Below are positions 1 to 64,000 of a DNA stretch of 64,000 bases, one piece after another; within the stretch, counting starts at the first letter, position 1; each line of letters starts with the position of its first letter. Source of the DNA: an uncultured Bacteroidales bacterium (GTDB lineage: Bacteria; Bacteroidota; Bacteroidia; Bacteroidales; Bacteroidaceae); assembly GCA_902802265.1 (NCBI GenBank), contig CADCLN010000008.1, positions 1 to 64,000 of the forward strand, in the 5' to 3' direction. The notes beneath the pieces were generated by a model. The model did no database searches and had not been told where the DNA came from. It worked only from the letters and a program-made list of their open reading frames with translations. Both the position numbers and the translations under genes were made by a program.

Positions 1-26
1 AAGTTGAGCAAATTATAAATTCGCTG

Positions 27-34
27 CAAAATTA
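27..34 (-). promoter_or_regulatory. Candidate -7 element for a gene left of the window
   Basis: Read on the minus strand this is TAATTTTG, a match to the Bacteroidetes -7 consensus TAnnTTTG. No TTTG is found at the right distance for a -33 element, so the call is weak. If real, it drives a minus-strand gene that starts beyond the left edge, and the 22-bp array at 84-237 lies about 50 bp upstream of it. Confidence 0.35.
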
Positions 35-83
35 GCAAAAATCTTCATGTCCGTCATCGTTTTTCTTCATCTTTTTTCAATCG

Positions 84-237
84 CAGTCGCACAGTTCTCG
101 CGTTGCAGTGGCATAGTTCTGCTACTTCAGTGGCATAGTTCTCTCGCTGCCGTGGGATAACTATGCCACTTGTCTGACACTGCATTGCTACCGCTGTGGG
201 ATAACTATGCCACGGCAACGGCCATGCAGTGCCACTG
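84..237. repeat. 22-bp dyad array 1
   Basis: Units start at 84, 106, 128, 150, 172, 194 and 216, an exact 22-bp spacing; the units at 172 and 216 are degenerate. Units at 106 and 128 share CAGTGGCATAGTTCT. Units at 150 and 194 share the near-palindrome GTGGGATAACTATGCCAC. No variable spacers are present, so this is not a CRISPR array. Confidence 0.75.
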
Positions 238-308
238 ATTCAACACGGGGCATTTATCGTTTCTGAGGTGTACTGATTTAGGTTGACAGTTTTCATTAGC
301 TAATTTTT

Positions 309-413
309 TGAACAAAGTTACACCATTTGGCTTAGTCTGCTTATAATCTGCCGATTAAGTCAAAAAAAGTTACATTAAAGTTACATAAAAGCTACACTAA
401 AGTTACACTAAAA
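309..413 (+). repeat. Left copy of a ~100-bp element with 11-bp iterons
   Basis: A conserved segment at about 315-360 is followed by four 11-bp direct units at about 370-413 (GTTACATTAAA, GTTACATAAAA, GCTACACTAAA, GTTACACTAAA). A near-identical copy lies in inverted orientation at 38197-38310. The spacing of 11 bp is close to one helical turn. Function unknown. Confidence 0.8.
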
Positions 414-490
414 CGAAGCATATTGATGCTTTTTCGTGCAAAATTCCATTTTTTCCCCCAAAAAACATCTGAAACAATGGAAGAAAGACA

Positions 491-801
491 ACGGATTTCT
501 TTTTCCCTTTCGTTAAATCCGTTTAATCGTTCCGCAGGAACTTGTTATATAAAAAACATATCGCTTTGCGATGATTGAACGGATTGAACGGATTTTTTGG
601 ACTACGAATTTGACGAATTTGACGAATTTGACGAACCCTCGAAACAGACGACATAAAAATCAAGCCGATGTTGCCCCTGCGGGGAGGCTTAGATTTTTGG
701 GAGTATGTAAGAGGCTCGACGAAGTCAATTAAATCCGTTTAATCGTTCCGCAGGAACTTGTTATATAAAAAACATATCGCTTCGCGAAGATTAAACGGAT
801 G
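491..801 (-). repeat. Two copies of the palindromic ~97-bp repeat, with 9-bp tandem repeats
   Basis: Copies at about 491-600 and 727-801 are reverse complements of the three tandem copies at 11590-11890. Each carries the palindromes GTTCCGCAGGAAC and TCGCTTCGCGA around an AT-rich segment. Between the copies, at about 605-636, the 9-bp unit GACGAATTT is repeated three to four times. The same 9-mer block lies in inverted orientation at 11893-11930. The intervening sequence shows no gene. Confidence 0.8.
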
Positions 802-866
802 CGGATTCAAGCCACACAAAAAATTATTTTACTTTCTAAGGAATTTTATCCTTGCCATACTTTTTG

Positions 867-898
867 CAAATGTACATAAAAGATTTTATTAGCACAAG
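867..898 (-). promoter_or_regulatory. Minus-strand promoter-like site without an obvious gene
   Basis: CAAATGTA at 867-874 reads TACATTTG on the minus strand, a good -7 element. CAAG at 895-898 gives CTTG, one base off the -33 TTTG, at a 20-bp spacing. No open reading frame follows it between 860 and 1, so it may drive a short untranslated transcript or be a chance match. Confidence 0.3.
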
Positions 899-923
899 GA
901 AAAGAGGAAAAAATAAATAAAAT

Positions 924-955
924 TTGGTTTTTCGCTCACTTAGTCGTACCTTTGC
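924..955 (+). promoter_or_regulatory. mnmG promoter
   Basis: TTTG at 924-927 and TACCTTTG at 948-955 are separated by 20 bp, a full match to the Bacteroidetes primary sigma factor promoter. The expected transcription start is a few bases downstream, giving a short leader of about 20 nt before the mnmG ATG at 980. Confidence 0.8.
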
Positions 956-979
956 AGCCAAACACTTAGGTCAGTTGAC

Positions 980-2956
980 ATGAAATTTCATTACGACGTT
1001 GTGGTGGTGGGTGCTGGTCATGCTGGATGTGAGGCGGCTGCGGCTGCGGCAAATCTGGGCGCAAAGACTTGCCTCATCACAATGGACATGAACAAGATTG
1101 CACAGATGTCGTGCAATCCTGCCGTTGGCGGCATTGCCAAGGGACAGATTGTTCGCGAGATTGATGCCCTGGGAGGACAGATGGGGCTGGTGACAGACCG
1201 CGCGTCTATCCAGTTCCGTATGTTGAACCGCTCGAAAGGGCCTGCCATGTGGAGTCCACGGGCACAGTGTGACCGCGAAAAATTCATCTGGACGTGGCGA
1301 TCTGTGCTTGACCACACAGAAAACCTGCACATTTGGCAGGATCAAGTAAGAGATCTGATTTATGAACCTGTTTGCAATCAACAACAAGAACCACCAACAA
1401 GCAGCAATAATCTTGACAATGAAAAATCGGCTAAAAGTTTTACGGAAGCTGTGCGTGTGGCAGGAGTTCGCACCTACACCGACACCGTTTTTGAAGCTAA
1501 CTGTGTGATTATCACGGCAGGAACGTTCTTGAACGGTCTGATGCACATTGGACGCACCAAACTGCAAGGTGGACGATGTGCCGAACCCGCCTCGCTGGAA
1601 CTGACCGAAAGCATTACCAAGACAGGCATACGCACCGACCGCATGAAGACGGGTACACCTGTGCGCATAGACAAACGCAGCGTGGACTTCTCGTTGATGG
1701 AAGAACAACCTGGCGACGAAATCTGCGGAACGTTCAGCTATATGAACCAAGCCAGCGAACTGAAGCAACTGCCCTGCTGGATTACTTATACCAACGAAAA
1801 GGTGCACGAGGTGCTCCGCTCGGGCTTTGCCGACTCACCGCTATATAACGGGCAGATTCAGTCCATCGGCCCACGTTATTGCCCTTCGATTGAAACCAAA
1901 CTGCACACGTTTCCCGACAAAGACCAGCACATGTTGTTCTTGGAACCAGAAGGTACGGACACAAACGAAATGTACCTGAATGGTTTTTCGTCTTCGCTCC
2001 CGATAGATGTGCAAATCGAAGCTCTCCGACAAATTCCAGCCTTCCGCAATCTGCAAGTTTATCGACCAGGTTATGCCATCGAGTATGACTTTTTCGACCC
2101 TACACAACTGACACATTCGTTGGAATCGAAAGTGGTCAGCCACTTGTTCTTTGCAGGACAGGTGAACGGTACGACGGGCTATGAAGAAGCCGCCGGACAA
2201 GGACTCATTGCAGGCATCAATGCAGCCATCAAATGCAACAGCAAACTGAACGGCGGAGACCCCTTCACGTTGTCACGCAACGAAGCCTATATCGGCGTGC
2301 TGATTGACGACCTCGTGACGAAGGGTGTGGACGAGCCATACCGTATGTTTACTTCGCGTGCCGAATATCGCATTTTGCTACGTCAAGACGATGCCGACAT
2401 GCGACTGACAGAACGCAGCTACAAGCTGGGACTTGCCACAAAAGAGCGCTATGAACGGATGGTTGAAAAGCGAGAACGGATTGAAGCCGTGATGGATTTC
2501 TGCCAGAATTTCTCCTTGAAACCAGCGCTGATTAATGATGCACTGGAAGCATTGGGCACTACCCCACTGAGCCAAGGCATCAAGTTGACAGATCTGTTGG
2601 GACGTCCTCAGATTTCATTTAAGAACATCCTTCCGCACATCGTTCCGTTGCAAAAAGCCATTGAAAAAATCTGCCACGGAGCAGTGTGCGGCACAGACGA
2701 AATTGTAGAAGCTGCGGAAATCCGCATCAAATATTCCGGCTACATCACCCGCGAACAACAAGCTGCCGAGAAGATGCTACGGCTGGAAAACATCAAAATT
2801 GCTGGCAAATTTGACTACCCCAACCTGTCGCAAATTTCCATTGAAGCCCGCCAAAAATTGCAAGCCATTCAGCCTGTAACTTTGGCACAAGCTTCACGCA
2901 TCCCTGGCGTTTCGCCCTCAGACATCAACATCATGTTGGTGCTGCTTGGCAGATGA
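980..2956 (+). CDS. mnmG: tRNA uridine-5-carboxymethylaminomethyl modification enzyme MnmG
   Basis: A 658-aa protein of the usual MnmG (GidA) length. It would work with MnmE in the cytoplasm to install the (carboxymethyl)aminomethyl group at wobble U34 of certain tRNAs, using FAD, NADH and methylene-THF. The N-terminus has the Rossmann FAD motif GAGHAGCEAA (residues ~11-20). The family signatures GGRCAEPAS and TGTPVRID follow, then the FAD-binding block GQVNGTTGYEEAAGQG and the C-terminal SRAEYRILLRQDDAD. The start at 980 follows a strong promoter. In many bacteria this gene lies near oriC, which fits the parS site 2.7 kb downstream. apt follows after a 99-bp gap. Confidence 0.97.
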   Translation: MKFHYDVVVVGAGHAGCEAAAAAANLGAKTCLITMDMNKIAQMSCNPAVGGIAKGQIVREIDALGGQMGLVTDRASIQFRMLNRSKGPAMWSPRAQCDREKFIWTWRSVLDHTENLHIWQDQVRDLIYEPVCNQQQEPPTSSNNLDNEKSAKSFTEAVRVAGVRTYTDTVFEANCVIITAGTFLNGLMHIGRTKLQGGRCAEPASLELTESITKTGIRTDRMKTGTPVRIDKRSVDFSLMEEQPGDEICGTFSYMNQASELKQLPCWITYTNEKVHEVLRSGFADSPLYNGQIQSIGPRYCPSIETKLHTFPDKDQHMLFLEPEGTDTNEMYLNGFSSSLPIDVQIEALRQIPAFRNLQVYRPGYAIEYDFFDPTQLTHSLESKVVSHLFFAGQVNGTTGYEEAAGQGLIAGINAAIKCNSKLNGGDPFTLSRNEAYIGVLIDDLVTKGVDEPYRMFTSRAEYRILLRQDDADMRLTERSYKLGLATKERYERMVEKRERIEAVMDFCQNFSLKPALINDALEALGTTPLSQGIKLTDLLGRPQISFKNILPHIVPLQKAIEKICHGAVCGTDEIVEAAEIRIKYSGYITREQQAAEKMLRLENIKIAGKFDYPNLSQISIEARQKLQAIQPVTLAQASRIPGVSPSDINIMLVLLGR

Positions 2957-2963
2957 GAGATAA

Positions 2964-3021
2964 TTATAGTAGCTATAGTGCTTATAGTTTCTATAGTGCC
3001 TATAGTTTCTATAGTGCCTAT
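2964..3021. repeat. 9-bp tandem repeat between mnmG and apt
   Basis: Successive 9-mers of the form TATAGTnnn (TATAGTTTC and TATAGTGCC alternating) repeat about six times. This is one of three unrelated sequences in the window that repeat with a 9-bp period (see 605-636 and 29151-29195). Confidence 0.75.
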
Positions 3022-3055
3022 AAAATAAAAAACAACAACTAAAACAATAACCCTT

Positions 3056-3586
3056 ATGAACACACCTTATCTTATGGAGCACCTGCGCTCCATCCCCGAC
3101 TTCCCCAAACCTGGCATCAACTTCCGCGACGTAACCACCCTGTTCAAGGACGCAAAGTGTCTTGAGATTATGGAGGAAGAACTTTATCAACTTTACAAAG
3201 ACAAGGGCATCACCAAAGTGGTGGGTCTGGAAACCCGTGGCTACATTATGGGATCCATTTTAGCCCGTCGCCTGAATGCCGGTTTTGTCATGGCGCGCAA
3301 GCCAGGCAAACTGCCTGCAACAACCATCAAGGAATCTTACTCAAAAGAGTATGGCGTGGATTCTATCGAAATGCACCTGGATGCCATTTCGCCCGACGAT
3401 GTTGTGCTCATCCACGACGACCTGCTGGCCACAGGAGGAACCATTAAGGCTGCATGGAACTTGGTGAAGAAACTGAACCCCAAGAAATGCTACATGAACT
3501 TCCTCATTGAGATTCGCGACGAAGGTTTGGCTGGACGAGAATTTATTGGCGACGGCATTGAAATCACAACACTCATCAAAGTGTAG
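3056..3586 (+). CDS. apt: Adenine phosphoribosyltransferase
   Basis: A 176-aa purine salvage enzyme that converts adenine and PRPP to AMP and pyrophosphate in the cytoplasm. The PRPP-binding loop is read as VLIHDDLLATGGT at residues ~115-127. The N-terminal FPKPGINFRD and the ARKPGKLP segment are typical of Apt. Length is normal. It ends in a TAG codon, which matters for interpreting the amber codon in the HU-family gene at 62255. It is probably co-transcribed with or close behind mnmG, although the 9-bp repeat lies between them. Confidence 0.96.
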   Translation: MNTPYLMEHLRSIPDFPKPGINFRDVTTLFKDAKCLEIMEEELYQLYKDKGITKVVGLETRGYIMGSILARRLNAGFVMARKPGKLPATTIKESYSKEYGVDSIEMHLDAISPDDVVLIHDDLLATGGTIKAAWNLVKKLNPKKCYMNFLIEIRDEGLAGREFIGDGIEITTLIKV

Positions 3587-3695
3587 CACTCCGTCCCGCA
3601 CTTCTACGTTCCACACCGAAGCGTGAAAATCACCTCAAGCACTCCCTGCAACAAGTTTTGCTAACCCACACTATTTAGTATAGTTAGACCACAAT

Positions 3696-3711
3696 TGTTT
3701 CACGTGGAACA
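3696..3711. promoter_or_regulatory. parS centromere site
   Basis: The 16-mer TGTTTCACGTGGAACA is the exact reverse complement of the widely conserved ParB-binding site TGTTCCACGTGAAACA. It lies in the apt-uvrC gap, 15 bp before the uvrC start. ParB-parS complexes normally mark the origin-proximal part of the chromosome. No parA or parB gene lies in the window. Confidence 0.85.
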
Positions 3712-3726
3712 TTAAGCAACACTTTA

Positions 3727-5550
3727 ATGGCCAAAAACGAAGAACGCATAACTCGGCTGAAGCGCATCGTCGCAGCGCTCCCCTCCTCGCCTGGATGTTA
3801 TCAATATCTGGACAAGGAAGGGAAGATTATTTATGTGGGCAAAGCGAAGAACTTAAAGAACCGCGTGTCTTCTTATTTCCACAAGACCGTTGACAGAAGA
3901 AAGACAGAGGTGCTGGTGTCAAAGATTGAGGACATCAAATATATTGTAGTGCCCACAGACGAGGATGCACTTTTGTTGGAAAACAACCTCATCAAAAAGT
4001 ACAAGCCTCGCTACAACATTCTGCTGAAAGATGGCAAAACTTATCCGTCAGTTTGCGTGACCAACGAGTACCTGCCGCGTGTTTTTAAGACCCGAAATAT
4101 ACAAAAAAAAGGTGGCACATACTATGGTCCATTTTCGCATCTTGGCACACTGAACAACATCTTGGAACTGATTAAAAAGATGTACAGCATTCGCCGTTGT
4201 AACAAACCCATGACACAGGAAGGCATAGAGAACGGCAAATACGAAACTTGTCTGGAGTATCACATCAAGAACTGTAAAGCTCCCTGCATAGCACACCAAA
4301 CACGCGAAGAATACATGAAAGAAGTGGCTGAAGTAAAAGAAATACTTAGCGGAAACACACGTATTCTTTGCCAGAAAATGCTCGCAGAAATGGAAAAACT
4401 TTCAGAGGAAATGCGGTTTGAAGAAGCCATGGTCATCAAGCGGCGTTACGATTTAGCCCTGGAATATTGTGAAAAATCCGAAGTAATATCTCATGCTTAT
4501 CACAACATAGACGTGTTCTCCATTGACGACGAAGAGAAGTCCTGTTTCATCAATTATCTACACGTCACCAACGGCTGCATCAACCAAGCTTTCACCTTTG
4601 AATACAGGAAACGCATTGACGAATCTGCTGAAGATATGCTGGCGCTTGGCATTGTGGAAATGCGTGATCGGTACAAAAGTACGTCGAAAGAGATTGTCAT
4701 TCCATTCCCCATCGACCTTGAAATGGAGGGCATCACCTTCACCATACCAGAGCGCGGAGAGAAGAAACACCTCTTGGATTTGTCGAAAATGAATGTACGA
4801 CAATACCGCATTGACAGCCTGAAACAAGCAGAAAAACTCAATCCAGAACAACGTAGCACGAATATTCTAAAAGAATTGCAGCGCAAACTGGATCTGCCCA
4901 AACTGCCCATACGTATCGAATGTTTCGATAACTCCAACATATCGGGCAGCGATGCTGTCGCTGGATGTGTGGTGTTCAAACAAACCAAACCAGCGCGTTC
5001 AGAATACCGGAAATTCAATATTAAAACGGTGGTTGGTCCCGATGATTACGCCTCTATGAAAGAAGTGGTCTATCGAAAATACCGTCGTGCCATAGACGAA
5101 GGCACCGAACTGCCAGACCTGATTATCTGCGACGGTGGCAAGGGACAGATGGAAGTGGTACGTGAGGTAATTCAAGACGAACTGCACATCGACATACCCA
5201 TCGCAGGATTGGCAAAAGACAACCGACACCGCACCAACGAACTGCTATTTGGCTTTCCACAAAAAACGATTGGCGTTGAAATGGACTCTCCCTTATTCAA
5301 ATTTCTTACCAGAATACAAGACGAAGTACACCGATTTGCCATCACATTTCACAGAGAAAAACGCAGCAAGAGTCAAACGACGAGCGAACTGGACAACATC
5401 AAAGGCATCGGACCATCTAGTAAAAAGCTACTGTTAAGAACGTTCAAGAGCATCAAACGCATCAAAGAAACCAGTATCGATGATTTGGCGAAGGTCGTTG
5501 GCACAGCAAAAGCCCAACTGATCGCCGATGCTTTTGCCATGACAACATAA
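3727..5550 (+). CDS. uvrC: Excinuclease ABC subunit C
   Basis: A 607-aa nucleotide excision repair nuclease that makes both incisions around a lesion bound by UvrAB. In order: the GIY-YIG nuclease domain (LPSSPGCYQYLD then IIYVGKAKNLKNR, residues ~15-50); a cluster of four cysteines (residues ~158-180) matching the Fe-S/zinc position in the family; a UVR helix region around 225; the RNase H-like domain with IECFDNSN and IICDGGKGQMEV; and a C-terminal tandem HhH (IKGIGPSSKKLLL). Length is normal. The parS site lies in its immediate upstream region. Confidence 0.97.
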   Translation: MAKNEERITRLKRIVAALPSSPGCYQYLDKEGKIIYVGKAKNLKNRVSSYFHKTVDRRKTEVLVSKIEDIKYIVVPTDEDALLLENNLIKKYKPRYNILLKDGKTYPSVCVTNEYLPRVFKTRNIQKKGGTYYGPFSHLGTLNNILELIKKMYSIRRCNKPMTQEGIENGKYETCLEYHIKNCKAPCIAHQTREEYMKEVAEVKEILSGNTRILCQKMLAEMEKLSEEMRFEEAMVIKRRYDLALEYCEKSEVISHAYHNIDVFSIDDEEKSCFINYLHVTNGCINQAFTFEYRKRIDESAEDMLALGIVEMRDRYKSTSKEIVIPFPIDLEMEGITFTIPERGEKKHLLDLSKMNVRQYRIDSLKQAEKLNPEQRSTNILKELQRKLDLPKLPIRIECFDNSNISGSDAVAGCVVFKQTKPARSEYRKFNIKTVVGPDDYASMKEVVYRKYRRAIDEGTELPDLIICDGGKGQMEVVREVIQDELHIDIPIAGLAKDNRHRTNELLFGFPQKTIGVEMDSPLFKFLTRIQDEVHRFAITFHREKRSKSQTTSELDNIKGIGPSSKKLLLRTFKSIKRIKETSIDDLAKVVGTAKAQLIADAFAMTT

Positions 5551-5599
5551 AGGAAATAACCTTTTCAGCATACACATATTTATAATAATAGAAAAAGAC

Positions 5600-6052
5600 A
5601 TGAGAACTGTGATACAACGTGTAGCCCACGCCTCCGTAACCATCAACAACGAAGTGAAATCAAGCATCCAGCAAGGCTACTTGGTACTATTAGGTTGCTG
5701 CAACGAAGACACCGAAGATGACATACAATGGCTCAGCAAAAAGATTGTGGGCTTGCGCGTATTCGACGATGAAATGGGCGTCATGAACAAGTCTATCTTG
5801 GATGTCGGAGGCGATATTCTGGTTGTTTCCCAATTCACGCTTTGGGCATCCTACAAGAAAGGTAATCGCCCCAGTTATCTACGTGCAGGTAGCCACGAAA
5901 TCACTATCCCACTCTATGAACGATTTGTCTCTGTACTCTCCGAACATCTGGGAAAACCCGTGCAAACTGGGGAATTTGGTGCAGAAATGAAGGTGGAATT
6001 GCTCAATGACGGTCCCGTGACCATTTGCATGGACACAAAGAACAAAGAATAA
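5600..6052 (+). CDS. dtd: D-aminoacyl-tRNA deacylase
   Basis: A 150-aa enzyme that hydrolyses D-aminoacyl-tRNA (and glycine mischarged on tRNA-Ala) to prevent chirality errors. The family motifs SQFTLWA (residues ~78-84) and NDGPVTI (~137-143) that form the cross-subunit active site are present, and the length is standard. It lies 49 bp after uvrC and about 40 bp before deoC on the same strand, so the three are probably one transcription unit. Confidence 0.96.
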   Translation: MRTVIQRVAHASVTINNEVKSSIQQGYLVLLGCCNEDTEDDIQWLSKKIVGLRVFDDEMGVMNKSILDVGGDILVVSQFTLWASYKKGNRPSYLRAGSHEITIPLYERFVSVLSEHLGKPVQTGEFGAEMKVELLNDGPVTICMDTKNKE

Positions 6053-6091
6053 CTTAATAACATATTGATAATTAAACAAAAACAAAGAATT

Positions 6092-6979
6092 ATGGAAGTT
6101 AGTAAGTATGAACAGGCACTCCGCCAGTACAATTGCGACCTTAACGACGAAGCCGTAGCTCGTCAGGTCAGCACAATGCTTCAGGAGCATTTGGAAGAGA
6201 ACAACACAAAGGAAGTAAAGAAATTTCTCTTTAACTCCGTAGAACTCACAACATTAAAGACTACAGACAGCGAAGACAGCGTTCTTCGATTTGTGGAAAA
6301 CGTCAATCGTTTCGACCGCGAATATCCCGAAATGGGCAATGTCGCCACGGTCTGTGTCTATCCTAACTTTGCAAAGATTTGCTACGAATGTCTTGAAAAC
6401 GATGACGTTGAAATCGCTTGTGTCAGCGGTAGTTTCCCTTCAAGCCAAACATTCTTAGAGGTAAAAATTGCAGAAACAGCATTGGCAATCAAGGATGGAG
6501 CCACCGAGATCGACATCGTTATGCCTGTAGGAAAGTTCCTTGCTGAAGATTACGAAGGCGTAAGCGACGACATTGCTGAACTGAAAGCCATCTGTGGTGA
6601 TAAGAGCATGAAAGTAATCCTGGAAACAGGGTGTCTGAAGACTGCCAGCAACATCAAAAAGGCCAGCATTTTGGCGATGTACGCCGGTGCAGACTACATC
6701 AAGACCTCTACAGGAAAACTGGAACCAGCAGCAACACCGGAAGCAGCCTTTGTCATGTGTCAAGCCATTAAGGAATACTACGAAAAGACTGGCATTCAGA
6801 TTGGTTTCAAGCCTGCAGGCGGCATGAAAACTGTGAAAGACGCCCTCACCTACTACACTATCGTCAAAGAAGTATTGGGCGAAAAATGGCTTACCAACAA
6901 GTGGTTGCGACTCGGCACCAGTTCATTGGCAAACAAACTGCTGAGCGACATTTTCGACAAAGAAATCAAATTCTTCTAA
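6092..6979 (+). CDS. deoC: Deoxyribose-phosphate aldolase
   Basis: A 295-aa class I aldolase splitting 2-deoxyribose-5-phosphate into glyceraldehyde-3-phosphate and acetaldehyde. Schiff-base region YIKTSTGK and the C-terminal GFKPAGGMKT carry the expected lysines, and VILETGCLK precedes them. An in-frame TTG at 6065 would add nine residues, but the ATG at 6092 gives the more natural start. Its last four bases overlap the end of the convergent polyprenyl synthase gene (6976-6979). Confidence 0.95.
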   Translation: MEVSKYEQALRQYNCDLNDEAVARQVSTMLQEHLEENNTKEVKKFLFNSVELTTLKTTDSEDSVLRFVENVNRFDREYPEMGNVATVCVYPNFAKICYECLENDDVEIACVSGSFPSSQTFLEVKIAETALAIKDGATEIDIVMPVGKFLAEDYEGVSDDIAELKAICGDKSMKVILETGCLKTASNIKKASILAMYAGADYIKTSTGKLEPAATPEAAFVMCQAIKEYYEKTGIQIGFKPAGGMKTVKDALTYYTIVKEVLGEKWLTNKWLRLGTSSLANKLLSDIFDKEIKFF

Positions 6980-7950
6980 ACGGTTCTATCAACAACAAAA
7001 TCGACGTATCTCAACAGGGCTTGCTTGACCTCAGAATCAGAAAAAGAGTCAAGCAAGCTCTTTGCTTTGTCAGCATATTCGTGCATCTTTTGATAAGCAT
7101 AATCTATGCCACCATGAGCCACGGCAAACGACACTAAGGCTGCAATTTCCGCGTCATTCGCTTCTAAATTTTTAACGGCATGAGCAATGCGCAACATCTC
7201 TTCATTGCCCGTTGACTTCAAGGCATAAATCACGGGCAACGTCAGCTTGCCCTCCTGCATATCATTGCCCGTAGGTTTTCCGATGCTGCGGCTATCAGAA
7301 TAATCAAAGATATCATCCTTTATTTGGAAGCAAATACCCACGATTTCACCAAAGTTTTTCAAGGTTTCTATCGCCATTTCATCGGAAGAAACAGACAATG
7401 CACCAGCCTGCGCACAGGCACTAAACAACACCGCAGTCTTCTCCCTGATAATGCGGAAATACACAGCTTCGCTAATTTCCTGATTATGGACAGACTTCAA
7501 CTGCAACAATTCACCGCTTGCCAACTTCTGCGACGTCTGTGCCACAACGCCCATCAATCGCGAACTATTCACCTTCGACACGTTTTGCAAAGAAAGTGCC
7601 AGGATAAAATCTCCCACAAGCACAGCAACTTTATTGTCATACAGCTTGTTAATCGACGGTTTGCCACGTCGTTCTCCGCTCTCATCCACCACGTCATCAT
7701 GTATCAGCGTAGCCGTATGCAGCAATTCCAGAGCCACCGCCGTTGTCAACGTTTTTTCATTCACCGTTCCCAACAGTTTCGCTGAAAGCAGAGTCAAGAT
7801 TGGACGCATCATCTTTCCCATACGGCTCGAAACCACCTTCAACACCTCTTGAAGGAGGGTATTATCCGACTGCATACACAAGTCAAAAACCTTGCGATAC
7901 TCAACCATTTCTGCTTCAATGGGCTTTCTAATTAACTGCAATGCATCCAT
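6976..7950 (-). CDS. Trans polyprenyl diphosphate synthase
   Basis: A 324-aa prenyltransferase of the IspA/IspB superfamily that extends allylic diphosphates with isopentenyl diphosphate, probably supplying the menaquinone side chain. The first Asp-rich motif is HDDVVDES (residues ~89-96) and the second is QIKDDIFDYS (~208-217); both are intact. The length suits an octaprenyl or longer-chain synthase rather than FPP synthase, but chain length cannot be fixed from sequence alone. It is divergent from polA, with a 99-bp shared upstream region. Confidence 0.9.
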   Translation of the reverse strand: MDALQLIRKPIEAEMVEYRKVFDLCMQSDNTLLQEVLKVVSSRMGKMMRPILTLLSAKLLGTVNEKTLTTAVALELLHTATLIHDDVVDESGERRGKPSINKLYDNKVAVLVGDFILALSLQNVSKVNSSRLMGVVAQTSQKLASGELLQLKSVHNQEISEAVYFRIIREKTAVLFSACAQAGALSVSSDEMAIETLKNFGEIVGICFQIKDDIFDYSDSRSIGKPTGNDMQEGKLTLPVIYALKSTGNEEMLRIAHAVKNLEANDAEIAALVSFAVAHGGIDYAYQKMHEYADKAKSLLDSFSDSEVKQALLRYVDFVVDRTV

Positions 7951-7968
7951 AATCTACTAAATTTGTTG

Positions 7969-7976
7969 CAAAGTTA
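7969..7976 (-). promoter_or_regulatory. -7 element of the polyprenyl synthase gene
   Basis: CAAAGTTA reads TAACTTTG on the minus strand, a -7 match 19 bp from the start codon. A clear -33 element is not seen. Confidence 0.45.
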
Positions 7977-8019
7977 AGGATTATTTGCGATTTACGATTT
8001 ACGATTTGTGAATTTTCCG

Positions 8020-8027
8020 TATCTTTA
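8020..8027 (+). promoter_or_regulatory. Possible polA -7 element
   Basis: TATCTTTA at 8020-8027 differs from TAnnTTTG in its last base, and no TTTG lies 19-20 bp upstream. It follows a short run of ATTTACG units (7989-8008). Weak call. Confidence 0.3.
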
Positions 8028-8049
8028 CGCACAAAATCAGACAAAACAC

Positions 8050-10914
8050 ATGAAAAAACTCTTTCTGCTTGACGCTTACGCACTCATCTACCGTGCTTAT
8101 TACGGCTTCATCAACCGCCCCTTGATTAACAGCAAGGGCAACAACACTTCTGCCATTTTTGGTTTTGTCAAAACACTGGAAGAAGTCTTGACAAAAGAAA
8201 ATCCCGATTACATCGGCGTTGCATTCGATGTTCATGGACCCACCTTTCGCCACGAAGCCTTCCCCGAATACAAGGCACAGCGCGAAGAAACCCCCGATGG
8301 AATCAAGTTTGGCGTACCTGTCATCAAAGACATTCTAAAGGCATACAACATCCCCATCATGGAAGCTCCAGGCTTCGAAGCAGACGATATCATCGGTACT
8401 TTGGCAACACAAGGACACGATTTCAAGGATATTGACATCTACATGATGACCCCCGACAAAGACTACGGTCAATTGGTTCATGGCAATGTCAAGATGTACA
8501 AACCACGGCACGATGGTGGCTACGACATTCTCAACGAGCAAGACATTATTAATAAATATGGTCTTGAACGCACCGAACAGGTCATCGACCTGCTGGGACT
8601 CATGGGCGACTCGTCCGACAACTTCCCTGGTTGTCCAGGCGTAGGCGAAAAGACAGCTGTGAAACTCATCAAAGAATTTGGCAGCGTGGAAAACCTGCTG
8701 ACACATACCGACCAACTGAAAGGCGCCATCAAGACCAAAGTAGAAACACACATTGACGACATCAAGATGAGCCTCTTCCTTGCCACCATCAAAACAGACA
8801 TCCCTGGGCTCACATTGAATCTGGAAGAACTACAACGGCAAGCACCCAACCAAGAGGCACTGCAAAAAATCTTTGAGGAACACGAACTGCGTTCACTCAT
8901 CAAACGGAAAGAAAACACTACACCTGTTTCCCCTACCCCGCCCCCTCAAAATACAACTGGCAAAAAGTCCAAAGTGCCCACAGGACAACTCGACATGTTT
9001 TCCACAGCAGAAAACACCCCTTCTCAAGCCGTCGAGAGGGATTTATTTGCCGACATCCGTCCAGAAAATCAAAAAGAATCGATTCTCAGCGACTTTAGAA
9101 CGGTAGGTGTAACCTATCAACTCGTTGATTCTTTTGATGAAATGGATAAATTGGCCGCAAAAATCTTGACATCGAAAGAATTTGCTTTAGACACGGAAAC
9201 TGCTTCGTGGGACAAAAATGACAAAAACGTCGATGCCATGAAGGCAGAACTCGTGGGTTTGAGCTTTGCAATGACCGAAAACGAAGCCTACTACGTGCCT
9301 GTGCCAGCAGAAAGAGAACAAGCCTTAATGGTTGTTAATAAATTTAAAGAAGTTTATAACAACGAAGATTCGCTAAAAATTGGTCACAACATCAAGTACG
9401 ACATGACGGTGCTGAAACAATACGGCATCGATGTGAAAGGAAAACTTTTCGACACCATGATTGCCGACTACGTACTCATGCCAGAACGACCACACAAGAT
9501 GGACACCGTGGCTGAACAATACCTGAAGTACCGCACCATTCACTACGACGAAGTGGTCGGCACAGGCCGGCAGCAAAAGACCATGCGCGACATCGCCCCC
9601 GCCGACATTGTGAACTACGCAGCCGAAGATGCTGATGTAACCCTCAAGCTGAAGCACATTCTGGAAAAAGAACTCGCCGCACGTGGGCTGACCCAGCTCT
9701 TCGAGGAAATAGAAATGCCCCTTGTCCGCGTCCTCATGCACATGGAAATGAACGGTGCCCGCATCGACACCAACGCCCTGAAGGAGACTTCTACCCTCTT
9801 CACCCAACGAATGTTGGAAATCGAAAGCAACATACGCGAAGTGGCAGGTCAAAGCCTCAACATCTCCTCCCCCAAACAGATTGGCGAACTGCTCTTCGAC
9901 AAACTCAAACTGATGGAACGTCCGCGCAAGACAAAAACAGGCCAATACGTCACCGACGAAGCCACCCTGCAAGCCCTCAAAGGCAAGCACAAAGTGGTGG
10001 AGCAAATCCTTGATTACCGAGGCTACAAAAAGCTGCTCAGCACCTACATCGATGCCCTGCCCCAACTGGTCAACCAGCGCACAGGACACATCCACACATC
10101 CTACAATCAAGCCGTTACCAGCACAGGGCGACTCTCCTCCAGCAACCCCAACCTGCAGAACATACCCGTGCGCGACGACAACGGAAAAGAAGTGCGCAAA
10201 GCCTTCATCCCCGACGAAGGCGAACTCTTTTTCTCTGCCGACTACAGCCAGATAGAACTGCGACTGATGGCCCACCTCAGCGGCGACAAAAACATGGTAG
10301 AAGACTTCAATTCTGGTCACGACATCCACCGCGCCACCGCCGCAAAAATCTTCAAATGCCCCATCGACCAGGTCACACCCGAAATGCGCCGCAAAGCCAA
10401 GACCGCCAACTTCGGCATCATCTACGGCATCTCTGCCTTCGGACTGGCAGAGCGCATGGACGTCAGCCGAACCGAAGCTAAAGATTTGATTGACGAATAC
10501 TTCGCTACCTATCCAGGCGTAAAAACCTATATGGAAGCCAGCATCGAGAAAGCCCGCCGCCTTGGCTACACCGAAACCCTCTATGGCCGCCAATGCCAAG
10601 TGCCAGGCATCAACGAACACAATGCCGTCGTCCGTGGCTATGCCGAGCGCAATGCCATCAACGCCCCCATTCAAGGTACAGCCGCCGACATCATCAAACT
10701 GGCCATGATCCGCATCGACCAGCGCATCCTGCAAGAAGGGCTCCGCAGCAAGATGATTCTGCAAGTGCACGACGAACTGAACTTCAGCGTGCCACCCGAA
10801 GAAAAAGAAGTCCTGCAAAACATCGTCATTACTGAAATGCAAAACGTTGCACAACTCTCCGTACCCCTCGTCGCCGACTGCGGCTGGGGCAATAACTGGT
10901 TAGAAGCTCATTAA
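8050..10914 (+). CDS. polA: DNA polymerase I
   Basis: A 954-aa repair and Okazaki-processing polymerase with all three classical domains. The 5' nuclease domain opens with LFLLDAYALIYRAYY. The 3'-5' exonuclease domain keeps DTET (residues ~380-383), HNIKYDMTVL and YAAEDAD, so proofreading looks intact. The polymerase domain has SADYSQIELR (~730), the O-helix KTANFGIIYG and LQVHDE (~904). The ATG at 8050 is preferred to the GTG/TTG codons 42 bp upstream because it begins at the conserved nuclease strand. rdgB follows after 6 bp, implying co-transcription. Confidence 0.97.
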   Translation: MKKLFLLDAYALIYRAYYGFINRPLINSKGNNTSAIFGFVKTLEEVLTKENPDYIGVAFDVHGPTFRHEAFPEYKAQREETPDGIKFGVPVIKDILKAYNIPIMEAPGFEADDIIGTLATQGHDFKDIDIYMMTPDKDYGQLVHGNVKMYKPRHDGGYDILNEQDIINKYGLERTEQVIDLLGLMGDSSDNFPGCPGVGEKTAVKLIKEFGSVENLLTHTDQLKGAIKTKVETHIDDIKMSLFLATIKTDIPGLTLNLEELQRQAPNQEALQKIFEEHELRSLIKRKENTTPVSPTPPPQNTTGKKSKVPTGQLDMFSTAENTPSQAVERDLFADIRPENQKESILSDFRTVGVTYQLVDSFDEMDKLAAKILTSKEFALDTETASWDKNDKNVDAMKAELVGLSFAMTENEAYYVPVPAEREQALMVVNKFKEVYNNEDSLKIGHNIKYDMTVLKQYGIDVKGKLFDTMIADYVLMPERPHKMDTVAEQYLKYRTIHYDEVVGTGRQQKTMRDIAPADIVNYAAEDADVTLKLKHILEKELAARGLTQLFEEIEMPLVRVLMHMEMNGARIDTNALKETSTLFTQRMLEIESNIREVAGQSLNISSPKQIGELLFDKLKLMERPRKTKTGQYVTDEATLQALKGKHKVVEQILDYRGYKKLLSTYIDALPQLVNQRTGHIHTSYNQAVTSTGRLSSSNPNLQNIPVRDDNGKEVRKAFIPDEGELFFSADYSQIELRLMAHLSGDKNMVEDFNSGHDIHRATAAKIFKCPIDQVTPEMRRKAKTANFGIIYGISAFGLAERMDVSRTEAKDLIDEYFATYPGVKTYMEASIEKARRLGYTETLYGRQCQVPGINEHNAVVRGYAERNAINAPIQGTAADIIKLAMIRIDQRILQEGLRSKMILQVHDELNFSVPPEEKEVLQNIVITEMQNVAQLSVPLVADCGWGNNWLEAH

Positions 10915-10920
10915 ATAAAT

Positions 10921-11553
10921 ATGGAAACCCTCGTTTTAGCAAGCAACAACGCACACAAACTGGAAGAAATTCGTGCTATTCTCGGAGATAAATTCGAGAT
11001 AAAATCCCTCCGCGACATCGGCTGCACCGCCGACATACCCGAAACAGGCTGCAGCTTTCAGGAAAACGCCCTGCAAAAGGCACAATACGTAAAAGAACAC
11101 TACGGCTACGACTGCTTTGCCGATGACTCAGGCTTAGAGGTAGAAGCACTCTCCTGGGAACCAGGCATCTACTCCGCACGCTATGCCCAAATCAACGGAC
11201 GCAAAGTAACGCCCCAGAACAAAGATAACGTCAACATGGATGTGCTTCTGGAAAAGCTCGAAGCACAACAGTCAGAAATGGGCGAAAAAGCAGGCGCACG
11301 CATCCTCTCCCCTGCCCGATTCCGTACCGCCATCGCCCTACTCTACCACGGCTCCGTCCACTACTTCGACGGCATTGTCCCTGGTGTCATTATCAATGAA
11401 AAACGCGGCACCGAAGGCTTCGGCTACGACCCCATCTTCATCCCCGACGGCTACACCCAGACCTTTGCTCAACTGGGCAGCGACGTGAAAAACGGCATCA
11501 GCCACCGCGCACGCGCCGTAGCTAAATTAGCAGAATTCCTGACAGCTAACTAA
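10921..11553 (+). CDS. rdgB: XTP/dITP (non-canonical purine NTP) pyrophosphatase
   Basis: A 210-aa house-cleaning enzyme hydrolysing dITP, ITP and XTP to monophosphates before they enter nucleic acids. The N-terminal LVLASNNAHKLEE, the central FADDSGLEVEAL, GFGYDPIFIP and the C-terminal SHRARA are the family signatures. It is slightly longer than the usual ~195 aa because of an insertion near residues 110-130. It is 6 bp downstream of polA, a sensible pairing of genome-maintenance functions. Confidence 0.95.
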   Translation: METLVLASNNAHKLEEIRAILGDKFEIKSLRDIGCTADIPETGCSFQENALQKAQYVKEHYGYDCFADDSGLEVEALSWEPGIYSARYAQINGRKVTPQNKDNVNMDVLLEKLEAQQSEMGEKAGARILSPARFRTAIALLYHGSVHYFDGIVPGVIINEKRGTEGFGYDPIFIPDGYTQTFAQLGSDVKNGISHRARAVAKLAEFLTAN

Positions 11554-11589
11554 ACGGGGATGATTTAACCAACGGATTGCCGTCTATTA

Positions 11590-11890
11590 AACGAAAGAGA
11601 AACAGAAATCCGTTCAATACGTTCAATCTTCGCGAAGCGATATGTTTTTTATATAACAAGTTCCTGCGGAACGATTAAACGGATTAAACGAAAGAGAAAA
11701 AGAAATCTGTTCAATCCGATCAATCTTCGCGAAGCGATATGTTTCTTATATAACAAGTTCCTGCGGAACGATTAAACGGATTAAACGAAAGGGAAACGGA
11801 AATCCGTTCAATCCGATCAATCTTCGCGAAGCGATATGTGTTTTATATAACAAGTTCCTGCGGAACGATTAAACGGATTAAACGGATTAA
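11590..11890 (+). repeat. Three tandem copies of a 97-bp palindromic repeat
   Basis: The landmark CTTCGCGAAGCGATATG starts at 11628, 11725 and 11822, a period of 97 bp. Each unit also holds the hairpin GTTCCTGCGGAAC (5-bp stem, 3-nt loop). The units differ by a few substitutions only. Inverted copies lie at 491-801. Confidence 0.88.
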
Positions 11891-11960
11891 AATTGACTTC
11901 GTCAAATTCGTCAAATTCGTCAAATTCGTAGTCCCAAAAATCCGTTTAATCCGTTGTCCT
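11891..11960 (+). repeat. 9-bp tandem block, inverted partner of 600-640
   Basis: The 9-mer TCAAATTCG is repeated three times, followed by a segment matching (as reverse complement) the sequence at about 580-640. With the 97-bp repeats this forms an inverted repeat bracketing mnmG to rdgB. No gene is visible in 11554-12001. Confidence 0.75.
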
Positions 11961-12001
11961 TAAAGATAATACGTAATTGAAGAAATCTGTGTAATCTGTG
12001 T

Positions 12002-12889
12002 TTACAGTTCTGCGTCCGAACATTCAAACGTCTTTCCCTGACGGATATCGCCCGTTTGCAATCCCAGTTTGAACCACTTCATGCGCTGCTTCGACGTGCC
12101 ATGATTAAACGACTCAGGCACAGCATAGCCACGAGCCTTCTTCTGCAAATAGTCATCGCCGATGACCTGCGCACACTGGATAGCCTCCTCAATGTCGCCA
12201 TCCTCCAGCGAACCAAACATCTTGTTGTCGTGGTGAGCCCATACGCCAGCATAAAAGTCAGCCAACAGCTCCAACCTAACCGACAGCTTGTTCGCCTCGG
12301 CTTGGCTCATCTTCGCCATCTGCTGGTGCACCTTCTGCAACGTACCCGTCAGATACTCCACATGGTGCCCCACCTCATGCGCAATCACGTAAGCATAGGC
12401 AAAATCGCCATCAGCACCCAACTGGCTCTTCATCGAAGTGAAGAACGAAAGGTCAATGTAAAGCTTCTGGTCTCCAGAACAATAGAACGGACCCATCTCC
12501 GATGCACCCTGACCGCAAGCCGTCTGTACGCCATCGGTGTAGAGCACCATCGTTGGCACCTCATAAGTAGAACCGTTCTCCTTGAAAATCTTTGTCCACA
12601 CATCCTCCGTACCAGCCAGAATCTGTGTGGAAAACTTTGCCAGTTCCTGCTCTTCCGGCGTGAGCTCGCGTTGCTCGCTGGTCACCTCCGTGTTAGTACC
12701 CGTCAGCGAACCTAGTCCGCCATTCTCGGCAACCTGCTCCATGACAGCCGTCAGCGGGTTACCACCCGAAATCCAAGCCATCAGAGCCACAATGATAATA
12801 CCGCCGATACCCAGACCGGCCTTCTTGCCGCCGCTCATACCACGGCGGTCTTCCACGTTTGAACTCGTGCGTCGTCCATCTAATTTCAT
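12002..12889 (-). CDS. YpfJ-type putative neutral zinc metallopeptidase
   Basis: A 295-aa single-pass membrane protein of the family often named YpfJ or 'neutral zinc metallopeptidase'. A hydrophobic segment lies at residues ~25-45 after a basic, Gly-rich N-terminus, followed by a Gln/Glu-rich linker. The zinc site is AHEVGHHVEYL (~170-180), with the third ligand probably in LELLADFYAG. The C-terminal FNHGTSKQRMKWFKLG is a hallmark. Physiological substrate is unknown. It is a stand-alone gene with its own promoter (TACCTTTG at 12926-12919, minus strand) and the 22-bp array 2 lies 94 bp upstream of its start. Confidence 0.88.
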   Translation of the reverse strand: MKLDGRRTSSNVEDRRGMSGGKKAGLGIGGIIIVALMAWISGGNPLTAVMEQVAENGGLGSLTGTNTEVTSEQRELTPEEQELAKFSTQILAGTEDVWTKIFKENGSTYEVPTMVLYTDGVQTACGQGASEMGPFYCSGDQKLYIDLSFFTSMKSQLGADGDFAYAYVIAHEVGHHVEYLTGTLQKVHQQMAKMSQAEANKLSVRLELLADFYAGVWAHHDNKMFGSLEDGDIEEAIQCAQVIGDDYLQKKARGYAVPESFNHGTSKQRMKWFKLGLQTGDIRQGKTFECSDAEL

Positions 12890-12918
12890 AATATCAAAAT
12901 TTTTAAAGGATTACGCCG

Positions 12919-12926
12919 CAAAGGTA
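12919..12926 (-). promoter_or_regulatory. -7 element of the zinc peptidase gene
   Basis: CAAAGGTA reads TACCTTTG on the minus strand, an exact -7 element 30 bp before the start codon. The -33 position carries only a degenerate CTTG about 22 bp upstream. Confidence 0.65.
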
Positions 12927-12982
12927 TTAAAAAAAATTGATATCTCTGCAAGAAACCGACAAAACTTTACACTCCATTCAAT

Positions 12983-13070
12983 AAAACTTAACACTTATAA
13001 CGACGAAACACAGCACTTGTCATTTCAAAACACGGCACTTGTCAAATCAAAACTTAACTCCTGTTAAATA
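12983..13070. repeat. 22-bp array 2
   Basis: Four units start at 12983, 13005, 13027 and 13049, exactly 22 bp apart, each opening with AAAAC or GAAAC. The middle two share the core CACTTGTCA, and the last contains the dyad TTAACTCCTGTTAA. It lies 94 bp upstream of the zinc peptidase start codon. Confidence 0.75.
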
Positions 13071-13165
13071 TCGACCGATTGAATAATATTTCGTTCAAAT
13101 AACGACAAATTCGCTTCAATCATTTCCAAAGCCATAGCTAAAAGCAAAAAAATCAGCCAAATATT

Positions 13166-13196
13166 TTGCAGAAAAGCAGAATTTCCGTACATTTGC
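13166..13196 (+). promoter_or_regulatory. Promoter of the candidate RNA / secreted-protein leader
   Basis: TTTG at 13166-13169 and TACATTTG at 13189-13196 are 19 bp apart, a full consensus match. The nearest downstream large gene starts only at 13679, so transcription from here gives either a separate RNA ending at the terminator 13516-13547 or a leader of about 475 nt. Confidence 0.75.
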
Positions 13197-13363
13197 CGCG
13201 TCAAATCAGGCAACTATGCCCGCCGACGGGCGGACATTTACTGAGGCGACACATAAAATAGGCGTTTATCACGCTTGTTCAATGACTCTTTGAAACTTCG
13301 CAACTTTCATGATACTGTCACTGAGCAATGCAACGATAAGATGCTACTTTTGATGATAATTCT

Positions 13364-13528
13364 ATGCACCAAGTGTGCCCTTTCGTGTTGGTTATATGCC
13401 CGTATTGTGGCATTTCACCAACAGAATTGGTATCAATAGGTGCCATAACATATCATCAGAATGTGGGTCATTCGTTGCTCGTTCAACAGTATCGGGTATG
13501 CGAAGACCTCAAAGAGTGGGACGAGTAA
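13364..13528 (+). CDS. Possible 54-aa Cys-containing protein
   Basis: This short frame (ATG to TAA) encodes a 54-aa peptide with the knuckle CPYCG at residues ~12-16 and further cysteines near 5 and 46, ending in an acidic tail. It could be a small zinc-binding protein, a leader peptide, or a spurious frame inside the structured RNA that spans it. There is no convincing ribosome-binding site (which Bacteroidetes often lack), so coding status is uncertain. Confidence 0.25.
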   Translation: MHQVCPFVLVICPYCGISPTELVSIGAITYHQNVGHSLLVQQYRVCEDLKEWDE

Positions 13529-13547
13529 AGTTGTTCCCACATTTTTT
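13516..13547 (+). terminator. Intrinsic terminator of the candidate RNA
   Basis: GTGGGA at 13516-13521 pairs with TCCCAC at 13535-13540, followed by ATTTTTT. It lies 130 bp before the secreted protein gene, so it would end or attenuate transcripts starting near 13203. Confidence 0.65.
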
Positions 13548-13678
13548 ATATCCCCACATATTATAAATGTTCATTGAGCAAACGTCACTAAGGACAAACC
13601 CTTTTTATGTTCAAACGGAACAAACAAACAACATTTATAATTAACTCTATTTTTTAACCTTCTTAATTTTTAGTTCTT

Positions 13679-16600
13679 ATGAAACGAAAATTACTTTTGG
13701 CGGCAACTTCATTGATGTTTGCCGTAGTTGGTGGAGGAGGAAGTGCCTCTGCTTACAATGTGAGTGACTTAGTATCTGCAGGATGGACTAAAGCAACATC
13801 GCTTGACGATGCTTCTAACAACTACTACGTGTTTGTTGATGCAGGAGCGCAGGCTACAGCCATGTTCCGCAACAATGATTCAGATGCACGTCCTTTCTAC
13901 AACACTATCGTTGACCCTCTTACCGACCTTCAAGAAGTATGGGTTATTGAGCCTAATGGTAGCTATTTTACCATTAAGGGTAATGAGGAGTCATTCTTTT
14001 TCAATAGTGGCAATGCTGGATGGAACGACTATGTAGGTCACAACAACGACAATGGTAATTATACTTTTACGCTCAGCAACGAAAAGTATAGCATTAAGTC
14101 TGTGACAACTAATCAATGGGTAGGTCCATGGAACAACGATGGTGCTGTTTCGACAAATTTGCCAGAAAACGTGGCAGCTAACAAATCCGAAGGACAAGCT
14201 CCAGGCTTTTATCTCTATGCAATGTCGCGCAGTGCATTCTCTGAAGCACTTGCGGCAGCCCGTCTCAGCACTCTTAGTACGGCGACGAAAGAATCTCCTG
14301 TTGATGTTTCTTCCTACATTGTAAATGCCGACTTCACTTCAAAGAACGCTCAAGGCTGGACACGTACAGGCTCTGCGGGCAACCAGCAGTGGAGCAACCA
14401 GACGATGGAGTCGTGGCATAACAACAATGTCAGCGTTTCTCAAAAAGTGGTGGGTCTGCCAGAAGGACTCTACAAGGTTTCGGCAGACATCATTGCTGGT
14501 CCAGACATAGATCAAACAGCCTACGTCTTTGGCAATAACGGAGCGGTAGAGAAAATAGCAATTGCAACAGCTAATGCAACTGAAGGCAACTATGCTACGA
14601 TGAGCACTGAGGTGTCAGGAAAAACACTTACCACCGACTTCATCAATGTCAGCAGTGGAGAATTGACCATCGGTTTCAAAGATCCTGCAACAGGTTCTGG
14701 ATGGGTAGTAGTCGATAATTTCAAACTGAAATACTATGGCTTTGACCTTGATGAATTGAAGTCTGCCTACACCGAAGCACTTGTTGCAGCTCAGGATATA
14801 GATCAAGATGCACCTATGCTTAATACGGCTCTCGCCGCTTTACAGGATGCTCTAACCAACTATTCTACTTGCGAGGAAACAAAAGACGCTCTCACAACCG
14901 CCGCTAATGCCCTCAGTTCAGCCGTAGCAGCTGTCAACACTTCTATAGAGGCTTATGCCAAGGCAAAGACAGCCATTGACGCTGCTAATGCCCTGAAAGA
15001 TGCTCACAACTTCGCAAGTGCCTCTGCCATCAGCACATTTGAAGGAGCTATTACCACTATCTCTAATGCTTATGATGCAAGAACTCTTTCTAATGCCGAT
15101 GCTTCTGCCGCAGGGACTACTCTTGGTGTAGCAGTCACGGGGTATCGAGCCAATCCTAACGGAGCAGCTGTTAATTATCTCGAAAGTGGTTTCGGTTTGA
15201 CAGACTTTAACGAAGCTCTGTATATTAATACTTGGTCGGTTGAAGGTAATAACGATGGATCGGGCTTCTCCGTTCCATTCTATGAATATTGGACAGGTGA
15301 TGCCAATTCTTTGGCAGAGCAGACTTGGACAGGAACACTCACTAATCTTCCCAATGGTCTCTACAGCGTTTCTGCTTTAGTACGTGTACGTGCAAAGAAT
15401 GAAACAGCAGCTACCGATGCTACAGGTATCACTATGGACGTAAATGGTGGCGGCGAAGGTGTCTACGCCGCAAAAGATGTTACTGAAGGCGATCAGATTG
15501 GCACAAGTCAATTCCAGATTGCTACATATACAGCTCAGAACTTGGTTAAGAACGGCACACTGACAGTTAACTTCAATGTACTTGACGGAAACAATGTAAG
15601 CTGGCTCAGTTTCAAGAATGTGAAGTACACAAAGGTTCGTGACTTGACTCCAGAGGAAGCATTTATTGCAGCTACTGCTGAAGATTACGCCGCCTTGAAC
15701 GCTGCTATCGAGGCTCACACTCTCGGTTTCGAAGCTGGCGAATATGCTCCTTATAATAATGTGGAAGCTGCTAAAGCTGTTGCTGCTGCCCAAGCTATCG
15801 ATCAAGATGCTGAGAACGCTCAGGAAGATGTGCAGGCTGCTACTGCTGCTATCACAGGAGCCACCTGGTCTGCTGCTAACGTGGCTGAAGTGAATGCTAT
15901 TTACGATGGTACGTTTGCAACTGCTGGTAACGATGGCGCTCCTAAGGGTTGGGCTACTACTCACACTGCTGGTTTAGGTAGTGCTTTACACGCTCGTGCT
16001 TTCGTGCTGACAAGCGGTATGGGCAACTATGATAACCTTGAGGCATTCGGTCAGGGTGATACCCGTTCTGCATTCTATGTCCGCTTTGACGGAACAAACA
16101 GTGCTCAGGGTACGTGGTACAACTATGGTGGTACCGATGGTTACACAATGCCTCTGAAGGCTAACACTGTTTACCGCATTACAATGCAGGCTGGTGCATG
16201 GGGCGATTATGCAAATAAGAAGCTTTCCGTTTCCGTTAAAGACGCTAAGGGCACAAGCGTGCTTTCTGAAAACATCACTACCACTAAGAGGACAAGTAGC
16301 GGAGAGGGTGTGAACGACGGTTCCTTTATCTTCACCACCAACGAAGCAGGTAACTACACCTTCTCATTGTGGAATGGAAATGGCTCAAACAACTACGCAG
16401 CTATTGTTTCTAACATTGTTCTCGTCAAGGCTACTGCTGCTGACCTCAAGGACGCTCTGCTTGCTGAGATTACTACAGCTAACGAAGTCAATGTTATAGC
16501 CAACGTGGGTACTGCTGCATTCCAGAAGCCTGCTGCTGCTGCAACCGCTCTGACTACCGCAATCGGTGATGCACAGGCTGTTTACGACAATGCTGACGCT

Positions 16601-17746
16601 ACTGTCGAGCAGGTTCTTGCTGCTACAGAGAACGTACCTGCTGCTGTTGAAGCCTACAACAATGCTGAACTGAATGCTCCTGATGCTGACAAGGTTTATA
16701 ATATTACCAATGTGTCTTCAGGTTACAAACACGCAAACAAAGCCCTTACATTCAAATCTGCTTCTAATGCAGACTTGACTGCTAACACAACTTCCATGGG
16801 CTGGACAGAAGATCCTGGTTCAATGTACCCACAAGGCGTAAAGTTCACAGCTGTTGCAGGTAAGAAGAATGTATATACTTTGAGCTATACTCGTGCTGAT
16901 GGTGAAACAATCTATATCTCTACAGGTAAAACTTCTGGTCTTGGCAATGCAACAACTCAAATCCGTCCGACAACAGATGCTACCAAAGCATTGGAGGTTC
17001 GTGTAGAGGCTGCTGGTACTGAAGATGTATGGTATCTTTGGAACACAGAAGCAGGCAAGCGTCTGGGCGCTAATGGTTCTAATGACCAGGGTCTGTTCAC
17101 TGGTGAGGCTAACGGTTACAATTTTTATGACATGAAACTTGCAGAAGCCGTAAACAACGAAGTGTCTCTCTCTATTAAAGCCGCAAATAAATATGGTACA
17201 CTGATTCTGCCATTTGCAGCAACTGTTCCAACAGGTGTAACTGCTTATAGCGTAAGTGAAGTATCTGGTTCTGCTCTGACTTTGGTTGAAGCTGAAAGCT
17301 TTGCTGCCAATACTCCGTACATTGTTTATGCTGAAACTGGTGCAACTGCAGACCTTGCAGGTCTTGGTTCTGCTTATACAGACGGTACTTACACAGCAGG
17401 CCTCCTCACAGGTGTTTACGCTAATACTTCTGCTCCTGTAGGCTCTTACGTTCTTCAGAATATTAGTGATAAGGTTGCATTCTATCAAGTAGAAACAGGC
17501 GAGCAGCCAACCGTTGGTGCTAACCGTGCATATCTCACTTATGAAGCTCCTGCTGGTGATGCCAAGTCTCGTGCATTCTTCTTCGAAGGTGACGATGCTA
17601 CTGCTATCGCTACTATCTCTGCATTGACTTCTGGTGAAGTGGAAGCTATCTACACCATCGGTGGTGCAAGAGTGAACTCACTGCAGAAGGGTATTAATAT
17701 CGTGAAGATGCAGAATGGTGAAACCAAGAAGGTTATCGTGAAATAA
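13679..17746 (+). CDS. Large secreted modular protein with T9SS-like C-terminal signal
   Basis: A 1355-aa exported protein of unknown function. A signal peptide occupies residues 1-~25, with cleavage near SASA/YN. Three predicted beta-sandwich, carbohydrate-binding-like modules are visible (residues ~213-354, ~498-654 and ~737-917). The first two share the pattern LPxGLYxVSA. They alternate with Ala-rich helical spacers (~355-497, ~655-736, ~918-1000). A further beta-rich region (~1002-1300) precedes a C-terminal segment (EAIYTIGGARV...GINIVKMQNG...VIVK). That segment resembles the sorting domains of type IX secretion cargo in Prevotella. No catalytic motif is recognised. The gene has a long upstream region with its own candidate RNA. 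Confidence 0.8.
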   Translation: MKRKLLLAATSLMFAVVGGGGSASAYNVSDLVSAGWTKATSLDDASNNYYVFVDAGAQATAMFRNNDSDARPFYNTIVDPLTDLQEVWVIEPNGSYFTIKGNEESFFFNSGNAGWNDYVGHNNDNGNYTFTLSNEKYSIKSVTTNQWVGPWNNDGAVSTNLPENVAANKSEGQAPGFYLYAMSRSAFSEALAAARLSTLSTATKESPVDVSSYIVNADFTSKNAQGWTRTGSAGNQQWSNQTMESWHNNNVSVSQKVVGLPEGLYKVSADIIAGPDIDQTAYVFGNNGAVEKIAIATANATEGNYATMSTEVSGKTLTTDFINVSSGELTIGFKDPATGSGWVVVDNFKLKYYGFDLDELKSAYTEALVAAQDIDQDAPMLNTALAALQDALTNYSTCEETKDALTTAANALSSAVAAVNTSIEAYAKAKTAIDAANALKDAHNFASASAISTFEGAITTISNAYDARTLSNADASAAGTTLGVAVTGYRANPNGAAVNYLESGFGLTDFNEALYINTWSVEGNNDGSGFSVPFYEYWTGDANSLAEQTWTGTLTNLPNGLYSVSALVRVRAKNETAATDATGITMDVNGGGEGVYAAKDVTEGDQIGTSQFQIATYTAQNLVKNGTLTVNFNVLDGNNVSWLSFKNVKYTKVRDLTPEEAFIAATAEDYAALNAAIEAHTLGFEAGEYAPYNNVEAAKAVAAAQAIDQDAENAQEDVQAATAAITGATWSAANVAEVNAIYDGTFATAGNDGAPKGWATTHTAGLGSALHARAFVLTSGMGNYDNLEAFGQGDTRSAFYVRFDGTNSAQGTWYNYGGTDGYTMPLKANTVYRITMQAGAWGDYANKKLSVSVKDAKGTSVLSENITTTKRTSSGEGVNDGSFIFTTNEAGNYTFSLWNGNGSNNYAAIVSNIVLVKATAADLKDALLAEITTANEVNVIANVGTAAFQKPAAAATALTTAIGDAQAVYDNADATVEQVLAATENVPAAVEAYNNAELNAPDADKVYNITNVSSGYKHANKALTFKSASNADLTANTTSMGWTEDPGSMYPQGVKFTAVAGKKNVYTLSYTRADGETIYISTGKTSGLGNATTQIRPTTDATKALEVRVEAAGTEDVWYLWNTEAGKRLGANGSNDQGLFTGEANGYNFYDMKLAEAVNNEVSLSIKAANKYGTLILPFAATVPTGVTAYSVSEVSGSALTLVEAESFAANTPYIVYAETGATADLAGLGSAYTDGTYTAGLLTGVYANTSAPVGSYVLQNISDKVAFYQVETGEQPTVGANRAYLTYEAPAGDAKSRAFFFEGDDATAIATISALTSGEVEAIYTIGGARVNSLQKGINIVKMQNGETKKVIVK

Positions 17747-17776
17747 ATATGTTTAACTACAAAAACAAGTAAGATT

Positions 17777-17959
17777 ATGAAAAAGATATATCAGAAACCG
17801 GAACTCTTTATTGAGAAGATTACACTGAGCAAAACGTTTTTGAATCCGCTTTCTCTTGATCCGAATCAGAAAGCCCAAAAGAATGGCGAGGTTCTCACCA
17901 AGGGTCGTGGTTACAACAACGACTACGAGGAGGAACCCAGCTTCGGCGACCTCTGGTAA
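17777..17959 (+). CDS. 60-aa peptide of the MKKxYxxP type
   Basis: A 60-aa polypeptide starting 30 bp after the secreted protein gene. It opens MKKIYQKPELFIEKI, continues with a neutral middle, and ends in a Gly/Tyr/acidic tail (RGYNNDYEEEPSFGDLW). Short proteins with this MKKxYxxP start and an acidic or glycine-rich tail are frequent in Bacteroidales beside exported proteins, but I know no established function. It has no signal peptide. A modified-peptide precursor is one possibility, though no modification enzyme lies nearby. Confidence 0.6.
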   Translation: MKKIYQKPELFIEKITLSKTFLNPLSLDPNQKAQKNGEVLTKGRGYNNDYEEEPSFGDLW

Positions 17960-17972
17960 AGAGCATGTTCCC

Positions 17973-18058
17973 ACTCGTCCATCCTCACGCCCAGCGTGGG
18001 GTGGGGATGGACGAACACATCATAACGCCTGTATGGTGTTCGTGCAGGCGTTTATCCC
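17973..18058 (+). terminator. Double hairpin after the 60-aa peptide gene
   Basis: The first hairpin pairs TCGTCCATCC with GGATGGACGA, and the arms enclose a second small stem (CACGC/GCGTG). A second hairpin pairs AACGCCTG with CAGGCGTT at about 18022-18053. The T-run is short, so this may be a terminator or a mRNA-stabilising 3' structure. Confidence 0.55.
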
Positions 18059-18175
18059 TTACTTGCATTTCTCGTAGTTTTCGTTTTATGCAAGTAAATT
18101 GAGTTAATCAGGGCACACACAAATGCGCTGCGAAGCACAGGTGCCCACATAAAGTTAAATTAGAATAAAGATTTT

Positions 18176-18213
18176 CAGCCCCTCCGCAGTGATGCGTGGG
18201 GGCTGTGTTTTTG
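18176..18213 (+). terminator. Intrinsic terminator before the ychF promoter array
   Basis: CAGCCCC...GGGGCTG forms a GC-rich stem with minor mismatches (18176-18205), followed by TGTTTTTG. It insulates ychF from the upstream secreted-protein unit. Confidence 0.7.
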
Positions 18214-18500
18214 TACTCACTTAATCGTGCCGTTGGCTAACGCCCAAGGTACTTGCGCTCGACAAAATCAAAGAAAAAATGCTTTTCTCTTTGTTTTTGT
18301 ACTCACTTAATCGTACCGTTGGCTGACGCCCAAGGTACTTGCGCTCGACAAAATCAAAGAAAAAATGCTTTTCTCTTTGCTTTTGTACTCACTTAATCGT
18401 GCCGTTGGCTAACGCCCAAGGTACTTCCGCTCGACAAAATCAAAGAAAAAAATGCTTTTCTCTTTGCTTTTGTACTCACTTAATCGTACCTTTGCACGCA
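18208..18500 (+). repeat. 86-bp tandem repeat containing promoter copies
   Basis: The landmark GTACTCACTTAATCG starts at 18213, 18299, 18385 and 18472 (periods 86, 86 and 87). The final partial unit carries the functional promoter. The earlier units hold degenerate -7 versions (TGCCGTTG, TACCGTTG, TGCCGTTG). Long apparent reading frames here are products of the repeat. Confidence 0.88.
18463..18494 (+). promoter_or_regulatory. ychF promoter
   Basis: TTTG at 18463-18466 and TACCTTTG at 18487-18494 are 20 bp apart, a perfect match, giving a ~15-nt leader before the ATG at 18514. It sits in the last unit of the 86-bp tandem repeat. Confidence 0.8.
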
Positions 18501-18513
18501 AAATATTTAGATT

Positions 18514-19617
18514 ATGGCATTAAAAGCAGGTATTGTGGGGCTGCCGAATGTGGGCAAATCCACTCTTTTCAATTGTTTGTCGAGTGCAAAGGCACAGGCG
18601 GCAAACTTTCCGTTTTGTACAATCGACGCACAGATGGGACAGGTGAGTGTGCCCGACGAGCGACTGACGAAGCTGGCCGAACTGGTGCACCCAGGACGTA
18701 TCGTACCGGCTGTGTGCGACATCGTGGATATCGCCGGACTGGTGAAGGGCGCAAGCAAGGGTGAGGGACTGGGCAACCAGTTTCTGGGTAACATCCGCGA
18801 GTGCGACGCCATCATCCACGTGCTGCGCTGCTTCGACAACGGCAACATCGTGCATGTGGATGGTTCCGTAGATCCCGTGCGCGACAAGGAGATTATTGAC
18901 ACAGAGCTGCAGTTGAAGGACCTTGAAACCGTGGAAGCTCGACTGAAGAAGACCGAGAAGGTTGCACTCGTGGGTCACGACAAGGATGCAAAGGTGGAGT
19001 ACGACCTTTTGCTCCGCTACAAAGACGCATTGCTGGCCGGCAAAAGTGCACGCACCGTGGAACTGGAAAACGACGAGGAAGTGGCTGCAGCGAAGAATAT
19101 GTTTCTGCTGACCACGAAGCCAGTGCTCTACGTCTGCAACGTGGATGACCAGAGCGCGGTGAACGGCAATGCCTATGTGGATGCCGTGCGCGGAGCCATC
19201 AAGGACGAGAATGCGGAACTGATGATTATCTCGGCTCAGACAGAGGCAGACATTGCTGAACTGGAGAGCTACGAGGAGAAGCAGATGTTCCTGGAGGACA
19301 TGGGCTTGGAGGAAAGCGGTTGCAACCGTCTTATCAAAGCCATCTATTCACTGCTCAACCTGCAGACCTTCATCACTGCTGGCGAAATGGAGGTGAAAGC
19401 CTGGACGTTCCGCAAGGGATGGAAGGCTCCGCAATGTGCCGGTGTCATCCATACGGACTTCGAGAAAGGCTTTATCCGTGCAGAAGTCATCAAGTACGAA
19501 GACTACATCAAGTATGGCTCCGAAGCCGCTGTGCGCGAAGCCGGCAAACTGGGTGTAGAGGGTAAAGACTATGTGGTGCAGGACGGCGACATCATGCACT
19601 TCAGGTTTAATGTTTAA
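18514..19617 (+). CDS. ychF: Redox-responsive ATPase/GTPase YchF (OLA1 family)
   Basis: A 367-aa ribosome-associated P-loop NTPase of the Obg-like family, which usually prefers ATP. The Walker A is GLPNVGKST (residues ~9-17). FPFCTID and VDIAGLVKGASKGEGLG cover switch I and II. The base-recognition motif reads NVDD rather than NKxD, as expected for the YchF subfamily. A coiled-coil segment lies in the middle (~135-165) and a TGS domain forms the C-terminus. Length is standard. lgt follows after 39 bp. Confidence 0.96.
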   Translation: MALKAGIVGLPNVGKSTLFNCLSSAKAQAANFPFCTIDAQMGQVSVPDERLTKLAELVHPGRIVPAVCDIVDIAGLVKGASKGEGLGNQFLGNIRECDAIIHVLRCFDNGNIVHVDGSVDPVRDKEIIDTELQLKDLETVEARLKKTEKVALVGHDKDAKVEYDLLLRYKDALLAGKSARTVELENDEEVAAAKNMFLLTTKPVLYVCNVDDQSAVNGNAYVDAVRGAIKDENAELMIISAQTEADIAELESYEEKQMFLEDMGLEESGCNRLIKAIYSLLNLQTFITAGEMEVKAWTFRKGWKAPQCAGVIHTDFEKGFIRAEVIKYEDYIKYGSEAAVREAGKLGVEGKDYVVQDGDIMHFRFNV

Positions 19618-19656
19618 GGTTATGCGCAATGTCGTAATAACGTAAATTCGTAAATC

Positions 19657-20532
19657 ATGCTACTATTCATCGATTGGCAACCCAGCCTTGAGCTGTTCAG
19701 CATCGGGTCGTTCTCGGTGCGGTGGTACTCCATGATGTGGGTCATCGGACTGCTCTGTGCCTATTTCATTGTGCAGAGACTTTACCGCCAGCAGCAGATT
19801 CCTGACGAGAAGTTCGAGCCACTGTTCATCTACTGCTTCCTCGGCGTACTCATCGGTGCGCGACTAGGACATTGCATCTTCTACGAACCCGACTACTACC
19901 TGACGAGCAAGATTGGTTTTATGGAAATGTTCCTGCCCATGCACTACACAGACGGGGGCTGGAAATTCACAGGCTACGAGGGGCTTGCCAGTCATGGCGG
20001 CACCATCGGCCTCTTCATTGGCATGTGGTTCTATGCCCGCAAGCATGGGGTAGGGCTGTGGACGGTCATCGACAACGTAGCGATTGCTACGCCGCTGACG
20101 TGCTGCTTCATCCGCCTTGGCAACCTGATGAACTCTGAAATCATCGGCAAGGTGACGGATGTGCCGTGGGCTTTTATTTTCCACACTCGCGAAGCGTTGG
20201 TTGACGGCGTGCTGACTCCGCGCCATCCAGCCCAGCTTTATGAGGCGATTGCTTACCTGATCATTTTCTTTGGAGGATTGTGGATTTATCACAAAGACAC
20301 TGCAAAATCTCAAAACCACACTTCCCTTGTTGGCACCAGTTTCTACTTTGGCTACTGCGTCTTCACCATCTTCTTCTTCCGCTTCTTTGTGGAGTTCCTG
20401 AAGAAAGAGCAAGTAGCCTTTGAGCAGGACATGCCGCTCGACATGGGTCAGTTGCTCAGCATTCCCTTCGTCCTCATCGCTGGCTATGCCATGTGGAAAG
20501 GGTGGGGGAAAAGAGCATTTGAAAAATCATAA
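19657..20532 (+). CDS. lgt: Prolipoprotein diacylglyceryl transferase
   Basis: A 291-aa integral inner-membrane enzyme that transfers diacylglyceryl from phosphatidylglycerol to the lipobox cysteine of prolipoproteins. Several hydrophobic helices are evident. The family motif SHGGTIGLF (residues ~112-120), RLGNLMNSEIIG (~150) and PRHPAQLYEA (~190) are intact. Several substrates with clear lipoboxes are encoded in this window (37568, 40035, 44103 and 45110). Confidence 0.96.
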   Translation: MLLFIDWQPSLELFSIGSFSVRWYSMMWVIGLLCAYFIVQRLYRQQQIPDEKFEPLFIYCFLGVLIGARLGHCIFYEPDYYLTSKIGFMEMFLPMHYTDGGWKFTGYEGLASHGGTIGLFIGMWFYARKHGVGLWTVIDNVAIATPLTCCFIRLGNLMNSEIIGKVTDVPWAFIFHTREALVDGVLTPRHPAQLYEAIAYLIIFFGGLWIYHKDTAKSQNHTSLVGTSFYFGYCVFTIFFFRFFVEFLKKEQVAFEQDMPLDMGQLLSIPFVLIAGYAMWKGWGKRAFEKS

Positions 20533-20540
20533 GGTTTTTT

Positions 20541-21098
20541 ATGGATATTGAATTATCACAGGTAAAGAATAAGATAACTGTCATCAGAGAAAAACTCATC
20601 ATTGCAGATGCAGATGTAGCTGTACTCTATGGAGTGGAAACCAAACGGGTAAACGAAGCTGTCAGAAATAACCCTGATAAGTTTCCAGAAGATTATATGT
20701 TTGAGATTTCTTCTGATGAATTATTATATTTGCGGTCGAAAATTTCGTCCACAAAAGTTTCCACCAAAAGCAGAACTGCTACAAAGGTGTTTACAGAAAA
20801 AGGACTGTATATGCTGGCAACAATATTGAAAAGCAAAAACGCCACAAGTGTTACATTTGCTATTATTGAAACATTTGCCAAAGTACGGGAACTGAAAAGA
20901 GAACTTGTGGATTTACACAAAGAAACAGATAAAAAGAAACAAGCCGACAAAATGCAACGTTTTGGTGAAGTGCTTACAGACATCGTTATGCCAGACCTGG
21001 AAACTACCGAAACAGAATCAACGCTTGAATTAAACTTCTTAATAGGAAAAATAAAACATACGGTGAAAAGAGTCAAGAAAAATACAAGTAACCCCTGA
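20541..21098 (+). CDS. ORF6N-domain DNA-binding protein
   Basis: A 185-aa protein whose N-terminal ~90 residues match the ORF6N/KilA-related domain: ADVAVLYGVETKRVNEAVRNN, then FPEDYMFEIS, then ATKVFTEKGLYMLATILKS. The C-terminal half is a charged coiled coil. Such proteins occur in phages as antirepressors and as stand-alone chromosomal genes in Bacteroidales, where their role is unclear. It starts 8 bp after lgt and ends 32 bp before argF', so it looks like an accessory insertion into a housekeeping run. It is more AT-rich than both neighbours. Confidence 0.85.
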   Translation: MDIELSQVKNKITVIREKLIIADADVAVLYGVETKRVNEAVRNNPDKFPEDYMFEISSDELLYLRSKISSTKVSTKSRTATKVFTEKGLYMLATILKSKNATSVTFAIIETFAKVRELKRELVDLHKETDKKKQADKMQRFGEVLTDIVMPDLETTETESTLELNFLIGKIKHTVKRVKKNTSNP

Positions 21099-21130
21099 AC
21101 AGTAGAATCATTTATATACAACAAAACACA

Positions 21131-22186
21131 ATGAAACGATTTCAACACGTATCCGACCTGGGCGACCTGCGCACAGCACTCGCCGAAGCATTCGAAATTA
21201 AGCAAGACCGTTACAAATATCAGGAGCTGGGACGGAACAAGACCGCCATGCTCATCTTTTTCAACAATTCGCTGCGCACACGTCTCAGCACACAGAAGGC
21301 CGCTCTCAACCTGGGCATGAACGTGATTGTGCTCGACGTGAACCAAGGTGCCTGGAAACTGGAAACAGAGCGCGGCGTGGTAATGGAAAGCGACAAGAGC
21401 GAACACCTCTTGGAAGCCATCCCCGTGATGGGCAGCTACTGCGACCTCATCGGCGTGCGCTCGTTTGCCCGCTTTGAAAGCCGCAAGGACGACTACGAAG
21501 AGAAAATCATGCAGCAGTTCATCCAGTACAGCGGTCGCCCCGTATTCTTCATGGAGAGTGCCACCGTGCATCCGCTGCAAGCCTTTGCCGACCTCATCAC
21601 CATTGAGGAGTACAAGAACAAGACCCTCGTAGAGCCCAATCCGCTCTTCGGCGGTGAAGCTGTTCGGCGCACATTGAACAAGCGTCCGAAGGTTGTTCTC
21701 AGCTGGGCACCACACCCCAAAGCCCTTCCGCAGGCTGTGCCCAATTCGTTTGCCCAGTGGATGCTCGCTGCAGCCAATCCACAGACAGGCATCGAGGGCG
21801 GCATGGACTTTGTCATCACACACCCCAAGGGCTACGAACTGGATCCTCTGTTCGTCGAGGGTGCGACTGTGGAATATGACCAGATGAAAGCCTTCGAGGG
21901 TGCCGACTTCATCTATGCCAAGAACTGGTCGTGCCCAGGCGTGACGCAGCCCGAGAACTATGGAAAAGTGCTGGGCGACTATCACGACTATCTGGATTGG
22001 ACAGTGGGCGAGCGACAGATGGCTGTAACGAACCATGCTTTCTTCATGCACTGCCTGCCTGTGCGCCGCAACATGATTGTCACCGACGATGTCATCGAAG
22101 CCCCCACCAGCATTGTCATCCCCGAAGCAGCCAACCGCGAAATCAGCGCCACAGTGGTGCTGAAGCGGATGCTGGAAGCACTCTAA
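21131..22186 (+). CDS. argF': N-succinyl/N-acetylornithine carbamoyltransferase (ArgF')
   Basis: A 351-aa transcarbamylase of the acetylated-intermediate arginine pathway known from Bacteroides and Xanthomonas. It transfers carbamoyl phosphate to N-acyl-ornithine. The carbamoyl-phosphate loop reads NSLRTRLSTQ (residues ~46-55) in place of the STRT form of ordinary OTCase. MESATVHPLQ and HCLPVRRN are the expected active-site segments. By ungapped counting, residue 90 is Ser (SDKSEHLLEA). The specificity-determining residue reported there is Pro in the succinyl enzyme and Glu in the acetyl enzyme, so the acyl group is left open. argH lies 20 kb away at 41604. Confidence 0.92.
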   Translation: MKRFQHVSDLGDLRTALAEAFEIKQDRYKYQELGRNKTAMLIFFNNSLRTRLSTQKAALNLGMNVIVLDVNQGAWKLETERGVVMESDKSEHLLEAIPVMGSYCDLIGVRSFARFESRKDDYEEKIMQQFIQYSGRPVFFMESATVHPLQAFADLITIEEYKNKTLVEPNPLFGGEAVRRTLNKRPKVVLSWAPHPKALPQAVPNSFAQWMLAAANPQTGIEGGMDFVITHPKGYELDPLFVEGATVEYDQMKAFEGADFIYAKNWSCPGVTQPENYGKVLGDYHDYLDWTVGERQMAVTNHAFFMHCLPVRRNMIVTDDVIEAPTSIVIPEAANREISATVVLKRMLEAL

Positions 22187-22264
22187 TATTGGCACCACAA
22201 CAAAGAATTGCTTGCCAATATGAAATAAAATGGTTTGAAATCAGTTTATTTGAAATAAAATAGT

Positions 22265-22272
22265 TACATTTG
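22265..22272 (+). promoter_or_regulatory. -7 element of the AAA ATPase gene
   Basis: TACATTTG matches TAnnTTTG exactly, 27 bp before the ATG at 22299. A TTTG at the canonical distance is absent. Confidence 0.45.
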
Positions 22273-22298
22273 CGGCGCAAAAACCATTGAGACAGCAA

Positions 22299-23438
22299 AT
22301 GAAAATACCTTTTGTTTACGGAAGACGTGCTGAAGCAGAAGAGTTTACAGGACGAAAAGCAGACATTGCAAGATTAAAAATGAATCTTGCAGGCGGTATC
22401 AACACGACGATTGTTTCCCCACGACGATGGGGAAAAACATCGTTGGTTCACCGTGTATTGGAAGAAATTGTCAGAGAGAACAACAAAGAATACATGACTT
22501 GTCATGTGGATATGTTCGGCTGTCATGACGAAGAACAATTTTACAATGCTTACCTGAACGCCATCTTAAAATCTTCTGCCACACGACTGGACGACATTGC
22601 CCGCATTATCAAGAAATACGTAGGAAGCTTAGGTCCAAAGATAACGTTAGGCGATGCTGGAGCTATGACAGAATTTAGCTTAGGCATCGATTTCAAGGAC
22701 AACAAGTATTCTGTGGATGAAATTCTTGACCTGCCTGAACAAATTGCCAAAGAACGAGGCAAAAAGTTTATCGTGTGCATAGATGAATTCCAGAACATAG
22801 AAAACTTTTCTTCCCCTCAACAATTTCAAGCCAAACTCCGTTCCCATTGGCAACTGCACCAACACGTGTGCTATTGCCTATATGGCAGCAAACGGCACAT
22901 GCTGCTCAATATGTTCGGCAATTACGAAATGCCATTTTACAAATTTGGCGACCTGATGGTACTTGAGAAAATACCCAGCAACGAATGGGCTACATTCATT
23001 GCCAAGCGTTTCTGCGATACGGGCAAACACATTTCGTTGGCAAATGCCCAAAAGGTGGCAGAACGGGTAGAGTGCCATTCTTACTATGTCCAGCAATACA
23101 GTCAACTGATTTGGTTGCTGACCACCAACACCGTTACGGATGAGCATATAGACCTTGCTTTCGAACAGCTTGTAGATAGGTCAACCTTGCTGTTCGACAA
23201 TCTGACAGACAATCTTAAACCACGCCAAATCAACTTTCTCCTCGCTATTGCTCAGGGAGAAAAGAACCTAAGCAGCGCCGCTGTACTGAAGAAATATAAT
23301 CTGGGCACTTCGGCCAACATCAAAAACCTCAAGACTTCCGTCATTGAAAAAGACCTTGTTGACGAAATAGACAAAACTTTCTATATACAAGACCCTATCT
23401 TCAAGTATTGGCTACTGAATAGGTACAGCAAACATTAA
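22299..23438 (+). CDS. AAA family ATPase of the archaeal-type (ATPase_2) group
   Basis: A 379-aa stand-alone ATPase. The N-terminus FVYGRRAEAEEFTGR is the typical opening of this group. Walker A is SPRRWGKTS (residues ~39-47), Walker B is FIVCIDEFQNI (~153-163), and YGSKRHML carries the sensor region. The C-terminal ~100 residues look like a winged helix that ends in an IQDPIFKYWL motif common to these proteins. No defined function is established for this group. A TTG 12 bp upstream is in frame but the ATG fits better. It is convergent with the helicase gene, with a strong shared terminator. Confidence 0.85.
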   Translation: MKIPFVYGRRAEAEEFTGRKADIARLKMNLAGGINTTIVSPRRWGKTSLVHRVLEEIVRENNKEYMTCHVDMFGCHDEEQFYNAYLNAILKSSATRLDDIARIIKKYVGSLGPKITLGDAGAMTEFSLGIDFKDNKYSVDEILDLPEQIAKERGKKFIVCIDEFQNIENFSSPQQFQAKLRSHWQLHQHVCYCLYGSKRHMLLNMFGNYEMPFYKFGDLMVLEKIPSNEWATFIAKRFCDTGKHISLANAQKVAERVECHSYYVQQYSQLIWLLTTNTVTDEHIDLAFEQLVDRSTLLFDNLTDNLKPRQINFLLAIAQGEKNLSSAAVLKKYNLGTSANIKNLKTSVIEKDLVDEIDKTFYIQDPIFKYWLLNRYSKH

Positions 23439-23477
23439 CCAAAGAATGCACCCCACAACGAGGTGCATTCTTTGGTT
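23437..23477. terminator. Bidirectional terminator between convergent genes
   Basis: A perfect 16-bp stem: the arm at 23437-23452 (AACCAAAGAATGCACC) pairs with 23462-23477 around a 9-nt loop. T-runs flank both ends on the two strands, so it can serve both the AAA ATPase gene and the helicase gene. Confidence 0.85.
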
Positions 23478-23496
23478 TAGTACAGTATGTTGATAC

Positions 23497-25470
23497 TTAC
23501 TTCTTCTTCCCTTTCTTCTTCGTAAACTTTTCGTAGAAGGGTTGGGATTCCACCTGACCTTCGAAATACTTTGCCCATTCGGCGGCACCTTTGGGACCAC
23601 GGGCGGCGGTGTAGCCACGCTCTTCGCGGCTGGGCTTCTTCTTGCGACTTTCCGAAGCGCTGCCGGCAGGACGACCTGCTTGGGCGCGGACAGACTTGAA
23701 GTCGTTACGGCGACCACCACGGCTGCTGCGTTCTTCGGCTGCGCCCCGTTCACGGCGACTGCTGCCCTTCGCTGACTGGCCCTCGGTGTTGTCTGTTATC
23801 TCCACGTTCACCTGTCTGCCGTCGAAGTCAGTACCTGGCAAGACACGGAGCACGGTCTTTGCCTGCTGTTCGGGCACCTCGAAGAAGGAGAAATTCTGCA
23901 TCAGGTCGATGCGGCCGAGGTCGATGCGGGCACCACCCGAAACACGGTTGATGAAGCCCATGAAGACTTTCGGATTGATGCCATCCTTCTTTCCCAGGTT
24001 GATAAAGAAACGTGTGTAGCCCTTTTCGGCCGTTTTCGGGCCGCTGGAGCCACGTTCTCTGCGGCTGCCTCGCTCTGTACGTCGGCCCATCTTTTCCTCC
24101 TTCACGCCGCCCTTATCGCTTGGCTGGATGATTTCGGGTGCATTCTTGTAGTAATTCAAGAAGGTGTTGAACTGCATACTCACCATGCGCTTGATGATAT
24201 CTTCCTTTTCCAGCAGGTCGAATTTGCGATAGACTTCGCCCAGGTATGGAGCGATTTCTTCCTCGTCAACGGCTACTTTCTCGATGTCGTCGATGACTTT
24301 GTAGAGCTGCTTCGCACAGATTTCTTGTCCGGTAGGCAGTATGCCAGGCACGAACTTCTTCTGAATCTGCTTTTCGATGGCACGCACCTTGCCTTTTTCC
24401 TTCACGTGGATGATGCTGATGCTGGTTCCGCTGCGGCCTGCGCGCCCTGTACGGCCCGAGCGGTGTGTATAGCTCTCGATGTCGTCAGGCAATCCGTAGT
24501 TGATGACGTGTGTGAGTTCGTCCACGTCCAGTCCACGGGCAGCCACGTCGGTAGCCACCAGGAGCTGTACGCGATGCTGACGGAACTTCTGCATGGTCAG
24601 GTCGCGCTGGGCCTGAGAGAGTTCTCCGTGGAGCGATTCGGCATTGTAGCCGTCCTGTATGAGTTTGTCGGCAATCTCCTGCGTCTCCATGCGGGTGCGG
24701 CAGAAGATAATGGCGTAGATTTCGGGATAGTAGTCGGCGATGCGCTTCAGTGCGTTGTACTTGTCGCGTGCCGAAACGAGGTAGTAGATATGGTGCACGT
24801 GTTCGGCGCCCTCGTTGCGGCTGCCCACGACGATTTCCTTATGGTTGACCAGATAGCCCTGGGCAATGCGCTCAATCTCCTTGGACATGGTGGCCGAGAA
24901 GAGCAGGGTGTTGCGCCCCTCGCCGCCTTCTTCGGCTGCATGGGGAGGGCATCCGGCCAGGATGGCGTCTATGCTCTCGCTGAAGCCCATGTTCAGCATT
25001 TCGTCAGCCTCATCGAGCACAACGTTCTGCACATGTGAAAGGTCGGCCACCTTGCGTTCCATCAGATCGACCAGACGACCAGGGGTGGCGACGATGATCT
25101 GCACACCACGGCGCAGCTGGCGAATCTGCGGTTCGATGCTGGCACCTCCATAGACGGCCAGCACGTGCAGTCCCTGGATGTATTTGCTATAGTCCTTCAG
25201 GTCGTCGGTGATTTGCAGGCAAAGTTCGCGCGTTGGGGCGATGACGATGGCCTGCGTCACCGTGGAGCTGGTGTCAATCTTCTGCAACACGGGCAGACCG
25301 TATGCGGCGGTTTTGCCCGTACCAGTCTGGGCAAGAGCAACGATGTCATTGTTGTGGCCCAGCAAGTACGGAATCACTTCTTCTTGCACAGGCATGGGGC
25401 TTTCGTAGCCCATCTCGGTGATGGCGCGGAGTATTTCTCCGGAGACGCCAAGTTCTTCAAATGTCTTCAA
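23497..25470 (-). CDS. DEAD-box RNA helicase with DbpA-type RNA-binding domain
   Basis: A 657-aa ATP-dependent RNA helicase (CsdA/DeaD-like). Motifs in order: Q motif region, AQTGTGKT (residues ~45-52), PTRELCLQ, DEADEML, SATMS and HRSGRTGRAGRSG. A DbpA-type RNA-binding fold follows near residues 470-560 (TRFFINLGKKDGINP, then the FFEVPE segment). The last ~90 residues are basic and Arg/Gly/Ser-rich, suited to non-specific RNA contact. Likely roles are ribosome assembly and cold adaptation. The start is TTG at 25470; no in-frame ATG lies nearby. Confidence 0.93.
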   Translation of the reverse strand: MKTFEELGVSGEILRAITEMGYESPMPVQEEVIPYLLGHNNDIVALAQTGTGKTAAYGLPVLQKIDTSSTVTQAIVIAPTRELCLQITDDLKDYSKYIQGLHVLAVYGGASIEPQIRQLRRGVQIIVATPGRLVDLMERKVADLSHVQNVVLDEADEMLNMGFSESIDAILAGCPPHAAEEGGEGRNTLLFSATMSKEIERIAQGYLVNHKEIVVGSRNEGAEHVHHIYYLVSARDKYNALKRIADYYPEIYAIIFCRTRMETQEIADKLIQDGYNAESLHGELSQAQRDLTMQKFRQHRVQLLVATDVAARGLDVDELTHVINYGLPDDIESYTHRSGRTGRAGRSGTSISIIHVKEKGKVRAIEKQIQKKFVPGILPTGQEICAKQLYKVIDDIEKVAVDEEEIAPYLGEVYRKFDLLEKEDIIKRMVSMQFNTFLNYYKNAPEIIQPSDKGGVKEEKMGRRTERGSRRERGSSGPKTAEKGYTRFFINLGKKDGINPKVFMGFINRVSGGARIDLGRIDLMQNFSFFEVPEQQAKTVLRVLPGTDFDGRQVNVEITDNTEGQSAKGSSRRERGAAEERSSRGGRRNDFKSVRAQAGRPAGSASESRKKKPSREERGYTAARGPKGAAEWAKYFEGQVESQPFYEKFTKKKGKKK

Positions 25471-25495
25471 AATGTTCTGTTTTTAAATTGTTACG

Positions 25496-26437
25496 TTAAT
25501 GTGTTGTTGCGTTGGCTGTGAGATAGGCCGCAGCAAACTCCTTGCTGATGGAGTTGTGGATGCTCTGACAAACTTCGGTGGCAAGGGCTGTGCCGTGAGC
25601 CACAATCTTGTCCCACTCGGCGGCGGAAAGGGTGGGGAGGTCGCTGCGCTTCACACCGGCTGCCATCAGACCAAAGACCACGCCGGCGTTGAAGTTGTCG
25701 CCCGCACCGATGGTTGAGACGGTCTGAATCTGCTGCACCTTGTAGTCCTTCTGCAGGGTGGGGGTGAAAAGGCGGATAGCTCCATCGGCATCGGTGCAGA
25801 GCATCTGTTTGCAGTAGAAGGAAACCTCCTGGTGGTAAGCCTGCGCTGCATCGTCGATGCCGAACATGTTATGGAAATCCTCGGTAGATCCGCGCACGAT
25901 ATCAGCCAGTTCAAAGTTCTCCAGGATGGAAGAATAGAGATTGATGGCCTCGGAAGCATGTGTGGAGCGGAAATTGATGTCGTAGTAGATGAGCGCCTCA
26001 CGGCGGCGGGCATAGTCGAGAAACTCTTTCACCTTCGGACGAAGCACCGGATTCAGCACGAAATAGGAACCCATCATGACGATGTCGTCCTTCTGGATGT
26101 CGGGCCACTTCACATCGAGCCGCGCCTTGGGGTAGTCCTTGTAGAAGGTGTATTCAGCATCGTTGCGCTCGTTGAGGTATGCCAGCGAAATGGCAGTTCG
26201 GCCGTCTTCATAGACGCACACGCTGCTGTCATCTACACCGTTTTCCTTCATGAAGCGCTTGATGATGCCGCCCACGCGGTCGTTACCAGTCTCGGTGATC
26301 ATCGTCACGTTCTGACGCAAACGGCCCAGCGACACGATGCCGTTGAACACGGAGCCGCCAGGGACTGCCGCTGTGGGTTGCTCGTTCTTGAAGATAATGT
26401 CGAGAATGGTCTCGCCAATGCCAATAATCTTTCTCAT
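25496..26437 (-). CDS. PfkB-family carbohydrate kinase (fructokinase-like)
   Basis: A 313-aa ribokinase-superfamily sugar kinase. N-terminal GIGETILDIIF and PGGSVFNGIVSLGRL form the substrate side. The C-terminal signature STIGAGDNFNAGVVFG (residues ~233-248) carries the catalytic Asp and the anion hole. Substrate is probably fructose or a related hexose, but it cannot be fixed from sequence. It starts 26 bp upstream of the helicase gene. The four-unit 21-bp operator-like array at 26542-26619 lies 105 bp upstream of its start codon. Confidence 0.88.
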   Translation of the reverse strand: MRKIIGIGETILDIIFKNEQPTAAVPGGSVFNGIVSLGRLRQNVTMITETGNDRVGGIIKRFMKENGVDDSSVCVYEDGRTAISLAYLNERNDAEYTFYKDYPKARLDVKWPDIQKDDIVMMGSYFVLNPVLRPKVKEFLDYARRREALIYYDINFRSTHASEAINLYSSILENFELADIVRGSTEDFHNMFGIDDAAQAYHQEVSFYCKQMLCTDADGAIRLFTPTLQKDYKVQQIQTVSTIGAGDNFNAGVVFGLMAAGVKRSDLPTLSAAEWDKIVAHGTALATEVCQSIHNSISKEFAAAYLTANATTH

Positions 26438-26541
26438 AATTATTCTGTCTGTCTTTTAGTTCTATCGAAAATCGGTCAATATGTGGATTAAAACTGCCAA
26501 CACTGGGAAATAAACTTCGCAGAAGCCGTGATATTTCTTGG

Positions 26542-26619
26542 AATCACACTTTGATTCTTATAAATCATGACGTGATTCTTACAAATCATGACGTGATTTG
26601 TAGAAATCACACTTTGATT
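26542..26619. promoter_or_regulatory. 21-bp dyad array 3, operator-like
   Basis: Four perfect AATCA-N5-TGATT dyads start at 26542, 26563, 26584 and 26605, exactly 21 bp apart. The 5-bp spacers are CACTT, TGACG, TGACG, CACTT, so the whole array is arranged symmetrically. Two helical turns per unit put all dyads on one face of DNA. It lies between the M16 gene end and the kinase gene start, upstream of the kinase on its strand. Confidence 0.8.
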
Positions 26620-26721
26620 TCAAGTTTTGTTGCGGCTGTGGGGAAGTTTGTTGTGCAGTGTGCATCGGTTTATGGTGTATGTTGGGCTGTTTTATAGTGA
26701 AGTGCCGGAGGCAGGGGGATG

Positions 26722-27993
26722 TTATCGGAAAATGAGGGTCGTGAGGTTCTGCGGAGCGAAGACTTCTTTTGCCACCTGCTGCAGGAACTGCGGGGTGAGT
26801 TTGTCGAGCTGGTGGAAAGTGTCGTTCATGCCTTCAAACTTGTTGTAGTGCAGGAAGGATTTGGCGGTGTCGAGGATGTAGTTCTCCGTGTTGTCGCAGG
26901 CCACACCAATCTGGCCCTTAATCTGCTTCATGGCGGCAGCGAACTGCGGCGGCGTGAGGGGCTTTTCGATCAGACGGTCCAACTCTTTGCGCACCAGGCG
27001 GCGGCACTTGTCCACGTCTTCGGCATCGCAGCCGAAGTAGATGGCCCATGTGGAGGTGTCGGTGTAGTTGGTCAGCGTGGATTCCACGGTATAGACCAGT
27101 CCGCGGCGCTCGCGCAGGGCGATGTTGAGGCGGGAGTTCATGCCTGGGCCGCCGAGGAGGTTGTTGAGGAAGTAGAGGGCTATGCGGCGGTCGTCCTTGG
27201 AGCCGTATGCGGCGCAGCCAATCATGACGTGTGCCTGGTGGGTGGAACGGCATTCCACGGAGACCCTCTCCACCGAGTCCTCGCCCAGCATGGGGTGGGG
27301 GGTGGCATTTACTGGGTTGGGCGCTTCCCCTGGGATGGCATCTCCCTTCCCCGCCATGGAGGATGGGTCGGGGGAGAGTGCCTTGACGATTCGCTTTACA
27401 TAAGCAAAGGTGTAGTTGCCCATGACGAAGAAAATCATCCGCTCTGGCTTGTAGAGCCGCTGGGTAAAGGCTTTGGCGTCGGCAGAGGTGAAGCGGCGCA
27501 CGTCGTCGGCTGTGCCGAGGATGTCGTGGCCCAGGTCGCGTCCCTCGTAGATGATGTTCTCGAAGTGGTCGAAGATGAGGTCGGCGGGGGAGTCGTTGTA
27601 GGACTCTATTTCATCGACGATGACCTCGCGCTCCTTGTCGATTTCGACCTGGGGATAGACGGAGTGGAACACCACGTCGAAGAGAAGCTCGGCTGCACGC
27701 GGCAGGTCTTCTTTCATGAAGGCAGAATAGACCACCGTCTCCTCCTTGTTGGTGTAGGCATTGAGGTCGCCGCCCACACGCTCCATGCGGTTGATGATGT
27801 GCCAGGCGTGGCGATGGGCCGTGCCCTTGAACATCATGTGTTCGCAGAAGTGTGCCATGCCCTGTTCCGTGGGCAGTTCGTCGCGCGTGCCGGCAGCGAT
27901 GGCAATACCGCAGTAGGCCACGGGCGACTGGGAGGGCACGTGGATGAGACGAAGTCCTGAGGGCAGGGTGTATATGTTTGCTGTTTCCGTCAT
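26722..27993 (-). CDS. M16-family zinc peptidase
   Basis: A 423-aa insulinase/pitrilysin-type peptidase, here the single-unit form also called processing-peptidase-like. The inverted zinc motif is HFCEHMMFKG (residues ~47-56), and the distal Glu is expected in the NKEETVVYSAF region (~80-90). A C-terminal M16 repeat (ALRERRGLVYTVES) completes the chamber. No signal peptide is visible, so a cytoplasmic role is likely. The region is GC-rich compared with the window mean. It follows the chromate transporter genes directly (ATG at 27993, next stop at 27994). Confidence 0.92.
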   Translation of the reverse strand: MTETANIYTLPSGLRLIHVPSQSPVAYCGIAIAAGTRDELPTEQGMAHFCEHMMFKGTAHRHAWHIINRMERVGGDLNAYTNKEETVVYSAFMKEDLPRAAELLFDVVFHSVYPQVEIDKEREVIVDEIESYNDSPADLIFDHFENIIYEGRDLGHDILGTADDVRRFTSADAKAFTQRLYKPERMIFFVMGNYTFAYVKRIVKALSPDPSSMAGKGDAIPGEAPNPVNATPHPMLGEDSVERVSVECRSTHQAHVMIGCAAYGSKDDRRIALYFLNNLLGGPGMNSRLNIALRERRGLVYTVESTLTNYTDTSTWAIYFGCDAEDVDKCRRLVRKELDRLIEKPLTPPQFAAAMKQIKGQIGVACDNTENYILDTAKSFLHYNKFEGMNDTFHQLDKLTPQFLQQVAKEVFAPQNLTTLIFR

Positions 27994-28566
27994 TTAATAG
28001 ATAAGCAGACCGGCCAGGCCACAGAGCAGGATCATCACGATGGGGTGAATCTTGAAGAGGCGTGTGCCGATGAAGGAGAAGAGGAAAATGGTGAGGCTGA
28101 CGATGAAGACGAAGGTCTGTTCGGATGGGGAACCGAAGTTTTCGCGGTTCATCAGCATGATAGCGGCTGCGGCTATCAGTCCCACGATGGCTGGGCGCAA
28201 CGTACCGAAGACGTCCTTTATCCACTGGCTGTCTTTGTGCTTCAGCAGGAATTTGCTAATGGTAACCATCAGGATGAAGGGCAACCAGATGATGCTGAGA
28301 GAGGTCATCACAGCCGAGAGGGCTGCAGCCCACTGGGGGTAACCAGCGTTGATGACGGCGGTATAACCCGTGTAGGTGGCGGCGTTGATTCCAATCGGCC
28401 CTGGGGTGGACTGGCTCACGGCCACGATATCGGTGAACTCGGCAACGGTGAGCCAATGGTGCTTGTTGACCACTTCGTCCTGTATGAGCGAGAGCATGGC
28501 ATAGCCGCCGCCGAAGTTGAAGATGCCTATTTTCGAGAAGGTGATGAAGAGTTGCAGGAATATCAT
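27994..28566 (-). CDS. Chromate transporter, half-size subunit 2
   Basis: A 190-aa membrane protein of the short-chain CHR family. The signature FSKIGIFNFGGGYAML (residues ~10-25) and the central STPGPIGINAATY are present, with about six hydrophobic helices. Half-size ChrA proteins work as adjacent pairs, and the partner is encoded directly upstream (28577-29119). The biological substrate may be chromate/sulfate-like anions, though chromate resistance itself is not proven for many family members. Confidence 0.88.
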   Translation of the reverse strand: MIFLQLFITFSKIGIFNFGGGYAMLSLIQDEVVNKHHWLTVAEFTDIVAVSQSTPGPIGINAATYTGYTAVINAGYPQWAAALSAVMTSLSIIWLPFILMVTISKFLLKHKDSQWIKDVFGTLRPAIVGLIAAAAIMLMNRENFGSPSEQTFVFIVSLTIFLFSFIGTRLFKIHPIVMILLCGLAGLLIY

Positions 28567-28576
28567 AGCTGTGTGA

Positions 28577-29119
28577 TTATGCTTTGGATGAAGTCAGACG
28601 GCCGTAGAAATAGCCTCCCAGGCCGGCGGCAAGGATGCACCAGATGGGGCTGACTCCAAAGACGCAGATGAGCAAGGTGCACACGAGCGGAACCCACCAG
28701 TTGTGGCGGTTGAGCTTGGCTGATTTTGCCATCTTGAAACAAGGGGCCAGGATGAGGGCCACGACGCAGGGACGCACGCCCATGAATATTCTCTCGACGT
28801 AGATGTTGCCCTTGAAGGCATGGAAGAACATGGCGATGAGCAGGATGACGATGATGCTGGGGCCTGCCACGCCAAGGGCACCGACGATGCCGCCCAGGGT
28901 TCCCTTGTATTTGTAGCCGATGTGGGAAGCCATGTCGATGGCAAAGAGACCTGGTGTGGACTGGGCCACCACGAGGATGTCGAGGAACTCTTCGTGGGTC
29001 AGCCAACCTTTCTTATCGACGATTTCCTTCTCCATGACAGGCACCATGGCGTAGCCTCCGCCCAGCGTGAAGCTGCCAATCTTGCTGAATGTAAGGAACA
29101 GGTCTGAGTAAATGCCCAT
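28577..29119 (-). CDS. Chromate transporter, half-size subunit 1
   Basis: A 180-aa partner of the 27994-28566 protein, with FSKIGSFTLGGGYAMV and STPGLFAIDMASH in the same positions. A longer frame extends to 29302 but its N-terminal ~60 residues are low-complexity, overlap the end of murI and are encoded by the 9-bp repeat at 29151. The ATG at 29119 starts right at the first amphipathic segment and is preferred. Confidence 0.88.
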   Translation of the reverse strand: MGIYSDLFLTFSKIGSFTLGGGYAMVPVMEKEIVDKKGWLTHEEFLDILVVAQSTPGLFAIDMASHIGYKYKGTLGGIVGALGVAGPSIIVILLIAMFFHAFKGNIYVERIFMGVRPCVVALILAPCFKMAKSAKLNRHNWWVPLVCTLLICVFGVSPIWCILAAGLGGYFYGRLTSSKA

Positions 29120-29150
29120 GGGTTTTTTCTTTGTTTCTTGTGTGAAAGGG

Positions 29151-29195
29151 CCGGATTGTCCGGAATATCCGGCGTTTCCGGAGTATCCGGAATGT
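29151..29195. repeat. 9-bp tandem repeat between murI and chrA
   Basis: Five successive 9-mers of the form CCGGnnnnn (CCGGATTGT, CCGGAATAT, CCGGCGTTT, CCGGAGTAT, CCGGAATGT) fill the gap, making repeated TCCGGA-like palindromes. It is the third 9-bp-period locus in the window. Confidence 0.75.
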
Positions 29196-30032
29196 TCAGA
29201 GCGTGATGCGCTCGACTTCCACCGCTTCGTTGAGGAAGACGGCGGCAGACTCTCGGAACTTGGTGCGACTTTCTGTCGTGAAGTATTGGCATGTGGCGCC
29301 ACGGGTGATGCGCTGGTCCATTTCGGTGTGGCGACGGAGGTAGTCCTGCAGGCTCTCTGCGATGTAGCGGCCCTGGGGAATCAGCCGGATGCCCTTCGGA
29401 CAGTATTGCTCTATCTTTGGCAAAAGCAACGGATAGTGGGTGCAGCCCAGGATGATGGTGTCAATCAAGGGGTCTTGAGCGAGCAGGGCTTCAAGGCTGT
29501 TGCGCACGAAGTAGTCTGCTCCTGGTTTGTCGAACTCGCCGTTCTCCACCAGGGGTACCCACATGGGGCAGGCCTGGCCCACCACGACCGTGCCAGGATA
29601 GAGTTTCTGGATTTCCAGCGTATAGCTTTCCGACTTGATGGTACCCTCTGTGGCGAGCACGCCGATGTGCTTTGTCTGCGACAACGTGCCAACGATTTCG
29701 GCCGTAGGACGTATCACGCCTAATACCCGACGCGAAGGGGCGTTCTGCGGCAGATAGTTCTGCTGGATGCTTCGCAGGGCTTTGGCCGAAGCCGTATTGC
29801 AGCCCAGGATGACCAGCGGACAGCCGAGGGAGAAGAGTTTCTGGACGGCCTGCAGGGTGAACTCATAGACAATATCAAAAGAGCGTGTGCCGTAGGGGGC
29901 ACGCGCATTATCGCCTAAGTAGATGTAGTCGTACTGTGGCATCTTGCGGCGTATGCCGTCGAGGATGGTCAGCCCACCGATGCCAGAGTCGAAGACGCCA
30001 ATCGGACCAGAAAAATTGGGGTTGTCGGTCAC
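29196..30032 (-). CDS. murI: Glutamate racemase
   Basis: A 278-aa cofactor-independent racemase providing D-glutamate for peptidoglycan. IGVFDSGIGGLTIL and YLGDNARAPYG form the N-terminal active-site region. The two catalytic cysteines lie in GCNTAS (residue ~77) and GCTHYP (~196). The GTG at 30032 is chosen because it overlaps the TGA of the upstream chaperone gene (GTGA), a normal translational-coupling arrangement; the open frame extends 33 bp further upstream without a better start. Confidence 0.94.
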   Translation of the reverse strand: MTDNPNFSGPIGVFDSGIGGLTILDGIRRKMPQYDYIYLGDNARAPYGTRSFDIVYEFTLQAVQKLFSLGCPLVILGCNTASAKALRSIQQNYLPQNAPSRRVLGVIRPTAEIVGTLSQTKHIGVLATEGTIKSESYTLEIQKLYPGTVVVGQACPMWVPLVENGEFDKPGADYFVRNSLEALLAQDPLIDTIILGCTHYPLLLPKIEQYCPKGIRLIPQGRYIAESLQDYLRRHTEMDQRITRGATCQYFTTESRTKFRESAAVFLNEAVEVERITL

Positions 30033-30592
30033 TTCTGCAGTTTCGCTTTTACGATGCCGGTACAATCTTCGCCTTCACCCGTTGTGTTGATGAAGGGGTA
30101 AGCGTTGTTGTCGGTGTTGAGGATGAAGGAATAGTTGTGCTCGATGCCTACTTCGCGCAGGACACTTTTCAGTCTGTCGTAGAGGGGAGCCATCAGTTCC
30201 GTCTCGGACTGGGTGAGCAGTTTCTTGGCTTCGTCTTTGAACTTGATGCTCTCGTCCATCAGTTGCTGCAGTTCTTTCTGCCGCTTCAGCAGGATGTTCT
30301 CTGGAAAGTCTTTTTGCCCTTCCACAAATTCGTAGAACTTGCGAGAGAAATCTTGCTCGGCACGCACCATTTCCTGGTCGTAGGTTTGCTTCAGTTCCTC
30401 CAGACTTTTCATGGCAACCGCATATTCGGGCATCGCTTTCAACACCTCCTGATAGCTCAAGTATCCGAAATGTTGAGGCTGCACAACAATCCGCTCCACC
30501 ACAACTCGTGTAGAGTCAGAAAGCGCTGCCTCTTGTGCCACAACCGTGGCAGAGAAGAGGAGCGCAACAATGAAAACGAAATGTTTAATCAT
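30029..30592 (-). CDS. Periplasmic chaperone, Skp/OmpH family (third copy)
   Basis: A 187-aa exported protein with a signal peptide (MIKHFVFIVALLFSATVVAQ) and a long charged helical region (residues ~60-140) typical of the Skp tentacles. It is more divergent than its two upstream paralogues, with extra residues before the Skp-like core and a C-terminal tail rich in Asn/Gly. By family and position after bamA it would escort outer-membrane proteins through the periplasm. It overlaps murI by 4 bp. Confidence 0.8.
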   Translation of the reverse strand: MIKHFVFIVALLFSATVVAQEAALSDSTRVVVERIVVQPQHFGYLSYQEVLKAMPEYAVAMKSLEELKQTYDQEMVRAEQDFSRKFYEFVEGQKDFPENILLKRQKELQQLMDESIKFKDEAKKLLTQSETELMAPLYDRLKSVLREVGIEHNYSFILNTDNNAYPFINTTGEGEDCTGIVKAKLQK

Positions 30593-30616
30593 CAATGATT
30601 CAGTCGAATATAAGGA

Positions 30617-31114
30617 CTATTTCAGTCCGAGTTTTGTCTTGACCATCGCAGTTACGTCGGTTGACAGGGTTTCGCTGATGTAGGGGATTCCGCTCGAAAT
30701 GTCCATGACGTAAACATACTGGCCGGCATTGCCAACTTCCTTAATGGCGGCGAGCACTTTAGTCTGTATGGCCTGCATCTTTTCTGTACGAGCCTTTGCG
30801 AGTTCTTGTTCGGCTGTCTGGGCATACTGCTGCAGACGCTGGTAAAGGTCTTGCAATTCCTGCTGACGACGTTGTTTTACGGCATCGGGAAGGGTTGCCT
30901 GGTTCTTGTCGAAATCTTCGCTCTTGGTCTTGAGTTCGTCCTGCATGCGCTGGAGTTCTTCTTCATACTGCTTCTGCAGGTTCTGAATATCGGTCTGAGC
31001 TGCTGTAAATTCAGGCATGGCCTGGATAATCTGTTCAGAATTAACGTGTGCAAACTTCTGTGCAAAAACGCTCATGGGCAAGGCCAAGAGTACTGCTAAA
31101 ACAATTTTCTTCAT
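30617..31114 (-). CDS. Periplasmic chaperone, Skp/OmpH family (second copy)
   Basis: A 165-aa protein with signal peptide MKKIVLAVLLALPMSVFAQ followed by KFAHVNSEQIIQAMPE, the conserved start of Skp proteins in Bacteroidetes. The middle third (residues ~45-110) is a highly charged coiled coil. It is 40 bp downstream of the first copy, almost certainly in one operon with bamA. Confidence 0.88.
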   Translation of the reverse strand: MKKIVLAVLLALPMSVFAQKFAHVNSEQIIQAMPEFTAAQTDIQNLQKQYEEELQRMQDELKTKSEDFDKNQATLPDAVKQRRQQELQDLYQRLQQYAQTAEQELAKARTEKMQAIQTKVLAAIKEVGNAGQYVYVMDISSGIPYISETLSTDVTAMVKTKLGLK

Positions 31115-31154
31115 GTCTTTCTATTAAATATTTTTATTGGTGATTATGATTCGA

Positions 31155-31670
31155 TTAATTGCTGTAACCCAGTCGCTGGAGTACTTCGTCGCTGATGTCA
31201 ATCTTGGGTGAGGCAAAGATGATGCTGCCGCCCGACGCACGGTCCAGTACGAGCTGGAAACCTTTCTTGTCGCAGATGTCCTTCACGGCATTGTAGATTT
31301 CGTCCTGAATGGGCGACATGAGGCTCTGACGCTTCTTGAAGAGTTCGCCCTCAGCACCAAAGTACTTTTTCTTCAGTTCGCTGGCTTCCTTTTCTTTGGC
31401 TACAATTGCCTCTTCGGCTTTGGTCTTCTGGGCATCGGAGAGGAATACGGATTCCGATTGATACTTCTTGTAGAGTGTTTCCACTTCGTTGAGTAAGGCT
31501 TGAATCTCGCCTTCCCACTTCTTGCTGACCTGATTCAGCTGTTCGTTGGCACGTTCATACGCGGGCACATTCTTCAATATGTACTCCATGTCAACGAGCG
31601 CAAATTTCTGCGCATTGGCTGTCAAAGCTCCTGCAAGGACAACCATTATTGTCAATAAAAGCTTTTTCAT
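31155..31670 (-). CDS. Periplasmic chaperone, Skp/OmpH family (first copy)
   Basis: A 171-aa protein with a cleavable signal (MKKLLLTIMVVLAGALTANA) and KFALVDMEYILKNVPAYE at the mature N-terminus. A Lys/Glu-rich helical hairpin spans ~50-120. It is the copy closest to bamA (123 bp gap). Three Skp-type genes in a row after bamA is more than the pair seen in many relatives. Confidence 0.88.
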   Translation of the reverse strand: MKKLLLTIMVVLAGALTANAQKFALVDMEYILKNVPAYERANEQLNQVSKKWEGEIQALLNEVETLYKKYQSESVFLSDAQKTKAEEAIVAKEKEASELKKKYFGAEGELFKKRQSLMSPIQDEIYNAVKDICDKKGFQLVLDRASGGSIIFASPKIDISDEVLQRLGYSN

Positions 31671-31793
31671 TTTGTTGTTGTTTTAAAAATTCGGTGCAAA
31701 TATCTGTATTTTTATTTTGATGCCATGTAGGGAAAAACCTATGTTGAACGGCAAAAACACTATGCGTAGTAGTGGAACCCCCAAGACGGAAGG

Positions 31794-34433
31794 CTAAAAT
31801 TCTTGTCCGAGGATGAAGTGGAACTGGCTGCCGCCATAACTCTTCGAGCCAAAGACTTTGTCGAATCCGTAAGCCCAGTCGATACCCATCAGACCCACCA
31901 TTGGGAGGAAAAGACGGACACCCACGCCTGCTGAACGTTTCAGGTCGAAAGGATTGAAGCGCTTCACATGATTCCAGGCATTACCACCTTCCACGAAAGC
32001 CAACGCATAGATGTTGGTTGAGTTGTCGAGCAACAATGGGTATCTCAGTTCCAACGTCATTCGTGTATAAGCATAACCTTCGCTGCCGTAAGGTGTGAGA
32101 CAACCGTTTTCGTAACCGCGCAGACCAATGGTTTCGGTGTAGTAACTGGTTGAGTAGCCCGACATACCGTCACCACCCATGTAGTAGGTCTCGAAAGGTG
32201 AACGCTTGTATTTGTTGTAACTGCCTAGGAAACCACAGTCAAGTCGTGCCATCAGCACAAAACATTTCTTGGCGCTGGACAGCGGGGTGTAGAATTTCGA
32301 TTTGAACGACCACTTGTGATACTCAATCCACTTGTACTTCTTCTGCATATCCGTGCGGTAGTTTGCATCCGCCGTAGAAGAGGCTAAGTGTTCGTAGTCC
32401 ACACCGTCCCACAGCGAATAGGGTGGGGTAAAGGAGGCAGACATGGATATCTGAGAACCGTAGCGCGGGAAGAAGGGATGGTCAATGTTGTTGCGTTCAA
32501 GCGAGAAGGTCAGATTCACGTTGTTGCAATTACCATCCGTTATCAGGAAGTACTCCCAGTCTTTCAACATATAGCGCGTATAGCCCAACGACGTTCTGAA
32601 GTAGAAGTTGTTGTCGGGCCAGTTCAGACGCTTACCCCAACCTACAGATACTCCCAACAGCATGATGTACTTGTCTGGGTCGTAGAAGTTAGAGTAGTTG
32701 TTGTAGTAGCTGGAATTGTAGTTACCATAACCATAGAGCATGGAGAGGTAGTTGTTGTAGTAGTTGGAATTGTAGTAAGCACTGCTCACGTCAGTCTGGC
32801 GAGAAAAGAATGCGCTGACCATGAACTGATTCGGACGCTTGCGACCGAACCAAGAGTCGGAGAACGAAATGCTGTAGGACTGATAGTAACGGCCATTCGT
32901 AGAACCCGAAAGTTCCAGCTGCTGTGCATCGCCCTGTGGCAGGAAGCCACGACGCATTCCGTTCTTGGAGAACAGATTGCGCATGGAGAAGTTGGTAAAC
33001 TTCAAGCCAATCTTACCAATCACACCGGTCTGTCCCCAACCCAGCGAAAACTCAATTTGGTCACTTGCTTTCGGCGTCAGACCAATACTCAAGTCCACCG
33101 TACCGTTCAGTTGGTCGGGCTGAATCCACTTGCTGGGTTCCAGAGCCTCTGGTGCAAAGTGTCCCATCTGTGCGATTTCCTGGTAAGTCATCTTGAAGGC
33201 ATCCATGGAGAACAAGTCGCCTGGCTTCAATTTCAATTCACGGCGCACCACTTCTTCGTACACACGTGTGTTACCATAAATCTTTATCTTGTTGATAGAA
33301 GCCTGCACGCCCTCGACGATACGAATTTCCAGATCAATGCTGTCGCCTTCTTCGCCGACTTCCACAGGCACAACCTGATTGAACAGATAACCCTGGTTGG
33401 AATAATAATTAGCCACAGCGTCGTCGTCCACGTTCAAGCGGTTCTTGATGTGCTTTTGATTATAGACATCACCACGCTTCATGCGCAGCACGCCGTTCAG
33501 TCTGTCCGTACTGTAAAGGGTATTGCCCGTCCAAGTGATATTGCGTACATAATATTTATCGCCTTCTTCCAAACCGAGATAGATGTCCACGGTGTTGTCG
33601 CCATTATCCACCACGCTGTCCTTCACAATGTTGGCATCGCGATAGCCCAATTCATTGTATTTCTCGATGACGCGCTCCTTGTCTTCGGCATAATTCTCGG
33701 CGATGAACTTCTTCTTTTTCAGCAAACTCTTGAAGCCCTTTTCGTTGGTCTTCTTTAACAAACCGCCCGAGAAGAAATTACCGTGAAACTTCTTGGTCTT
33801 GATATGCTTATTGCCCGTGATGTAAATCTTCCGCACTTTCACTTTTTCGTGCTTGTCGATATTTACATCCAGAATCAGCTGGTCAGGGTGTGTTGGGTCG
33901 TCGTGCTGCACAATATCGACGTCGGCATTACGGAATCCCTTGGCATCGAAATAGTTCTTCACCACAATCTTGGCATGGTCAATCATGTTCGGAGTCACCT
34001 GATTGCCCCTCACCAGACCCATCTTCTCTTCCAAATCCTTTTGTTCGCTCTTCTTGACGCCCCAAATGTTCACCTTCGACACACGTGGACGTGTTGCCAG
34101 CGTAATCTTCAGATAGATCTTTTCATCTACGATGCTGTCAGCCTCAATCTTCACCGACGAGAACAAGCCATGCTTCCAGTAGCGTTTCACCGCATCGGTA
34201 ATCTCGTCGCCAGGGACAGAGATGGTTTCACCCACCGTCAGTCCCGACAGCCCAATCAGCACATAGTCTTCATAATTCTTCACGCCTTCCACAGCGATGC
34301 CACCAATCTCCAGCTTACGGCTTTGCCCGTAAACCACCGACGGCTTCACTTGCGCATCGTCCTGAGCCTCCACACAGAGCGGAGCCAGCACCCATGCCAT
34401 GGCACAAAGAAATATATTCTTCAAGAATTTCAC
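31794..34433 (-). CDS. bamA: Outer membrane protein assembly factor BamA
   Basis: An 879-aa Omp85-family protein that folds beta-barrels into the outer membrane. A signal peptide (cleavage near VEAQ, residue ~24) is followed by about five POTRA repeats (~40-430); segments such as ISKVNIWGVKK and VRKIYITGNKHIK mark repeat starts. The rest is the 16-strand barrel, rich in Tyr/Asn loops. The late VGVRLFLPMVGLMGIDWAYGFD and terminal aromatic LGQEF are typical. The start is GTG at 34433. It lies between uppS and the Skp genes, the usual Bacteroidales order. Confidence 0.95.
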   Translation of the reverse strand: MKFLKNIFLCAMAWVLAPLCVEAQDDAQVKPSVVYGQSRKLEIGGIAVEGVKNYEDYVLIGLSGLTVGETISVPGDEITDAVKRYWKHGLFSSVKIEADSIVDEKIYLKITLATRPRVSKVNIWGVKKSEQKDLEEKMGLVRGNQVTPNMIDHAKIVVKNYFDAKGFRNADVDIVQHDDPTHPDQLILDVNIDKHEKVKVRKIYITGNKHIKTKKFHGNFFSGGLLKKTNEKGFKSLLKKKKFIAENYAEDKERVIEKYNELGYRDANIVKDSVVDNGDNTVDIYLGLEEGDKYYVRNITWTGNTLYSTDRLNGVLRMKRGDVYNQKHIKNRLNVDDDAVANYYSNQGYLFNQVVPVEVGEEGDSIDLEIRIVEGVQASINKIKIYGNTRVYEEVVRRELKLKPGDLFSMDAFKMTYQEIAQMGHFAPEALEPSKWIQPDQLNGTVDLSIGLTPKASDQIEFSLGWGQTGVIGKIGLKFTNFSMRNLFSKNGMRRGFLPQGDAQQLELSGSTNGRYYQSYSISFSDSWFGRKRPNQFMVSAFFSRQTDVSSAYYNSNYYNNYLSMLYGYGNYNSSYYNNYSNFYDPDKYIMLLGVSVGWGKRLNWPDNNFYFRTSLGYTRYMLKDWEYFLITDGNCNNVNLTFSLERNNIDHPFFPRYGSQISMSASFTPPYSLWDGVDYEHLASSTADANYRTDMQKKYKWIEYHKWSFKSKFYTPLSSAKKCFVLMARLDCGFLGSYNKYKRSPFETYYMGGDGMSGYSTSYYTETIGLRGYENGCLTPYGSEGYAYTRMTLELRYPLLLDNSTNIYALAFVEGGNAWNHVKRFNPFDLKRSAGVGVRLFLPMVGLMGIDWAYGFDKVFGSKSYGGSQFHFILGQEF

Positions 34434-34451
34434 TTCTATCCTTTTTATCTG

Positions 34452-35195
34452 TTAAACCTTTCCCGTCACCTGTTCGCCAGTTTTTCCGAAACGGCGCTGA
34501 CGGTGCTGATAATCCACCACTGCTTTGTACAGACACTCCTCGTCAAAGTCTGGCCAGTAAGTATCAGTGAAATAAAGCTCCGTGTAGGCAGACTGCCACA
34601 GCAGGAAATTGCTCAGACGCTCTTCACCACCTGTGCGGACCAGCAATTCGGGTTCTGGCATGAAGTTCGTCATCAGGTGTTGGTCAATCGTCTCAGCCGT
34701 GATGTCTTCGGGTTTCAGCTTGCCTTCCTGCACCTCCTCAGCAATAAGGCGGACAGCACGCTGCATTTCCCATCGGGTGGAATAGCTGAATGCCACCACC
34801 ATACACGAGGCGTCGTTATTCTTCGTCCGTTCCATCAGCTGACGGCAAGCGTTCTGCTGATGCTCAGGCAAACGTGATATGTCGCCAATGATTGTAAAGC
34901 GGATATTGTTCTTCACGAATATCTCCTCCTCCAGATGCTTCAGCATCAGGTCCAGCAGATAATTCACCTCAGCCTCAGGACGGCTCCAGTTCTCCGTAGA
35001 AAAGGCATAGTAGGTCATGTACTTAATACCCAGTCTCGCCCCGCACGTCATGATGTCGTGCATACGGTCAGCTCCTGCCGAGTGACCAAAACTGCGCTCC
35101 TGACCCTGAGCCTGTGCCCACCTGCCGTTGCCGTCCATGATGAATGCTACATGCTTGGGCACACGAGTCATATCTATTTGTTCTTTATACGACAT
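34452..35195 (-). CDS. uppS: Isoprenyl (undecaprenyl) diphosphate synthase
   Basis: A 247-aa cis-prenyltransferase making the C55 carrier lipid for peptidoglycan and polysaccharides. The catalytic MDGNGRWA (residues ~20-27), GHSAGADRM, YAFSTENWSRP and the C-terminal RTGGEERLSNFLLWQSAYTE are all family signatures. The ATG at 35195 is preferred to an in-frame codon 12 bp upstream. A short ATTTACC-type repeat lies just upstream (35208-35232). Confidence 0.95.
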   Translation of the reverse strand: MSYKEQIDMTRVPKHVAFIMDGNGRWAQAQGQERSFGHSAGADRMHDIMTCGARLGIKYMTYYAFSTENWSRPEAEVNYLLDLMLKHLEEEIFVKNNIRFTIIGDISRLPEHQQNACRQLMERTKNNDASCMVVAFSYSTRWEMQRAVRLIAEEVQEGKLKPEDITAETIDQHLMTNFMPEPELLVRTGGEERLSNFLLWQSAYTELYFTDTYWPDFDEECLYKAVVDYQHRQRRFGKTGEQVTGKV

Positions 35196-35207
35196 ATTAT
35201 TTACCAT

Positions 35208-35232
35208 TTACAATTTACCATTTACTATTTTT
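35208..35232. repeat. ATTTACC-type short tandem repeat
   Basis: Imperfect 7-mers ATTTACC/ATTTACA repeat about four times. The same kind of run occurs at 7985-8008, 39112-39155, 41536-41570 and 50455-50490, always in gaps between genes. Confidence 0.6.
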
Positions 35233-35262
35233 GCAAACTTCGCAAAGCGCCAAACGCTCAGC

Positions 35263-35928
35263 TCAGTCATTGTTACACTTCCTCAGCCGTGGCCAGAAGT
35301 CATACGAGACATACAGCATAGTCCAGCAATAGGAGTCGCGGTTCTTCAGGAAACCACTCTTAATCCCGTAGAGGTCGCCGATGCCATCCAGCTTGTCGCT
35401 TAACGAGAAGCGCACAGTCCAGTCCAAGCCCACGTTCACACGGTTTGCCACCTTGTACTTCACACCGAAACCCACGGGGATATTCATCGTGAAGGCTCCC
35501 TTCGTGGCAGTAAAGCCCAGTCCCAACTGGATGTAAGGCACCAGCCTGTGTGTATTCTTATAGCTTGCACCCGTGCCATAAGCCCAGAAATGCATTTCGT
35601 ACTGACAACCCACATCAATCAGCGAGCGTTTGAACTTCAATCTCTCGCGGTCCACATCCGCAGGGAAGGCACCCTTCGATGCATCGCCCGAAATGCCGCC
35701 ATAGGCCAAGTCAAACTTCAGAGCCATTCGCGGATTCAGGTTATAGCGAGCTATCGCGCCGCCACCCAGGTTGATGTGCTTGTACAATCCGCCGCCGGCA
35801 TCACCCTGATAGGTGCTGGTGCCCAACATACCGCCAATCTCCATCTTATATTCCAACTCTGTCTGAGCATGGGCTGAAACGCAAAATGAAAACGGAAGAA
35901 TGAAGAACAGCCAGTGGGCGAACTTCAT
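35263..35928 (-). CDS. porG: DUF6089/PorG-like outer membrane protein
   Basis: A 221-aa predicted eight-stranded beta-barrel after a signal peptide (MKFAHWLFFILPFSFCVSAHA). The TELEYKMEIGGMLGTSTYQGD start and the C-terminal GDLYGIKSGFLKNRDSYCW match the DUF6089 family that includes PorG of the type IX secretion system. The conserved neighbourhood with uppS and bamA supports this. A longer frame extends to 35991, but the ATG at 35928 begins the signal peptide. It would act with the T9SS that exports cargo such as the 13679 protein. Confidence 0.8.
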   Translation of the reverse strand: MKFAHWLFFILPFSFCVSAHAQTELEYKMEIGGMLGTSTYQGDAGGGLYKHINLGGGAIARYNLNPRMALKFDLAYGGISGDASKGAFPADVDRERLKFKRSLIDVGCQYEMHFWAYGTGASYKNTHRLVPYIQLGLGFTATKGAFTMNIPVGFGVKYKVANRVNVGLDWTVRFSLSDKLDGIGDLYGIKSGFLKNRDSYCWTMLYVSYDFWPRLRKCNND

Positions 35929-35969
35929 GCTACATATAGTATCTTTTCTTCTCAATCTTCTCATGCTTC

Positions 35970-37358
35970 TTACTGAATCACACCTCGCCACACGATGCCT
36001 CCCTGCTGTACAACATACAACGTATTGCCCAGCAGCACCGTGCTGGCAGGTCCGTCAGTAGCCTTCAATCCTGCAGGCAACAACCACTTGGCATTCTGCA
36101 AATGCCAGGCGATGCCGTGGTCTTCTGAACGGTAAAAGCCTTCAAACTTATAGCTTCCATCAGTCTGGCGGCGGCGCCCCATGGCATAAAGATTACCTTC
36201 ATGGAAGATGGTGCTCATCTCCTCCAGCAGCGGACAGCCGTGGGCATTGTCGCCCGTCACCTTGATGTAACGCCACGCGTCGTCATACTCGTCTCTCTCG
36301 CTTGCCGTCTTGTACCAAGTGACACCATTCGCCGTGTTTTCGCTGCTGATGCCACCCATCATCGCCATGGTCAAATCGCTGTTTGTCTGTGCCGGAACAG
36401 AATAGCTATAGATGCTGCGCTGAGGCAACATCCCCACGTCGGGCGTGCCTTCTGCACTCCACTTCACCATGTCGGTCGTGCCCATTATCATCGTGCCGTC
36501 CGTACCATACAGATGGATGCCGTCGGAACCCAAGAGCCTTTTCAGCTGCGTGTCGGCCACCTTCGTCCAGGCAACACCCTTCAGCCGTTCCGTCGTGGTA
36601 TAGAGATTGCCCAAATCATCGATGGCATAGAATTGTCCTTTATAGATGGTGACAGACTGATAGTCAATCGTACCCTCCGCACCCGTCAAGACCGTCGGAT
36701 CAGTCCACGACTGTCCGTCCAGCGAACTGGTCACCTGCGGCTTCGAAGCTTCGTTCTGCGAAAAAACAAAGATGCGGCGCACCAGAGAGTCCGTCAGGTT
36801 CCTGTCCTTGTAAGTGGCTGCCAGCATCATAGCTCTATGTTCACCTGTCAGCTGCAGATTTGCCGACGAGAGGCGTTCCCACAGAATGGTGTCGGAAACG
36901 GCTCCGCGCTTCGTGATGGTCAGCGTATAGTTCTTCCGATACTGTCCATCCGTCGATATGCAAACCAACTTGCACGGCTCTGTCACATTGATGGAGTCCG
37001 TTCCGGAAGTAATGCCCCACAGCAGGGAATCTTTCTCCATAAAGACATTGCCATAACTCGTGAACGTGGGCAATACCTTTGTCAACGTAATCCAATAGGG
37101 CAGGGGGTCCACATTCTGAATGGTGCCAGCCTTCTGGTCAATATTGAAATAGATATTACTGCCCGACACCACTCGCTTCGAGCTTACACTGTTGCCCTGA
37201 GCGTCCTTCGTCGAAACATAGCTCACGATGCTTCCCACCGAAAACGCAGTAATGGCACAAAACGGCTCACCACTCTCCGAATCGCTCTTCAGACACGATT
37301 GCAGACAGAGTACAGCCGCACACAATATCGCTATTTTAAATAAAAATCCTTTCATCAT
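35970..37358 (-). CDS. Beta-propeller-like lipoprotein (DUF6242-type)
   Basis: A 462-aa lipoprotein with lipobox LQSC at about residues 17-20 after a hydrophobic signal. The N-terminal ~150 residues look like an immunoglobulin/cadherin-like region. The remainder has repeating beta-blade patterns (LDGQSWTDPTV, RSEDHGIAWHLQNAKW) resembling sialidase-type propellers without visible catalytic residues. It matches the general layout of Bacteroidales DUF6242 proteins of unknown role. ATG at 37358 or 37355 both fit. A TACTTTTG -7 element lies at 37452-37445 on the minus strand. Confidence 0.72.
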   Translation of the reverse strand: MMKGFLFKIAILCAAVLCLQSCLKSDSESGEPFCAITAFSVGSIVSYVSTKDAQGNSVSSKRVVSGSNIYFNIDQKAGTIQNVDPLPYWITLTKVLPTFTSYGNVFMEKDSLLWGITSGTDSINVTEPCKLVCISTDGQYRKNYTLTITKRGAVSDTILWERLSSANLQLTGEHRAMMLAATYKDRNLTDSLVRRIFVFSQNEASKPQVTSSLDGQSWTDPTVLTGAEGTIDYQSVTIYKGQFYAIDDLGNLYTTTERLKGVAWTKVADTQLKRLLGSDGIHLYGTDGTMIMGTTDMVKWSAEGTPDVGMLPQRSIYSYSVPAQTNSDLTMAMMGGISSENTANGVTWYKTASERDEYDDAWRYIKVTGDNAHGCPLLEEMSTIFHEGNLYAMGRRRQTDGSYKFEGFYRSEDHGIAWHLQNAKWLLPAGLKATDGPASTVLLGNTLYVVQQGGIVWRGVIQ

Positions 37359-37567
37359 TTCGGGTACGTTCAGTGTGTAACACACATTCCTGGAAAAAGG
37401 GGCAGACACAAAACACTAAACGCAAAACATTCAAAAAAAGCGCACAAAAGTACGAACTTTTTTCGGCTTCATTGCCCTAAACCTATGTTTTTTAATGAAA
37501 TTTATAGAGAAAAAGTGCTTTTATTAACAAAACCTATCATTCCGCAACAGCAAAAAAGCAAAAACTT

Positions 37568-37825
37568 TCATTGGTTTAACTCAAACTGCACACCCTCTCC
37601 ATCCACCGAAACCTTCCGATACTCCACCGGAGTCACAGCATACAGAGCCTTGATGTCACCCTTTCTGCGCTGCATCTCAATCTCCTGTTTTATCCGCTCC
37701 GTTTCATCATCGCCATCACCCTTCACCATACGTTTCGTGTGCGAACAACCCATTGTGCCATACCCCAATGCACACAGCAAAAGGGACAGCACGTAATTAT
37801 AACCATGAAAAAATTTCTGTTTCAT
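37568..37825 (-). CDS. Small lipoprotein
   Basis: An 85-aa protein with a hydrophobic signal (VLSLLLCALGYGTMGC) ending in a lipobox Cys, then a short charged, probably helical region and a C-terminal strand-like segment. The N-terminus recalls small lipoproteins that in Bacteroidales often accompany radical SAM genes, and a radical SAM gene lies at 38323. The match is by resemblance only. A consensus promoter lies upstream. Confidence 0.6.
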   Translation of the reverse strand: MKQKFFHGYNYVLSLLLCALGYGTMGCSHTKRMVKGDGDDETERIKQEIEMQRRKGDIKALYAVTPVEYRKVSVDGEGVQFELNQ

Positions 37826-37855
37826 ATCGACCACGATTTTATGCCAAAACTACGA

Positions 37856-37887
37856 CAAAGGTACGCCGTTTCTGCGAAACACCCAAA
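37856..37887 (-). promoter_or_regulatory. Promoter of the small lipoprotein gene
   Basis: On the minus strand TTTG (37887-37884) and TACCTTTG (37863-37856) are 20 bp apart, a perfect promoter. Array 4 begins 52 bp further upstream. Confidence 0.78.
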
Positions 37888-37938
37888 CTTTTTTCACGTT
37901 TTCTAACGACAAAAATCTCAAAACACAGCACAAAACTT

Positions 37939-38022
37939 AAAACAACGCCACTGTTTTTAAAAACAACGTCGCTGTTTATAAAAACATCGGGCTTGTTTCT
38001 GAAAACATCGCCGTTGTTTTAA
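37939..38022. repeat. 21-bp dyad array 4
   Basis: Four units start at 37939, 37960, 37981 and 38002, exactly 21 bp apart. Each follows AAAACA-N(7)-TGTTT, an imperfect dyad. A degenerate fifth unit may start at 37920. It lies 114 bp upstream of the lipoprotein start codon. The rest of the 37826-38322 gap holds the iteron element at 38197 and no visible gene. Confidence 0.78.
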
Positions 38023-38196
38023 CTTTTGAGCTATGAAAAACCAGAAATAAAGACCGATAGCGAAAATTGTAGATAGGGAATGCCCGTCCGCGCCGTCTGT
38101 CCATAATCCTACTTTGAGCACATAACTTTCCCTCAACAAAAGTCCCGTTTTTGCCACTTTTTTCAACAAAATGACAAAAAATGGGGCTTTTGGGGG

Positions 38197-38310
38197 CAAA
38201 ATGGTGTAACTTTAGTGTAGCTTTAGTGCAACTTTAATGCAACTTTTTTTGACTTAATCAGCAGATTATAAGCAGACTAAGCCAAATGGTGTAACTTTGC
38301 TTCAAAAACT
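38197..38310 (-). repeat. Right copy of the ~100-bp element with 11-bp iterons
   Basis: On the minus strand this reads almost the same as 309-413: the conserved segment with the TTGGCTTAGTCTGC core, then four 11-bp units (GTTGCATTAAA, GTTGCACTAAA, GCTACACTAAA, GTTACACCATT). Its orientation is opposite to the left copy, so the pair brackets about 38 kb. Confidence 0.82.
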
Positions 38311-38322
38311 CTACAGGGTAAA

Positions 38323-39102
38323 TCAATAAGCTACGCTACAGGTGAGTCCGAGTTGGCGCACTTGGGCGGCTATGCTGTCAAGCTGTTCGTGGGTGGCTTT
38401 CTGAAGGGTGGAGGTGCCGACGGGTGTTTCGCGGTCGAGGGTGTAAATCATTACTTCGCGCGGTTGGATGAGCTGAAGAGCCGAGAGCCATGGAAGGACG
38501 TATTCGGGGGTTGTGTTGTCAACGGAATGACCCTGGTATTCGCCCTGCATGAACATGGTCTGAATGATGCAGTCTGACCCAAAGGCTATGAGACGGTGGA
38601 TGATGGCTTCCACATCGTAAGCGGCATTGGGCTGGTCAACCAAACGGATGTAGTCGGGCTGGATGGTATCGAGCTTGCAGATGTTATTATCTACTCGACG
38701 CAGAGCTTCAAAGACTGCTGGGCGCAGGGTCTGTGTGGCATTGGTGAGCACGCTCACTTTTGCCTTAGGCGCATAGTGGTCGCGAAGGGCAAGGGTGTCA
38801 TCAATGATTTCAGGAAAGTGGGGATGCAGCGTGGGTTCGCCGTTGCCTGCAAAGGTCAGGACATCGGGGGTGGGGCCTTCTGTCTGCATTTTCTGCAGCT
38901 GGGCTTCAAGGGCTGTCCGAACTTCTTCGCGTGTGGGCATGGGCTGTTTGGGACGGAAGTCGTGGTTGAATCCACATTCGCAGTAGATGCAGTCAAATGA
39001 ACACATTTTTCCGTCGGGTGGCAAGAGGTTGATGCCTAATGAGACGCCCAGTCGCCGACTGTGCACAGGGCCAAAGATGGGGGAGGAATAAGTGAGTGAC
39101 AT
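38323..39102 (-). CDS. Radical SAM protein (COG0731-like)
   Basis: A 259-aa radical S-adenosylmethionine enzyme. The [4Fe-4S] motif CxxxCxxC is read as CSFDCIYCEC (residues ~33-42), preceded by FGPVHSRRLGVSLGINLLP, a typical start for this uncharacterised group related to wybutosine-pathway enzymes. VLTFAGNGEPTLHP is the SAM-contact (GGE-like) segment. Reaction unknown. It is a free-standing gene. Confidence 0.88.
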   Translation of the reverse strand: MSLTYSSPIFGPVHSRRLGVSLGINLLPPDGKMCSFDCIYCECGFNHDFRPKQPMPTREEVRTALEAQLQKMQTEGPTPDVLTFAGNGEPTLHPHFPEIIDDTLALRDHYAPKAKVSVLTNATQTLRPAVFEALRRVDNNICKLDTIQPDYIRLVDQPNAAYDVEAIIHRLIAFGSDCIIQTMFMQGEYQGHSVDNTTPEYVLPWLSALQLIQPREVMIYTLDRETPVGTSTLQKATHEQLDSIAAQVRQLGLTCSVAY

Positions 39103-39111
39103 GGGGGTTAT

Positions 39112-39182
39112 TTACTATTTACCATTTACTATTTACCATTTACTATTTACTATTTCTTTCTCCCCATAGAGGGGGAGTTAGA
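39112..39182. repeat. ATTTACC repeats and CCCTCTAACTCCC-type repeat
   Basis: A run of ATTTACC/ATTTACT units (39112-39155) is followed by a G/C-rich imperfect palindrome (about 39160-39182; GGGGGAG/CTCCCC). The latter runs into the 3' end of prmC. Confidence 0.6.
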
Positions 39183-40033
39183 GGGGGTCTGCTTTTTACC
39201 ATTTTTGCGCGAATCATGCGGTCGTTGCCGAACTGGTCTTGACGAAGTTGCACATCGGTGTAGCCTAAGTCGTGAAGGAGGGTGGTAATGGCTGAGCCGT
39301 ATTGACGATTGATTTCAAAGAAGAGATAGCCGTTGGGGGTAAGGAGGTGGAGGGCTTTGCGTGCAATGGTTTCGTAGAAGAGAAGGGGTGTGGCATCGGG
39401 AACGAAGAGAGCAAGATGAGGTTCGTGGTCAAGCACGTTGGACTCCATTTGCAAGGCTTCGCTTTCACAAACGTATGGGGGATTGGAAACGATGCAGGCA
39501 TAGGTGCCTGGCGGTGTTTCGCTGAGGATGTCAAGTTGAAGAAAGACTACGTGCACAGTCAGCGACTGGGCGTTTCCTTGGGCTATCTGCAGAGCTTCGG
39601 AACTGATGTCGAGGGCTGTTACTTGGATTTGAGGAAGTTTTTTGGCCAGTGAGATTGCTATGCAGCCAGAGCCTGTGCCGATGTCGAGAAGCGCAGAAGG
39701 GGAAGAAGGAAGAAGGGAAAATGAAGAATATATCCATTCAACCAGTTCTTCGGTTTCGGGACGAGGGATGAGGACATGGGGGGTTACTTGGAATTTCATG
39801 CCGCAGAAGTGGGTGTAGCCTAAGGCATACTGGATGGGGGTTCCGTTGGCGATTTGATTAGCCAGAGATAGGAGTTTGTCGGTATCTGTTTCCAAGAAAT
39901 CTGCCGTCAAAATCTGGGTGCGCGAGTGTCCTGTGACTTCTTCTATGAGCATGAGGGCTGTGGCCGATGCTTCTGAATCGGTCATGTGGCTTTGCAGGAA
40001 ACGTTGTTTGATTTGACGGTAGAGGGGAAGCAT
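39143..40033 (-). CDS. prmC: Release factor glutamine methyltransferase
   Basis: A 296-aa SAM-dependent enzyme methylating the GGQ glutamine of release factors. SAM motif I LLDIGTGSGCIAISLA (residues ~115-130) and the catalytic NPPY tetrapeptide (IVSNPPYV, ~187) are intact, after an N-terminal helical domain. ATG at 40033 lies 1 bp from the upstream stop. The last ~17 residues (KSRPPLTPPLWGERNS) are encoded by an intergenic-type repeat, so the native C-terminus was probably extended by repeat insertion. Confidence 0.94.
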   Translation of the reverse strand: MLPLYRQIKQRFLQSHMTDSEASATALMLIEEVTGHSRTQILTADFLETDTDKLLSLANQIANGTPIQYALGYTHFCGMKFQVTPHVLIPRPETEELVEWIYSSFSLLPSSPSALLDIGTGSGCIAISLAKKLPQIQVTALDISSEALQIAQGNAQSLTVHVVFLQLDILSETPPGTYACIVSNPPYVCESEALQMESNVLDHEPHLALFVPDATPLLFYETIARKALHLLTPNGYLFFEINRQYGSAITTLLHDLGYTDVQLRQDQFGNDRMIRAKMVKSRPPLTPPLWGERNSK

Positions 40034-40034
40034 G

Positions 40035-40592
40035 TTAGTTGTGAAATCCCACGGACATACCAGTATAGCCAATGTGATAACGGAAGAGGCTGCGGGGGTT
40101 GGAGTGAATGGTGTTGCCCTCTGTGCTGCGAATGGTTCCGTAGTTCAGGTCGTAGGAGATTTTGCAATGGTTACACGTGACGATGCCTGTACCGTCGAAG
40201 GGTACGGTGAGACGATATTGGGCTTGGTTGCAGTTGGGACAGGCGAGGTCAAAGACATAGTATTCGCTGTCGTAGTTGGTTCCCACGATGAGTCCACCTA
40301 AGCCTAAGGAGCCTTTCATGATGATGGCATCGGAGTAGTTGATGCTGCCTGTGGCTGAAGCGATGGTGATGTGGTCGCTATGTTTGCGTATGGTACAGTA
40401 TTGCCCAGGGTTTCCGAAGCCTGGAGAGCCTAAGACCTGTTGCAGGGGGAGGTAGGAGGAAACAGGGTCGAAATAGGCATTGACAAGGTGTTCGGTGGAG
40501 TAGGAGTTGGTAATCATGTCTTTGGTACAACCCAAGAACAGAAGCAGGATGAGTGCACTAAAAAGAAAGTTGCGGATTGGAGATGATTTCAT
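40035..40592 (-). CDS. Lipoprotein with a two-CxxC region
   Basis: A 185-aa lipoprotein; signal FSALILLLFLGC gives a lipobox Cys near residue 22. Two CxxC pairs (CPNC near 118 and CNHC near 140), separated by a beta-like segment, suggest a rubredoxin/zinc-ribbon or Rieske-like fold, but the His ligands of a Rieske centre are not clear. Its 5' end overlaps the aldo/keto reductase gene by 35 bp. Confidence 0.65.
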   Translation of the reverse strand: MKSSPIRNFLFSALILLLFLGCTKDMITNSYSTEHLVNAYFDPVSSYLPLQQVLGSPGFGNPGQYCTIRKHSDHITIASATGSINYSDAIIMKGSLGLGGLIVGTNYDSEYYVFDLACPNCNQAQYRLTVPFDGTGIVTCNHCKISYDLNYGTIRSTEGNTIHSNPRSLFRYHIGYTGMSVGFHN

Positions 40593-41532
40593 CGATTTCG
40601 GTAAGTTCTTCGGTGGAGAACTGTAGGTTTTGAAGTGTTTGCAAATTATTTTCTAACTGGGCTACGCTGCTGGTACCAATGATGCAGGAAGTTACTCGGC
40701 TGTCGTTCAATACCCATGCAAGAGCCATTTGTGCCATGGACTGACCCCGACGTTTTGCTATTTCTCCGAGTTTGCGTGCTGCTGCAATGCGTTCTGGAGT
40801 GACTTGGCTTTGTTGCAGGAAACCCGATGATTTTGCGGCACGCGAATGGGCTGGAATGCCATTGTCGTATTTGCCTGTAAGCAGTCCTTGTGCAAGGGGG
40901 GAGAAGCAGATGATGCCACTGCCATTGTCGGCGGCTAACTGGAAATTGCCTCCCAGCTGTGCTTTGCGGTCGAACATGGAATGGCGATATTGAGAAATGA
41001 GGCAGGGGACATGGGCTTCACGCAAGATGTCGTAGGCTTGCTGCTGCTGTTCTACTGGATATTTAGAAATGCCCACATAGAGTGCTTTTCCGCTACGAAC
41101 CAGGTCAATCAGAGCTTGCATGGTTTCTTCTACTGGAGTAATTCCATCGTAGCGATGGCTGTAGAAGACATCGAAATAGTCAAGACCGCAGCGGCGGAGA
41201 CTTTGGTCACAACTGGCTATGAGGTTTTTGCGTGAAGAGCCTGTGCCATAGACTCCTTGCCACATATCGTGTCCTGCTTTGCTGGAAATAAACATTTCAT
41301 CGCGATGGGCAGCGAGGTTGTTTTTCAGAATACGTCCGAAATTGGTTTCGGCTGAACCTGGCAGAGGTCCGTAGTTGTTGGCAAGGTCGAAATGACATAT
41401 GCCGGCATCGAAGGCGCGAAGCACCATCTGTGTGGCGGTACTGAAATCATCGACCGAACCAAAGTTGTGCCAAAGTCCGAGACTTAGCAAAGGTAGCTGT
41501 ATGCCACTATGTCCGCAGTATTTGTAAAGCAT
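40558..41532 (-). CDS. Aldo/keto reductase (YghZ/GPR-like)
   Basis: A 324-aa NADPH-dependent reductase with a TIM barrel. The catalytic tetrad is represented by DLANNYG, SSKAG and YSHRYD, and the N-terminal GHSGIQLPLLSLGLW is typical of the group that includes E. coli YghZ and Kv-beta relatives, which act on methylglyoxal and other aldehydes. The physiological substrate is unknown. Confidence 0.9.
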   Translation of the reverse strand: MLYKYCGHSGIQLPLLSLGLWHNFGSVDDFSTATQMVLRAFDAGICHFDLANNYGPLPGSAETNFGRILKNNLAAHRDEMFISSKAGHDMWQGVYGTGSSRKNLIASCDQSLRRCGLDYFDVFYSHRYDGITPVEETMQALIDLVRSGKALYVGISKYPVEQQQQAYDILREAHVPCLISQYRHSMFDRKAQLGGNFQLAADNGSGIICFSPLAQGLLTGKYDNGIPAHSRAAKSSGFLQQSQVTPERIAAARKLGEIAKRRGQSMAQMALAWVLNDSRVTSCIIGTSSVAQLENNLQTLQNLQFSTEELTEIDEIISNPQLSF

Positions 41533-41535
41533 GGT

Positions 41536-41570
41536 TTTATTTACTATTTACTATTTACCATTTACCATTT
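41536..41570. repeat. ATTTACT-type short tandem repeat
   Basis: Units ATTTACT/ATTTACC repeat about five times between the reductase gene and argH. Confidence 0.6.
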
Positions 41571-41603
41571 ATTTTATCATCGGTACAGGCTCTGGCTGCA
41601 TCG

Positions 41604-42944
41604 CTATGGAAGTGTTAGTTTGTTGATGGCTTGTTCCATTTTGTCGAAGTGGAAAGCGGTGAGGGTTTGGTCCATGAGTGCTTGGATTTTGTCGTTGCAG
41701 AGATTGCCTATGGAACCTTCGTGGGTGTGGTGGATGTTCTTGTTGGGTGTGAAGTTGCCTGCTTCGATGTCGAGTCCTACTTTTTTGTAGGCATCGCGGA
41801 ATGGCATTCCGTTAGCAGCCAATCGGTTGACTTCTTCCACCGAGAACATGGGGTCGTAGATGGGGTTGTCGAGAATGTGCTCATTGACGGTCATTTTATT
41901 GATGATGTATGCAGCCATCTGGAGGCAGTCTTTGAGGTCATCGAAAGCAGGCAGGAAAACTTCTTTGATGATTTGCAGGTCACGGAAATAGCCGACAGGC
42001 AAGTTGTTCATAATCATTGTCACCGTGACGGGCAATGACTGTATCTTGTTGCATTTGGCTCGGGTGAGTTCAAAGACATCGGGATTCTTCTTGTGGGGCA
42101 TAATGCTGGAACCAGTGGTGCAGTCTGGGGGTAGTTTCACAAAGGAAAAGTTTTGTGAATTGAACATACAGGCATCAAAGGCGAGCTTTGCCAGTGTACC
42201 AGCAATGGAGGCCATAGAGAAAGCAACGTTGCGTTCAGTCTTTCCACGCCCCATTTGTGCATAAACCACGTTGTAGTCCATGGAGTCGAAACCCAGTAAA
42301 TCTGTGGTTAATTGACGATTAAGGGGGAAACTGCTGCCATATCCTGCTGCACTGCCAAGGGGGTTTCGATTGGTGATTTTCCATGCGGCAAGGAGGTATT
42401 GCATGTCATCGACCAGACTTTCGGCATAGGCTCCGAACCAGAGTCCGAAGCTGGAGGGCATTGCTACCTGTAGGTGGGTGTAGCCTGGCATCAGTACGTC
42501 TTTGTAGCGATTGGACTGCTGGATGAGTTCATCGAAGAGATTTTTCACCAATGCTGCCAAGTCTTTAATTTGGTCTCGAATGAAGAGTTTCAGGTCAACC
42601 AGCACCTGGTCGTTGCGGGAACGTCCGGAATGGATTTTCTTGCCGATGTCTCCAAGTTTTCGGGTCAGCATGAGTTCCACTTGGCTGTGGACATCTTCCA
42701 CCCCCTCTTCAATGACAAATTCGCCTCGCCTGCATTGTGCATAAATGGCTTTGAGTTCTTGCAGGAGTAGCTGCAATTCCTCTTTGGTCAGGAGGTTGAT
42801 TGTTTCCAGCATGGTGATGTGGGCCATAGAACCCAGCACATCGTAGGGAGCCAGGTAGAGGTCCATTTCGCGGTCTCTGCCTACGGTGAATTTCTCTATT
42901 TCTGCTGTCATTTGGACATTTTTTGTCCAGAGTTTGTCTGCCAT
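41604..42944 (-). CDS. argH: Argininosuccinate lyase
   Basis: A 446-aa enzyme of the fumarase/aspartase superfamily that releases fumarate from argininosuccinate in the last step of arginine synthesis. The signature GSSIMPHKKNPD (residues ~274-285) holds the catalytic Ser loop. HSGRSRNDQV and TAEIEKFTVGRDR match the N-terminal active-site regions. Length is normal. It is not near argF' (21131), so the pathway is dispersed. Confidence 0.95.
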   Translation of the reverse strand: MADKLWTKNVQMTAEIEKFTVGRDREMDLYLAPYDVLGSMAHITMLETINLLTKEELQLLLQELKAIYAQCRRGEFVIEEGVEDVHSQVELMLTRKLGDIGKKIHSGRSRNDQVLVDLKLFIRDQIKDLAALVKNLFDELIQQSNRYKDVLMPGYTHLQVAMPSSFGLWFGAYAESLVDDMQYLLAAWKITNRNPLGSAAGYGSSFPLNRQLTTDLLGFDSMDYNVVYAQMGRGKTERNVAFSMASIAGTLAKLAFDACMFNSQNFSFVKLPPDCTTGSSIMPHKKNPDVFELTRAKCNKIQSLPVTVTMIMNNLPVGYFRDLQIIKEVFLPAFDDLKDCLQMAAYIINKMTVNEHILDNPIYDPMFSVEEVNRLAANGMPFRDAYKKVGLDIEAGNFTPNKNIHHTHEGSIGNLCNDKIQALMDQTLTAFHFDKMEQAINKLTLP

Positions 42945-42978
42945 AATGAAGTTATTTCGTGATTACGGGACAACGTGA

Positions 42979-43440
42979 TTATGCATAGGGTATCATTGCC
43001 ATCATGTCGGCCATTTTCTCAATGCCTTCGCGTATGGTCTTGTCGAACATTTGCTTCATGAAGAAGTTGAGGTCGGCATCGAATGTCAGTTTCATTTTGC
43101 TGGTGGTGTCGCTGGTGGGGAGCACTTGTATCCAGAATTTGAAGCCTACGGGTGCGCTGAGTGATTCAAACTTTACACATTTGTTTTCTTCGCGGTCCAC
43201 CACCTGTACTGCAATGTTTCCCACCATGCCTGCATCGCAACTGATGCTGTCGGAGGTGATTTCCATCTTTTCGATAGCACTGCGAATCTGGTCGAGCTTG
43301 TCTGCGGGAATTTGTTGCTGAACCATCGGGTCATTGATTTTTTCCTTAAAGACTGCCAGATTGTTGAGGTCGGAGACCTTTGCATAGACCGTATCTACGG
43401 GGTAATTGATTTGCTTTACCGAGCTTTCGTATTTTGCCAT
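42979..43440 (-). CDS. SRPBCC-fold (START-like) protein
   Basis: A 153-aa soluble protein with the SRPBCC pattern: an N-terminal beta strand with INYPVDTVYAKVSDL, a central set of strands ending in WIQVLPTS, and a long C-terminal helix. This fold binds hydrophobic ligands. No function is assigned. It lies 6 bp upstream of pyrE and is likely co-transcribed. Confidence 0.75.
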   Translation of the reverse strand: MAKYESSVKQINYPVDTVYAKVSDLNNLAVFKEKINDPMVQQQIPADKLDQIRSAIEKMEITSDSISCDAGMVGNIAVQVVDREENKCVKFESLSAPVGFKFWIQVLPTSDTTSKMKLTFDADLNFFMKQMFDKTIREGIEKMADMMAMIPYA

Positions 43441-43446
43441 AATCTT

Positions 43447-44079
43447 CTATTCCATCCAATGTGCTGGGTCCTTGCGCCATTCGTTCAGCATGGGGACTTG
43501 TTCTTTGTTGATATATCCAATTTCAAGTGCTACATCGAGCACAGCTTCATAATTTGTGAGGGTCAGGAGCTTTACCTTTGCTGCCTTGAAGGCTTTTTCT
43601 GCCACAGGGAAACCATAGGTGTAGCTGGCCACCATGCCAATCACTTCACAACCATTGTTGCGGATGGCTTCCACGGCTTTCAAGGAGCTGCCGCCCGTAG
43701 AGATAAGGTCTTCGATGACAACCACCTTCATGCCAGGCTTCAGTTCACCTTCGATGAGGTTTTCCAGTCCGTGGTCTTTGGGTTTGCTGCGTACATACAC
43801 AAAGGGTTTATTCAGCAAATCGGCTACGAGTGCCCCTTGTGGAATAGCTCCTGTGGCTACCCCTGCGATGGCATCCACTTCATCGAAATTTTCAAGAATC
43901 AGTCGCGAAAGTTCTGTCTTGACAAAAGTGCGGAGTTCTGCGTAGGAGAGTGTCTTGCGATTGTCGCAATAGAAAGGTGATTTCCAGCCACTTGCCCAAG
44001 TGAAGGGATTGTCTGGTTGCAGTTTGATAGCTTTAATTTTCAGCAGCTTTTCTGCAAAGATTTTCTCAAGCGTATTCAT
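43447..44079 (-). CDS. pyrE: Orotate phosphoribosyltransferase
   Basis: A 210-aa pyrimidine enzyme joining orotate and PRPP to OMP. The PRPP loop VVVIEDLISTGGS (residues ~118-130), FTWASGWKSP at the N-terminus and ATGAIPQGAL are standard. A longer frame runs to 44241, but the ATG at 44079 gives the normal length. Confidence 0.95.
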   Translation of the reverse strand: MNTLEKIFAEKLLKIKAIKLQPDNPFTWASGWKSPFYCDNRKTLSYAELRTFVKTELSRLILENFDEVDAIAGVATGAIPQGALVADLLNKPFVYVRSKPKDHGLENLIEGELKPGMKVVVIEDLISTGGSSLKAVEAIRNNGCEVIGMVASYTYGFPVAEKAFKAAKVKLLTLTNYEAVLDVALEIGYINKEQVPMLNEWRKDPAHWME

Positions 44080-44102
44080 ATTATTTGGGGTTTTATGAAA
44101 CA

Positions 44103-45110
44103 TTATTTTATGATATTGTTGATATCCTTTTTCAGCTGGTCTATGTTGGTGCCAGTGGCGATGACTTTGTGGCTCTTGTCGGTGATGACATAGAAGGGCA
44201 GGGTGCTGAGACCTAATTGCTGGATGGTGGGAGAAGCCCATGCAAGCCCATCGCAGAAGTGGTCTATCAGGAGGCTGTCGCGGCGTATCAAGTCTTCCCA
44301 GCGATATTTTTCATTGTCGAGAGAGATGCCCACGGTGCGGAGATTTTCTTTGTTTCTCTCCTGTATGTCGCGGATGGCGTAAAGCAAATTGTAGCCATCT
44401 TGCAGATAGGTGGCCCAGAAGAAGATGAGGGTGTGGTCTTTGGTGGAGTTAGCCCACAAGTGCTGTTTCTGGCGCGACTTCAGTGTCAGGGTCACATCGG
44501 GTATTTTTTTGCCTTTAGCAAAGGCGTCGGTGTGTTTCAGCAGTGCCTCTGTGGAGAAGAGCTGATGGTTGTCGGGATGGTGTTTTTGCAGCAATTTCAG
44601 CAACGCTGAGGCCTCTTTGTGGTTGGTCTGGACAAAGTAGCGCTGATAGAGGTAAAGGGCCACTGGCGAGGCTGTATGGGCCTGAATGTATTGCTTGGCT
44701 ATGTTGGGTATTTGCAGATCTTTCAGTGTGGAGGTTTCTTGTCGGAACTGGTTCATGAGTTCGTTTTCTTCAGAACCCAAAACCTGGTAGTTCTTCAGGT
44801 CATTGGCAGCAGCAACGTACTTGATGGACTTTGCTGGACTGACAAAAATAACTTGTTCCAGGGCATTATGGAACAAAAGGGTGAAGGGCAGCGTGTCTTC
44901 CACTTCGCCTTCATAATGAAATTTACCATTCTGGATGGTCAGTGTGTCGATGTGTCCATCGGTCTGGTCGGGACGCAGGAGGTAAAGTTCACCACCTTTC
45001 ATGCCGGCCGTGAACTCGCCTTCTATCGTAAACCGATTGCCACTGGGACCACACCCTGTGAGTAAACAGAGTGCAGCCAACAGTGGTAATGTGTATCTAA
45101 AGAGTTTCAT
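44103..45110 (-). CDS. Thioredoxin-fold lipoprotein (DUF4369 type)
   Basis: A 335-aa lipoprotein, lipobox near LTGCG (residue ~18). The first ~110 residues match the DUF4369 beta domain. A helical linker and a thioredoxin-like domain follow (~205-335). The position of the redox motif reads FFWATYLQDG, with no CxxC, so disulfide chemistry is unlikely; TLPFYVI keeps the cis-Pro region. It overlaps the stop of the upstream TPR gene by 1 bp (TAATG), showing translational coupling. Confidence 0.8.
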   Translation of the reverse strand: MKLFRYTLPLLAALCLLTGCGPSGNRFTIEGEFTAGMKGGELYLLRPDQTDGHIDTLTIQNGKFHYEGEVEDTLPFTLLFHNALEQVIFVSPAKSIKYVAAANDLKNYQVLGSEENELMNQFRQETSTLKDLQIPNIAKQYIQAHTASPVALYLYQRYFVQTNHKEASALLKLLQKHHPDNHQLFSTEALLKHTDAFAKGKKIPDVTLTLKSRQKQHLWANSTKDHTLIFFWATYLQDGYNLLYAIRDIQERNKENLRTVGISLDNEKYRWEDLIRRDSLLIDHFCDGLAWASPTIQQLGLSTLPFYVITDKSHKVIATGTNIDQLKKDINNIIK

Positions 45111-46801
45111 TAAAGAGCCTTGATAGCATCGGGGAAGTTGACAAATTCGCAATCGTTCTGAGCCTTGGTTCTGTAATGGCTGTCTTTCTGTACGGCTTGC
45201 TTCAGGTTGGTGAGCACTACAGACTCCTCATTCTGGCGTGCACCTACGATGGCTTTCAGGTAGAATGTCAGTGCATTGGGGTCTTTGATTTTGTCGAGGG
45301 TCTTCTGTGCAGCTGTGTAATTCTTGGAAAGAATCTGTGCCAGGGCAGCACTGTTGGTATTGGAGTTGGCCAACTTGGTGGCAGCTTGTTCATACTTGCC
45401 CTGAGCGATGTAGAGGTTACCCAGTGTTTCATCGGCAGCAGGAGCAGTGGTGCCCTTTGAGGCATAAGTCTCGGCAGCCTGGAAATCACCATTCTGGAGG
45501 GCGATGGTACTCATGTTGGCATTGGGTTCTGGAGCGTTTGCGTCCTTTGAGAGTGCTTGCTTGAAGAAGTTGGTTGCCTTGTTTGCATCGCCTTGCTGCA
45601 TTGCCAGCACACCCAGGTTGTTGTAGGCACGGTAATCATTCTGATACAGGTCTGTAGCTTTCTTGTAGTAAGCCTCTTTCTCGGCATTGGTCAGGGCCAG
45701 TTTGTTGCCTGCATAGAGCAATTCTTCCAGCGAAAGCTTGGTGGCATCAGCCTTGAATTGATCCACAATTTCGGTGTCGCTGCGGCCAATGACATCATAG
45801 TTGATGGTAAGGCGAGAACGACGGAGTTCCGGAAGCACTGCATCGGCCAATTCCTTATACACTGTGGCTACGTTTCTGATTTCCTGCTCACGCTGTTCTG
45901 GGTCTTGATACATGGAGAGAACTCGCAGGATGATTTGCTTGTCCTGAAGGTTTGACTGGGAAACCAGCTCCTTGAAGCCATCCCAATCTTCAGCCGTGTA
46001 TTTCATATCGACGTTGGTAGCGAGTTGCTGAGCCTTGAGTTGCTGGTTTACGTATTTTTCTGATACATCACCGCGCTTTTCGGCCAGTTTTTCATTGAAG
46101 TCATACTTGCCATCGGGCGAGGCATAGGCACTCACTTCCACGTTTTTCAGGGCAAGCCCCTTCTGGTCCGACTTGATTTCCTTCATCTTGGCGATGAAAT
46201 CCTTTACATTGCTACTATTCAGCTCACTGCCGCGAAGGTTAGCCTGGTTGATGAGGAACTTGATGGCTGCTTCCTGTTTCTGACTAATGATGCGCTGGAA
46301 CTTGTCGGCTGCTACCGATTGACCACTGGTGCGTGCTGCTTCGCTGATGAGGGCTGCTGTGGCCTGTACACCATAACCAATCTTTACCTCTGGAATCTTG
46401 ACTTCCTTCGATCCCTTTTTGGCGTCAAACTGCATGTAGAGTTCGCTTTTTGCCATGCCTTGCTGATAGGGATACGATACGCGCATAGTGGCTGTACCAC
46501 CGTTTTTATAAGAAATAGTGGTGTTGTTGCCCTCTACGCTTTCTCCCTGAAAGGTAGCAGGAGTGCCTGTGGCTTGTCCGCCTTCCCATTTCAATACGGG
46601 TGTGCAAGTGACCACACCTTTCTTGGGCATGAATTTGGCTGGAATGTTGGCGCTGATGGTAGCAGGGACTTCACCAGAGACATACTCCAGGGGGGTGGGG
46701 GTGACGGTAAAGTCTTCACTGGTGATTTTTCCAAAACCTCCGCAACCTACCATCAAAAGGGCTGAAGCTGCGGGGAGCAATAGTAAAACATGCTTTTTCA
46801 T
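45110..46801 (-). CDS. OmpA-like/TPR lipoprotein
   Basis: A 563-aa lipoprotein with lipobox MVGCGG (Cys near residue 20). An N-terminal beta region (~30-190) is followed by an OmpA-type segment around NVEVSAYASPDGKYDFNEKLAEKRGD. The C-terminal third has at least three tetratricopeptide repeats (AYNNLGVLAMQQGDANKATNFFKQAL). This is the usual plan of large Bacteroidales periplasmic lipoproteins tethered to peptidoglycan and other envelope partners. Specific role unknown. Confidence 0.82.
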   Translation of the reverse strand: MKKHVLLLLPAASALLMVGCGGFGKITSEDFTVTPTPLEYVSGEVPATISANIPAKFMPKKGVVTCTPVLKWEGGQATGTPATFQGESVEGNNTTISYKNGGTATMRVSYPYQQGMAKSELYMQFDAKKGSKEVKIPEVKIGYGVQATAALISEAARTSGQSVAADKFQRIISQKQEAAIKFLINQANLRGSELNSSNVKDFIAKMKEIKSDQKGLALKNVEVSAYASPDGKYDFNEKLAEKRGDVSEKYVNQQLKAQQLATNVDMKYTAEDWDGFKELVSQSNLQDKQIILRVLSMYQDPEQREQEIRNVATVYKELADAVLPELRRSRLTINYDVIGRSDTEIVDQFKADATKLSLEELLYAGNKLALTNAEKEAYYKKATDLYQNDYRAYNNLGVLAMQQGDANKATNFFKQALSKDANAPEPNANMSTIALQNGDFQAAETYASKGTTAPAADETLGNLYIAQGKYEQAATKLANSNTNSAALAQILSKNYTAAQKTLDKIKDPNALTFYLKAIVGARQNEESVVLTNLKQAVQKDSHYRTKAQNDCEFVNFPDAIKAL

Positions 46802-46862
46802 TGTGATGTGAATTATTAATTGTTAATTATTAATTGTTATTTAAGTTTCGTTTGTTCTTTTA

Positions 46863-47106
46863 CGCCTGCGGCGGCTTTGGAAAAACAAAAAAATATAAAA
46901 GAAAATAAGAAAAAATATTAGCTTTTGAATTATTTATTTTGTTCGATTTGAGTAGATTTGTTCGATTTCTGCCCGAGGGCACTCCTTGTTAGTTTTTAGT
47001 CTGCTTCGCAGAGAACCTTTAGCTCGGCGTAAGCCAAATCTTTCAAATCCTTTTCTTTTGTTTTTTCTTGTTTTTTCTTGTTTTTTTAAAGCCCGCGACT
47101 GCGGTA
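46863..47106. repeat. AT-rich element C1 interrupted by a hairpin repeat
   Basis: Left half 46863-46940, including a 50-bp core (46891-46940) identical to 50559-50608. Right half about 47051-47106, ending in AAAGCCCGCGACTGCGG. Between them lies hairpin repeat B1 (46941-47050). The uninterrupted copy is at 50531-50657. The 46802-47122 gap holds no visible gene. Confidence 0.78.
46941..47050 (+). repeat. Triloop-hairpin repeat B1
   Basis: Arms of GATTTG/CAAATC enclose short hairpins: TGCCCGAGGGCA, TCTGCTTCGCAGA and a TTTAGCTCGGCGTAAGCC block. Related copies lie at 48386, 48471, 49049, 49186, 57968 and 62082. Confidence 0.8.
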
Positions 47107-47122
47107 GAAAGCTATAATCTAT

Positions 47123-48358
47123 TTAATCTTTGTCTGCAAATTTTGAAGTAAACGATTTTACGGGGTACCACACGGAAAGGAATCCTACGGCAATGACAGT
47201 GAAGAAAATCAGCACGAGGTCCCAGATGTGGACACTAACGGGATAGGAATCGATGATGTAGGCACCCTCCTGCGAACCAAAGCGGATGACTCCATAGTGT
47301 TGCTGAATGAGGCAAAGTGCAAGGCCTATCAAGATGCCGGCAATGGCTCCCATCAAGGAAATCATTCTGCCCTCCAGCATGAATATCTGACTGATTTGCG
47401 AATGGGTGGCTCCCAGATTGCGCAGGGTCAGTGCATCTTGTTTTTTCTCTATCATCAGCATGGTCAGTGAACCAATGATGTTAAAGCAGGCTATCAGGAG
47501 GATGAAGGTAAGAAAAATGTAGGAGATGAGCTTTTCTATCTTCATAATCTTGAAGGTGCTTTCTTGCTGTTCGTAACGGTCGAGCACCTGATAGTTATTG
47601 CCCAGTTGTTGCTGGATGGACTTCTTCACAGCCCCGAGGTCCGAACCCTTCTGGAGACGCAATTCCACAGCCGTGAGGTAACCTTTACGCTCGAAAAGCC
47701 TGCGTGCAAAGTCTATGCTCGTGATGACATAGTGGGCATCGTATTTTCCCTGCTTCACCATGAAACAGACGTTGGGTGAATAGAGTTCCTCTTCTGTAAA
47801 ACTGTCGCGCGGGTCAGTCAAGTCAATACGTTCCCCCTTCCTGGGTGCAAACACTTTGATGGGGTCGGGAAAGCCATTCGAGAGGCCCAGTTGCTGCAAG
47901 ATTCCCACTCCTGCCACTCCGTAGTCCAGCACATCGACATGAAGCTGAAAAATGCCGTCGCCGTAAAGAATATCCTCTATATCAACCAGGTCTGTAAAGT
48001 TGTCCTCTACTCCCTTGATGGTGGCCATCACTTGTCGGTTGTTAATCATCAGCAGGGCATTGTCTTCAATCACTTCGGTATAGACCGCAATGTGTTCGTC
48101 CCCACGTATTTGCTGCAATTCACGACTGTCGGCAGCCATGTACTTGCCCTCTGTAGGCACGATTTTAAGCTCTGGGTCGAAAGCTGTAAACAGTCTTGCC
48201 ACCATGTCTTCAAAGCCATTGAACACGCTCAGAATGCAGATAAGGGCAGCTGTAGCAATGGCTACTCCACACACACTGATGCCGCTAATGATGTTGATGG
48301 CTGTGTGCGACTTCTTGGAGAACAGGTATCTGCGGGCTATGTAGTACGGAAAACTCAC
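47123..48358 (-). CDS. LolC/LolE-like lipoprotein-releasing permease
   Basis: A 411-aa MacB/FtsX-family ABC permease subunit. One TM helix lies at residues ~20-45 (IISGISVCGVAIATAALICI), followed by a large periplasmic domain and three TM helices in the C-terminal third, including FFTVIAVGFLSVWYP. N-terminal IARRYLFSKKSHTAINIIS is the classical LolC/E start. It would couple to a LolD ATPase encoded elsewhere and extract lipoproteins from the inner membrane. The start is GTG at 48358. It lies downstream of rbfA and the GxxExxY gene. Confidence 0.88.
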   Translation of the reverse strand: MSFPYYIARRYLFSKKSHTAINIISGISVCGVAIATAALICILSVFNGFEDMVARLFTAFDPELKIVPTEGKYMAADSRELQQIRGDEHIAVYTEVIEDNALLMINNRQVMATIKGVEDNFTDLVDIEDILYGDGIFQLHVDVLDYGVAGVGILQQLGLSNGFPDPIKVFAPRKGERIDLTDPRDSFTEEELYSPNVCFMVKQGKYDAHYVITSIDFARRLFERKGYLTAVELRLQKGSDLGAVKKSIQQQLGNNYQVLDRYEQQESTFKIMKIEKLISYIFLTFILLIACFNIIGSLTMLMIEKKQDALTLRNLGATHSQISQIFMLEGRMISLMGAIAGILIGLALCLIQQHYGVIRFGSQEGAYIIDSYPVSVHIWDLVLIFFTVIAVGFLSVWYPVKSFTSKFADKD

Positions 48359-48385
48359 GGCTTGTTTGGGTTTTATGGTTTATTT

Positions 48386-48570
48386 TTAGTCTGCTACGCA
48401 GAGAACCTTTAGCTCGGCGTAGCCAAATCTGTCAAATCTATCAAATTTTTCAAATCTATTGCTCTTGTATTTTAAGATTTGTTCGATTTCTGCCCGTAGG
48501 GCACTCCTTCTCTTTTTTTAGTCTGCTTCGCAGAGAAATCATTCAAATCATTCAAATTTTTCAAATCTTT
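48386..48570 (+). repeat. Triloop-hairpin repeats B2 and B3 in tandem
   Basis: B2 (48386-48460) has TCTGCTACGCAGA, the TTTAGCTCGGCGTAGCC block and four TCAAAT arms. B3 (48471-48570) has TGCCCGTAGGGCA and TCTGCTTCGCAGA. Both match B1 closely. Confidence 0.8.
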
Positions 48571-48611
48571 TTTGTTTGATTTTTTGATGGTTATGCTCCG
48601 AAAAGGAACCT

Positions 48612-49037
48612 CTACAAAAATTTAATCTTATCAATAGAACCATCGGTTTCGTCATAATGGTACCACTCAGAGTAAAGCCCCTCGGGACTGAAATTTATCA
48701 ACATGCCGTAAGGTAGGTGAGTAATACGCATATAACTCCAGAGTTGATGACGTTGCGGTGTGTCGATGTGCTTGATGGCTTTCAGTTCAAGGATGATTTC
48801 ACTATTCACCAACAAGTCGAGGCGGTAGTCTTGGTCAAGACGCACATTCTCCCAATATATAGGTACGAGTACCTGTCTCTCTACGGAATATCCTTTCTGC
48901 TCCAAAAGGTATTTCAATGCAGCTTCATAGGCAGATTCCAGCAGTCCACCCCTGAATTTGCGGTGTACCCTCATCGCCTCCCCCGTAATGTCGTGGAAGA
49001 ACTCATACTTTTTGTTGTACTCCTCCCTTACATCCAT
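48612..49037 (-). CDS. GxxExxY-family protein
   Basis: A 141-aa protein of the GxxExxY family, a PD-(D/E)xK nuclease-like fold of unknown role. The name-giving motif is GLLESAY (residues ~31-37). DYRLDLLVNSEIILELKA holds the putative Asp, Glu and Lys catalytic residues. It is flanked on both sides by triloop-hairpin repeats and sits between rbfA and the Lol-like gene, which suggests insertion into that unit. Confidence 0.85.
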   Translation of the reverse strand: MDVREEYNKKYEFFHDITGEAMRVHRKFRGGLLESAYEAALKYLLEQKGYSVERQVLVPIYWENVRLDQDYRLDLLVNSEIILELKAIKHIDTPQRHQLWSYMRITHLPYGMLINFSPEGLYSEWYHYDETDGSIDKIKFL

Positions 49038-49048
49038 GCCATTTCATT

Positions 49049-49294
49049 GATTCTAAGATTTGTGAGATTTGTAAGATTTCTGCCCGTAAGGGCACTCGTT
49101 TACTTTTAGTCTGCTACGCAGAGAACCTTTAGCTCGGCGTAGCCAAATCTTTCAAATTTTTCAAATCTCTTTTATTTATTCTATTTGTTTGATTTGTAAG
49201 ATTTGTAAGATTTCTGCCTCGAAGAGGCACTCCTCCTTTATTAGTCGCCTGCGGCGAGAAATCTTTCAAATCTATCAAATTTTTCAAATCTCTT
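49049..49294 (+). repeat. Triloop-hairpin repeats B4 and B5 in tandem
   Basis: B4 (49049-49168): TGCCCGTAAGGGCA, TCTGCTACGCAGA and TTTAGCTCGGCGTAGCC. B5 (49186-49294): TGCCTCGAAGAGGCA and TCGCCTGCGGCGA. A truncated piece continues to about 49345. The stems are preserved while their sequences differ, as if stems were swapped. No gene lies in this 314-bp gap. Confidence 0.8.
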
Positions 49295-49351
49295 TTTTTA
49301 TTTGATTTTGTGAGATTTATGCCCAGAAAGATGGCACTCCTTCACCCCCTG

Positions 49352-49702
49352 TCAATCCTCCCCCTCGGTCTTTCCCAGCAACTTGTCGATGTTGTCGATA
49401 TAGTCAAGGGAATCATCGAGGAAGAACTTCAGTTCGGGGATGATGCGTAGCTGGTGACGCTCCAACGTGCCCAGTTCATAGCGTATCTGGCTATTGTGCG
49501 CATTGATGTTGTCAAGGATTTCCTGTGCCTTTTCTGAAGGGAAAATGCTGAGGTAAGCCTTAGCCACACTGAGGTCGGGACTGATTCTGACGACACTGAC
49601 AGAGACCAGGATGCCCCTTGTCTTCTGCGTCTGCTTCTGAAAAATGGTAGCCAGGTCCTTCTGTATCAACCGAGCTATCTTGTTTTGTCTGTTTGTTTCC
49701 AA
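49352..49702 (-). CDS. rbfA: 30S ribosome-binding factor A
   Basis: A 116-aa KH-fold factor needed for maturation of 16S rRNA and cold adaptation. RQNKIARLIQKDLATIF, ISPDLSVAKAYLSIF and the C-terminal IPELKFFLDDSLDY are the family pattern. The start is TTG at 49702. The order O-methyltransferase, rbfA, Lol-like permease is seen in other Bacteroidales (from memory), so the GxxExxY gene is the extra one here. Confidence 0.93.
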   Translation of the reverse strand: METNRQNKIARLIQKDLATIFQKQTQKTRGILVSVSVVRISPDLSVAKAYLSIFPSEKAQEILDNINAHNSQIRYELGTLERHQLRIIPELKFFLDDSLDYIDNIDKLLGKTEGED

Positions 49703-49784
49703 AATTCTTCTGTTTTATTAAAAAATTACTGCATCATGAGTGAAGAAACGCTGCATCGCTACGGGAACAACGCTGTAGCGCTGG

Positions 49785-50450
49785 TCAGGTGACACTGTAG
49801 CGTTTTCGGATAATCGTAAGCCCGTCGCGCAGGGGAAGGATGACTTTCTCTACTCGGGGGTCGTGGGCCAAGGCTTCATTGAAGGCCTGTATGCTCTGTG
49901 TCTGGGGGTCGGTAGGGTTCTTTTCCAATACATGACCATCCCAGAGGGTGTTGTCGGCCAGGATGTAACCTCCTGGATTGAGATATTTTAGCGAGAGTTC
50001 GTAGTAGTCCTGGTACAGACGCTTGTCGGCATCTATAAAGATGAGGTCGAAGCGGAGACCCAACTGGGGAATGACTTGCAGGGCATCGCCTATGTGGAAT
50101 GTAATCTGCTGGGCATAAGGTGAGTTTTCCAGCCAGGGACGGGTAAAATCCTCTTGCTCATCGTTGATTTCTATCGTGTGCAAATGTCCCTGTGGGGGCA
50201 GTCCCTCGGCCAGGCATAGTGCGCTGTAACCACTGTAGGTGCCTATTTCGAGCACAGTCTGGGGCTGAACCATCTGGGTAAGCATCTTCAGGATGCGCCC
50301 TTGCAGGTGTCCGCTGGCCATGCGACTATAGAGCAAATGCAGATTGGTAGCCCTGTAGAGGCGATGCAGATAGTCTCCCTCGGGGTCAATGTGCGCCTTG
50401 ATGTAGTCGTCAAGAGCATCGTGAAACTGAGCTATGTCGGAAATAAGCAT
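49785..50450 (-). CDS. O-methyltransferase (caffeoyl-CoA type)
   Basis: A 221-aa SAM-dependent O-methyltransferase of the TrmR/YrrM-like group. LEIGTYSGYSALCLAEGLP is motif I (residues ~67-85). IFIDADKRLYQDYYELSL and ILADNTLWDG provide the metal-binding Asp and Asn. In Bacillus the relative TrmR methylates tRNA hydroxyuridine, a plausible role but not provable here. Confidence 0.88.
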   Translation of the reverse strand: MLISDIAQFHDALDDYIKAHIDPEGDYLHRLYRATNLHLLYSRMASGHLQGRILKMLTQMVQPQTVLEIGTYSGYSALCLAEGLPPQGHLHTIEINDEQEDFTRPWLENSPYAQQITFHIGDALQVIPQLGLRFDLIFIDADKRLYQDYYELSLKYLNPGGYILADNTLWDGHVLEKNPTDPQTQSIQAFNEALAHDPRVEKVILPLRDGLTIIRKRYSVT

Positions 50451-50530
50451 CGATTTATTTACGATTTGACTATTTACTATTTACTATTGGGATTTTATTG
50501 ATTTATTGATTCATTTATTGGTGTTGTTTA

Positions 50531-50657
50531 CCGCTTCGCGGGCTTCAATAAAACAAGAAAATATAAAAGAAAATAAGAAAAAATATTAGCTTTTGAATTA
50601 TTTATTTTTTTTTGTTTTTTTCTGTTTTTTCTTGTTTTTCTAAAGCCGCCGCAGGCG
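50531..50657. repeat. AT-rich element C2, uninterrupted copy
   Basis: Starts with CCGCTTCGCGGGCTT and ends with AAAGCCGCCGCAGGCG, imperfect terminal inverted repeats, around an AT-rich core. Core 50559-50608 is identical to 46891-46940. The ATTTAC-type run at 50455-50490 precedes it. No gene is visible in 50451-50718. Confidence 0.75.
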
Positions 50658-50718
50658 TAAAACAACCACAATTTTCACTCTTCACTCTATGTAACTTAGA
50701 TTTTTCACTTTTCACTTT

Positions 50719-51141
50719 TCACTTACCCACCATTGCTTCTACGGCCAATCGATAGCTGTCAAGGCCAAAGCCACAGATGACCCCCATGCAGGCAGCACTG
50801 ATCATGGAGTGGTGGCGAAACTCCTCGCGCTGGTGCACATTGCTGATATGCACCTCAATGACGGGGGTTGTCACGCTCCGTATGGCATCGTGCAGAGCAA
50901 TGCTGGTGTGGGTATAGGCCCCTGCGTTCAGGATGATTCCGTCAAGGGAAAAGCCCGCTTCGTGTATCTTGTTGATCAATTCACCCTCAATATTGGACTG
51001 GAAATAACTCAGTTCCACATCGGGATAGCGGGCCTGTAAAGCTTCGTAATAGTCCATAAACCCACGGTGGCCATAAATCTCTGGTTCGCGCTTGCCCAGG
51101 AGGTTCAGGTTGGGTCCATTCAGTATTAAAATCTTCTTCAT
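50719..51141 (-). CDS. aroQ: 3-dehydroquinate dehydratase, type II
   Basis: A 140-aa shikimate-pathway enzyme. The N-terminal ILILNGPNLNLLGKREPEIYG contains the flexible lid with catalytic Arg/Tyr. NAGAYTHTS and EVHISNVHQREEFRHHS bind substrate. Length and all motifs are standard. It has its own promoter. Confidence 0.96.
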   Translation of the reverse strand: MKKILILNGPNLNLLGKREPEIYGHRGFMDYYEALQARYPDVELSYFQSNIEGELINKIHEAGFSLDGIILNAGAYTHTSIALHDAIRSVTTPVIEVHISNVHQREEFRHHSMISAACMGVICGFGLDSYRLAVEAMVGK

Positions 51142-51157
51142 ACACTGTGTATTTGCG

Positions 51158-51188
51158 CAAAGGTAAAGGTTTTAGACCGAATGGCAAA
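51158..51188 (-). promoter_or_regulatory. aroQ promoter
   Basis: On the minus strand TTTG (51188-51185) and TACCTTTG (51165-51158) are 19 bp apart, with the start codon 17 bp downstream of the -7. Confidence 0.78.
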
Positions 51189-51204
51189 GTGAAAAGGTGG
51201 GTTT

Positions 51205-52131
51205 TTAGGTTTTCTTGACCATTTTTTTATAAAGAAAGCGAATAATACGGCCCAAAAACGTGTATCGGATGCCCCAATCGCGAATGGCATCGGCAAAAAG
51301 ACCTTCCAGTCGAGGGTCGGTTTCGGGCTGAAGAATCTGGGTCAAAGGGATGGGCTGCTGCCAAGGTTCACGGTCAAACTCGTAATGCTGAAGGAAGTCG
51401 AAAGACCGAAAATGCGTACCCTGCTTCAGACCAATGTTTCTGACCATCGTGTGCCCTGGGGTGATGCACAGACCCTGTGCCTTGTAGATGGCGATTTCCC
51501 AACAGATATCCCACGGGATGGGCCTCTTGTCCAGACTCTTCAGGCAGGGGAACACACCTCCGTACTGCATCCTGTTTTCATCCGCTGGGGTCATACCCCG
51601 AAGGGCTTCCTCTCGGCTCCCGAAATGCTTGAAATACTGCTGCCAACGGTCTCTCCAGGTGCCCCAACCCCACCCAGACATGTGGGGGGTGAAATAGAAT
51701 GCTGGAGCCTCAACCGAGAGGTTGGTAAAGCCAGAAACATGCATCACGCGGGGCACGTCTTGATAAAGGTCGAAAGCCCGATTCATGTAGTCCAGAAAAA
51801 AGGGCGAGGTGCAGATGTCGTCCTCCAAAACAATGATGCGGTCGTAGCGCTGAAACACCTCGGCAATGCCCTCCGTGATGTTCCTTTCCAGATAGAAATT
51901 TTCGGGACGCTCCACCAGCGTAAGGCTCTTGAAACCATGGTTTTTCGCTAACTCATGAAGGTACCTTCTCACCTCATTCACCTTATGCCAGGAGGCTTCG
52001 TCTTTTCCCCCGTCGCTAAACACAAACACATCCGTATGCTGTGCCCCTTCATTCCTTCCCAGGTGCTCGATGGTCTGCCTCGTATTGTCCAGCCTGTTAT
52101 AAACAAACACGGCTACTGGTGCCTTGATCAT
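51205..52131 (-). CDS. Glycosyltransferase (GT-A fold)
   Basis: A 308-aa sugar transferase with an N-terminal nucleotide-sugar half (IKAPVAVFVYNRLDNT, then VFSDGG) and a metal-binding DxD-like LEDDI (residues ~113-117). The MSGWGWGTWRDRW segment is characteristic of a group resembling GNT-I-type enzymes in Bacteroidetes. Donor and acceptor unknown. The ATG at 52131 is preferred to one 42 bp upstream because it starts at the first beta strand. Confidence 0.85.
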   Translation of the reverse strand: MIKAPVAVFVYNRLDNTRQTIEHLGRNEGAQHTDVFVFSDGGKDEASWHKVNEVRRYLHELAKNHGFKSLTLVERPENFYLERNITEGIAEVFQRYDRIIVLEDDICTSPFFLDYMNRAFDLYQDVPRVMHVSGFTNLSVEAPAFYFTPHMSGWGWGTWRDRWQQYFKHFGSREEALRGMTPADENRMQYGGVFPCLKSLDKRPIPWDICWEIAIYKAQGLCITPGHTMVRNIGLKQGTHFRSFDFLQHYEFDREPWQQPIPLTQILQPETDPRLEGLFADAIRDWGIRYTFLGRIIRFLYKKMVKKT

Positions 52132-52243
52132 TGCTTCTTGTTCTGTTTGGTTTTCGCCTGCAAAGAAACACATTTATTTTCAATTGGGCAAATTTTTTCG
52201 GTATTGTTTTCCATGGACTAAGGGGGGGATAGATAAACTAAAA

Positions 52244-52322
52244 CCCACTCCCTTTCCACTATTCCATTCCACACGCATCTATAGATGCGTGTGTTGGACA
52301 TGGAATGTGGAAAAGGGTGGGT
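52244..52322 (-). terminator. Long hairpin, probable terminator for the replication-like genes
   Basis: A 22-bp perfect palindrome centred at 52281/52282 (arm ACACGCATCTA, 52271-52292) is extended by imperfect outer arms CCCACTCCCTTTCCAC and GTGGAAAAGGGTGGG to about 79 bp. Downstream on the minus strand there is a short T-rich stretch. Confidence 0.65.
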
Positions 52323-52346
52323 GTCAGTTTTTATCTATTCCCGAGA

Positions 52347-53531
52347 TTAAAGCCTTCGCTGCGGATAAGAGTAGTTAAAAAGACAAACGTTTTGGTCTGT
52401 AATGTCCTGATTATCATCACTCAATAATTCATCTGCCGCATCGCTGTCACAATAGAAAATTTGGTGATTCTCATCTTCCAGTAGCATACCATTGTCAAGC
52501 ATTTTCTTGATGACACCATAGGCAAAGGACTTTTTACAGATGTCGTCATCTTCCAGAAATTCAACAATTTCCTTCTTTGTAGCCTTTTGGTCATCACAAT
52601 CCTCCAGCAAGTAACCGACAATAGCAGTTTCTGCCATTTCGCTCTTGGAAGGCATTGTGGTATTGAGTGCCCTCTCTGTAATGGAGTTTTCTTCTACACA
52701 GAGCTGGTTGTTTTCATCATACCAGAACCGAAAATCGGGTATTTCCATTCGTCTGGACGCTTTGTTAGACACCTTGAATCCACTTCTTTCCTTCTTCACC
52801 AACAGTACATTGTCGGCTTTCTGTTCAAGAATTGAACCTAAATGACCACGCGAATTATTGTCTTTCTTGTTGGTATGGATCACTACCACCAGAGCTACAT
52901 TATATTGAGCTGAATAGATCATCAGATGTTCAAGGAAACTCTGTGACTGCTCATTTTCATTGAAATTTGACACATAATCAACAGAATTGTCCACAAACAA
53001 AATTCCATTTTCACTTATTTCACAGATTTCCTCAAGTGCTGAATTTTTTTTATCCTTAAAAAACGCCCGCTGGTTATAAACCACCAGCTTGCTGTAGTCA
53101 TCCTCTTCTGGTAAACCAGCCAATTCCAATACTCTTTTGTAACACCTCAATGTGTCAGATGGGCGTTGCTCTGTATCTATGTAGCCAACTTTACAGGAGT
53201 TTACCCTTTTCAGGCAACCAATCGTTCCATTTTCCTTCAACATTGCTGCTTGCAGCAATGTTCCCAAAGTGCTCTTTCCATTCTTAGCAGCCCCACAAAG
53301 AACTGTGAGACTGCCTTTAGATATAAGCGGAATTTCGTCATTGCCTTCCTTCACTACGAGCAAGGGCACATCTTCTTCTTCTACATCATGTACGCTGATG
53401 GCACCCAAACGACGAAGTTTGGTTTCTTCAACGTGTTGGAGCAAAATCTGAGCTAAATCACCTCTCTCTTCTGGAGAGGTTTTAATTTCATTAGAATCAA
53501 CCGATTCTTTAATTGTTAAAATATTTTCCAT
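52347..53531 (-). CDS. RepA/AAA_25-type ATPase
   Basis: A 394-aa P-loop ATPase of the RecA/DnaB-like group found in plasmids, phages and ICEs. Walker A is CGAAKNGKST (residues ~78-87), Walker B is ENGILFVDNSVD (~175-186), and ALVVVIHTNKKDNNSRG holds the sensor His/Asn region. The C-terminal ~100 residues look like a winged helix. It would serve as a replicative helicase or loader. It lies 4 bp from the primase-like gene. The frame extends 81 bp upstream of the chosen ATG, into the neighbour. Confidence 0.8.
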   Translation of the reverse strand: MENILTIKESVDSNEIKTSPEERGDLAQILLQHVEETKLRRLGAISVHDVEEEDVPLLVVKEGNDEIPLISKGSLTVLCGAAKNGKSTLGTLLQAAMLKENGTIGCLKRVNSCKVGYIDTEQRPSDTLRCYKRVLELAGLPEEDDYSKLVVYNQRAFFKDKKNSALEEICEISENGILFVDNSVDYVSNFNENEQSQSFLEHLMIYSAQYNVALVVVIHTNKKDNNSRGHLGSILEQKADNVLLVKKERSGFKVSNKASRRMEIPDFRFWYDENNQLCVEENSITERALNTTMPSKSEMAETAIVGYLLEDCDDQKATKKEIVEFLEDDDICKKSFAYGVIKKMLDNGMLLEDENHQIFYCDSDAADELLSDDNQDITDQNVCLFNYSYPQRRL

Positions 53532-53535
53532 ATTA

Positions 53536-54852
53536 TTAAAAATTAATAATTTGAACATTAAACATTTCACAATAATAAACAAAGGTCTCGAAAGTGTAGT
53601 GATAGCCACCATTTTTGACTATTCTACTAAACTTCTTGTCACACTCTGTATATGAATACCTTGGATAGAATTGTGACAGTTTGTGGTAATAACTCCTTCC
53701 TTCTGTTTCTCCCAGTACATTGTACAGGGCGTTTCCCAACTGGAACCATGCGGGTTCGCCTCTTGTGATGTCAATTCGCTGAGGAACGATCACCTCATCA
53801 ATGGTTCTTTTAATACTCTCTCTCTGCTCTTCGGTAACCTCAATGGGTTCTGAAATTGCAGTCCTTTTGTTCTTTTTTGAATTTTCTTCTACATTTACCT
53901 CCTTTCTGAAATAGTTTGCTACTGCCTCTGGGGCTTGAAAGTAAGCTGCGTTCTGCCAATTCTCAGCGCAAAATTGTTTTCCCAAAACCTTGAAACCTTC
54001 ATTTTCTTCTGGCTGTACATCCCAAGCGGCGTAAAGTTTGGTATCAACAATAAGAAGCGCTTCAGTAGGAGCCTCCAAGCAGAGTTTCATGTGAGTGTTG
54101 ATGGCAGGGTCGAACAAGACCCCGTTTTCGGTTACGAGGTTTGCGTATTCTGCTTCCTCCAGCACCGATCTAAACAGATACTCGTAAAAATGAATGCTGC
54201 CCTTCAGTGTTAGCCCCTTCACGGACGGAACCAGAAGGTGTAAGCCACCGCGAATCGAGAATTTGATTTCGATGAACCTGATAATGCCCATCAAACTGTA
54301 ACTTGCATTTTTGCTATTACGTTTTTTAACAATGGACAGAAACAGTTCTGTTGACTTCTCTTCTGAGTGGCTGTCGTAATCCAGGAGCACTTTGTGATTC
54401 CACTCAATGCCTCTGCTTCTACGGTTGAACTGCAACTCACTAAATCTTGATTCTGCACTAAGCCCCAAGGGTCTTGCCATGGGCATGGTGTAAACCATTT
54501 GCTTTTTCAGCTCATTGGCCTCTTCAAGCTTACCTTCGCAAACTAAATTTTTTACTTTACAATAAAGATCTCGGTTCCGATCGGAATCCATCTTAGCCAG
54601 AGCTTTACCAGCCTGAATCCAATGGACGCGAGTATTAAAAACACCTTCACCAGTTAAAAGGTACCGAGATTTGTCTTGCTGGATCTGATCCAGACATTCA
54701 TTATCAAAACTGGCTGCCAACACTCCCTGTGCTGTCACAGCAGAAGAAGTGCCGATAAGATTTGCTTCTTTCTCGGAAGCGTTAGGAGACTTTTTCAAGT
54801 CTGCCTGGTTTTTAACTTCGTCACAAGGACGATCAGAACAAATTTTGTTCAT
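53536..54852 (-). CDS. Primase-like protein (PriCT-2 C-terminus)
   Basis: A 438-aa protein whose C-terminal ~75 residues (EPAWFQLGNALYNVLGETEG, FYPRYSYTECDKKFSRIV) resemble the PriCT-2 primase C-terminal domain. The N-terminal half has beta-rich segments like the BT4734/VirE-N type primase-associated region, with conserved-looking HKVLLDYD and GGLHLLVPSV. No clear catalytic triad could be assigned. With the adjacent ATPase it forms a phage/plasmid-style replication pair. A ~190-nt structured leader precedes it. Confidence 0.68.
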   Translation of the reverse strand: MNKICSDRPCDEVKNQADLKKSPNASEKEANLIGTSSAVTAQGVLAASFDNECLDQIQQDKSRYLLTGEGVFNTRVHWIQAGKALAKMDSDRNRDLYCKVKNLVCEGKLEEANELKKQMVYTMPMARPLGLSAESRFSELQFNRRSRGIEWNHKVLLDYDSHSEEKSTELFLSIVKKRNSKNASYSLMGIIRFIEIKFSIRGGLHLLVPSVKGLTLKGSIHFYEYLFRSVLEEAEYANLVTENGVLFDPAINTHMKLCLEAPTEALLIVDTKLYAAWDVQPEENEGFKVLGKQFCAENWQNAAYFQAPEAVANYFRKEVNVEENSKKNKRTAISEPIEVTEEQRESIKRTIDEVIVPQRIDITRGEPAWFQLGNALYNVLGETEGRSYYHKLSQFYPRYSYTECDKKFSRIVKNGGYHYTFETFVYYCEMFNVQIINF

Positions 54853-55056
54853 AATAAATAAACGGTTAACCGCCACCGTAAGGTTCTAAATTTGTAAATT
54901 ACTTCGTCCAGCACCGAAGTGTTAACTATTTGTTGTTTAACCTCCCCCTGCTGGTGAAGAGGCTGGTAGTTTAAAGGTCCTCAGCTGCCATGCTTTTGTT
55001 CCAGCTATGTCAAAGAACGCTCGCCTTCGTCATTCCCGAAAGCGAGTGCAAAGTTA
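54853..55056 (-). promoter_or_regulatory. Promoter and structured leader of the primase-like gene
   Basis: CAAAGTTA at 55049-55056 reads TAACTTTG on the minus strand, a good -7 with no clear -33. The resulting ~190-nt leader contains several short inverted repeats (CTCGC/GCGAG at 55030-55046; CCAGC/GCTGG near 54910-54970). Such a leader is long for this genome and may control expression. Confidence 0.4.
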
Positions 55057-55090
55057 CGACCTCTTTTTATGGTAAAAAAAGATCGTAAAA

Positions 55091-55142
55091 AGTTACTTAA
55101 AAGTAAGAAAAAGTAAGGAGAAAGTAAGGAGAAAAGTAAGGT
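55091..55142. repeat. Iteron-like ~11-bp direct repeats
   Basis: AGTTAC/AGTAAG starts at 55091, 55102, 55112, 55123 and 55135, i.e. spacings of 11, 10, 11 and 12 bp. Helically spaced repeats beside replication-type genes recall plasmid iterons, but the sequence is simple and AT/purine-rich, so slippage is an alternative. Confidence 0.5.
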
Positions 55143-55144
55143 TT

Positions 55145-56164
55145 TTAGCCTAAAACGCCATCTACAATCCGCCTAATTTGCTTGTTCAAATCAGAATCTT
55201 TACTCAACGCATCACCTATCCTCTTGGCTTGTGAACCATCTTGTTGTTCTACGAATCGTGGGTCCAATGCACCAGCCATTGCCTTGTTCTCTTCCTTGTA
55301 CACATTTTTAATTTTTAAATATCCTACGATTTCGCAAACCCAACGCAAGCTGAACTCATATTCATCATAGTGCTCCTGGCTGCTTTTATTCGATACTCTC
55401 TGCAAAACCTGTCTGTCATGCAAAATGCTTTGCCATATATCACGTACCCGATCAGCACTAAATGCGTCCCCTCTAATTTCGGCAGTGTTGATTTTTTCAA
55501 CAAAATTCAATATCGCATGATACTTCGGCAAATATGTCTTGTCTATGCCTTCTTCATTCCAAGTAAACCGCTTTTCACCCAACATATAATTATAATCGTA
55601 GGGCAAAGCTTCCAATTCCTCTTCAGAAAAACCATAATTATATGAAGAAAACGGGTCAAGCAGGACACCTATGTAAGTCAGCAAATCTTTACAAGAACAC
55701 TCACACGTTTCCCTGTCACCAGTATATTCATCGACAGAATTCAACTGCACTTCCATGTTTACCTCTTTCTCGAATTTGAACAACTCTTCGTACTCCTTGT
55801 CCTTCATCAGCACATACTTCATCATTAAGTAGGCAACATGATACACGGCAAAAGTCAACATTCCGCTCTTCTCCTGAGCCTCTTCTGAAGAAAATAAACC
55901 TTCATAGCGTCTGCAACGCCACTTATAAAAATCATCAATCTGCTTCGGGTCAGCCCTCAGCGAATATATTTCTTTAGCAACAGCCTTGGCTTCGCGCCAT
56001 ATTTCAATATGTAGCAATCGAGTTTCATGAAGCACATCCTTCACTCCTTGATTGAAAAGCCTATTAAATCTATCGACAAACAACTTGAACAAGCTTTCCG
56101 AACCATAAGCATCACGCACACGACTCAGTTCTTCAATATCCTTGATTCTAACTTCATTCTCCAT
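55145..56164 (-). CDS. Unknown helical protein of the accessory region
   Basis: A 339-aa predicted helical, acidic protein with no signal peptide and no motif I recognise. A short Cys pair (CECSC, residues ~154-158) may be a partial metal site. It precedes the primase-like and ATPase genes on the same strand and has its own divergent promoter region, so it is probably part of the same accessory unit. Function cannot be assigned. Confidence 0.6.
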   Translation of the reverse strand: MENEVRIKDIEELSRVRDAYGSESLFKLFVDRFNRLFNQGVKDVLHETRLLHIEIWREAKAVAKEIYSLRADPKQIDDFYKWRCRRYEGLFSSEEAQEKSGMLTFAVYHVAYLMMKYVLMKDKEYEELFKFEKEVNMEVQLNSVDEYTGDRETCECSCKDLLTYIGVLLDPFSSYNYGFSEEELEALPYDYNYMLGEKRFTWNEEGIDKTYLPKYHAILNFVEKINTAEIRGDAFSADRVRDIWQSILHDRQVLQRVSNKSSQEHYDEYEFSLRWVCEIVGYLKIKNVYKEENKAMAGALDPRFVEQQDGSQAKRIGDALSKDSDLNKQIRRIVDGVLG

Positions 56165-56196
56165 CGTCTTTACACATTATTTATATATAGCGTCTG

Positions 56197-56204
56197 CAAA
56201 GGTA
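56197..56204 (-). promoter_or_regulatory. -7 element of the 55145 gene
   Basis: CAAAGGTA reads TACCTTTG on the minus strand; GTTG (one mismatch to TTTG) lies 20 bp further upstream (56228-56225). Confidence 0.6.
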
Positions 56205-56259
56205 CGACTTTTTCTCAAAAAATCCAACACAATCCCTTGCTTCTTTTTAGGAAAATCTG

Positions 56260-56267
56260 TATCTTTG
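56260..56267 (+). promoter_or_regulatory. -7 element of the TonB-domain gene
   Basis: TATCTTTG at 56260-56267 matches the -7 consensus. CTTG at 56235-56238 gives a near -33 at 21 bp. It is divergent from the promoter at 56197-56204. Confidence 0.6.
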
Positions 56268-56321
56268 CGGCATCTTCACGCCGAAGATATGTTTCCTATT
56301 TTATAATATATTAATTAGGTT

Positions 56322-57092
56322 ATGAAAAAGAAAGTTTGTTTATCAATGTTTTGGGTTTTGTTCGCAATGTTTTGTAGTGGACAGACTGTGATTAATCCTT
56401 ATTATGAAGAACGGGATTCTAAAGATATTCAGATTTATAAGATAGAAACTACAGCTACGGCTACGGTTGTGTCTGGAGCTTATAAATCTTTCTATAAAGA
56501 TGGATGGGTAAATATTGGCTATAATACAGTATTGATAGATTGTAGAATTGGTAAGAAATATCCCATTTTCAAGGCTGAAGGTATTTGCTTGGCTCCTGAT
56601 AAAAGGAACATGAAAAAAGGTGAAGTGGTTAAATTCACATGGTATTTCCGTTCTCTGCCAGAATCTGTGGAATCGGTAAATTTGGTAGAAGATGAATATA
56701 ATGATGATGCTTTCAATTTTTGGATGATTGATTTGACAGGTACGAAAAAAAGGAAAAAAAATATGGAGGATTTTACACAAGAAGTGGAAAAAGAAGCAGA
56801 ATTTCCCGGGGGAACAAAAGCACTTATGAAATTCGTTTCTGAAAATATTATTTATCCCATAGAAGCGCAACTGAATGGGATAGAAGGACAGGTGGAGGTT
56901 CAGTTTGTTGTAAATAGGGATGGATCAATCATAGAAGCACGGGTGATAAAAAGTGTTCATCCACTATTGGATGCAGAGGCACTGCGTGTGGTAAATCTCA
57001 TGCCCAAATGGAAATCTGGAGAGAAAGAGGGTAAGCCTGTACGAGTTAGATACACTTTACCTATAACTTTTAAATTTCCAACAGATGACTAA
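56322..57092 (+). CDS. Secreted protein with TonB C-terminal domain
   Basis: A 256-aa protein with an N-terminal signal (MKKKVCLSMFWVLFAMFCSG) but no long Pro-rich spacer or TonB-type membrane anchor. The first half is beta-rich and unrecognised. The C-terminal ~90 residues match the TonB_C fold: FPGGTKALMKFVSENIIYP, GQVEVQFVVNRDGSI, HPLLDAEALRVVNLMPKW, RVRYTLPITF. Such short relatives in Bacteroidetes may not energise transport. Confidence 0.85.
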   Translation: MKKKVCLSMFWVLFAMFCSGQTVINPYYEERDSKDIQIYKIETTATATVVSGAYKSFYKDGWVNIGYNTVLIDCRIGKKYPIFKAEGICLAPDKRNMKKGEVVKFTWYFRSLPESVESVNLVEDEYNDDAFNFWMIDLTGTKKRKKNMEDFTQEVEKEAEFPGGTKALMKFVSENIIYPIEAQLNGIEGQVEVQFVVNRDGSIIEARVIKSVHPLLDAEALRVVNLMPKWKSGEKEGKPVRVRYTLPITFKFPTDD

Positions 57093-57151
57093 AATATTGA
57101 TGGATTATGAACAGAAAAAAGTATATACCCACTTTTTTCCTCCCACTTTAT

Positions 57152-57182
57152 TTTGCCGTTTATCAGCTTTTCTGTATTTTTG
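57152..57182 (+). promoter_or_regulatory. Promoter of the MNT/HEPN pair
   Basis: TTTG at 57152-57155 and TATTTTTG at 57175-57182 are 19 bp apart, with the ATG at 57201 leaving a leader of about 10-15 nt. Confidence 0.75.
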
Positions 57183-57200
57183 CAGCGGAAATGTAAATTG

Positions 57201-57530
57201 ATGGAAAAAGAACAGGTTATTGACAATATCAGACAGGTGGCAGCCAAGGTACTGCCCAAAGGAAGTGCTGTGTATCTGTATGGATCACGTGCCAGAGGTG
57301 ATTACCATGAAGGTAGTGACTGGGACTTGCTGTTGCTGATAGACAAGCCTGTGATGAAGCTGAAATGCAATGAACGAGAAGATTTGGTTTTTCCTTTTAC
57401 TGACATGGGATGGGACATTGGTGAGGACATCAGTGCTCGCGCATTTACCAAGAAGCAATGGCAGGAGGGTCCACATTCCATGTTCTATTTTAATGTAGAA
57501 GAAGATAAAAAGTTGTTGTATGAGTCTTAA
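57201..57530 (+). CDS. Minimal nucleotidyltransferase (MntA-like antitoxin)
   Basis: A 109-aa MNT-fold protein. The catalytic motif is YGSRARGDYHEGSDWDL (residues ~31-47): the GS pair, then DxD (DWD). This is intact, so AMP transfer is plausible. In characterised MNT/HEPN systems the MNT protein modifies the HEPN toxin. Its end overlaps the HEPN gene by 11 bp. Confidence 0.85.
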   Translation: MEKEQVIDNIRQVAAKVLPKGSAVYLYGSRARGDYHEGSDWDLLLLIDKPVMKLKCNEREDLVFPFTDMGWDIGEDISARAFTKKQWQEGPHSMFYFNVEEDKKLLYES

Positions 57531-57918
57531 AGAAGAAGAAAGACAGGTAATGGTCATCCTTGAATTGGAAAAAGTGGATAAAACACTGATTCAATTTAAA
57601 GTGCAGCAGCAAGCCCAACTTTGGGATATGGCTGCTAATCGTCTTTATTATGCTTTGTTTCATGCTGTCAGTGCTTTGCTGATAAATGACCATCACGAAG
57701 TAGGTACACACAAAGGTGCTGTAAACAAATTCAGCCTTTACTACGTGAAAGCTGGTATTTTCACAAAGGAAGAGGGTAAGTTGTATTCTCAGCTTCAACA
57801 GTTGCGTGAAGATGGCGATTATAATTGTTCCATGGATGTTGAACAAGAAGACATTGTAGGAAAAATTGAACCTACACTGAATTTGATTGAAAAAATAAAG
57901 GCTTACATACGTAAATAA
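57520..57918 (+). CDS. HEPN-domain protein (partner toxin candidate)
   Basis: A 132-aa helical HEPN protein with NRLYYALFHAVSALL (residues ~40-54). The Arg, six residues, then His fits the RX4-6H ribonuclease motif. Length and context (11-bp overlap with the MNT gene) make it a two-component toxin-antitoxin or defence module. Confidence 0.85.
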   Translation: MSLKEEERQVMVILELEKVDKTLIQFKVQQQAQLWDMAANRLYYALFHAVSALLINDHHEVGTHKGAVNKFSLYYVKAGIFTKEEGKLYSQLQQLREDGDYNCSMDVEQEDIVGKIEPTLNLIEKIKAYIRK

Positions 57919-57967
57919 CATTTTAAAGTAATTCAACTTTCGGAAGTAGATATATCTTTGATTATGA

Positions 57968-58115
57968 ATGCCACTACGTGGCAGAACTTTTTAGCTCGGT
58001 GCAGCCAAATCTTTCAAATCCTTACAAATTTGACAAAAAGATTTGTTTGATTTGATGAAATTTGTGGGATTTGGCTACGCCGAGCTAAAGGTTCTCGCCA
58101 TAGGCGACTAATGAT
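57968..58115 (-). repeat. Triloop-hairpin repeat B6
   Basis: Carries TGCCACTACGTGGCA (6-bp stem, 3-nt loop), a TTTAGCTCGGTGCAGCC block and its inverted counterpart GGCTACGCCGAGCTAAA, with TTTGA/TCAAA arms. It separates the MNT/HEPN pair from the AT-rich pair. Confidence 0.75.
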
Positions 58116-58160
58116 AAGACAAATATTTTACAACCGAAACTTAAATTAATTTTTTAAAAC

Positions 58161-60185
58161 ATGCATATTTTATTAGAACTTTTTGTTTGGATATTTATTT
58201 TAATTTGTGCAGCCGTTATTTCTTTGGTTTTATCGGCTTTGCTTTACGCTTTATTTGGTTATTCTGAAGAAAAATTTAATGATAACTTTGATTCTGAAGC
58301 AAAATCTAATGACGGCTACTTGTTATTTTTTATAGACAAGGTACATTATACGTTATTTGCTATTATTTTTATTATATTTCAGTTATATATGTCTTTTAAA
58401 ATTTATAATGAAGAAGGTAAAATTTTCCCATTTATATTTTTGATTATTTTTGTTTCTTTACATTTGATATACTTAATATATAATATATTTTCTTTAATAA
58501 ACAAAAAAGTTGTTTCAAAAAAATACCCTAATATATACTCCTTGTTGTGTAATCATATCCATACAGATTTTAGTATTCAATGGGAAAGGCTGTGTTTAGA
58601 AGATTGGGAAAGAATGTATAGAGATTATCCTGAGGCTGTAACTCATTATGTTATGGAAAAGGCTCAAAGTATTAATCAGGTGGTTAATAGGAAATATAAA
58701 CTTTATGAATATTTTGGTTCTTTATCTATTGATGTTGAGAATCATTTAAAAAGTTCTCAACAAAGAATTAATAGAAAAAATGAGTTTGAAGATATATGTA
58801 AATTTGTGATACGAAATCATAAAGGATTTATATTTTTTTTAAATAGAATGAAGAAAGACGCAATGTTAATCAGAATAGAAAATACTTTTGCTTTTATAAG
58901 TGTAAAAATTATTTTAGAAAACAAGGATTTAATTAATGAATATGAAAGAAAAGTAAAAACAATAGAAAAGAAAAATCCTTTATTTTACAAAAAATACGTA
59001 GAAAAAATAATAAGCCCATCAATGCTTTTTCAATTTCCCACTGGTGAAATAAGATTAAGTCTAATTTATATTAAGTATATTCTTAAGGATATTCCATTTG
59101 TGGATTGGAAAGAACAACAATTCGATGAAGTTGAACAAAATCTTAAAAGAGTGGAATATTTAAAGCAGAAATATCCTGAATCTATTAGATTTAGCAAAAT
59201 AGACAATTTGATTGCGAGTCAACAATTCTCTGAATTGAGTAAAATGGCGAATATTCCAAACGAGAAATGGCAAGAAGAGGAGGATGCCATATACATATTG
59301 TATCAAGAGGTAAAAAATAGAACAGCTGCCATTTATCCTCATGGTTATAAACTATGGGAAAAAATGAGAGATAAAAGGGATCTGAAAACAATTATAGATA
59401 CAATAAAACATATAGAGGAAGAATATCGTATATGGGAAGATATATTTGTTAAACATTTATATAATATAAAGAATAGAAAATATTCGGATACAGAAAGATT
59501 TTTGGAGAAACAATTTGATTTAGAAAAATGGGAAAGCTATAAAAATACGGTTCAATTTATTAAGAAGCCAGACCATTCAGAAAGAGAAGATGTTCTTTCG
59601 TTAATTCCGAAATATTTTAGGAGTGATTCATATATAAATAATATTCCGTATAGGTATTATTTTAAATATCGTCCTAATAGTGTGCAGTTCTTATCTCAAA
59701 CTGAAGTTAAAATCAGAGAGATTATTTTTGCATTTAAAAATAACGGAGAACATAAAGATATTTTAGCTACAATAAAGAAAACTCTTAGTGAATTATTTAA
59801 TTCTATTGATAATGAGTTAATACAACTTAGGCATATAAATCCGTCTTCAAGCAGATATTTTGTCTTTGTTTGTATTCCATCCTCTTCTCAAAAAGATTAC
59901 GAAAAAAGATGTAAGGATTTTTCAGCAGAACTTTGTAAGGATTTAGGCATGGTAGATGGTTTTCCATATTTGAAAGTTGTACATGATACGACTCCGACAC
60001 ATTCTGGTGGAAACAGGGATGATATAAGAGTGTCTTATGATGATACTTTTTTTAGAGGAAAACACGTTATACTTTTTGATGATATTGTTACAACAGGTGC
60101 AACGATGACTAAATACATCAATCTAATGACCAGCCTTGGCGCAAAAGTGGATTATGTAATATCTTTTGCAAAAACTTTTTCTTAA
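58161..60185 (+). CDS. Membrane-anchored protein with C-terminal phosphoribosyltransferase domain
   Basis: A 674-aa protein, strikingly AT-rich (A/T-ending codons, Lys/Ile/Asn/Tyr-heavy) compared with neighbours. Three hydrophobic segments lie near residues 5-28, 55-75 and 88-115. A ~430-residue charged helical region follows, then a PRTase-like domain from ~565, with the PRPP loop HVILFDDIVTTGATM (~635-650). No other catalytic domain is recognised. The fusion of membrane anchor, helical body and PRTase is unusual. Its codon use suggests horizontal acquisition. Confidence 0.7.
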   Translation: MHILLELFVWIFILICAAVISLVLSALLYALFGYSEEKFNDNFDSEAKSNDGYLLFFIDKVHYTLFAIIFIIFQLYMSFKIYNEEGKIFPFIFLIIFVSLHLIYLIYNIFSLINKKVVSKKYPNIYSLLCNHIHTDFSIQWERLCLEDWERMYRDYPEAVTHYVMEKAQSINQVVNRKYKLYEYFGSLSIDVENHLKSSQQRINRKNEFEDICKFVIRNHKGFIFFLNRMKKDAMLIRIENTFAFISVKIILENKDLINEYERKVKTIEKKNPLFYKKYVEKIISPSMLFQFPTGEIRLSLIYIKYILKDIPFVDWKEQQFDEVEQNLKRVEYLKQKYPESIRFSKIDNLIASQQFSELSKMANIPNEKWQEEEDAIYILYQEVKNRTAAIYPHGYKLWEKMRDKRDLKTIIDTIKHIEEEYRIWEDIFVKHLYNIKNRKYSDTERFLEKQFDLEKWESYKNTVQFIKKPDHSEREDVLSLIPKYFRSDSYINNIPYRYYFKYRPNSVQFLSQTEVKIREIIFAFKNNGEHKDILATIKKTLSELFNSIDNELIQLRHINPSSSRYFVFVCIPSSSQKDYEKRCKDFSAELCKDLGMVDGFPYLKVVHDTTPTHSGGNRDDIRVSYDDTFFRGKHVILFDDIVTTGATMTKYINLMTSLGAKVDYVISFAKTFS

Positions 60186-60599
60186 ATGACAAAACAAATT
60201 AAAAGAAAATTTAATATGATTCGGCATAAATTACCTATTGTCAATGTTTTAGCGTTATTAAGTTTATGCCTTTTCTATGGGGGAGTAGGGAAAGAATCTC
60301 TTTATAATGATGACCCTATATTTTCATGGGAAGAGGTGGAGGACTGTATAAATAGAAAGATATATGTAGATGATGATCACCCCCGTTTATTTATGGGTAT
60401 TTACTCTGGTAAGATTCTGTATCCTATCCCTAATCAGGTGCCATGTCCTATCTGTGGTAAGCCCTCGGAGGATTTGTATTGGATCTATTATAGTAGTCCA
60501 AAATGTATTTGGAATAGACTTTGCGGACGAGCAGGTCCATTGTCAATTTGTACCGATTGTCATCTGCAAGTCCAATTTATTTGTCATTTTATGAGTTGA
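60186..60599 (+). CDS. Cys-rich single-pass membrane protein
   Basis: A 137-aa protein whose ATG directly abuts the TAA of the PRTase gene. One hydrophobic segment (NVLALLSLCLFYGGV, residues ~20-34) precedes a region with CPIC (~87-90), a lone C, CGRAG (~112) and CTDCHLQ (~121), probably a zinc ribbon. Small Bacteroidetes proteins with the CGRAG-x-CxxC ending exist in my memory without known function. Coupling to the PRTase gene suggests a shared role. Confidence 0.65.
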   Translation: MTKQIKRKFNMIRHKLPIVNVLALLSLCLFYGGVGKESLYNDDPIFSWEEVEDCINRKIYVDDDHPRLFMGIYSGKILYPIPNQVPCPICGKPSEDLYWIYYSSPKCIWNRLCGRAGPLSICTDCHLQVQFICHFMS

Positions 60600-60704
60600 T
60601 TAAATAAAACAGAAAAAAGTATATGCCAGTGGTAGAAACAGACAAAAGTTTTACTCTTTAGGTGTGGAGTTAGAAAAGCTATTTGTTAACGTTAATAAGT
60701 AATT

Positions 60705-61931
60705 ATGATGGATTCAAGTGAAGAGATGGGAAAGTTTAACTTCCCGATTGCCGACAAGTCGGAGAACATTATTAAGGTGATTGGTATTGGTGGCGGCGGC
60801 GGAAATGCGGTGCAACACATGTGGGACGAGGGTGTAAAAAACGTCTCATTCTTTGTCATCAACACCGATAGTCAGGTTTTGTCGCCTAACAGAGTACCCA
60901 ATAAAGTGATGCTGGGCGATGGGCTGGGTGCTGGCGGTGACCCCAAGAAGGGCAAGGAATATGCTGAGGGTTCGATAGACGAACTGAAAGACGTATTGGG
61001 CAACAGCACGAAGATGGTGTTTATCACCGCAGGGCTGGGTGGTGGCACAGGCACTGGTGCTACGCCTGTTGTGGCCCGATTGGCTAAGGAGATAGGCATC
61101 CTGACAGTGGGTGTGGTGACACTGCCCTTTATGATGGAAGGCAAGAAACGCATTGATGTAGCCCTGAAGGGACTGGAAGAGCTGAAAGGATGTGTCGATT
61201 CATTGATTGTGGTGAACAATGAGAAGTTGCTAAGAGATGATCAGTACGCAGAGCTGGACTGGGCGGAAGGCATGAAAAAAGCCGATGAGGTGTTGACCAT
61301 CGCTGTAAAGACCATCGCTGAGATTATTACGGTGAGGGGTCTGGTCAACAGAGATTTCAATGATGTAAATACAGTCATGCGCAACGGTGGTGCTGCCATT
61401 GTTTCTATTGCGAAGGCAAGTGGTGAGAACCGTATTTTCAAGGCTTTGTCGCAGGCTATTCATTCTTCCCTGGTAGCCAATTTCGACATCCAGCACACAA
61501 AGCGTTTGCTATACATTATATATAGTGGTACGGAAAACCCTGCAAAGATGCACGAACTGGGAGAAATCAATAGGTTCATGGAGAAATTCGACCAATATAT
61601 AGATGTGCTTTGGGGGCATTATCCCGACGATGAACTAAAGGATGAAATCAAGGTTTCTATCATTGCTACAGGCTTCGACCAGGAAAAAGATGTGCTTGAA
61701 GATGAGGGTGAACTGTATAAGCAGTTGAGAAAGAAGTATTATCAGACTGAAGAATCTGAAAAAGAAAAAGAAGTAGTCAGTGAAAAGGACAATGCAGCGG
61801 AAGACCAGCCTGCAATGGCAGAAGAGGAACCAGCCGCCACACCAGAAGAAAAAACTGCACCGAAACCCACCTCTTTTCTCGGTAAATTAGAAAACCTGTT
61901 AAATAATCTGATAGCAGAAGAAGACGATTGA
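60705..61931 (+). CDS. ftsZ: FtsZ-family tubulin-like GTPase
   Basis: A 408-aa FtsZ homologue. IGGGGGNAV (residues ~28-36) and the tubulin signature GLGGGTGTGATP (~107-118) bind GTP. FNDVNTVMRNGG and SGENRIF are in the expected places, and the T7-like loop is present. It differs from the usual protein: the C-terminal tail ends LGKLENLLNNLIAEEDD rather than a recognisable FtsA/ZipA-binding peptide. The gene lies outside any dcw cluster in view (no ftsA/ftsQ/mur genes). It may be the main FtsZ or a paralogue. Confidence 0.88.
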   Translation: MMDSSEEMGKFNFPIADKSENIIKVIGIGGGGGNAVQHMWDEGVKNVSFFVINTDSQVLSPNRVPNKVMLGDGLGAGGDPKKGKEYAEGSIDELKDVLGNSTKMVFITAGLGGGTGTGATPVVARLAKEIGILTVGVVTLPFMMEGKKRIDVALKGLEELKGCVDSLIVVNNEKLLRDDQYAELDWAEGMKKADEVLTIAVKTIAEIITVRGLVNRDFNDVNTVMRNGGAAIVSIAKASGENRIFKALSQAIHSSLVANFDIQHTKRLLYIIYSGTENPAKMHELGEINRFMEKFDQYIDVLWGHYPDDELKDEIKVSIIATGFDQEKDVLEDEGELYKQLRKKYYQTEESEKEKEVVSEKDNAAEDQPAMAEEEPAATPEEKTAPKPTSFLGKLENLLNNLIAEEDD

Positions 61932-61961
61932 CGGTCGCTCTCTCCCGTTTTCTCTGACCCC

Positions 61962-62020
61962 CTACGCATAGTTTTTTACTATTCAATACATAGTAAATTA
62001 GTATGCGTCTTTTTTTTGCA
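61962..62020 (+). terminator. ftsZ terminator
   Basis: ACGCATA/TATGCGT arms enclose a second small stem (ACTAT/ATAGT), followed by CTTTTTTTT. A strong intrinsic terminator. Confidence 0.75.
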
Positions 62021-62032
62021 GGGGAAAAGTGG

Positions 62033-62040
62033 TAACTTTG
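62033..62040 (+). promoter_or_regulatory. -7 element of the HU-family gene
   Basis: TAACTTTG matches the consensus; the upstream TTTG (62015-62018) is at only 14 bp, so the -33 is doubtful. The leader would run ~210 nt through repeat B7. Confidence 0.45.
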
Positions 62041-62081
62041 CATAACTATTCAGCGAAACGCTTTTTAGTCCCTTTTCTTGG

Positions 62082-62205
62082 CATAAATCTCACAAAATCA
62101 AATAATAAAAGAGATTTGAAAAATTTGAATGATTTGAATGATTTCTTTGCGAGCAAAGCGAGTAAACTCGATAACTCGCCGCAGGCGACTACTATTTACC
62201 CATTC
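62082..62205. repeat. Triloop-hairpin repeat B7
   Basis: Arms of GATTTG/TCAAAT, with CTTTGCGAGCAAAG and TCGCCGCAGGCGA hairpins. It is the copy in the 5' leader of the broken HU gene. Confidence 0.7.
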
Positions 62206-62254
62206 GCAGAATAGTTACAACTTTAAGGTATAATGTTTAAATTTTATTTTTATT

Positions 62255-62665
62255 ATGAGTACAATTCGTTTAAATGCAAAAAAGCAGAAAATTGGCTTTA
62301 ACAAGAAGGTGGCTTACGTCACCCGTGCCGTGAGATACAACACCATTTAGGCAAACGATTTAATTGCTATGGCCAGCAACGATACGGGCATCAGCCGTGC
62401 GATGGTGAAAGCTGTGTTTGAAGGTCTTATTCAGGAGATTGAACAAATGGTATTGAATGGCCACAGCATACAGCTGGGCGAAATGGGCACGCTGAAATTC
62501 AGTGTCAGTTGCAAGAGTGTGGAGGACAAGGAGGACCTCTCTACCGACCTCATCAAGAGACGTAGAATCATTTTCCAACCTTCCGCCAGACTGAAAAGTG
62601 CTGTGAATCGTGTGAACTTCCTCACTACAGTCATTGAAGACGAGGACGACGGCAACAATGGTTGA
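62255..62665 (+). pseudogene. HU-family DNA-binding protein broken by an amber codon
   Basis: Reading from ATG 62255 gives 31 residues of an HU-type N-terminus (STIRLNAKKQKIGFNKKVA, then YVTRAVRYNTI), then TAG at 62348-62350. The same frame continues for 104 codons of HU-like sequence (ASNDTGISRAMVKAVFEGL, then LGEMGTLKFSV) to a normal stop. A single G-to-T change in a GAG codon would explain it. TAG is an ordinary stop here (apt ends in TAG). The intact part from ATG 62369 gives 98 aa and might be made as a truncated protein. Confidence 0.75.
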
Positions 62666-62680
62666 TAAGACTCAATGCGT

Positions 62681-63382
62681 TTAAGGCAAGAAAAGTTCCA
62701 GAAGCCGCAGGTCATCGGCATAGGTCACTTTCAGGTTTGATTCTTCGCCCATGACGATTCGGATGGGTATTTCGGGCATATATCTCAGCAAGATGCCACA
62801 ATCGTCCGTAGCCTGAAAATGAGGGTCTCTCAGCCCCTTGGCAAAGGCTTCTCGAATCACTTCTATGTGAAAAGCTTGTGGAGTTTGCGCTCTCATCAAA
62901 GCAGACCGGTCTGGTGCAGATTGGATGATTCCGTCTTTGCAAACCAGTATCGTATCTACGGTGGGAATAGCTACTCCGCAGGCTTTATTTTTTATCAATG
63001 CCTGGCACACTTCAGTGATGATACGCTGGCTCACCAGAGGTCTGGCAGCATCGTGCAGAATCAGGTTTACCCCTTCCTCTTGATAGGCTTCTATGGCAGA
63101 CAGTGTGGAGTGGTAGCGTTCCTTGCCGCCAGGGAGTATTTTTTTTACTTTCGCCCATCCATTCCTCTCTACAATCTGTTGCACTTCAGTGATGTGGTTA
63201 GGATGCGAAACAATGGCGATTTCGTCAATCAGAGGGTTTATTTCAAAGGCTGTGACAGCATATTCTATCACCATTTTGCCTTTCACCTCGAAGAATTGCT
63301 TGGGCTTCTGACCACCCAGACGACTTCCTGTGCCGCCTGCCAGCACTACGGCTATGTTTTTACGATTCACAGTCATAATCAT
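62681..63382 (-). CDS. ispD: 2-C-methyl-D-erythritol 4-phosphate cytidylyltransferase
   Basis: A 233-aa CTP transferase. AGGTGSRLGGQKPKQF (residues ~15-30), HDAARPLVS and RAQTPQAF match IspD, and GEESNLKVTYADDL ends it. The related TarI (ribitol-5-phosphate) branch has similar motifs; the neighbouring flippase gene leaves that alternative open. The ATG at 63382 overlaps the flippase stop (ATGA). Confidence 0.85.
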   Translation of the reverse strand: MIMTVNRKNIAVVLAGGTGSRLGGQKPKQFFEVKGKMVIEYAVTAFEINPLIDEIAIVSHPNHITEVQQIVERNGWAKVKKILPGGKERYHSTLSAIEAYQEEGVNLILHDAARPLVSQRIITEVCQALIKNKACGVAIPTVDTILVCKDGIIQSAPDRSALMRAQTPQAFHIEVIREAFAKGLRDPHFQATDDCGILLRYMPEIPIRIVMGEESNLKVTYADDLRLLELFLP

Positions 63383-64000
63383 CGATGCTTTTTAAATAAA
63401 TATCCGAGACACTCCTTCAGGATGTTTGCCCCTAAAATCCAAAGTACGGAGAGATAAAGGGCTGGAGCTATGAGCAAACGTGTGAGCAGAAGTAAAGGGA
63501 GTGATTGGATGTCTTTGGTTACAAAGTACGTGACAATCATCGTAGATCCAGCTATCAGCAAAAAGGGCAAAACATCGCGAAGGGCTTGCCAGACGCTGAA
63601 TCGGATTTCACGCCAAACAAAATAGTGCCAGATGGCTATCCAAAGTATAGTAATAACGACCCACGAAATGACCATCTCACGGACGTTTCCTCCCAGCATT
63701 TTCACACACAGAATGGTGCAAAGCAAAGTCAAGCCCTGGGCAATGATATTCCACATATAAATATTTGATTTTCCGCGACTAATAATCATATTGAAATAGA
63801 GTGTGGCAAGGGGTAGGAAAGCTCCGCCCAGACACAGAATCTGCATCAGATAGGCACTGCTAAGCCACTTCTCCTTGATGAGCAGAACAATAAATTCGGG
63901 AGCTATCAATGAGAGTCCAAACATGGCAGGAAAACTGACAAAACAAGTGAATCTCAGCATCTTGCTGAAGGTTTGACACAGACGGTCCCTGTCGTCACCT
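63379..64000 (-). CDS. Polysaccharide flippase (MATE/MOP superfamily), 3' part
   Basis: The minus-strand frame is open to the right edge of the window, so the gene is truncated at its 5' end. The visible ~206 residues have about six hydrophobic helices. The segment MLRFTCFVSFPAMFGLSLIA, followed by EFIVLLIKEKWLSS, is typical of Wzx/lipopolysaccharide exporters. It would move lipid-linked oligosaccharide across the inner membrane. Confidence 0.8.
   Translation of the reverse strand, partial: GDDRDRLCQTFSKMLRFTCFVSFPAMFGLSLIAPEFIVLLIKEKWLSSAYLMQILCLGGAFLPLATLYFNMIISRGKSNIYMWNIIAQGLTLLCTILCVKMLGGNVREMVISWVVITILWIAIWHYFVWREIRFSVWQALRDVLPFLLIAGSTMIVTYFVTKDIQSLPLLLLTRLLIAPALYLSVLWILGANILKECLGYLFKKHR

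Follow-up and report, generated by a model that had tools for sequence, protein, structure and literature searches.

Two of the four short-period repeat arrays in the window, the whole 64,000-nucleotide stretch of DNA analysed here, consist of four palindromes phase-locked at 21 bp, and arrays of the same architecture precede many genes for proteins in which an HU domain is followed by a winged helix (HU-wHTH). Such arrays usually have four units at a 21-bp period, are associated with HU-wHTH genes, carry motifs private to individual proteins, are dispersed through genomes, and occupy positions of which some are kept and others gained between species. Arrays 3 and 4 of the window are probably binding platforms for HU-wHTH proteins that work by the mechanism proposed below.

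Table. Repeat arrays, their flanks and an adjoining gene in the window
Feature	Position	Strand	Description
Array 1, family F1	84..237	.	22-bp lattice; GTRGSA-N6-TSCYAC-like units, both orientations
Array 2, family F2	12985..13067	.	four 22-bp direct repeats, non-dyadic, dispersed
pfkB-family carbohydrate kinase gene	25496..26437	-	downstream of array 3
Array 3 left flank	26462..26541 (approximate)	.	inverted-symmetric degenerate ~22-bp repeats (AAACTTG/CACTG)
Array 3, family F3	26542..26619	.	four AATCA-N5-TGATT palindromes, period 21 bp
Array 3 right flank	26620..26699 (approximate)	.	left flank in mirror image
Array 4 left flank	37921..37939	.	..CACAAAACTTA; AAAACTT end like F3
Array 4, family F4	37940..38019	.	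four AAACA-N7-TGTTT palindromes, period 21 bp
Array 4 right flank	38020..38040	.	mirror image, AAAACTT/AAAAGTT end

An earlier note on this DNA had described four arrays of one architecture, mostly of dyad symmetry. Their locations and periods were borne out by autocorrelation, with peaks at lags of 22, 22, 21 and 21, as were the 93-, 104- and 113-bp spacers that separate arrays 2, 3 and 4 from start codons; for the gene downstream of array 4, our own gene caller chose a start later than the ATG at 37825. When four phase-locked dyads were sought at any period from 16 to 35 bp (maximum score 32), arrays 3 and 4 alone in the window scored 24 or more. They account for 4 of 637 overlapping tiles, two per array, whereas none of 1,911 shuffled tiles reached this score. 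Both consist of strict palindromes, with the unit formulas AATCA-N5-TGATT+6 (array 3) and AAACA-N7-TGTTT+4 (array 4); the inner bases of array 3 follow the order A B B A (CACTT, TGACG, TGACG, CACTT). Neither array 1 nor array 2 forms four dyads with a 21-bp period. With more than four positions, array 1 is a longer lattice that is only partly dyadic, and a dyad score of 22 was reached by 9/29 members of family F1 and by 0/30 members of F2. Dyad symmetry and a common architecture therefore hold for arrays 3 and 4 but not for arrays 1 and 2, which lie outside the HU-wHTH explanation. The AAAACA...TGT core said to be common to arrays 2 and 4 can be seen, although in array 2 this stretch lacks palindromic symmetry.

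Every array of the window is one member of a dispersed family in the gut Prevotella-like genome G000, to which the window belongs. F3 occurs at 11 places, F4 at 17 and F2, by BLAST, at about 30, and F1 was found at no fewer than 40 (at least 40 places, with 40 of 80 candidates scored). Four units are present in 10/11 F3 and 16/17 F4 arrays of this genome, and in 18/19 and 13/13 arrays of two further families. Exceptions include one of the four CAJOHO arrays, with five units, and F3-type arrays of other species, in which units range from two to five. Placement 94 to 114 bp upstream of start codons did not prove general, as F3 arrays lie 104 to 281 bp and F4 arrays 126 to 778 bp from the nearest facing gene start. 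Some arrays lie between convergent genes (3/11 for F3 and 4/17 for F4 in G000; 6 of the 14 classed in G024), although these gene-end classes are soft, chiefly near contig ends, because the gene calls rest on our own small hexamer scorer. No common pathway was apparent among the 10 annotated F3-neighbour proteins (ABC ATPase, HU-HIG, PadR, ArgS, OmpA, CotH, ABC-F, nucleotidyl transferase, PfkB and trigger factor, with ArgS taken from the G014 side). The HU-wHTH gene is not the most recurrent of these neighbours: an ABC-transporter ATPase gene adjoins F3-type arrays in four species, and an HU-wHTH gene does so in three there and in G019. No HU-HIG gene was found among the matches at the F1, F2 and F4 loci examined.

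One F3 array precedes the sole HU-wHTH gene found in the G000 assembly (G000:C7:50843-51472; locus L081), and HU-wHTH genes of four species (G000, G014, RUI437 and G019) have an F3 array upstream. G019 has just two exact F3 unit pairs genome-wide, one of them at this gene. The association was then counted over 79 distinct HU-wHTH genes across the family, which comprise the best-scoring matches and an earlier set and are not a random draw. Twenty long HU-HIG genes had been fetched first, of which five were dropped before this count (L255, L256 and L259 without a winged helix, L257 with a different C-terminus, and L258 with 36 bp upstream only), and the start codons of several HU-wHTH genes were shifted to the conserved N-terminus. 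Upstream regions scored 24/32 or more in 36/79 cases, all at period 21 although 16 to 35 was allowed, and in 42/79 exceeded every one of 100 shuffles of the same region, again all at period 21. At a threshold of 22, period-21 arrays were present upstream of 49/79 genes and lacking at 30/79, compared with 0/79 in both coding and downstream controls. With the four genes removed whose F3 arrays were known beforehand, 33/75 reached 24 and 45/75 reached 22, at period 21. Among 29 other HU-HIG genes, mostly short and without the winged helix, none reached 24 and one reached 22 (period 23). Of 174 other genes, three reached 24, namely those at arrays 3 and 4 and one at an HU-wHTH locus; L270 had entered this control through a divergent neighbour, and its start was reset for the count of 79.

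The 42 promoter arrays that scored 23 or more lie at a median of 96.5 bp from the start codon. Their mean dyad score is 5.95 to 6.60 in the four units, against 2.81 and 2.15 just outside and a background of 2.07, and a dyad of 5 or more directly beyond the four units occurs in 10/42.

The array-adjoining proteins belong to HU-HIG (PF18291, in which an HU domain is joined to a wHTH, an Ig or a Gly-rich motif; TIGR01201, HU_rel), and all 16 members of set A1 of such proteins matched both Pfam PF18291 and TIGR01201 at E≤0.01, the first member lying above the Pfam cut-off and below that of NCBIfam. In a structure model, the winged helix was confident (residues 151-210, pLDDT 81 to 92 by block) and the HU part poor (mean pLDDT 58.6). 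The Foldseek list was headed by HU folds, with no match reaching E 0.001. A 2017 comparative-genomics paper reportedly dealt with clades of the HU superfamily; neither a DNA target nor a four-palindrome operator of HU-HIG proteins was found in the open-licence literature.

The array motif differs from one HU-wHTH protein to another, and in six genomes, those that were looked at, the promoter motif recurs elsewhere in the genome. The G024 motif was found at 40 or more places in its own genome (at least 40, with 40 of 54 candidates scored), and 20/20 further places that were fetched scored 24 to 30. It also occurs at at least 10 places in G016, whose HU-wHTH gene carries a similar motif and whose places, where read, carry that of the G016 promoter array. 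In six genomes with other HU-wHTH motifs, the best match to the G024 motif had an E of 7e-4. G096, which first drew attention through ten F4-like unit pairs, carries four such units upstream of its HU-wHTH gene; examined as a test of genome-wide recurrence of the promoter motif, it fits, with three units in each dispersed array (2/2 read). The HU-wHTH promoter of G093 also has the F4 motif, and no exact F4 unit pair was found in the G093 genome. Similarity between motifs tracks the identity of the winged helices (Mantel r 0.21, equalled in 0/2000 permutations), a weak correlation that is no stronger for the winged helix than for the HU part (0.22). For arrays 3 and 4, there is good support for the earlier suggestion of regulators that form one family but differ in their half-sites: private arrays with a period of 21 stand before many HU-wHTH genes, their motifs recur in the six genomes, and motif and protein similarity are related.

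HU is the archetypal DNA-bending protein and has little sequence preference. From the comparisons above, we infer binding, bending, autoregulation and function of HU-wHTH proteins at the arrays as follows. In HU-wHTH proteins, a dimerisation domain of the DNA-bending HU type (Pfam HU-HIG) is followed by a C-terminal winged helix, and one dimer would read each 15-17 bp palindrome through its two winged helices. Usually four dimers would line up on a single face of the double helix at intervals of two turns, and their in-phase bends would add up to about one tight loop over 84 bp. Every HU-wHTH protein would have its own half-site and would adjust its own gene from an array some 100 bp ahead of the start codon, while similar arrays dispersed in intergenic DNA would serve as sequence-specific chromosome-organising or insulating sites and sometimes as operators. 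Array 3 is thus a candidate operator of the protein encoded at G000:C7, its putative binder by association. Array 4 is a candidate operator of an HU-wHTH protein absent from the assembly as found, possibly an unassembled paralog: no HU-wHTH gene for F4 was present among 8 HU-HIG matches in G000, whose assembly is 85.65% complete, and counts of HU-HIG and HU-wHTH genes per genome are lower bounds.

Comparison with G014 shows both kept and newly gained positions. At pfkB, an array was present upstream in 1/30 orthologs examined, that of G000 itself, and the intergenic region measures 284 bp in G000 versus 66 bp in G014; therefore, arrays arise at new places. The array and its flanks, the left flank included, are extra DNA, although the flanks align too poorly between the two genomes to define the ends of an element. 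The copying of palindromes invoked by the earlier note is accordingly probably true in part. Absence from orthologous promoters, which that note held would speak against its proposals, is seen at pfkB but is not general, as for 6/11 F3 arrays of G000 the corresponding position in G014 is also occupied by an F3 array. At these common positions the inner bases are altered in concert (three pairs aligned). An RNA reading of the arrays was rejected, as left-right flank differences in G014 did not look compensatory by eye.

These gains suggest another explanation, namely that the arrays are mobile, non-autonomous MITE- or REP-like elements spread by a transposase, with no regulatory role and with the HU-wHTH gene as just one landing place among many or as a host factor. 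Mirror-image, inverted-symmetric flanks extending past the core in G000, G014, CAMOPD and G024, the extra DNA at pfkB in G000 alone among 30 orthologs, placement independent of gene starts, and the many copies per genome are all consistent with mobility. However, a single landing place cannot explain arrays of different motifs at 36 to 49 of 79 HU-wHTH genes and at none in the two controls. Furthermore, the units within an array do not repeat a single sequence; conservation lies instead in their palindromic form, their phase and, for the most part, their number of four. We therefore regard mobility as the whole explanation as rather unlikely, and array spread and protein binding may both hold. 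The number four could also be accounted for if the arrays were operators of another octameric regulator, of the Lrp/AsnC type, with the HU-wHTH gene as a frequent target, since Lrp forms octamers of four dimers. This is very unlikely, as motifs vary among HU-wHTH genes, with similar proteins having similar motifs, strong arrays are absent at the 29 other HU-HIG genes, and no Lrp gene is among the 10 annotated F3 neighbours. Finally, the tandem period, and outer F3 flanks in G000 that resemble decayed 22-bp repeats, would suit arrays made singly at promoters by local amplification such as slippage, but this is extremely improbable because copy numbers would then vary, whereas the unit count is nearly constant and one motif is common to unrelated loci.

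Returning to HU-wHTH binding platforms, a broader proposal is tentative, and we give it less than an even chance: across the family, sequence-specific nucleoid HU-wHTH proteins may fold DNA at four-dimer, one-turn platforms that are private, self-spreading operators rewritten in concert with protein specificity. The platform at a protein's own promoter would seed intergenic DNA and would be rewritten when specificity shifts, so that each species would possess its own chromosome-folding or insulating addresses.

The HU-wHTH proteins and four-palindrome arrays suggest, at the level of sequence, a chromosomal system of proteins and matching sites for which we found no prior description. REP/BIME sequences and their RAYT transposase similarly combine one chromosomal gene beside the repeat with many dispersed copies and fast turnover between species. 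However, the gene beside the arrays encodes an HU-winged-helix protein and not a transposase, and the units stand mostly in fours with a fixed helical phase. In MatP-matS, ParB-parS and Noc-NBS, too, sequence-specific chromosome proteins have scattered palindromes as their sites, but these stand singly and change slowly in motif, whereas the arrays mostly have four units and a motif private to each protein. Among Bacteroidales, the report on the BrickBuilt MITE of Porphyromonas gingivalis describes dispersed intergenic elements of 84-991 nt, 19 copies in one strain, with 23-nt tandem direct repeats and short inverted-repeat ends (PMC4596501). BrickBuilt resembles the arrays in its order, dispersed intergenic location and repeats of about two helical turns, and is closer to F1/F2 than to F3/F4; its repeats are direct, and in the text available "palindrom-" is absent and no paired DNA-binding protein is seen (PMC4596501). 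Arrays 3 and 4 have 21-bp palindromic units rather than 23-nt direct repeats.

If the proposed explanation is true, a large family of HU-wHTH proteins with legible addresses would open up sequence-specific chromosome architecture in Bacteroidaceae, a main bacterial family of mammalian guts. The promoter of an uncharacterised HU-wHTH protein would often reveal the target of that protein, from which its sites across the genome could be predicted. Protein-DNA coevolution would become directly testable because dozens of HU-wHTH proteins have predicted half-sites.

In a scan of a genome collection, several of the stretches listed (80 of 87) resemble unrelated repeats (Treponema, Tannerella, Saprospiraceae, Planctomycetaceae and others). 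Among viral contigs, seven stretches carry an F4 unit pair.

Arrays 3 and 4 were the only places in the window to reach a four-dyad score of 24 (maximum, 32) in a scan of 637 tiles that required four phase-locked dyads and left the period free between 16 and 35, and none of 1911 shuffled tiles reached this value. Of the four dyad arrays described in the earlier note, these two consist of strict palindromes; array 2 is a direct repeat and array 1 dyadic in part. The distances to minus-strand start codons were borne out, at 93, 104, and 113 bp. TAnnTTTG lies between array and start codon at arrays 2 and 4; it was not found at array 3 with up to one mismatch.

Repeat features and HU-HIG gene in the window
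Feature	Position	Description
Array 1	84-237	22-bp lattice, longer, dyadic in part
Array 2	12983-13070	22-bp direct repeat
Array 3	26542-26619	Four AATCA-N5-TGATT palindromes, 6-bp spacers, exact 21-bp period
Array 4	37940-38019	Four AAACA-N7-TGTTT palindromes, 4-bp spacers, exact 21-bp period
11-bp repeats	365-413	GTGTAACTTTA, one helical turn
11-bp repeats	38204-38246	GTGTAACTTTA, one helical turn
Tandem repeat	11586-11884	97-bp unit x 3.1
Tandem repeat	18209-18494	86-bp unit x 3.3
Short HU-HIG gene	62279-62620 (+)	No winged helix, one in-frame TAG

All four arrays belong to families (F1 to F4, respectively) dispersed in the window's own genome (G000; 2.88-Mb assembly). F3 comprises 11 arrays with 28 exact unit pairs and F4 comprises 17 arrays with 48 unit pairs (up to one mismatch); reversed-pattern controls gave none for either. 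With one mismatch permitted per unit, the unit count is four in 10 of 11 F3 and 16 of 17 F4 arrays, and three and two in the others. The flanks of both families are mirror images, with AAAACTT adjoining the core in each, and the inner bases of F3 fall into two main types, ordered A B B A in several arrays. F2 gave 37 BLAST matches at an E value of ≤10, about 30 of them convincing, and F1 occupies at least 40 places (109 matches; 40 of 80 candidates scored). The reading given below covers arrays 3 and 4; arrays 1 and 2 are dispersed 22-bp repeats of a different kind. Families adjoin each other at three places (C14:48058-48358, C41:20189-20367, and C1:194285-194485), F2 with F1 twice and F2 with F4 once, as if landing places were common to them.

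To find recurrent neighbors of F3 arrays, the adjacent genes from several species were clustered. An ABC transporter ATPase gene recurred in four species; a PadR regulator gene did so in three, as did the gene for an HU-HIG protein that ends in a winged helix (HU-wHTH). The last was singled out because G019, a relative with just two exact F3 pairs, has one there, and 20 long HU-HIG genes were therefore fetched, 19 of them picked regardless of arrays. Fifteen had this winged helix and sufficient upstream DNA; upstream of 10 lay a period-21 array scoring at least 22, of differing sequence. A search with a profile built from such proteins (A1; E value of ≤1e-20) gave HU-wHTH matches in at least 99 of 199 genomes, spread over 16 of the family's 22 genera. 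Upstream of 79 distinct HU-wHTH genes, the best score was at least 24 in 36 cases, every one at period 21, and at least 22 in 52, of which 49 had period 21. At 22, the two controls from the same genes, the beginning of the coding sequence and the DNA downstream, gave 0 of 79 each, and other, mostly short, HU-HIG genes gave 0 of 29 at 24. Removal of the four genes known beforehand to carry F3 arrays left 33 of 75 at 24 and 45 of 75 at 22. Mean dyad score along the lattice runs from background through four units to background again; 10 of 42 arrays had a dyad of ≥5 just beyond the four, so some may have a degenerate fifth unit. At two HU-wHTH promoters (L378 and L379) the best arrays had a 22-bp period (scores of 22 and 21), and 21 may therefore not be the fixed period in every branch.

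The motif is largely private to each protein. Among 43 arrays with the dyad centered on a base, motif similarity was 0.23 at winged-helix identities below 30% (90 pairs), 0.31 and 0.30 within 30 to 50% (738 pairs), 0.43 at 50 to 60% (64 pairs), 0.75 at 60 to 80% (9 pairs), and 0.99 above 80% (2 pairs). The Mantel r for this rise over the whole set was 0.21 (0 of 2000). The HU part correlates equally well (0.22), and the winged helix is therefore not singled out by these data.

Dispersal goes with the protein. The HU-wHTH promoter motif of genome G024 occurs at 40 or more places there (40 of 54 candidates scored) and at 10 places in G016; in six genomes with other HU-wHTH motifs, the best E value was 7e-4. 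Each of 20 further G024 places fetched scored 24 to 30 (periods of 20 to 22 permitted). Three distinct dispersed places read in G016 carry the motif of that genome's HU-wHTH promoter array. G096 has 10 F4-like pairs, and in a pairing test four units of that motif lay upstream of its HU-wHTH gene (L434); both dispersed arrays read there (L382 and L383) have three units, against the rule of four. In G093, the HU-wHTH array (AAACAACG-N-CGTTGTTT) shares its motif with array 4, and no exact F4 pair was found in that genome. Array flanks at 20 G024 loci (L414 to L433) tend to inverted repeats (CAGCCGTG...TTCT / AGAA...CACGGCTG). About 10 more G024 copies lie at contig ends, so that assembly breaks fall at the arrays.

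In a set of 45 genomes from the genus, exact F4 pairs were confined to G000 and a single instance in G014, and exact F3 pairs were present in G000, G014 (69), and G019 (2). The G014 F3 arrays keep the half-sites and the 21-bp period, with four units in 18 of 19 fetched, and differ from those of G000 in inner bases (TTGTT, CACAA) and flanks (ATAGGCAA). For 6 of the 11 G000 F3 arrays, a G014 F3 array adjoins the same gene (three pairs aligned); position can thus persist while unit and flank sequences shift in concert. F3-type arrays of other species have inner bases and flanks peculiar to the species. The unit count is four in 13 of 13 CAMOPD01 arrays and in three of four CAJOHO01 arrays, five in the remaining CAJOHO01 array, and two to five in further species. 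Counting against conservation, the array upstream of pfkB, the carbohydrate kinase gene downstream of array 3, was present in 1 of 30 orthologs, namely that of G000 (43 genomes matched, 30 loci obtained). This intergenic region measures 284 bp in G000 versus 66 bp in G014, with the upstream gene conserved. At an apparently orthologous gene, an F4-like array lies upstream in G014 (L130) and an F2 array in G000 (L025). Palindromic 21-bp arrays in Treponema (L158 and L167) and termite gut Tannerella (L182, L193, and L199) are longer (five to seven units), of other sequence, and not of the four-unit kind.

HU-wHTH proteins would form dimers through the HU domain, with the winged helix reading sequence, one dimer per palindrome and usually four dimers, all on one DNA face. 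HU-type bends every 21 bp, in phase, could then bring about 84 bp of DNA round in roughly a single turn. A structure model of the G014 protein was confident in the winged helix alone. Arrays lie a median of 96.5 bp from the start codon of their own HU-wHTH gene, a closeness that suggests autoregulation. Dispersed arrays are not tied to gene starts. Convergent, tandem, and divergent placements numbered 3, 5, and 3 for G000 F3 (expected fractions, 0.17, 0.49, and 0.34) and 4, 8, and 5 for F4 (0.07, 0.55, and 0.38), the expectations being based on the intergenic DNA present at these loci. G024 had 6, 6, and 2, with 6 at an edge; none of 20 classed G014 arrays was convergent (7 tandem, 13 divergent), with 7 at an edge. 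We infer that this mixture is more in keeping with chromosome organization or insulation than with a classic regulon, some of the arrays also serving as operators.

The HU-HIG domain family already has a name. Searches of open-licence literature gave no description of addresses made of four palindromes, of private motifs for individual proteins, or of their dispersal. For the repeat side, the nearest published relative found is BrickBuilt of P. gingivalis. We read the system as a probable sequence-specific nucleoid protein with dispersed sites, a known kind, here in a new form; a bolder reading is that the operator spreads itself.

The short HU-HIG gene in the window otherwise scores well as a family member (83.3 bits). 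By eye, the two sets of 11-bp repeats sit within longer sequence common to both, in opposite orientation, and the 97-bp unit resembles sequence around window positions 490 to 590.
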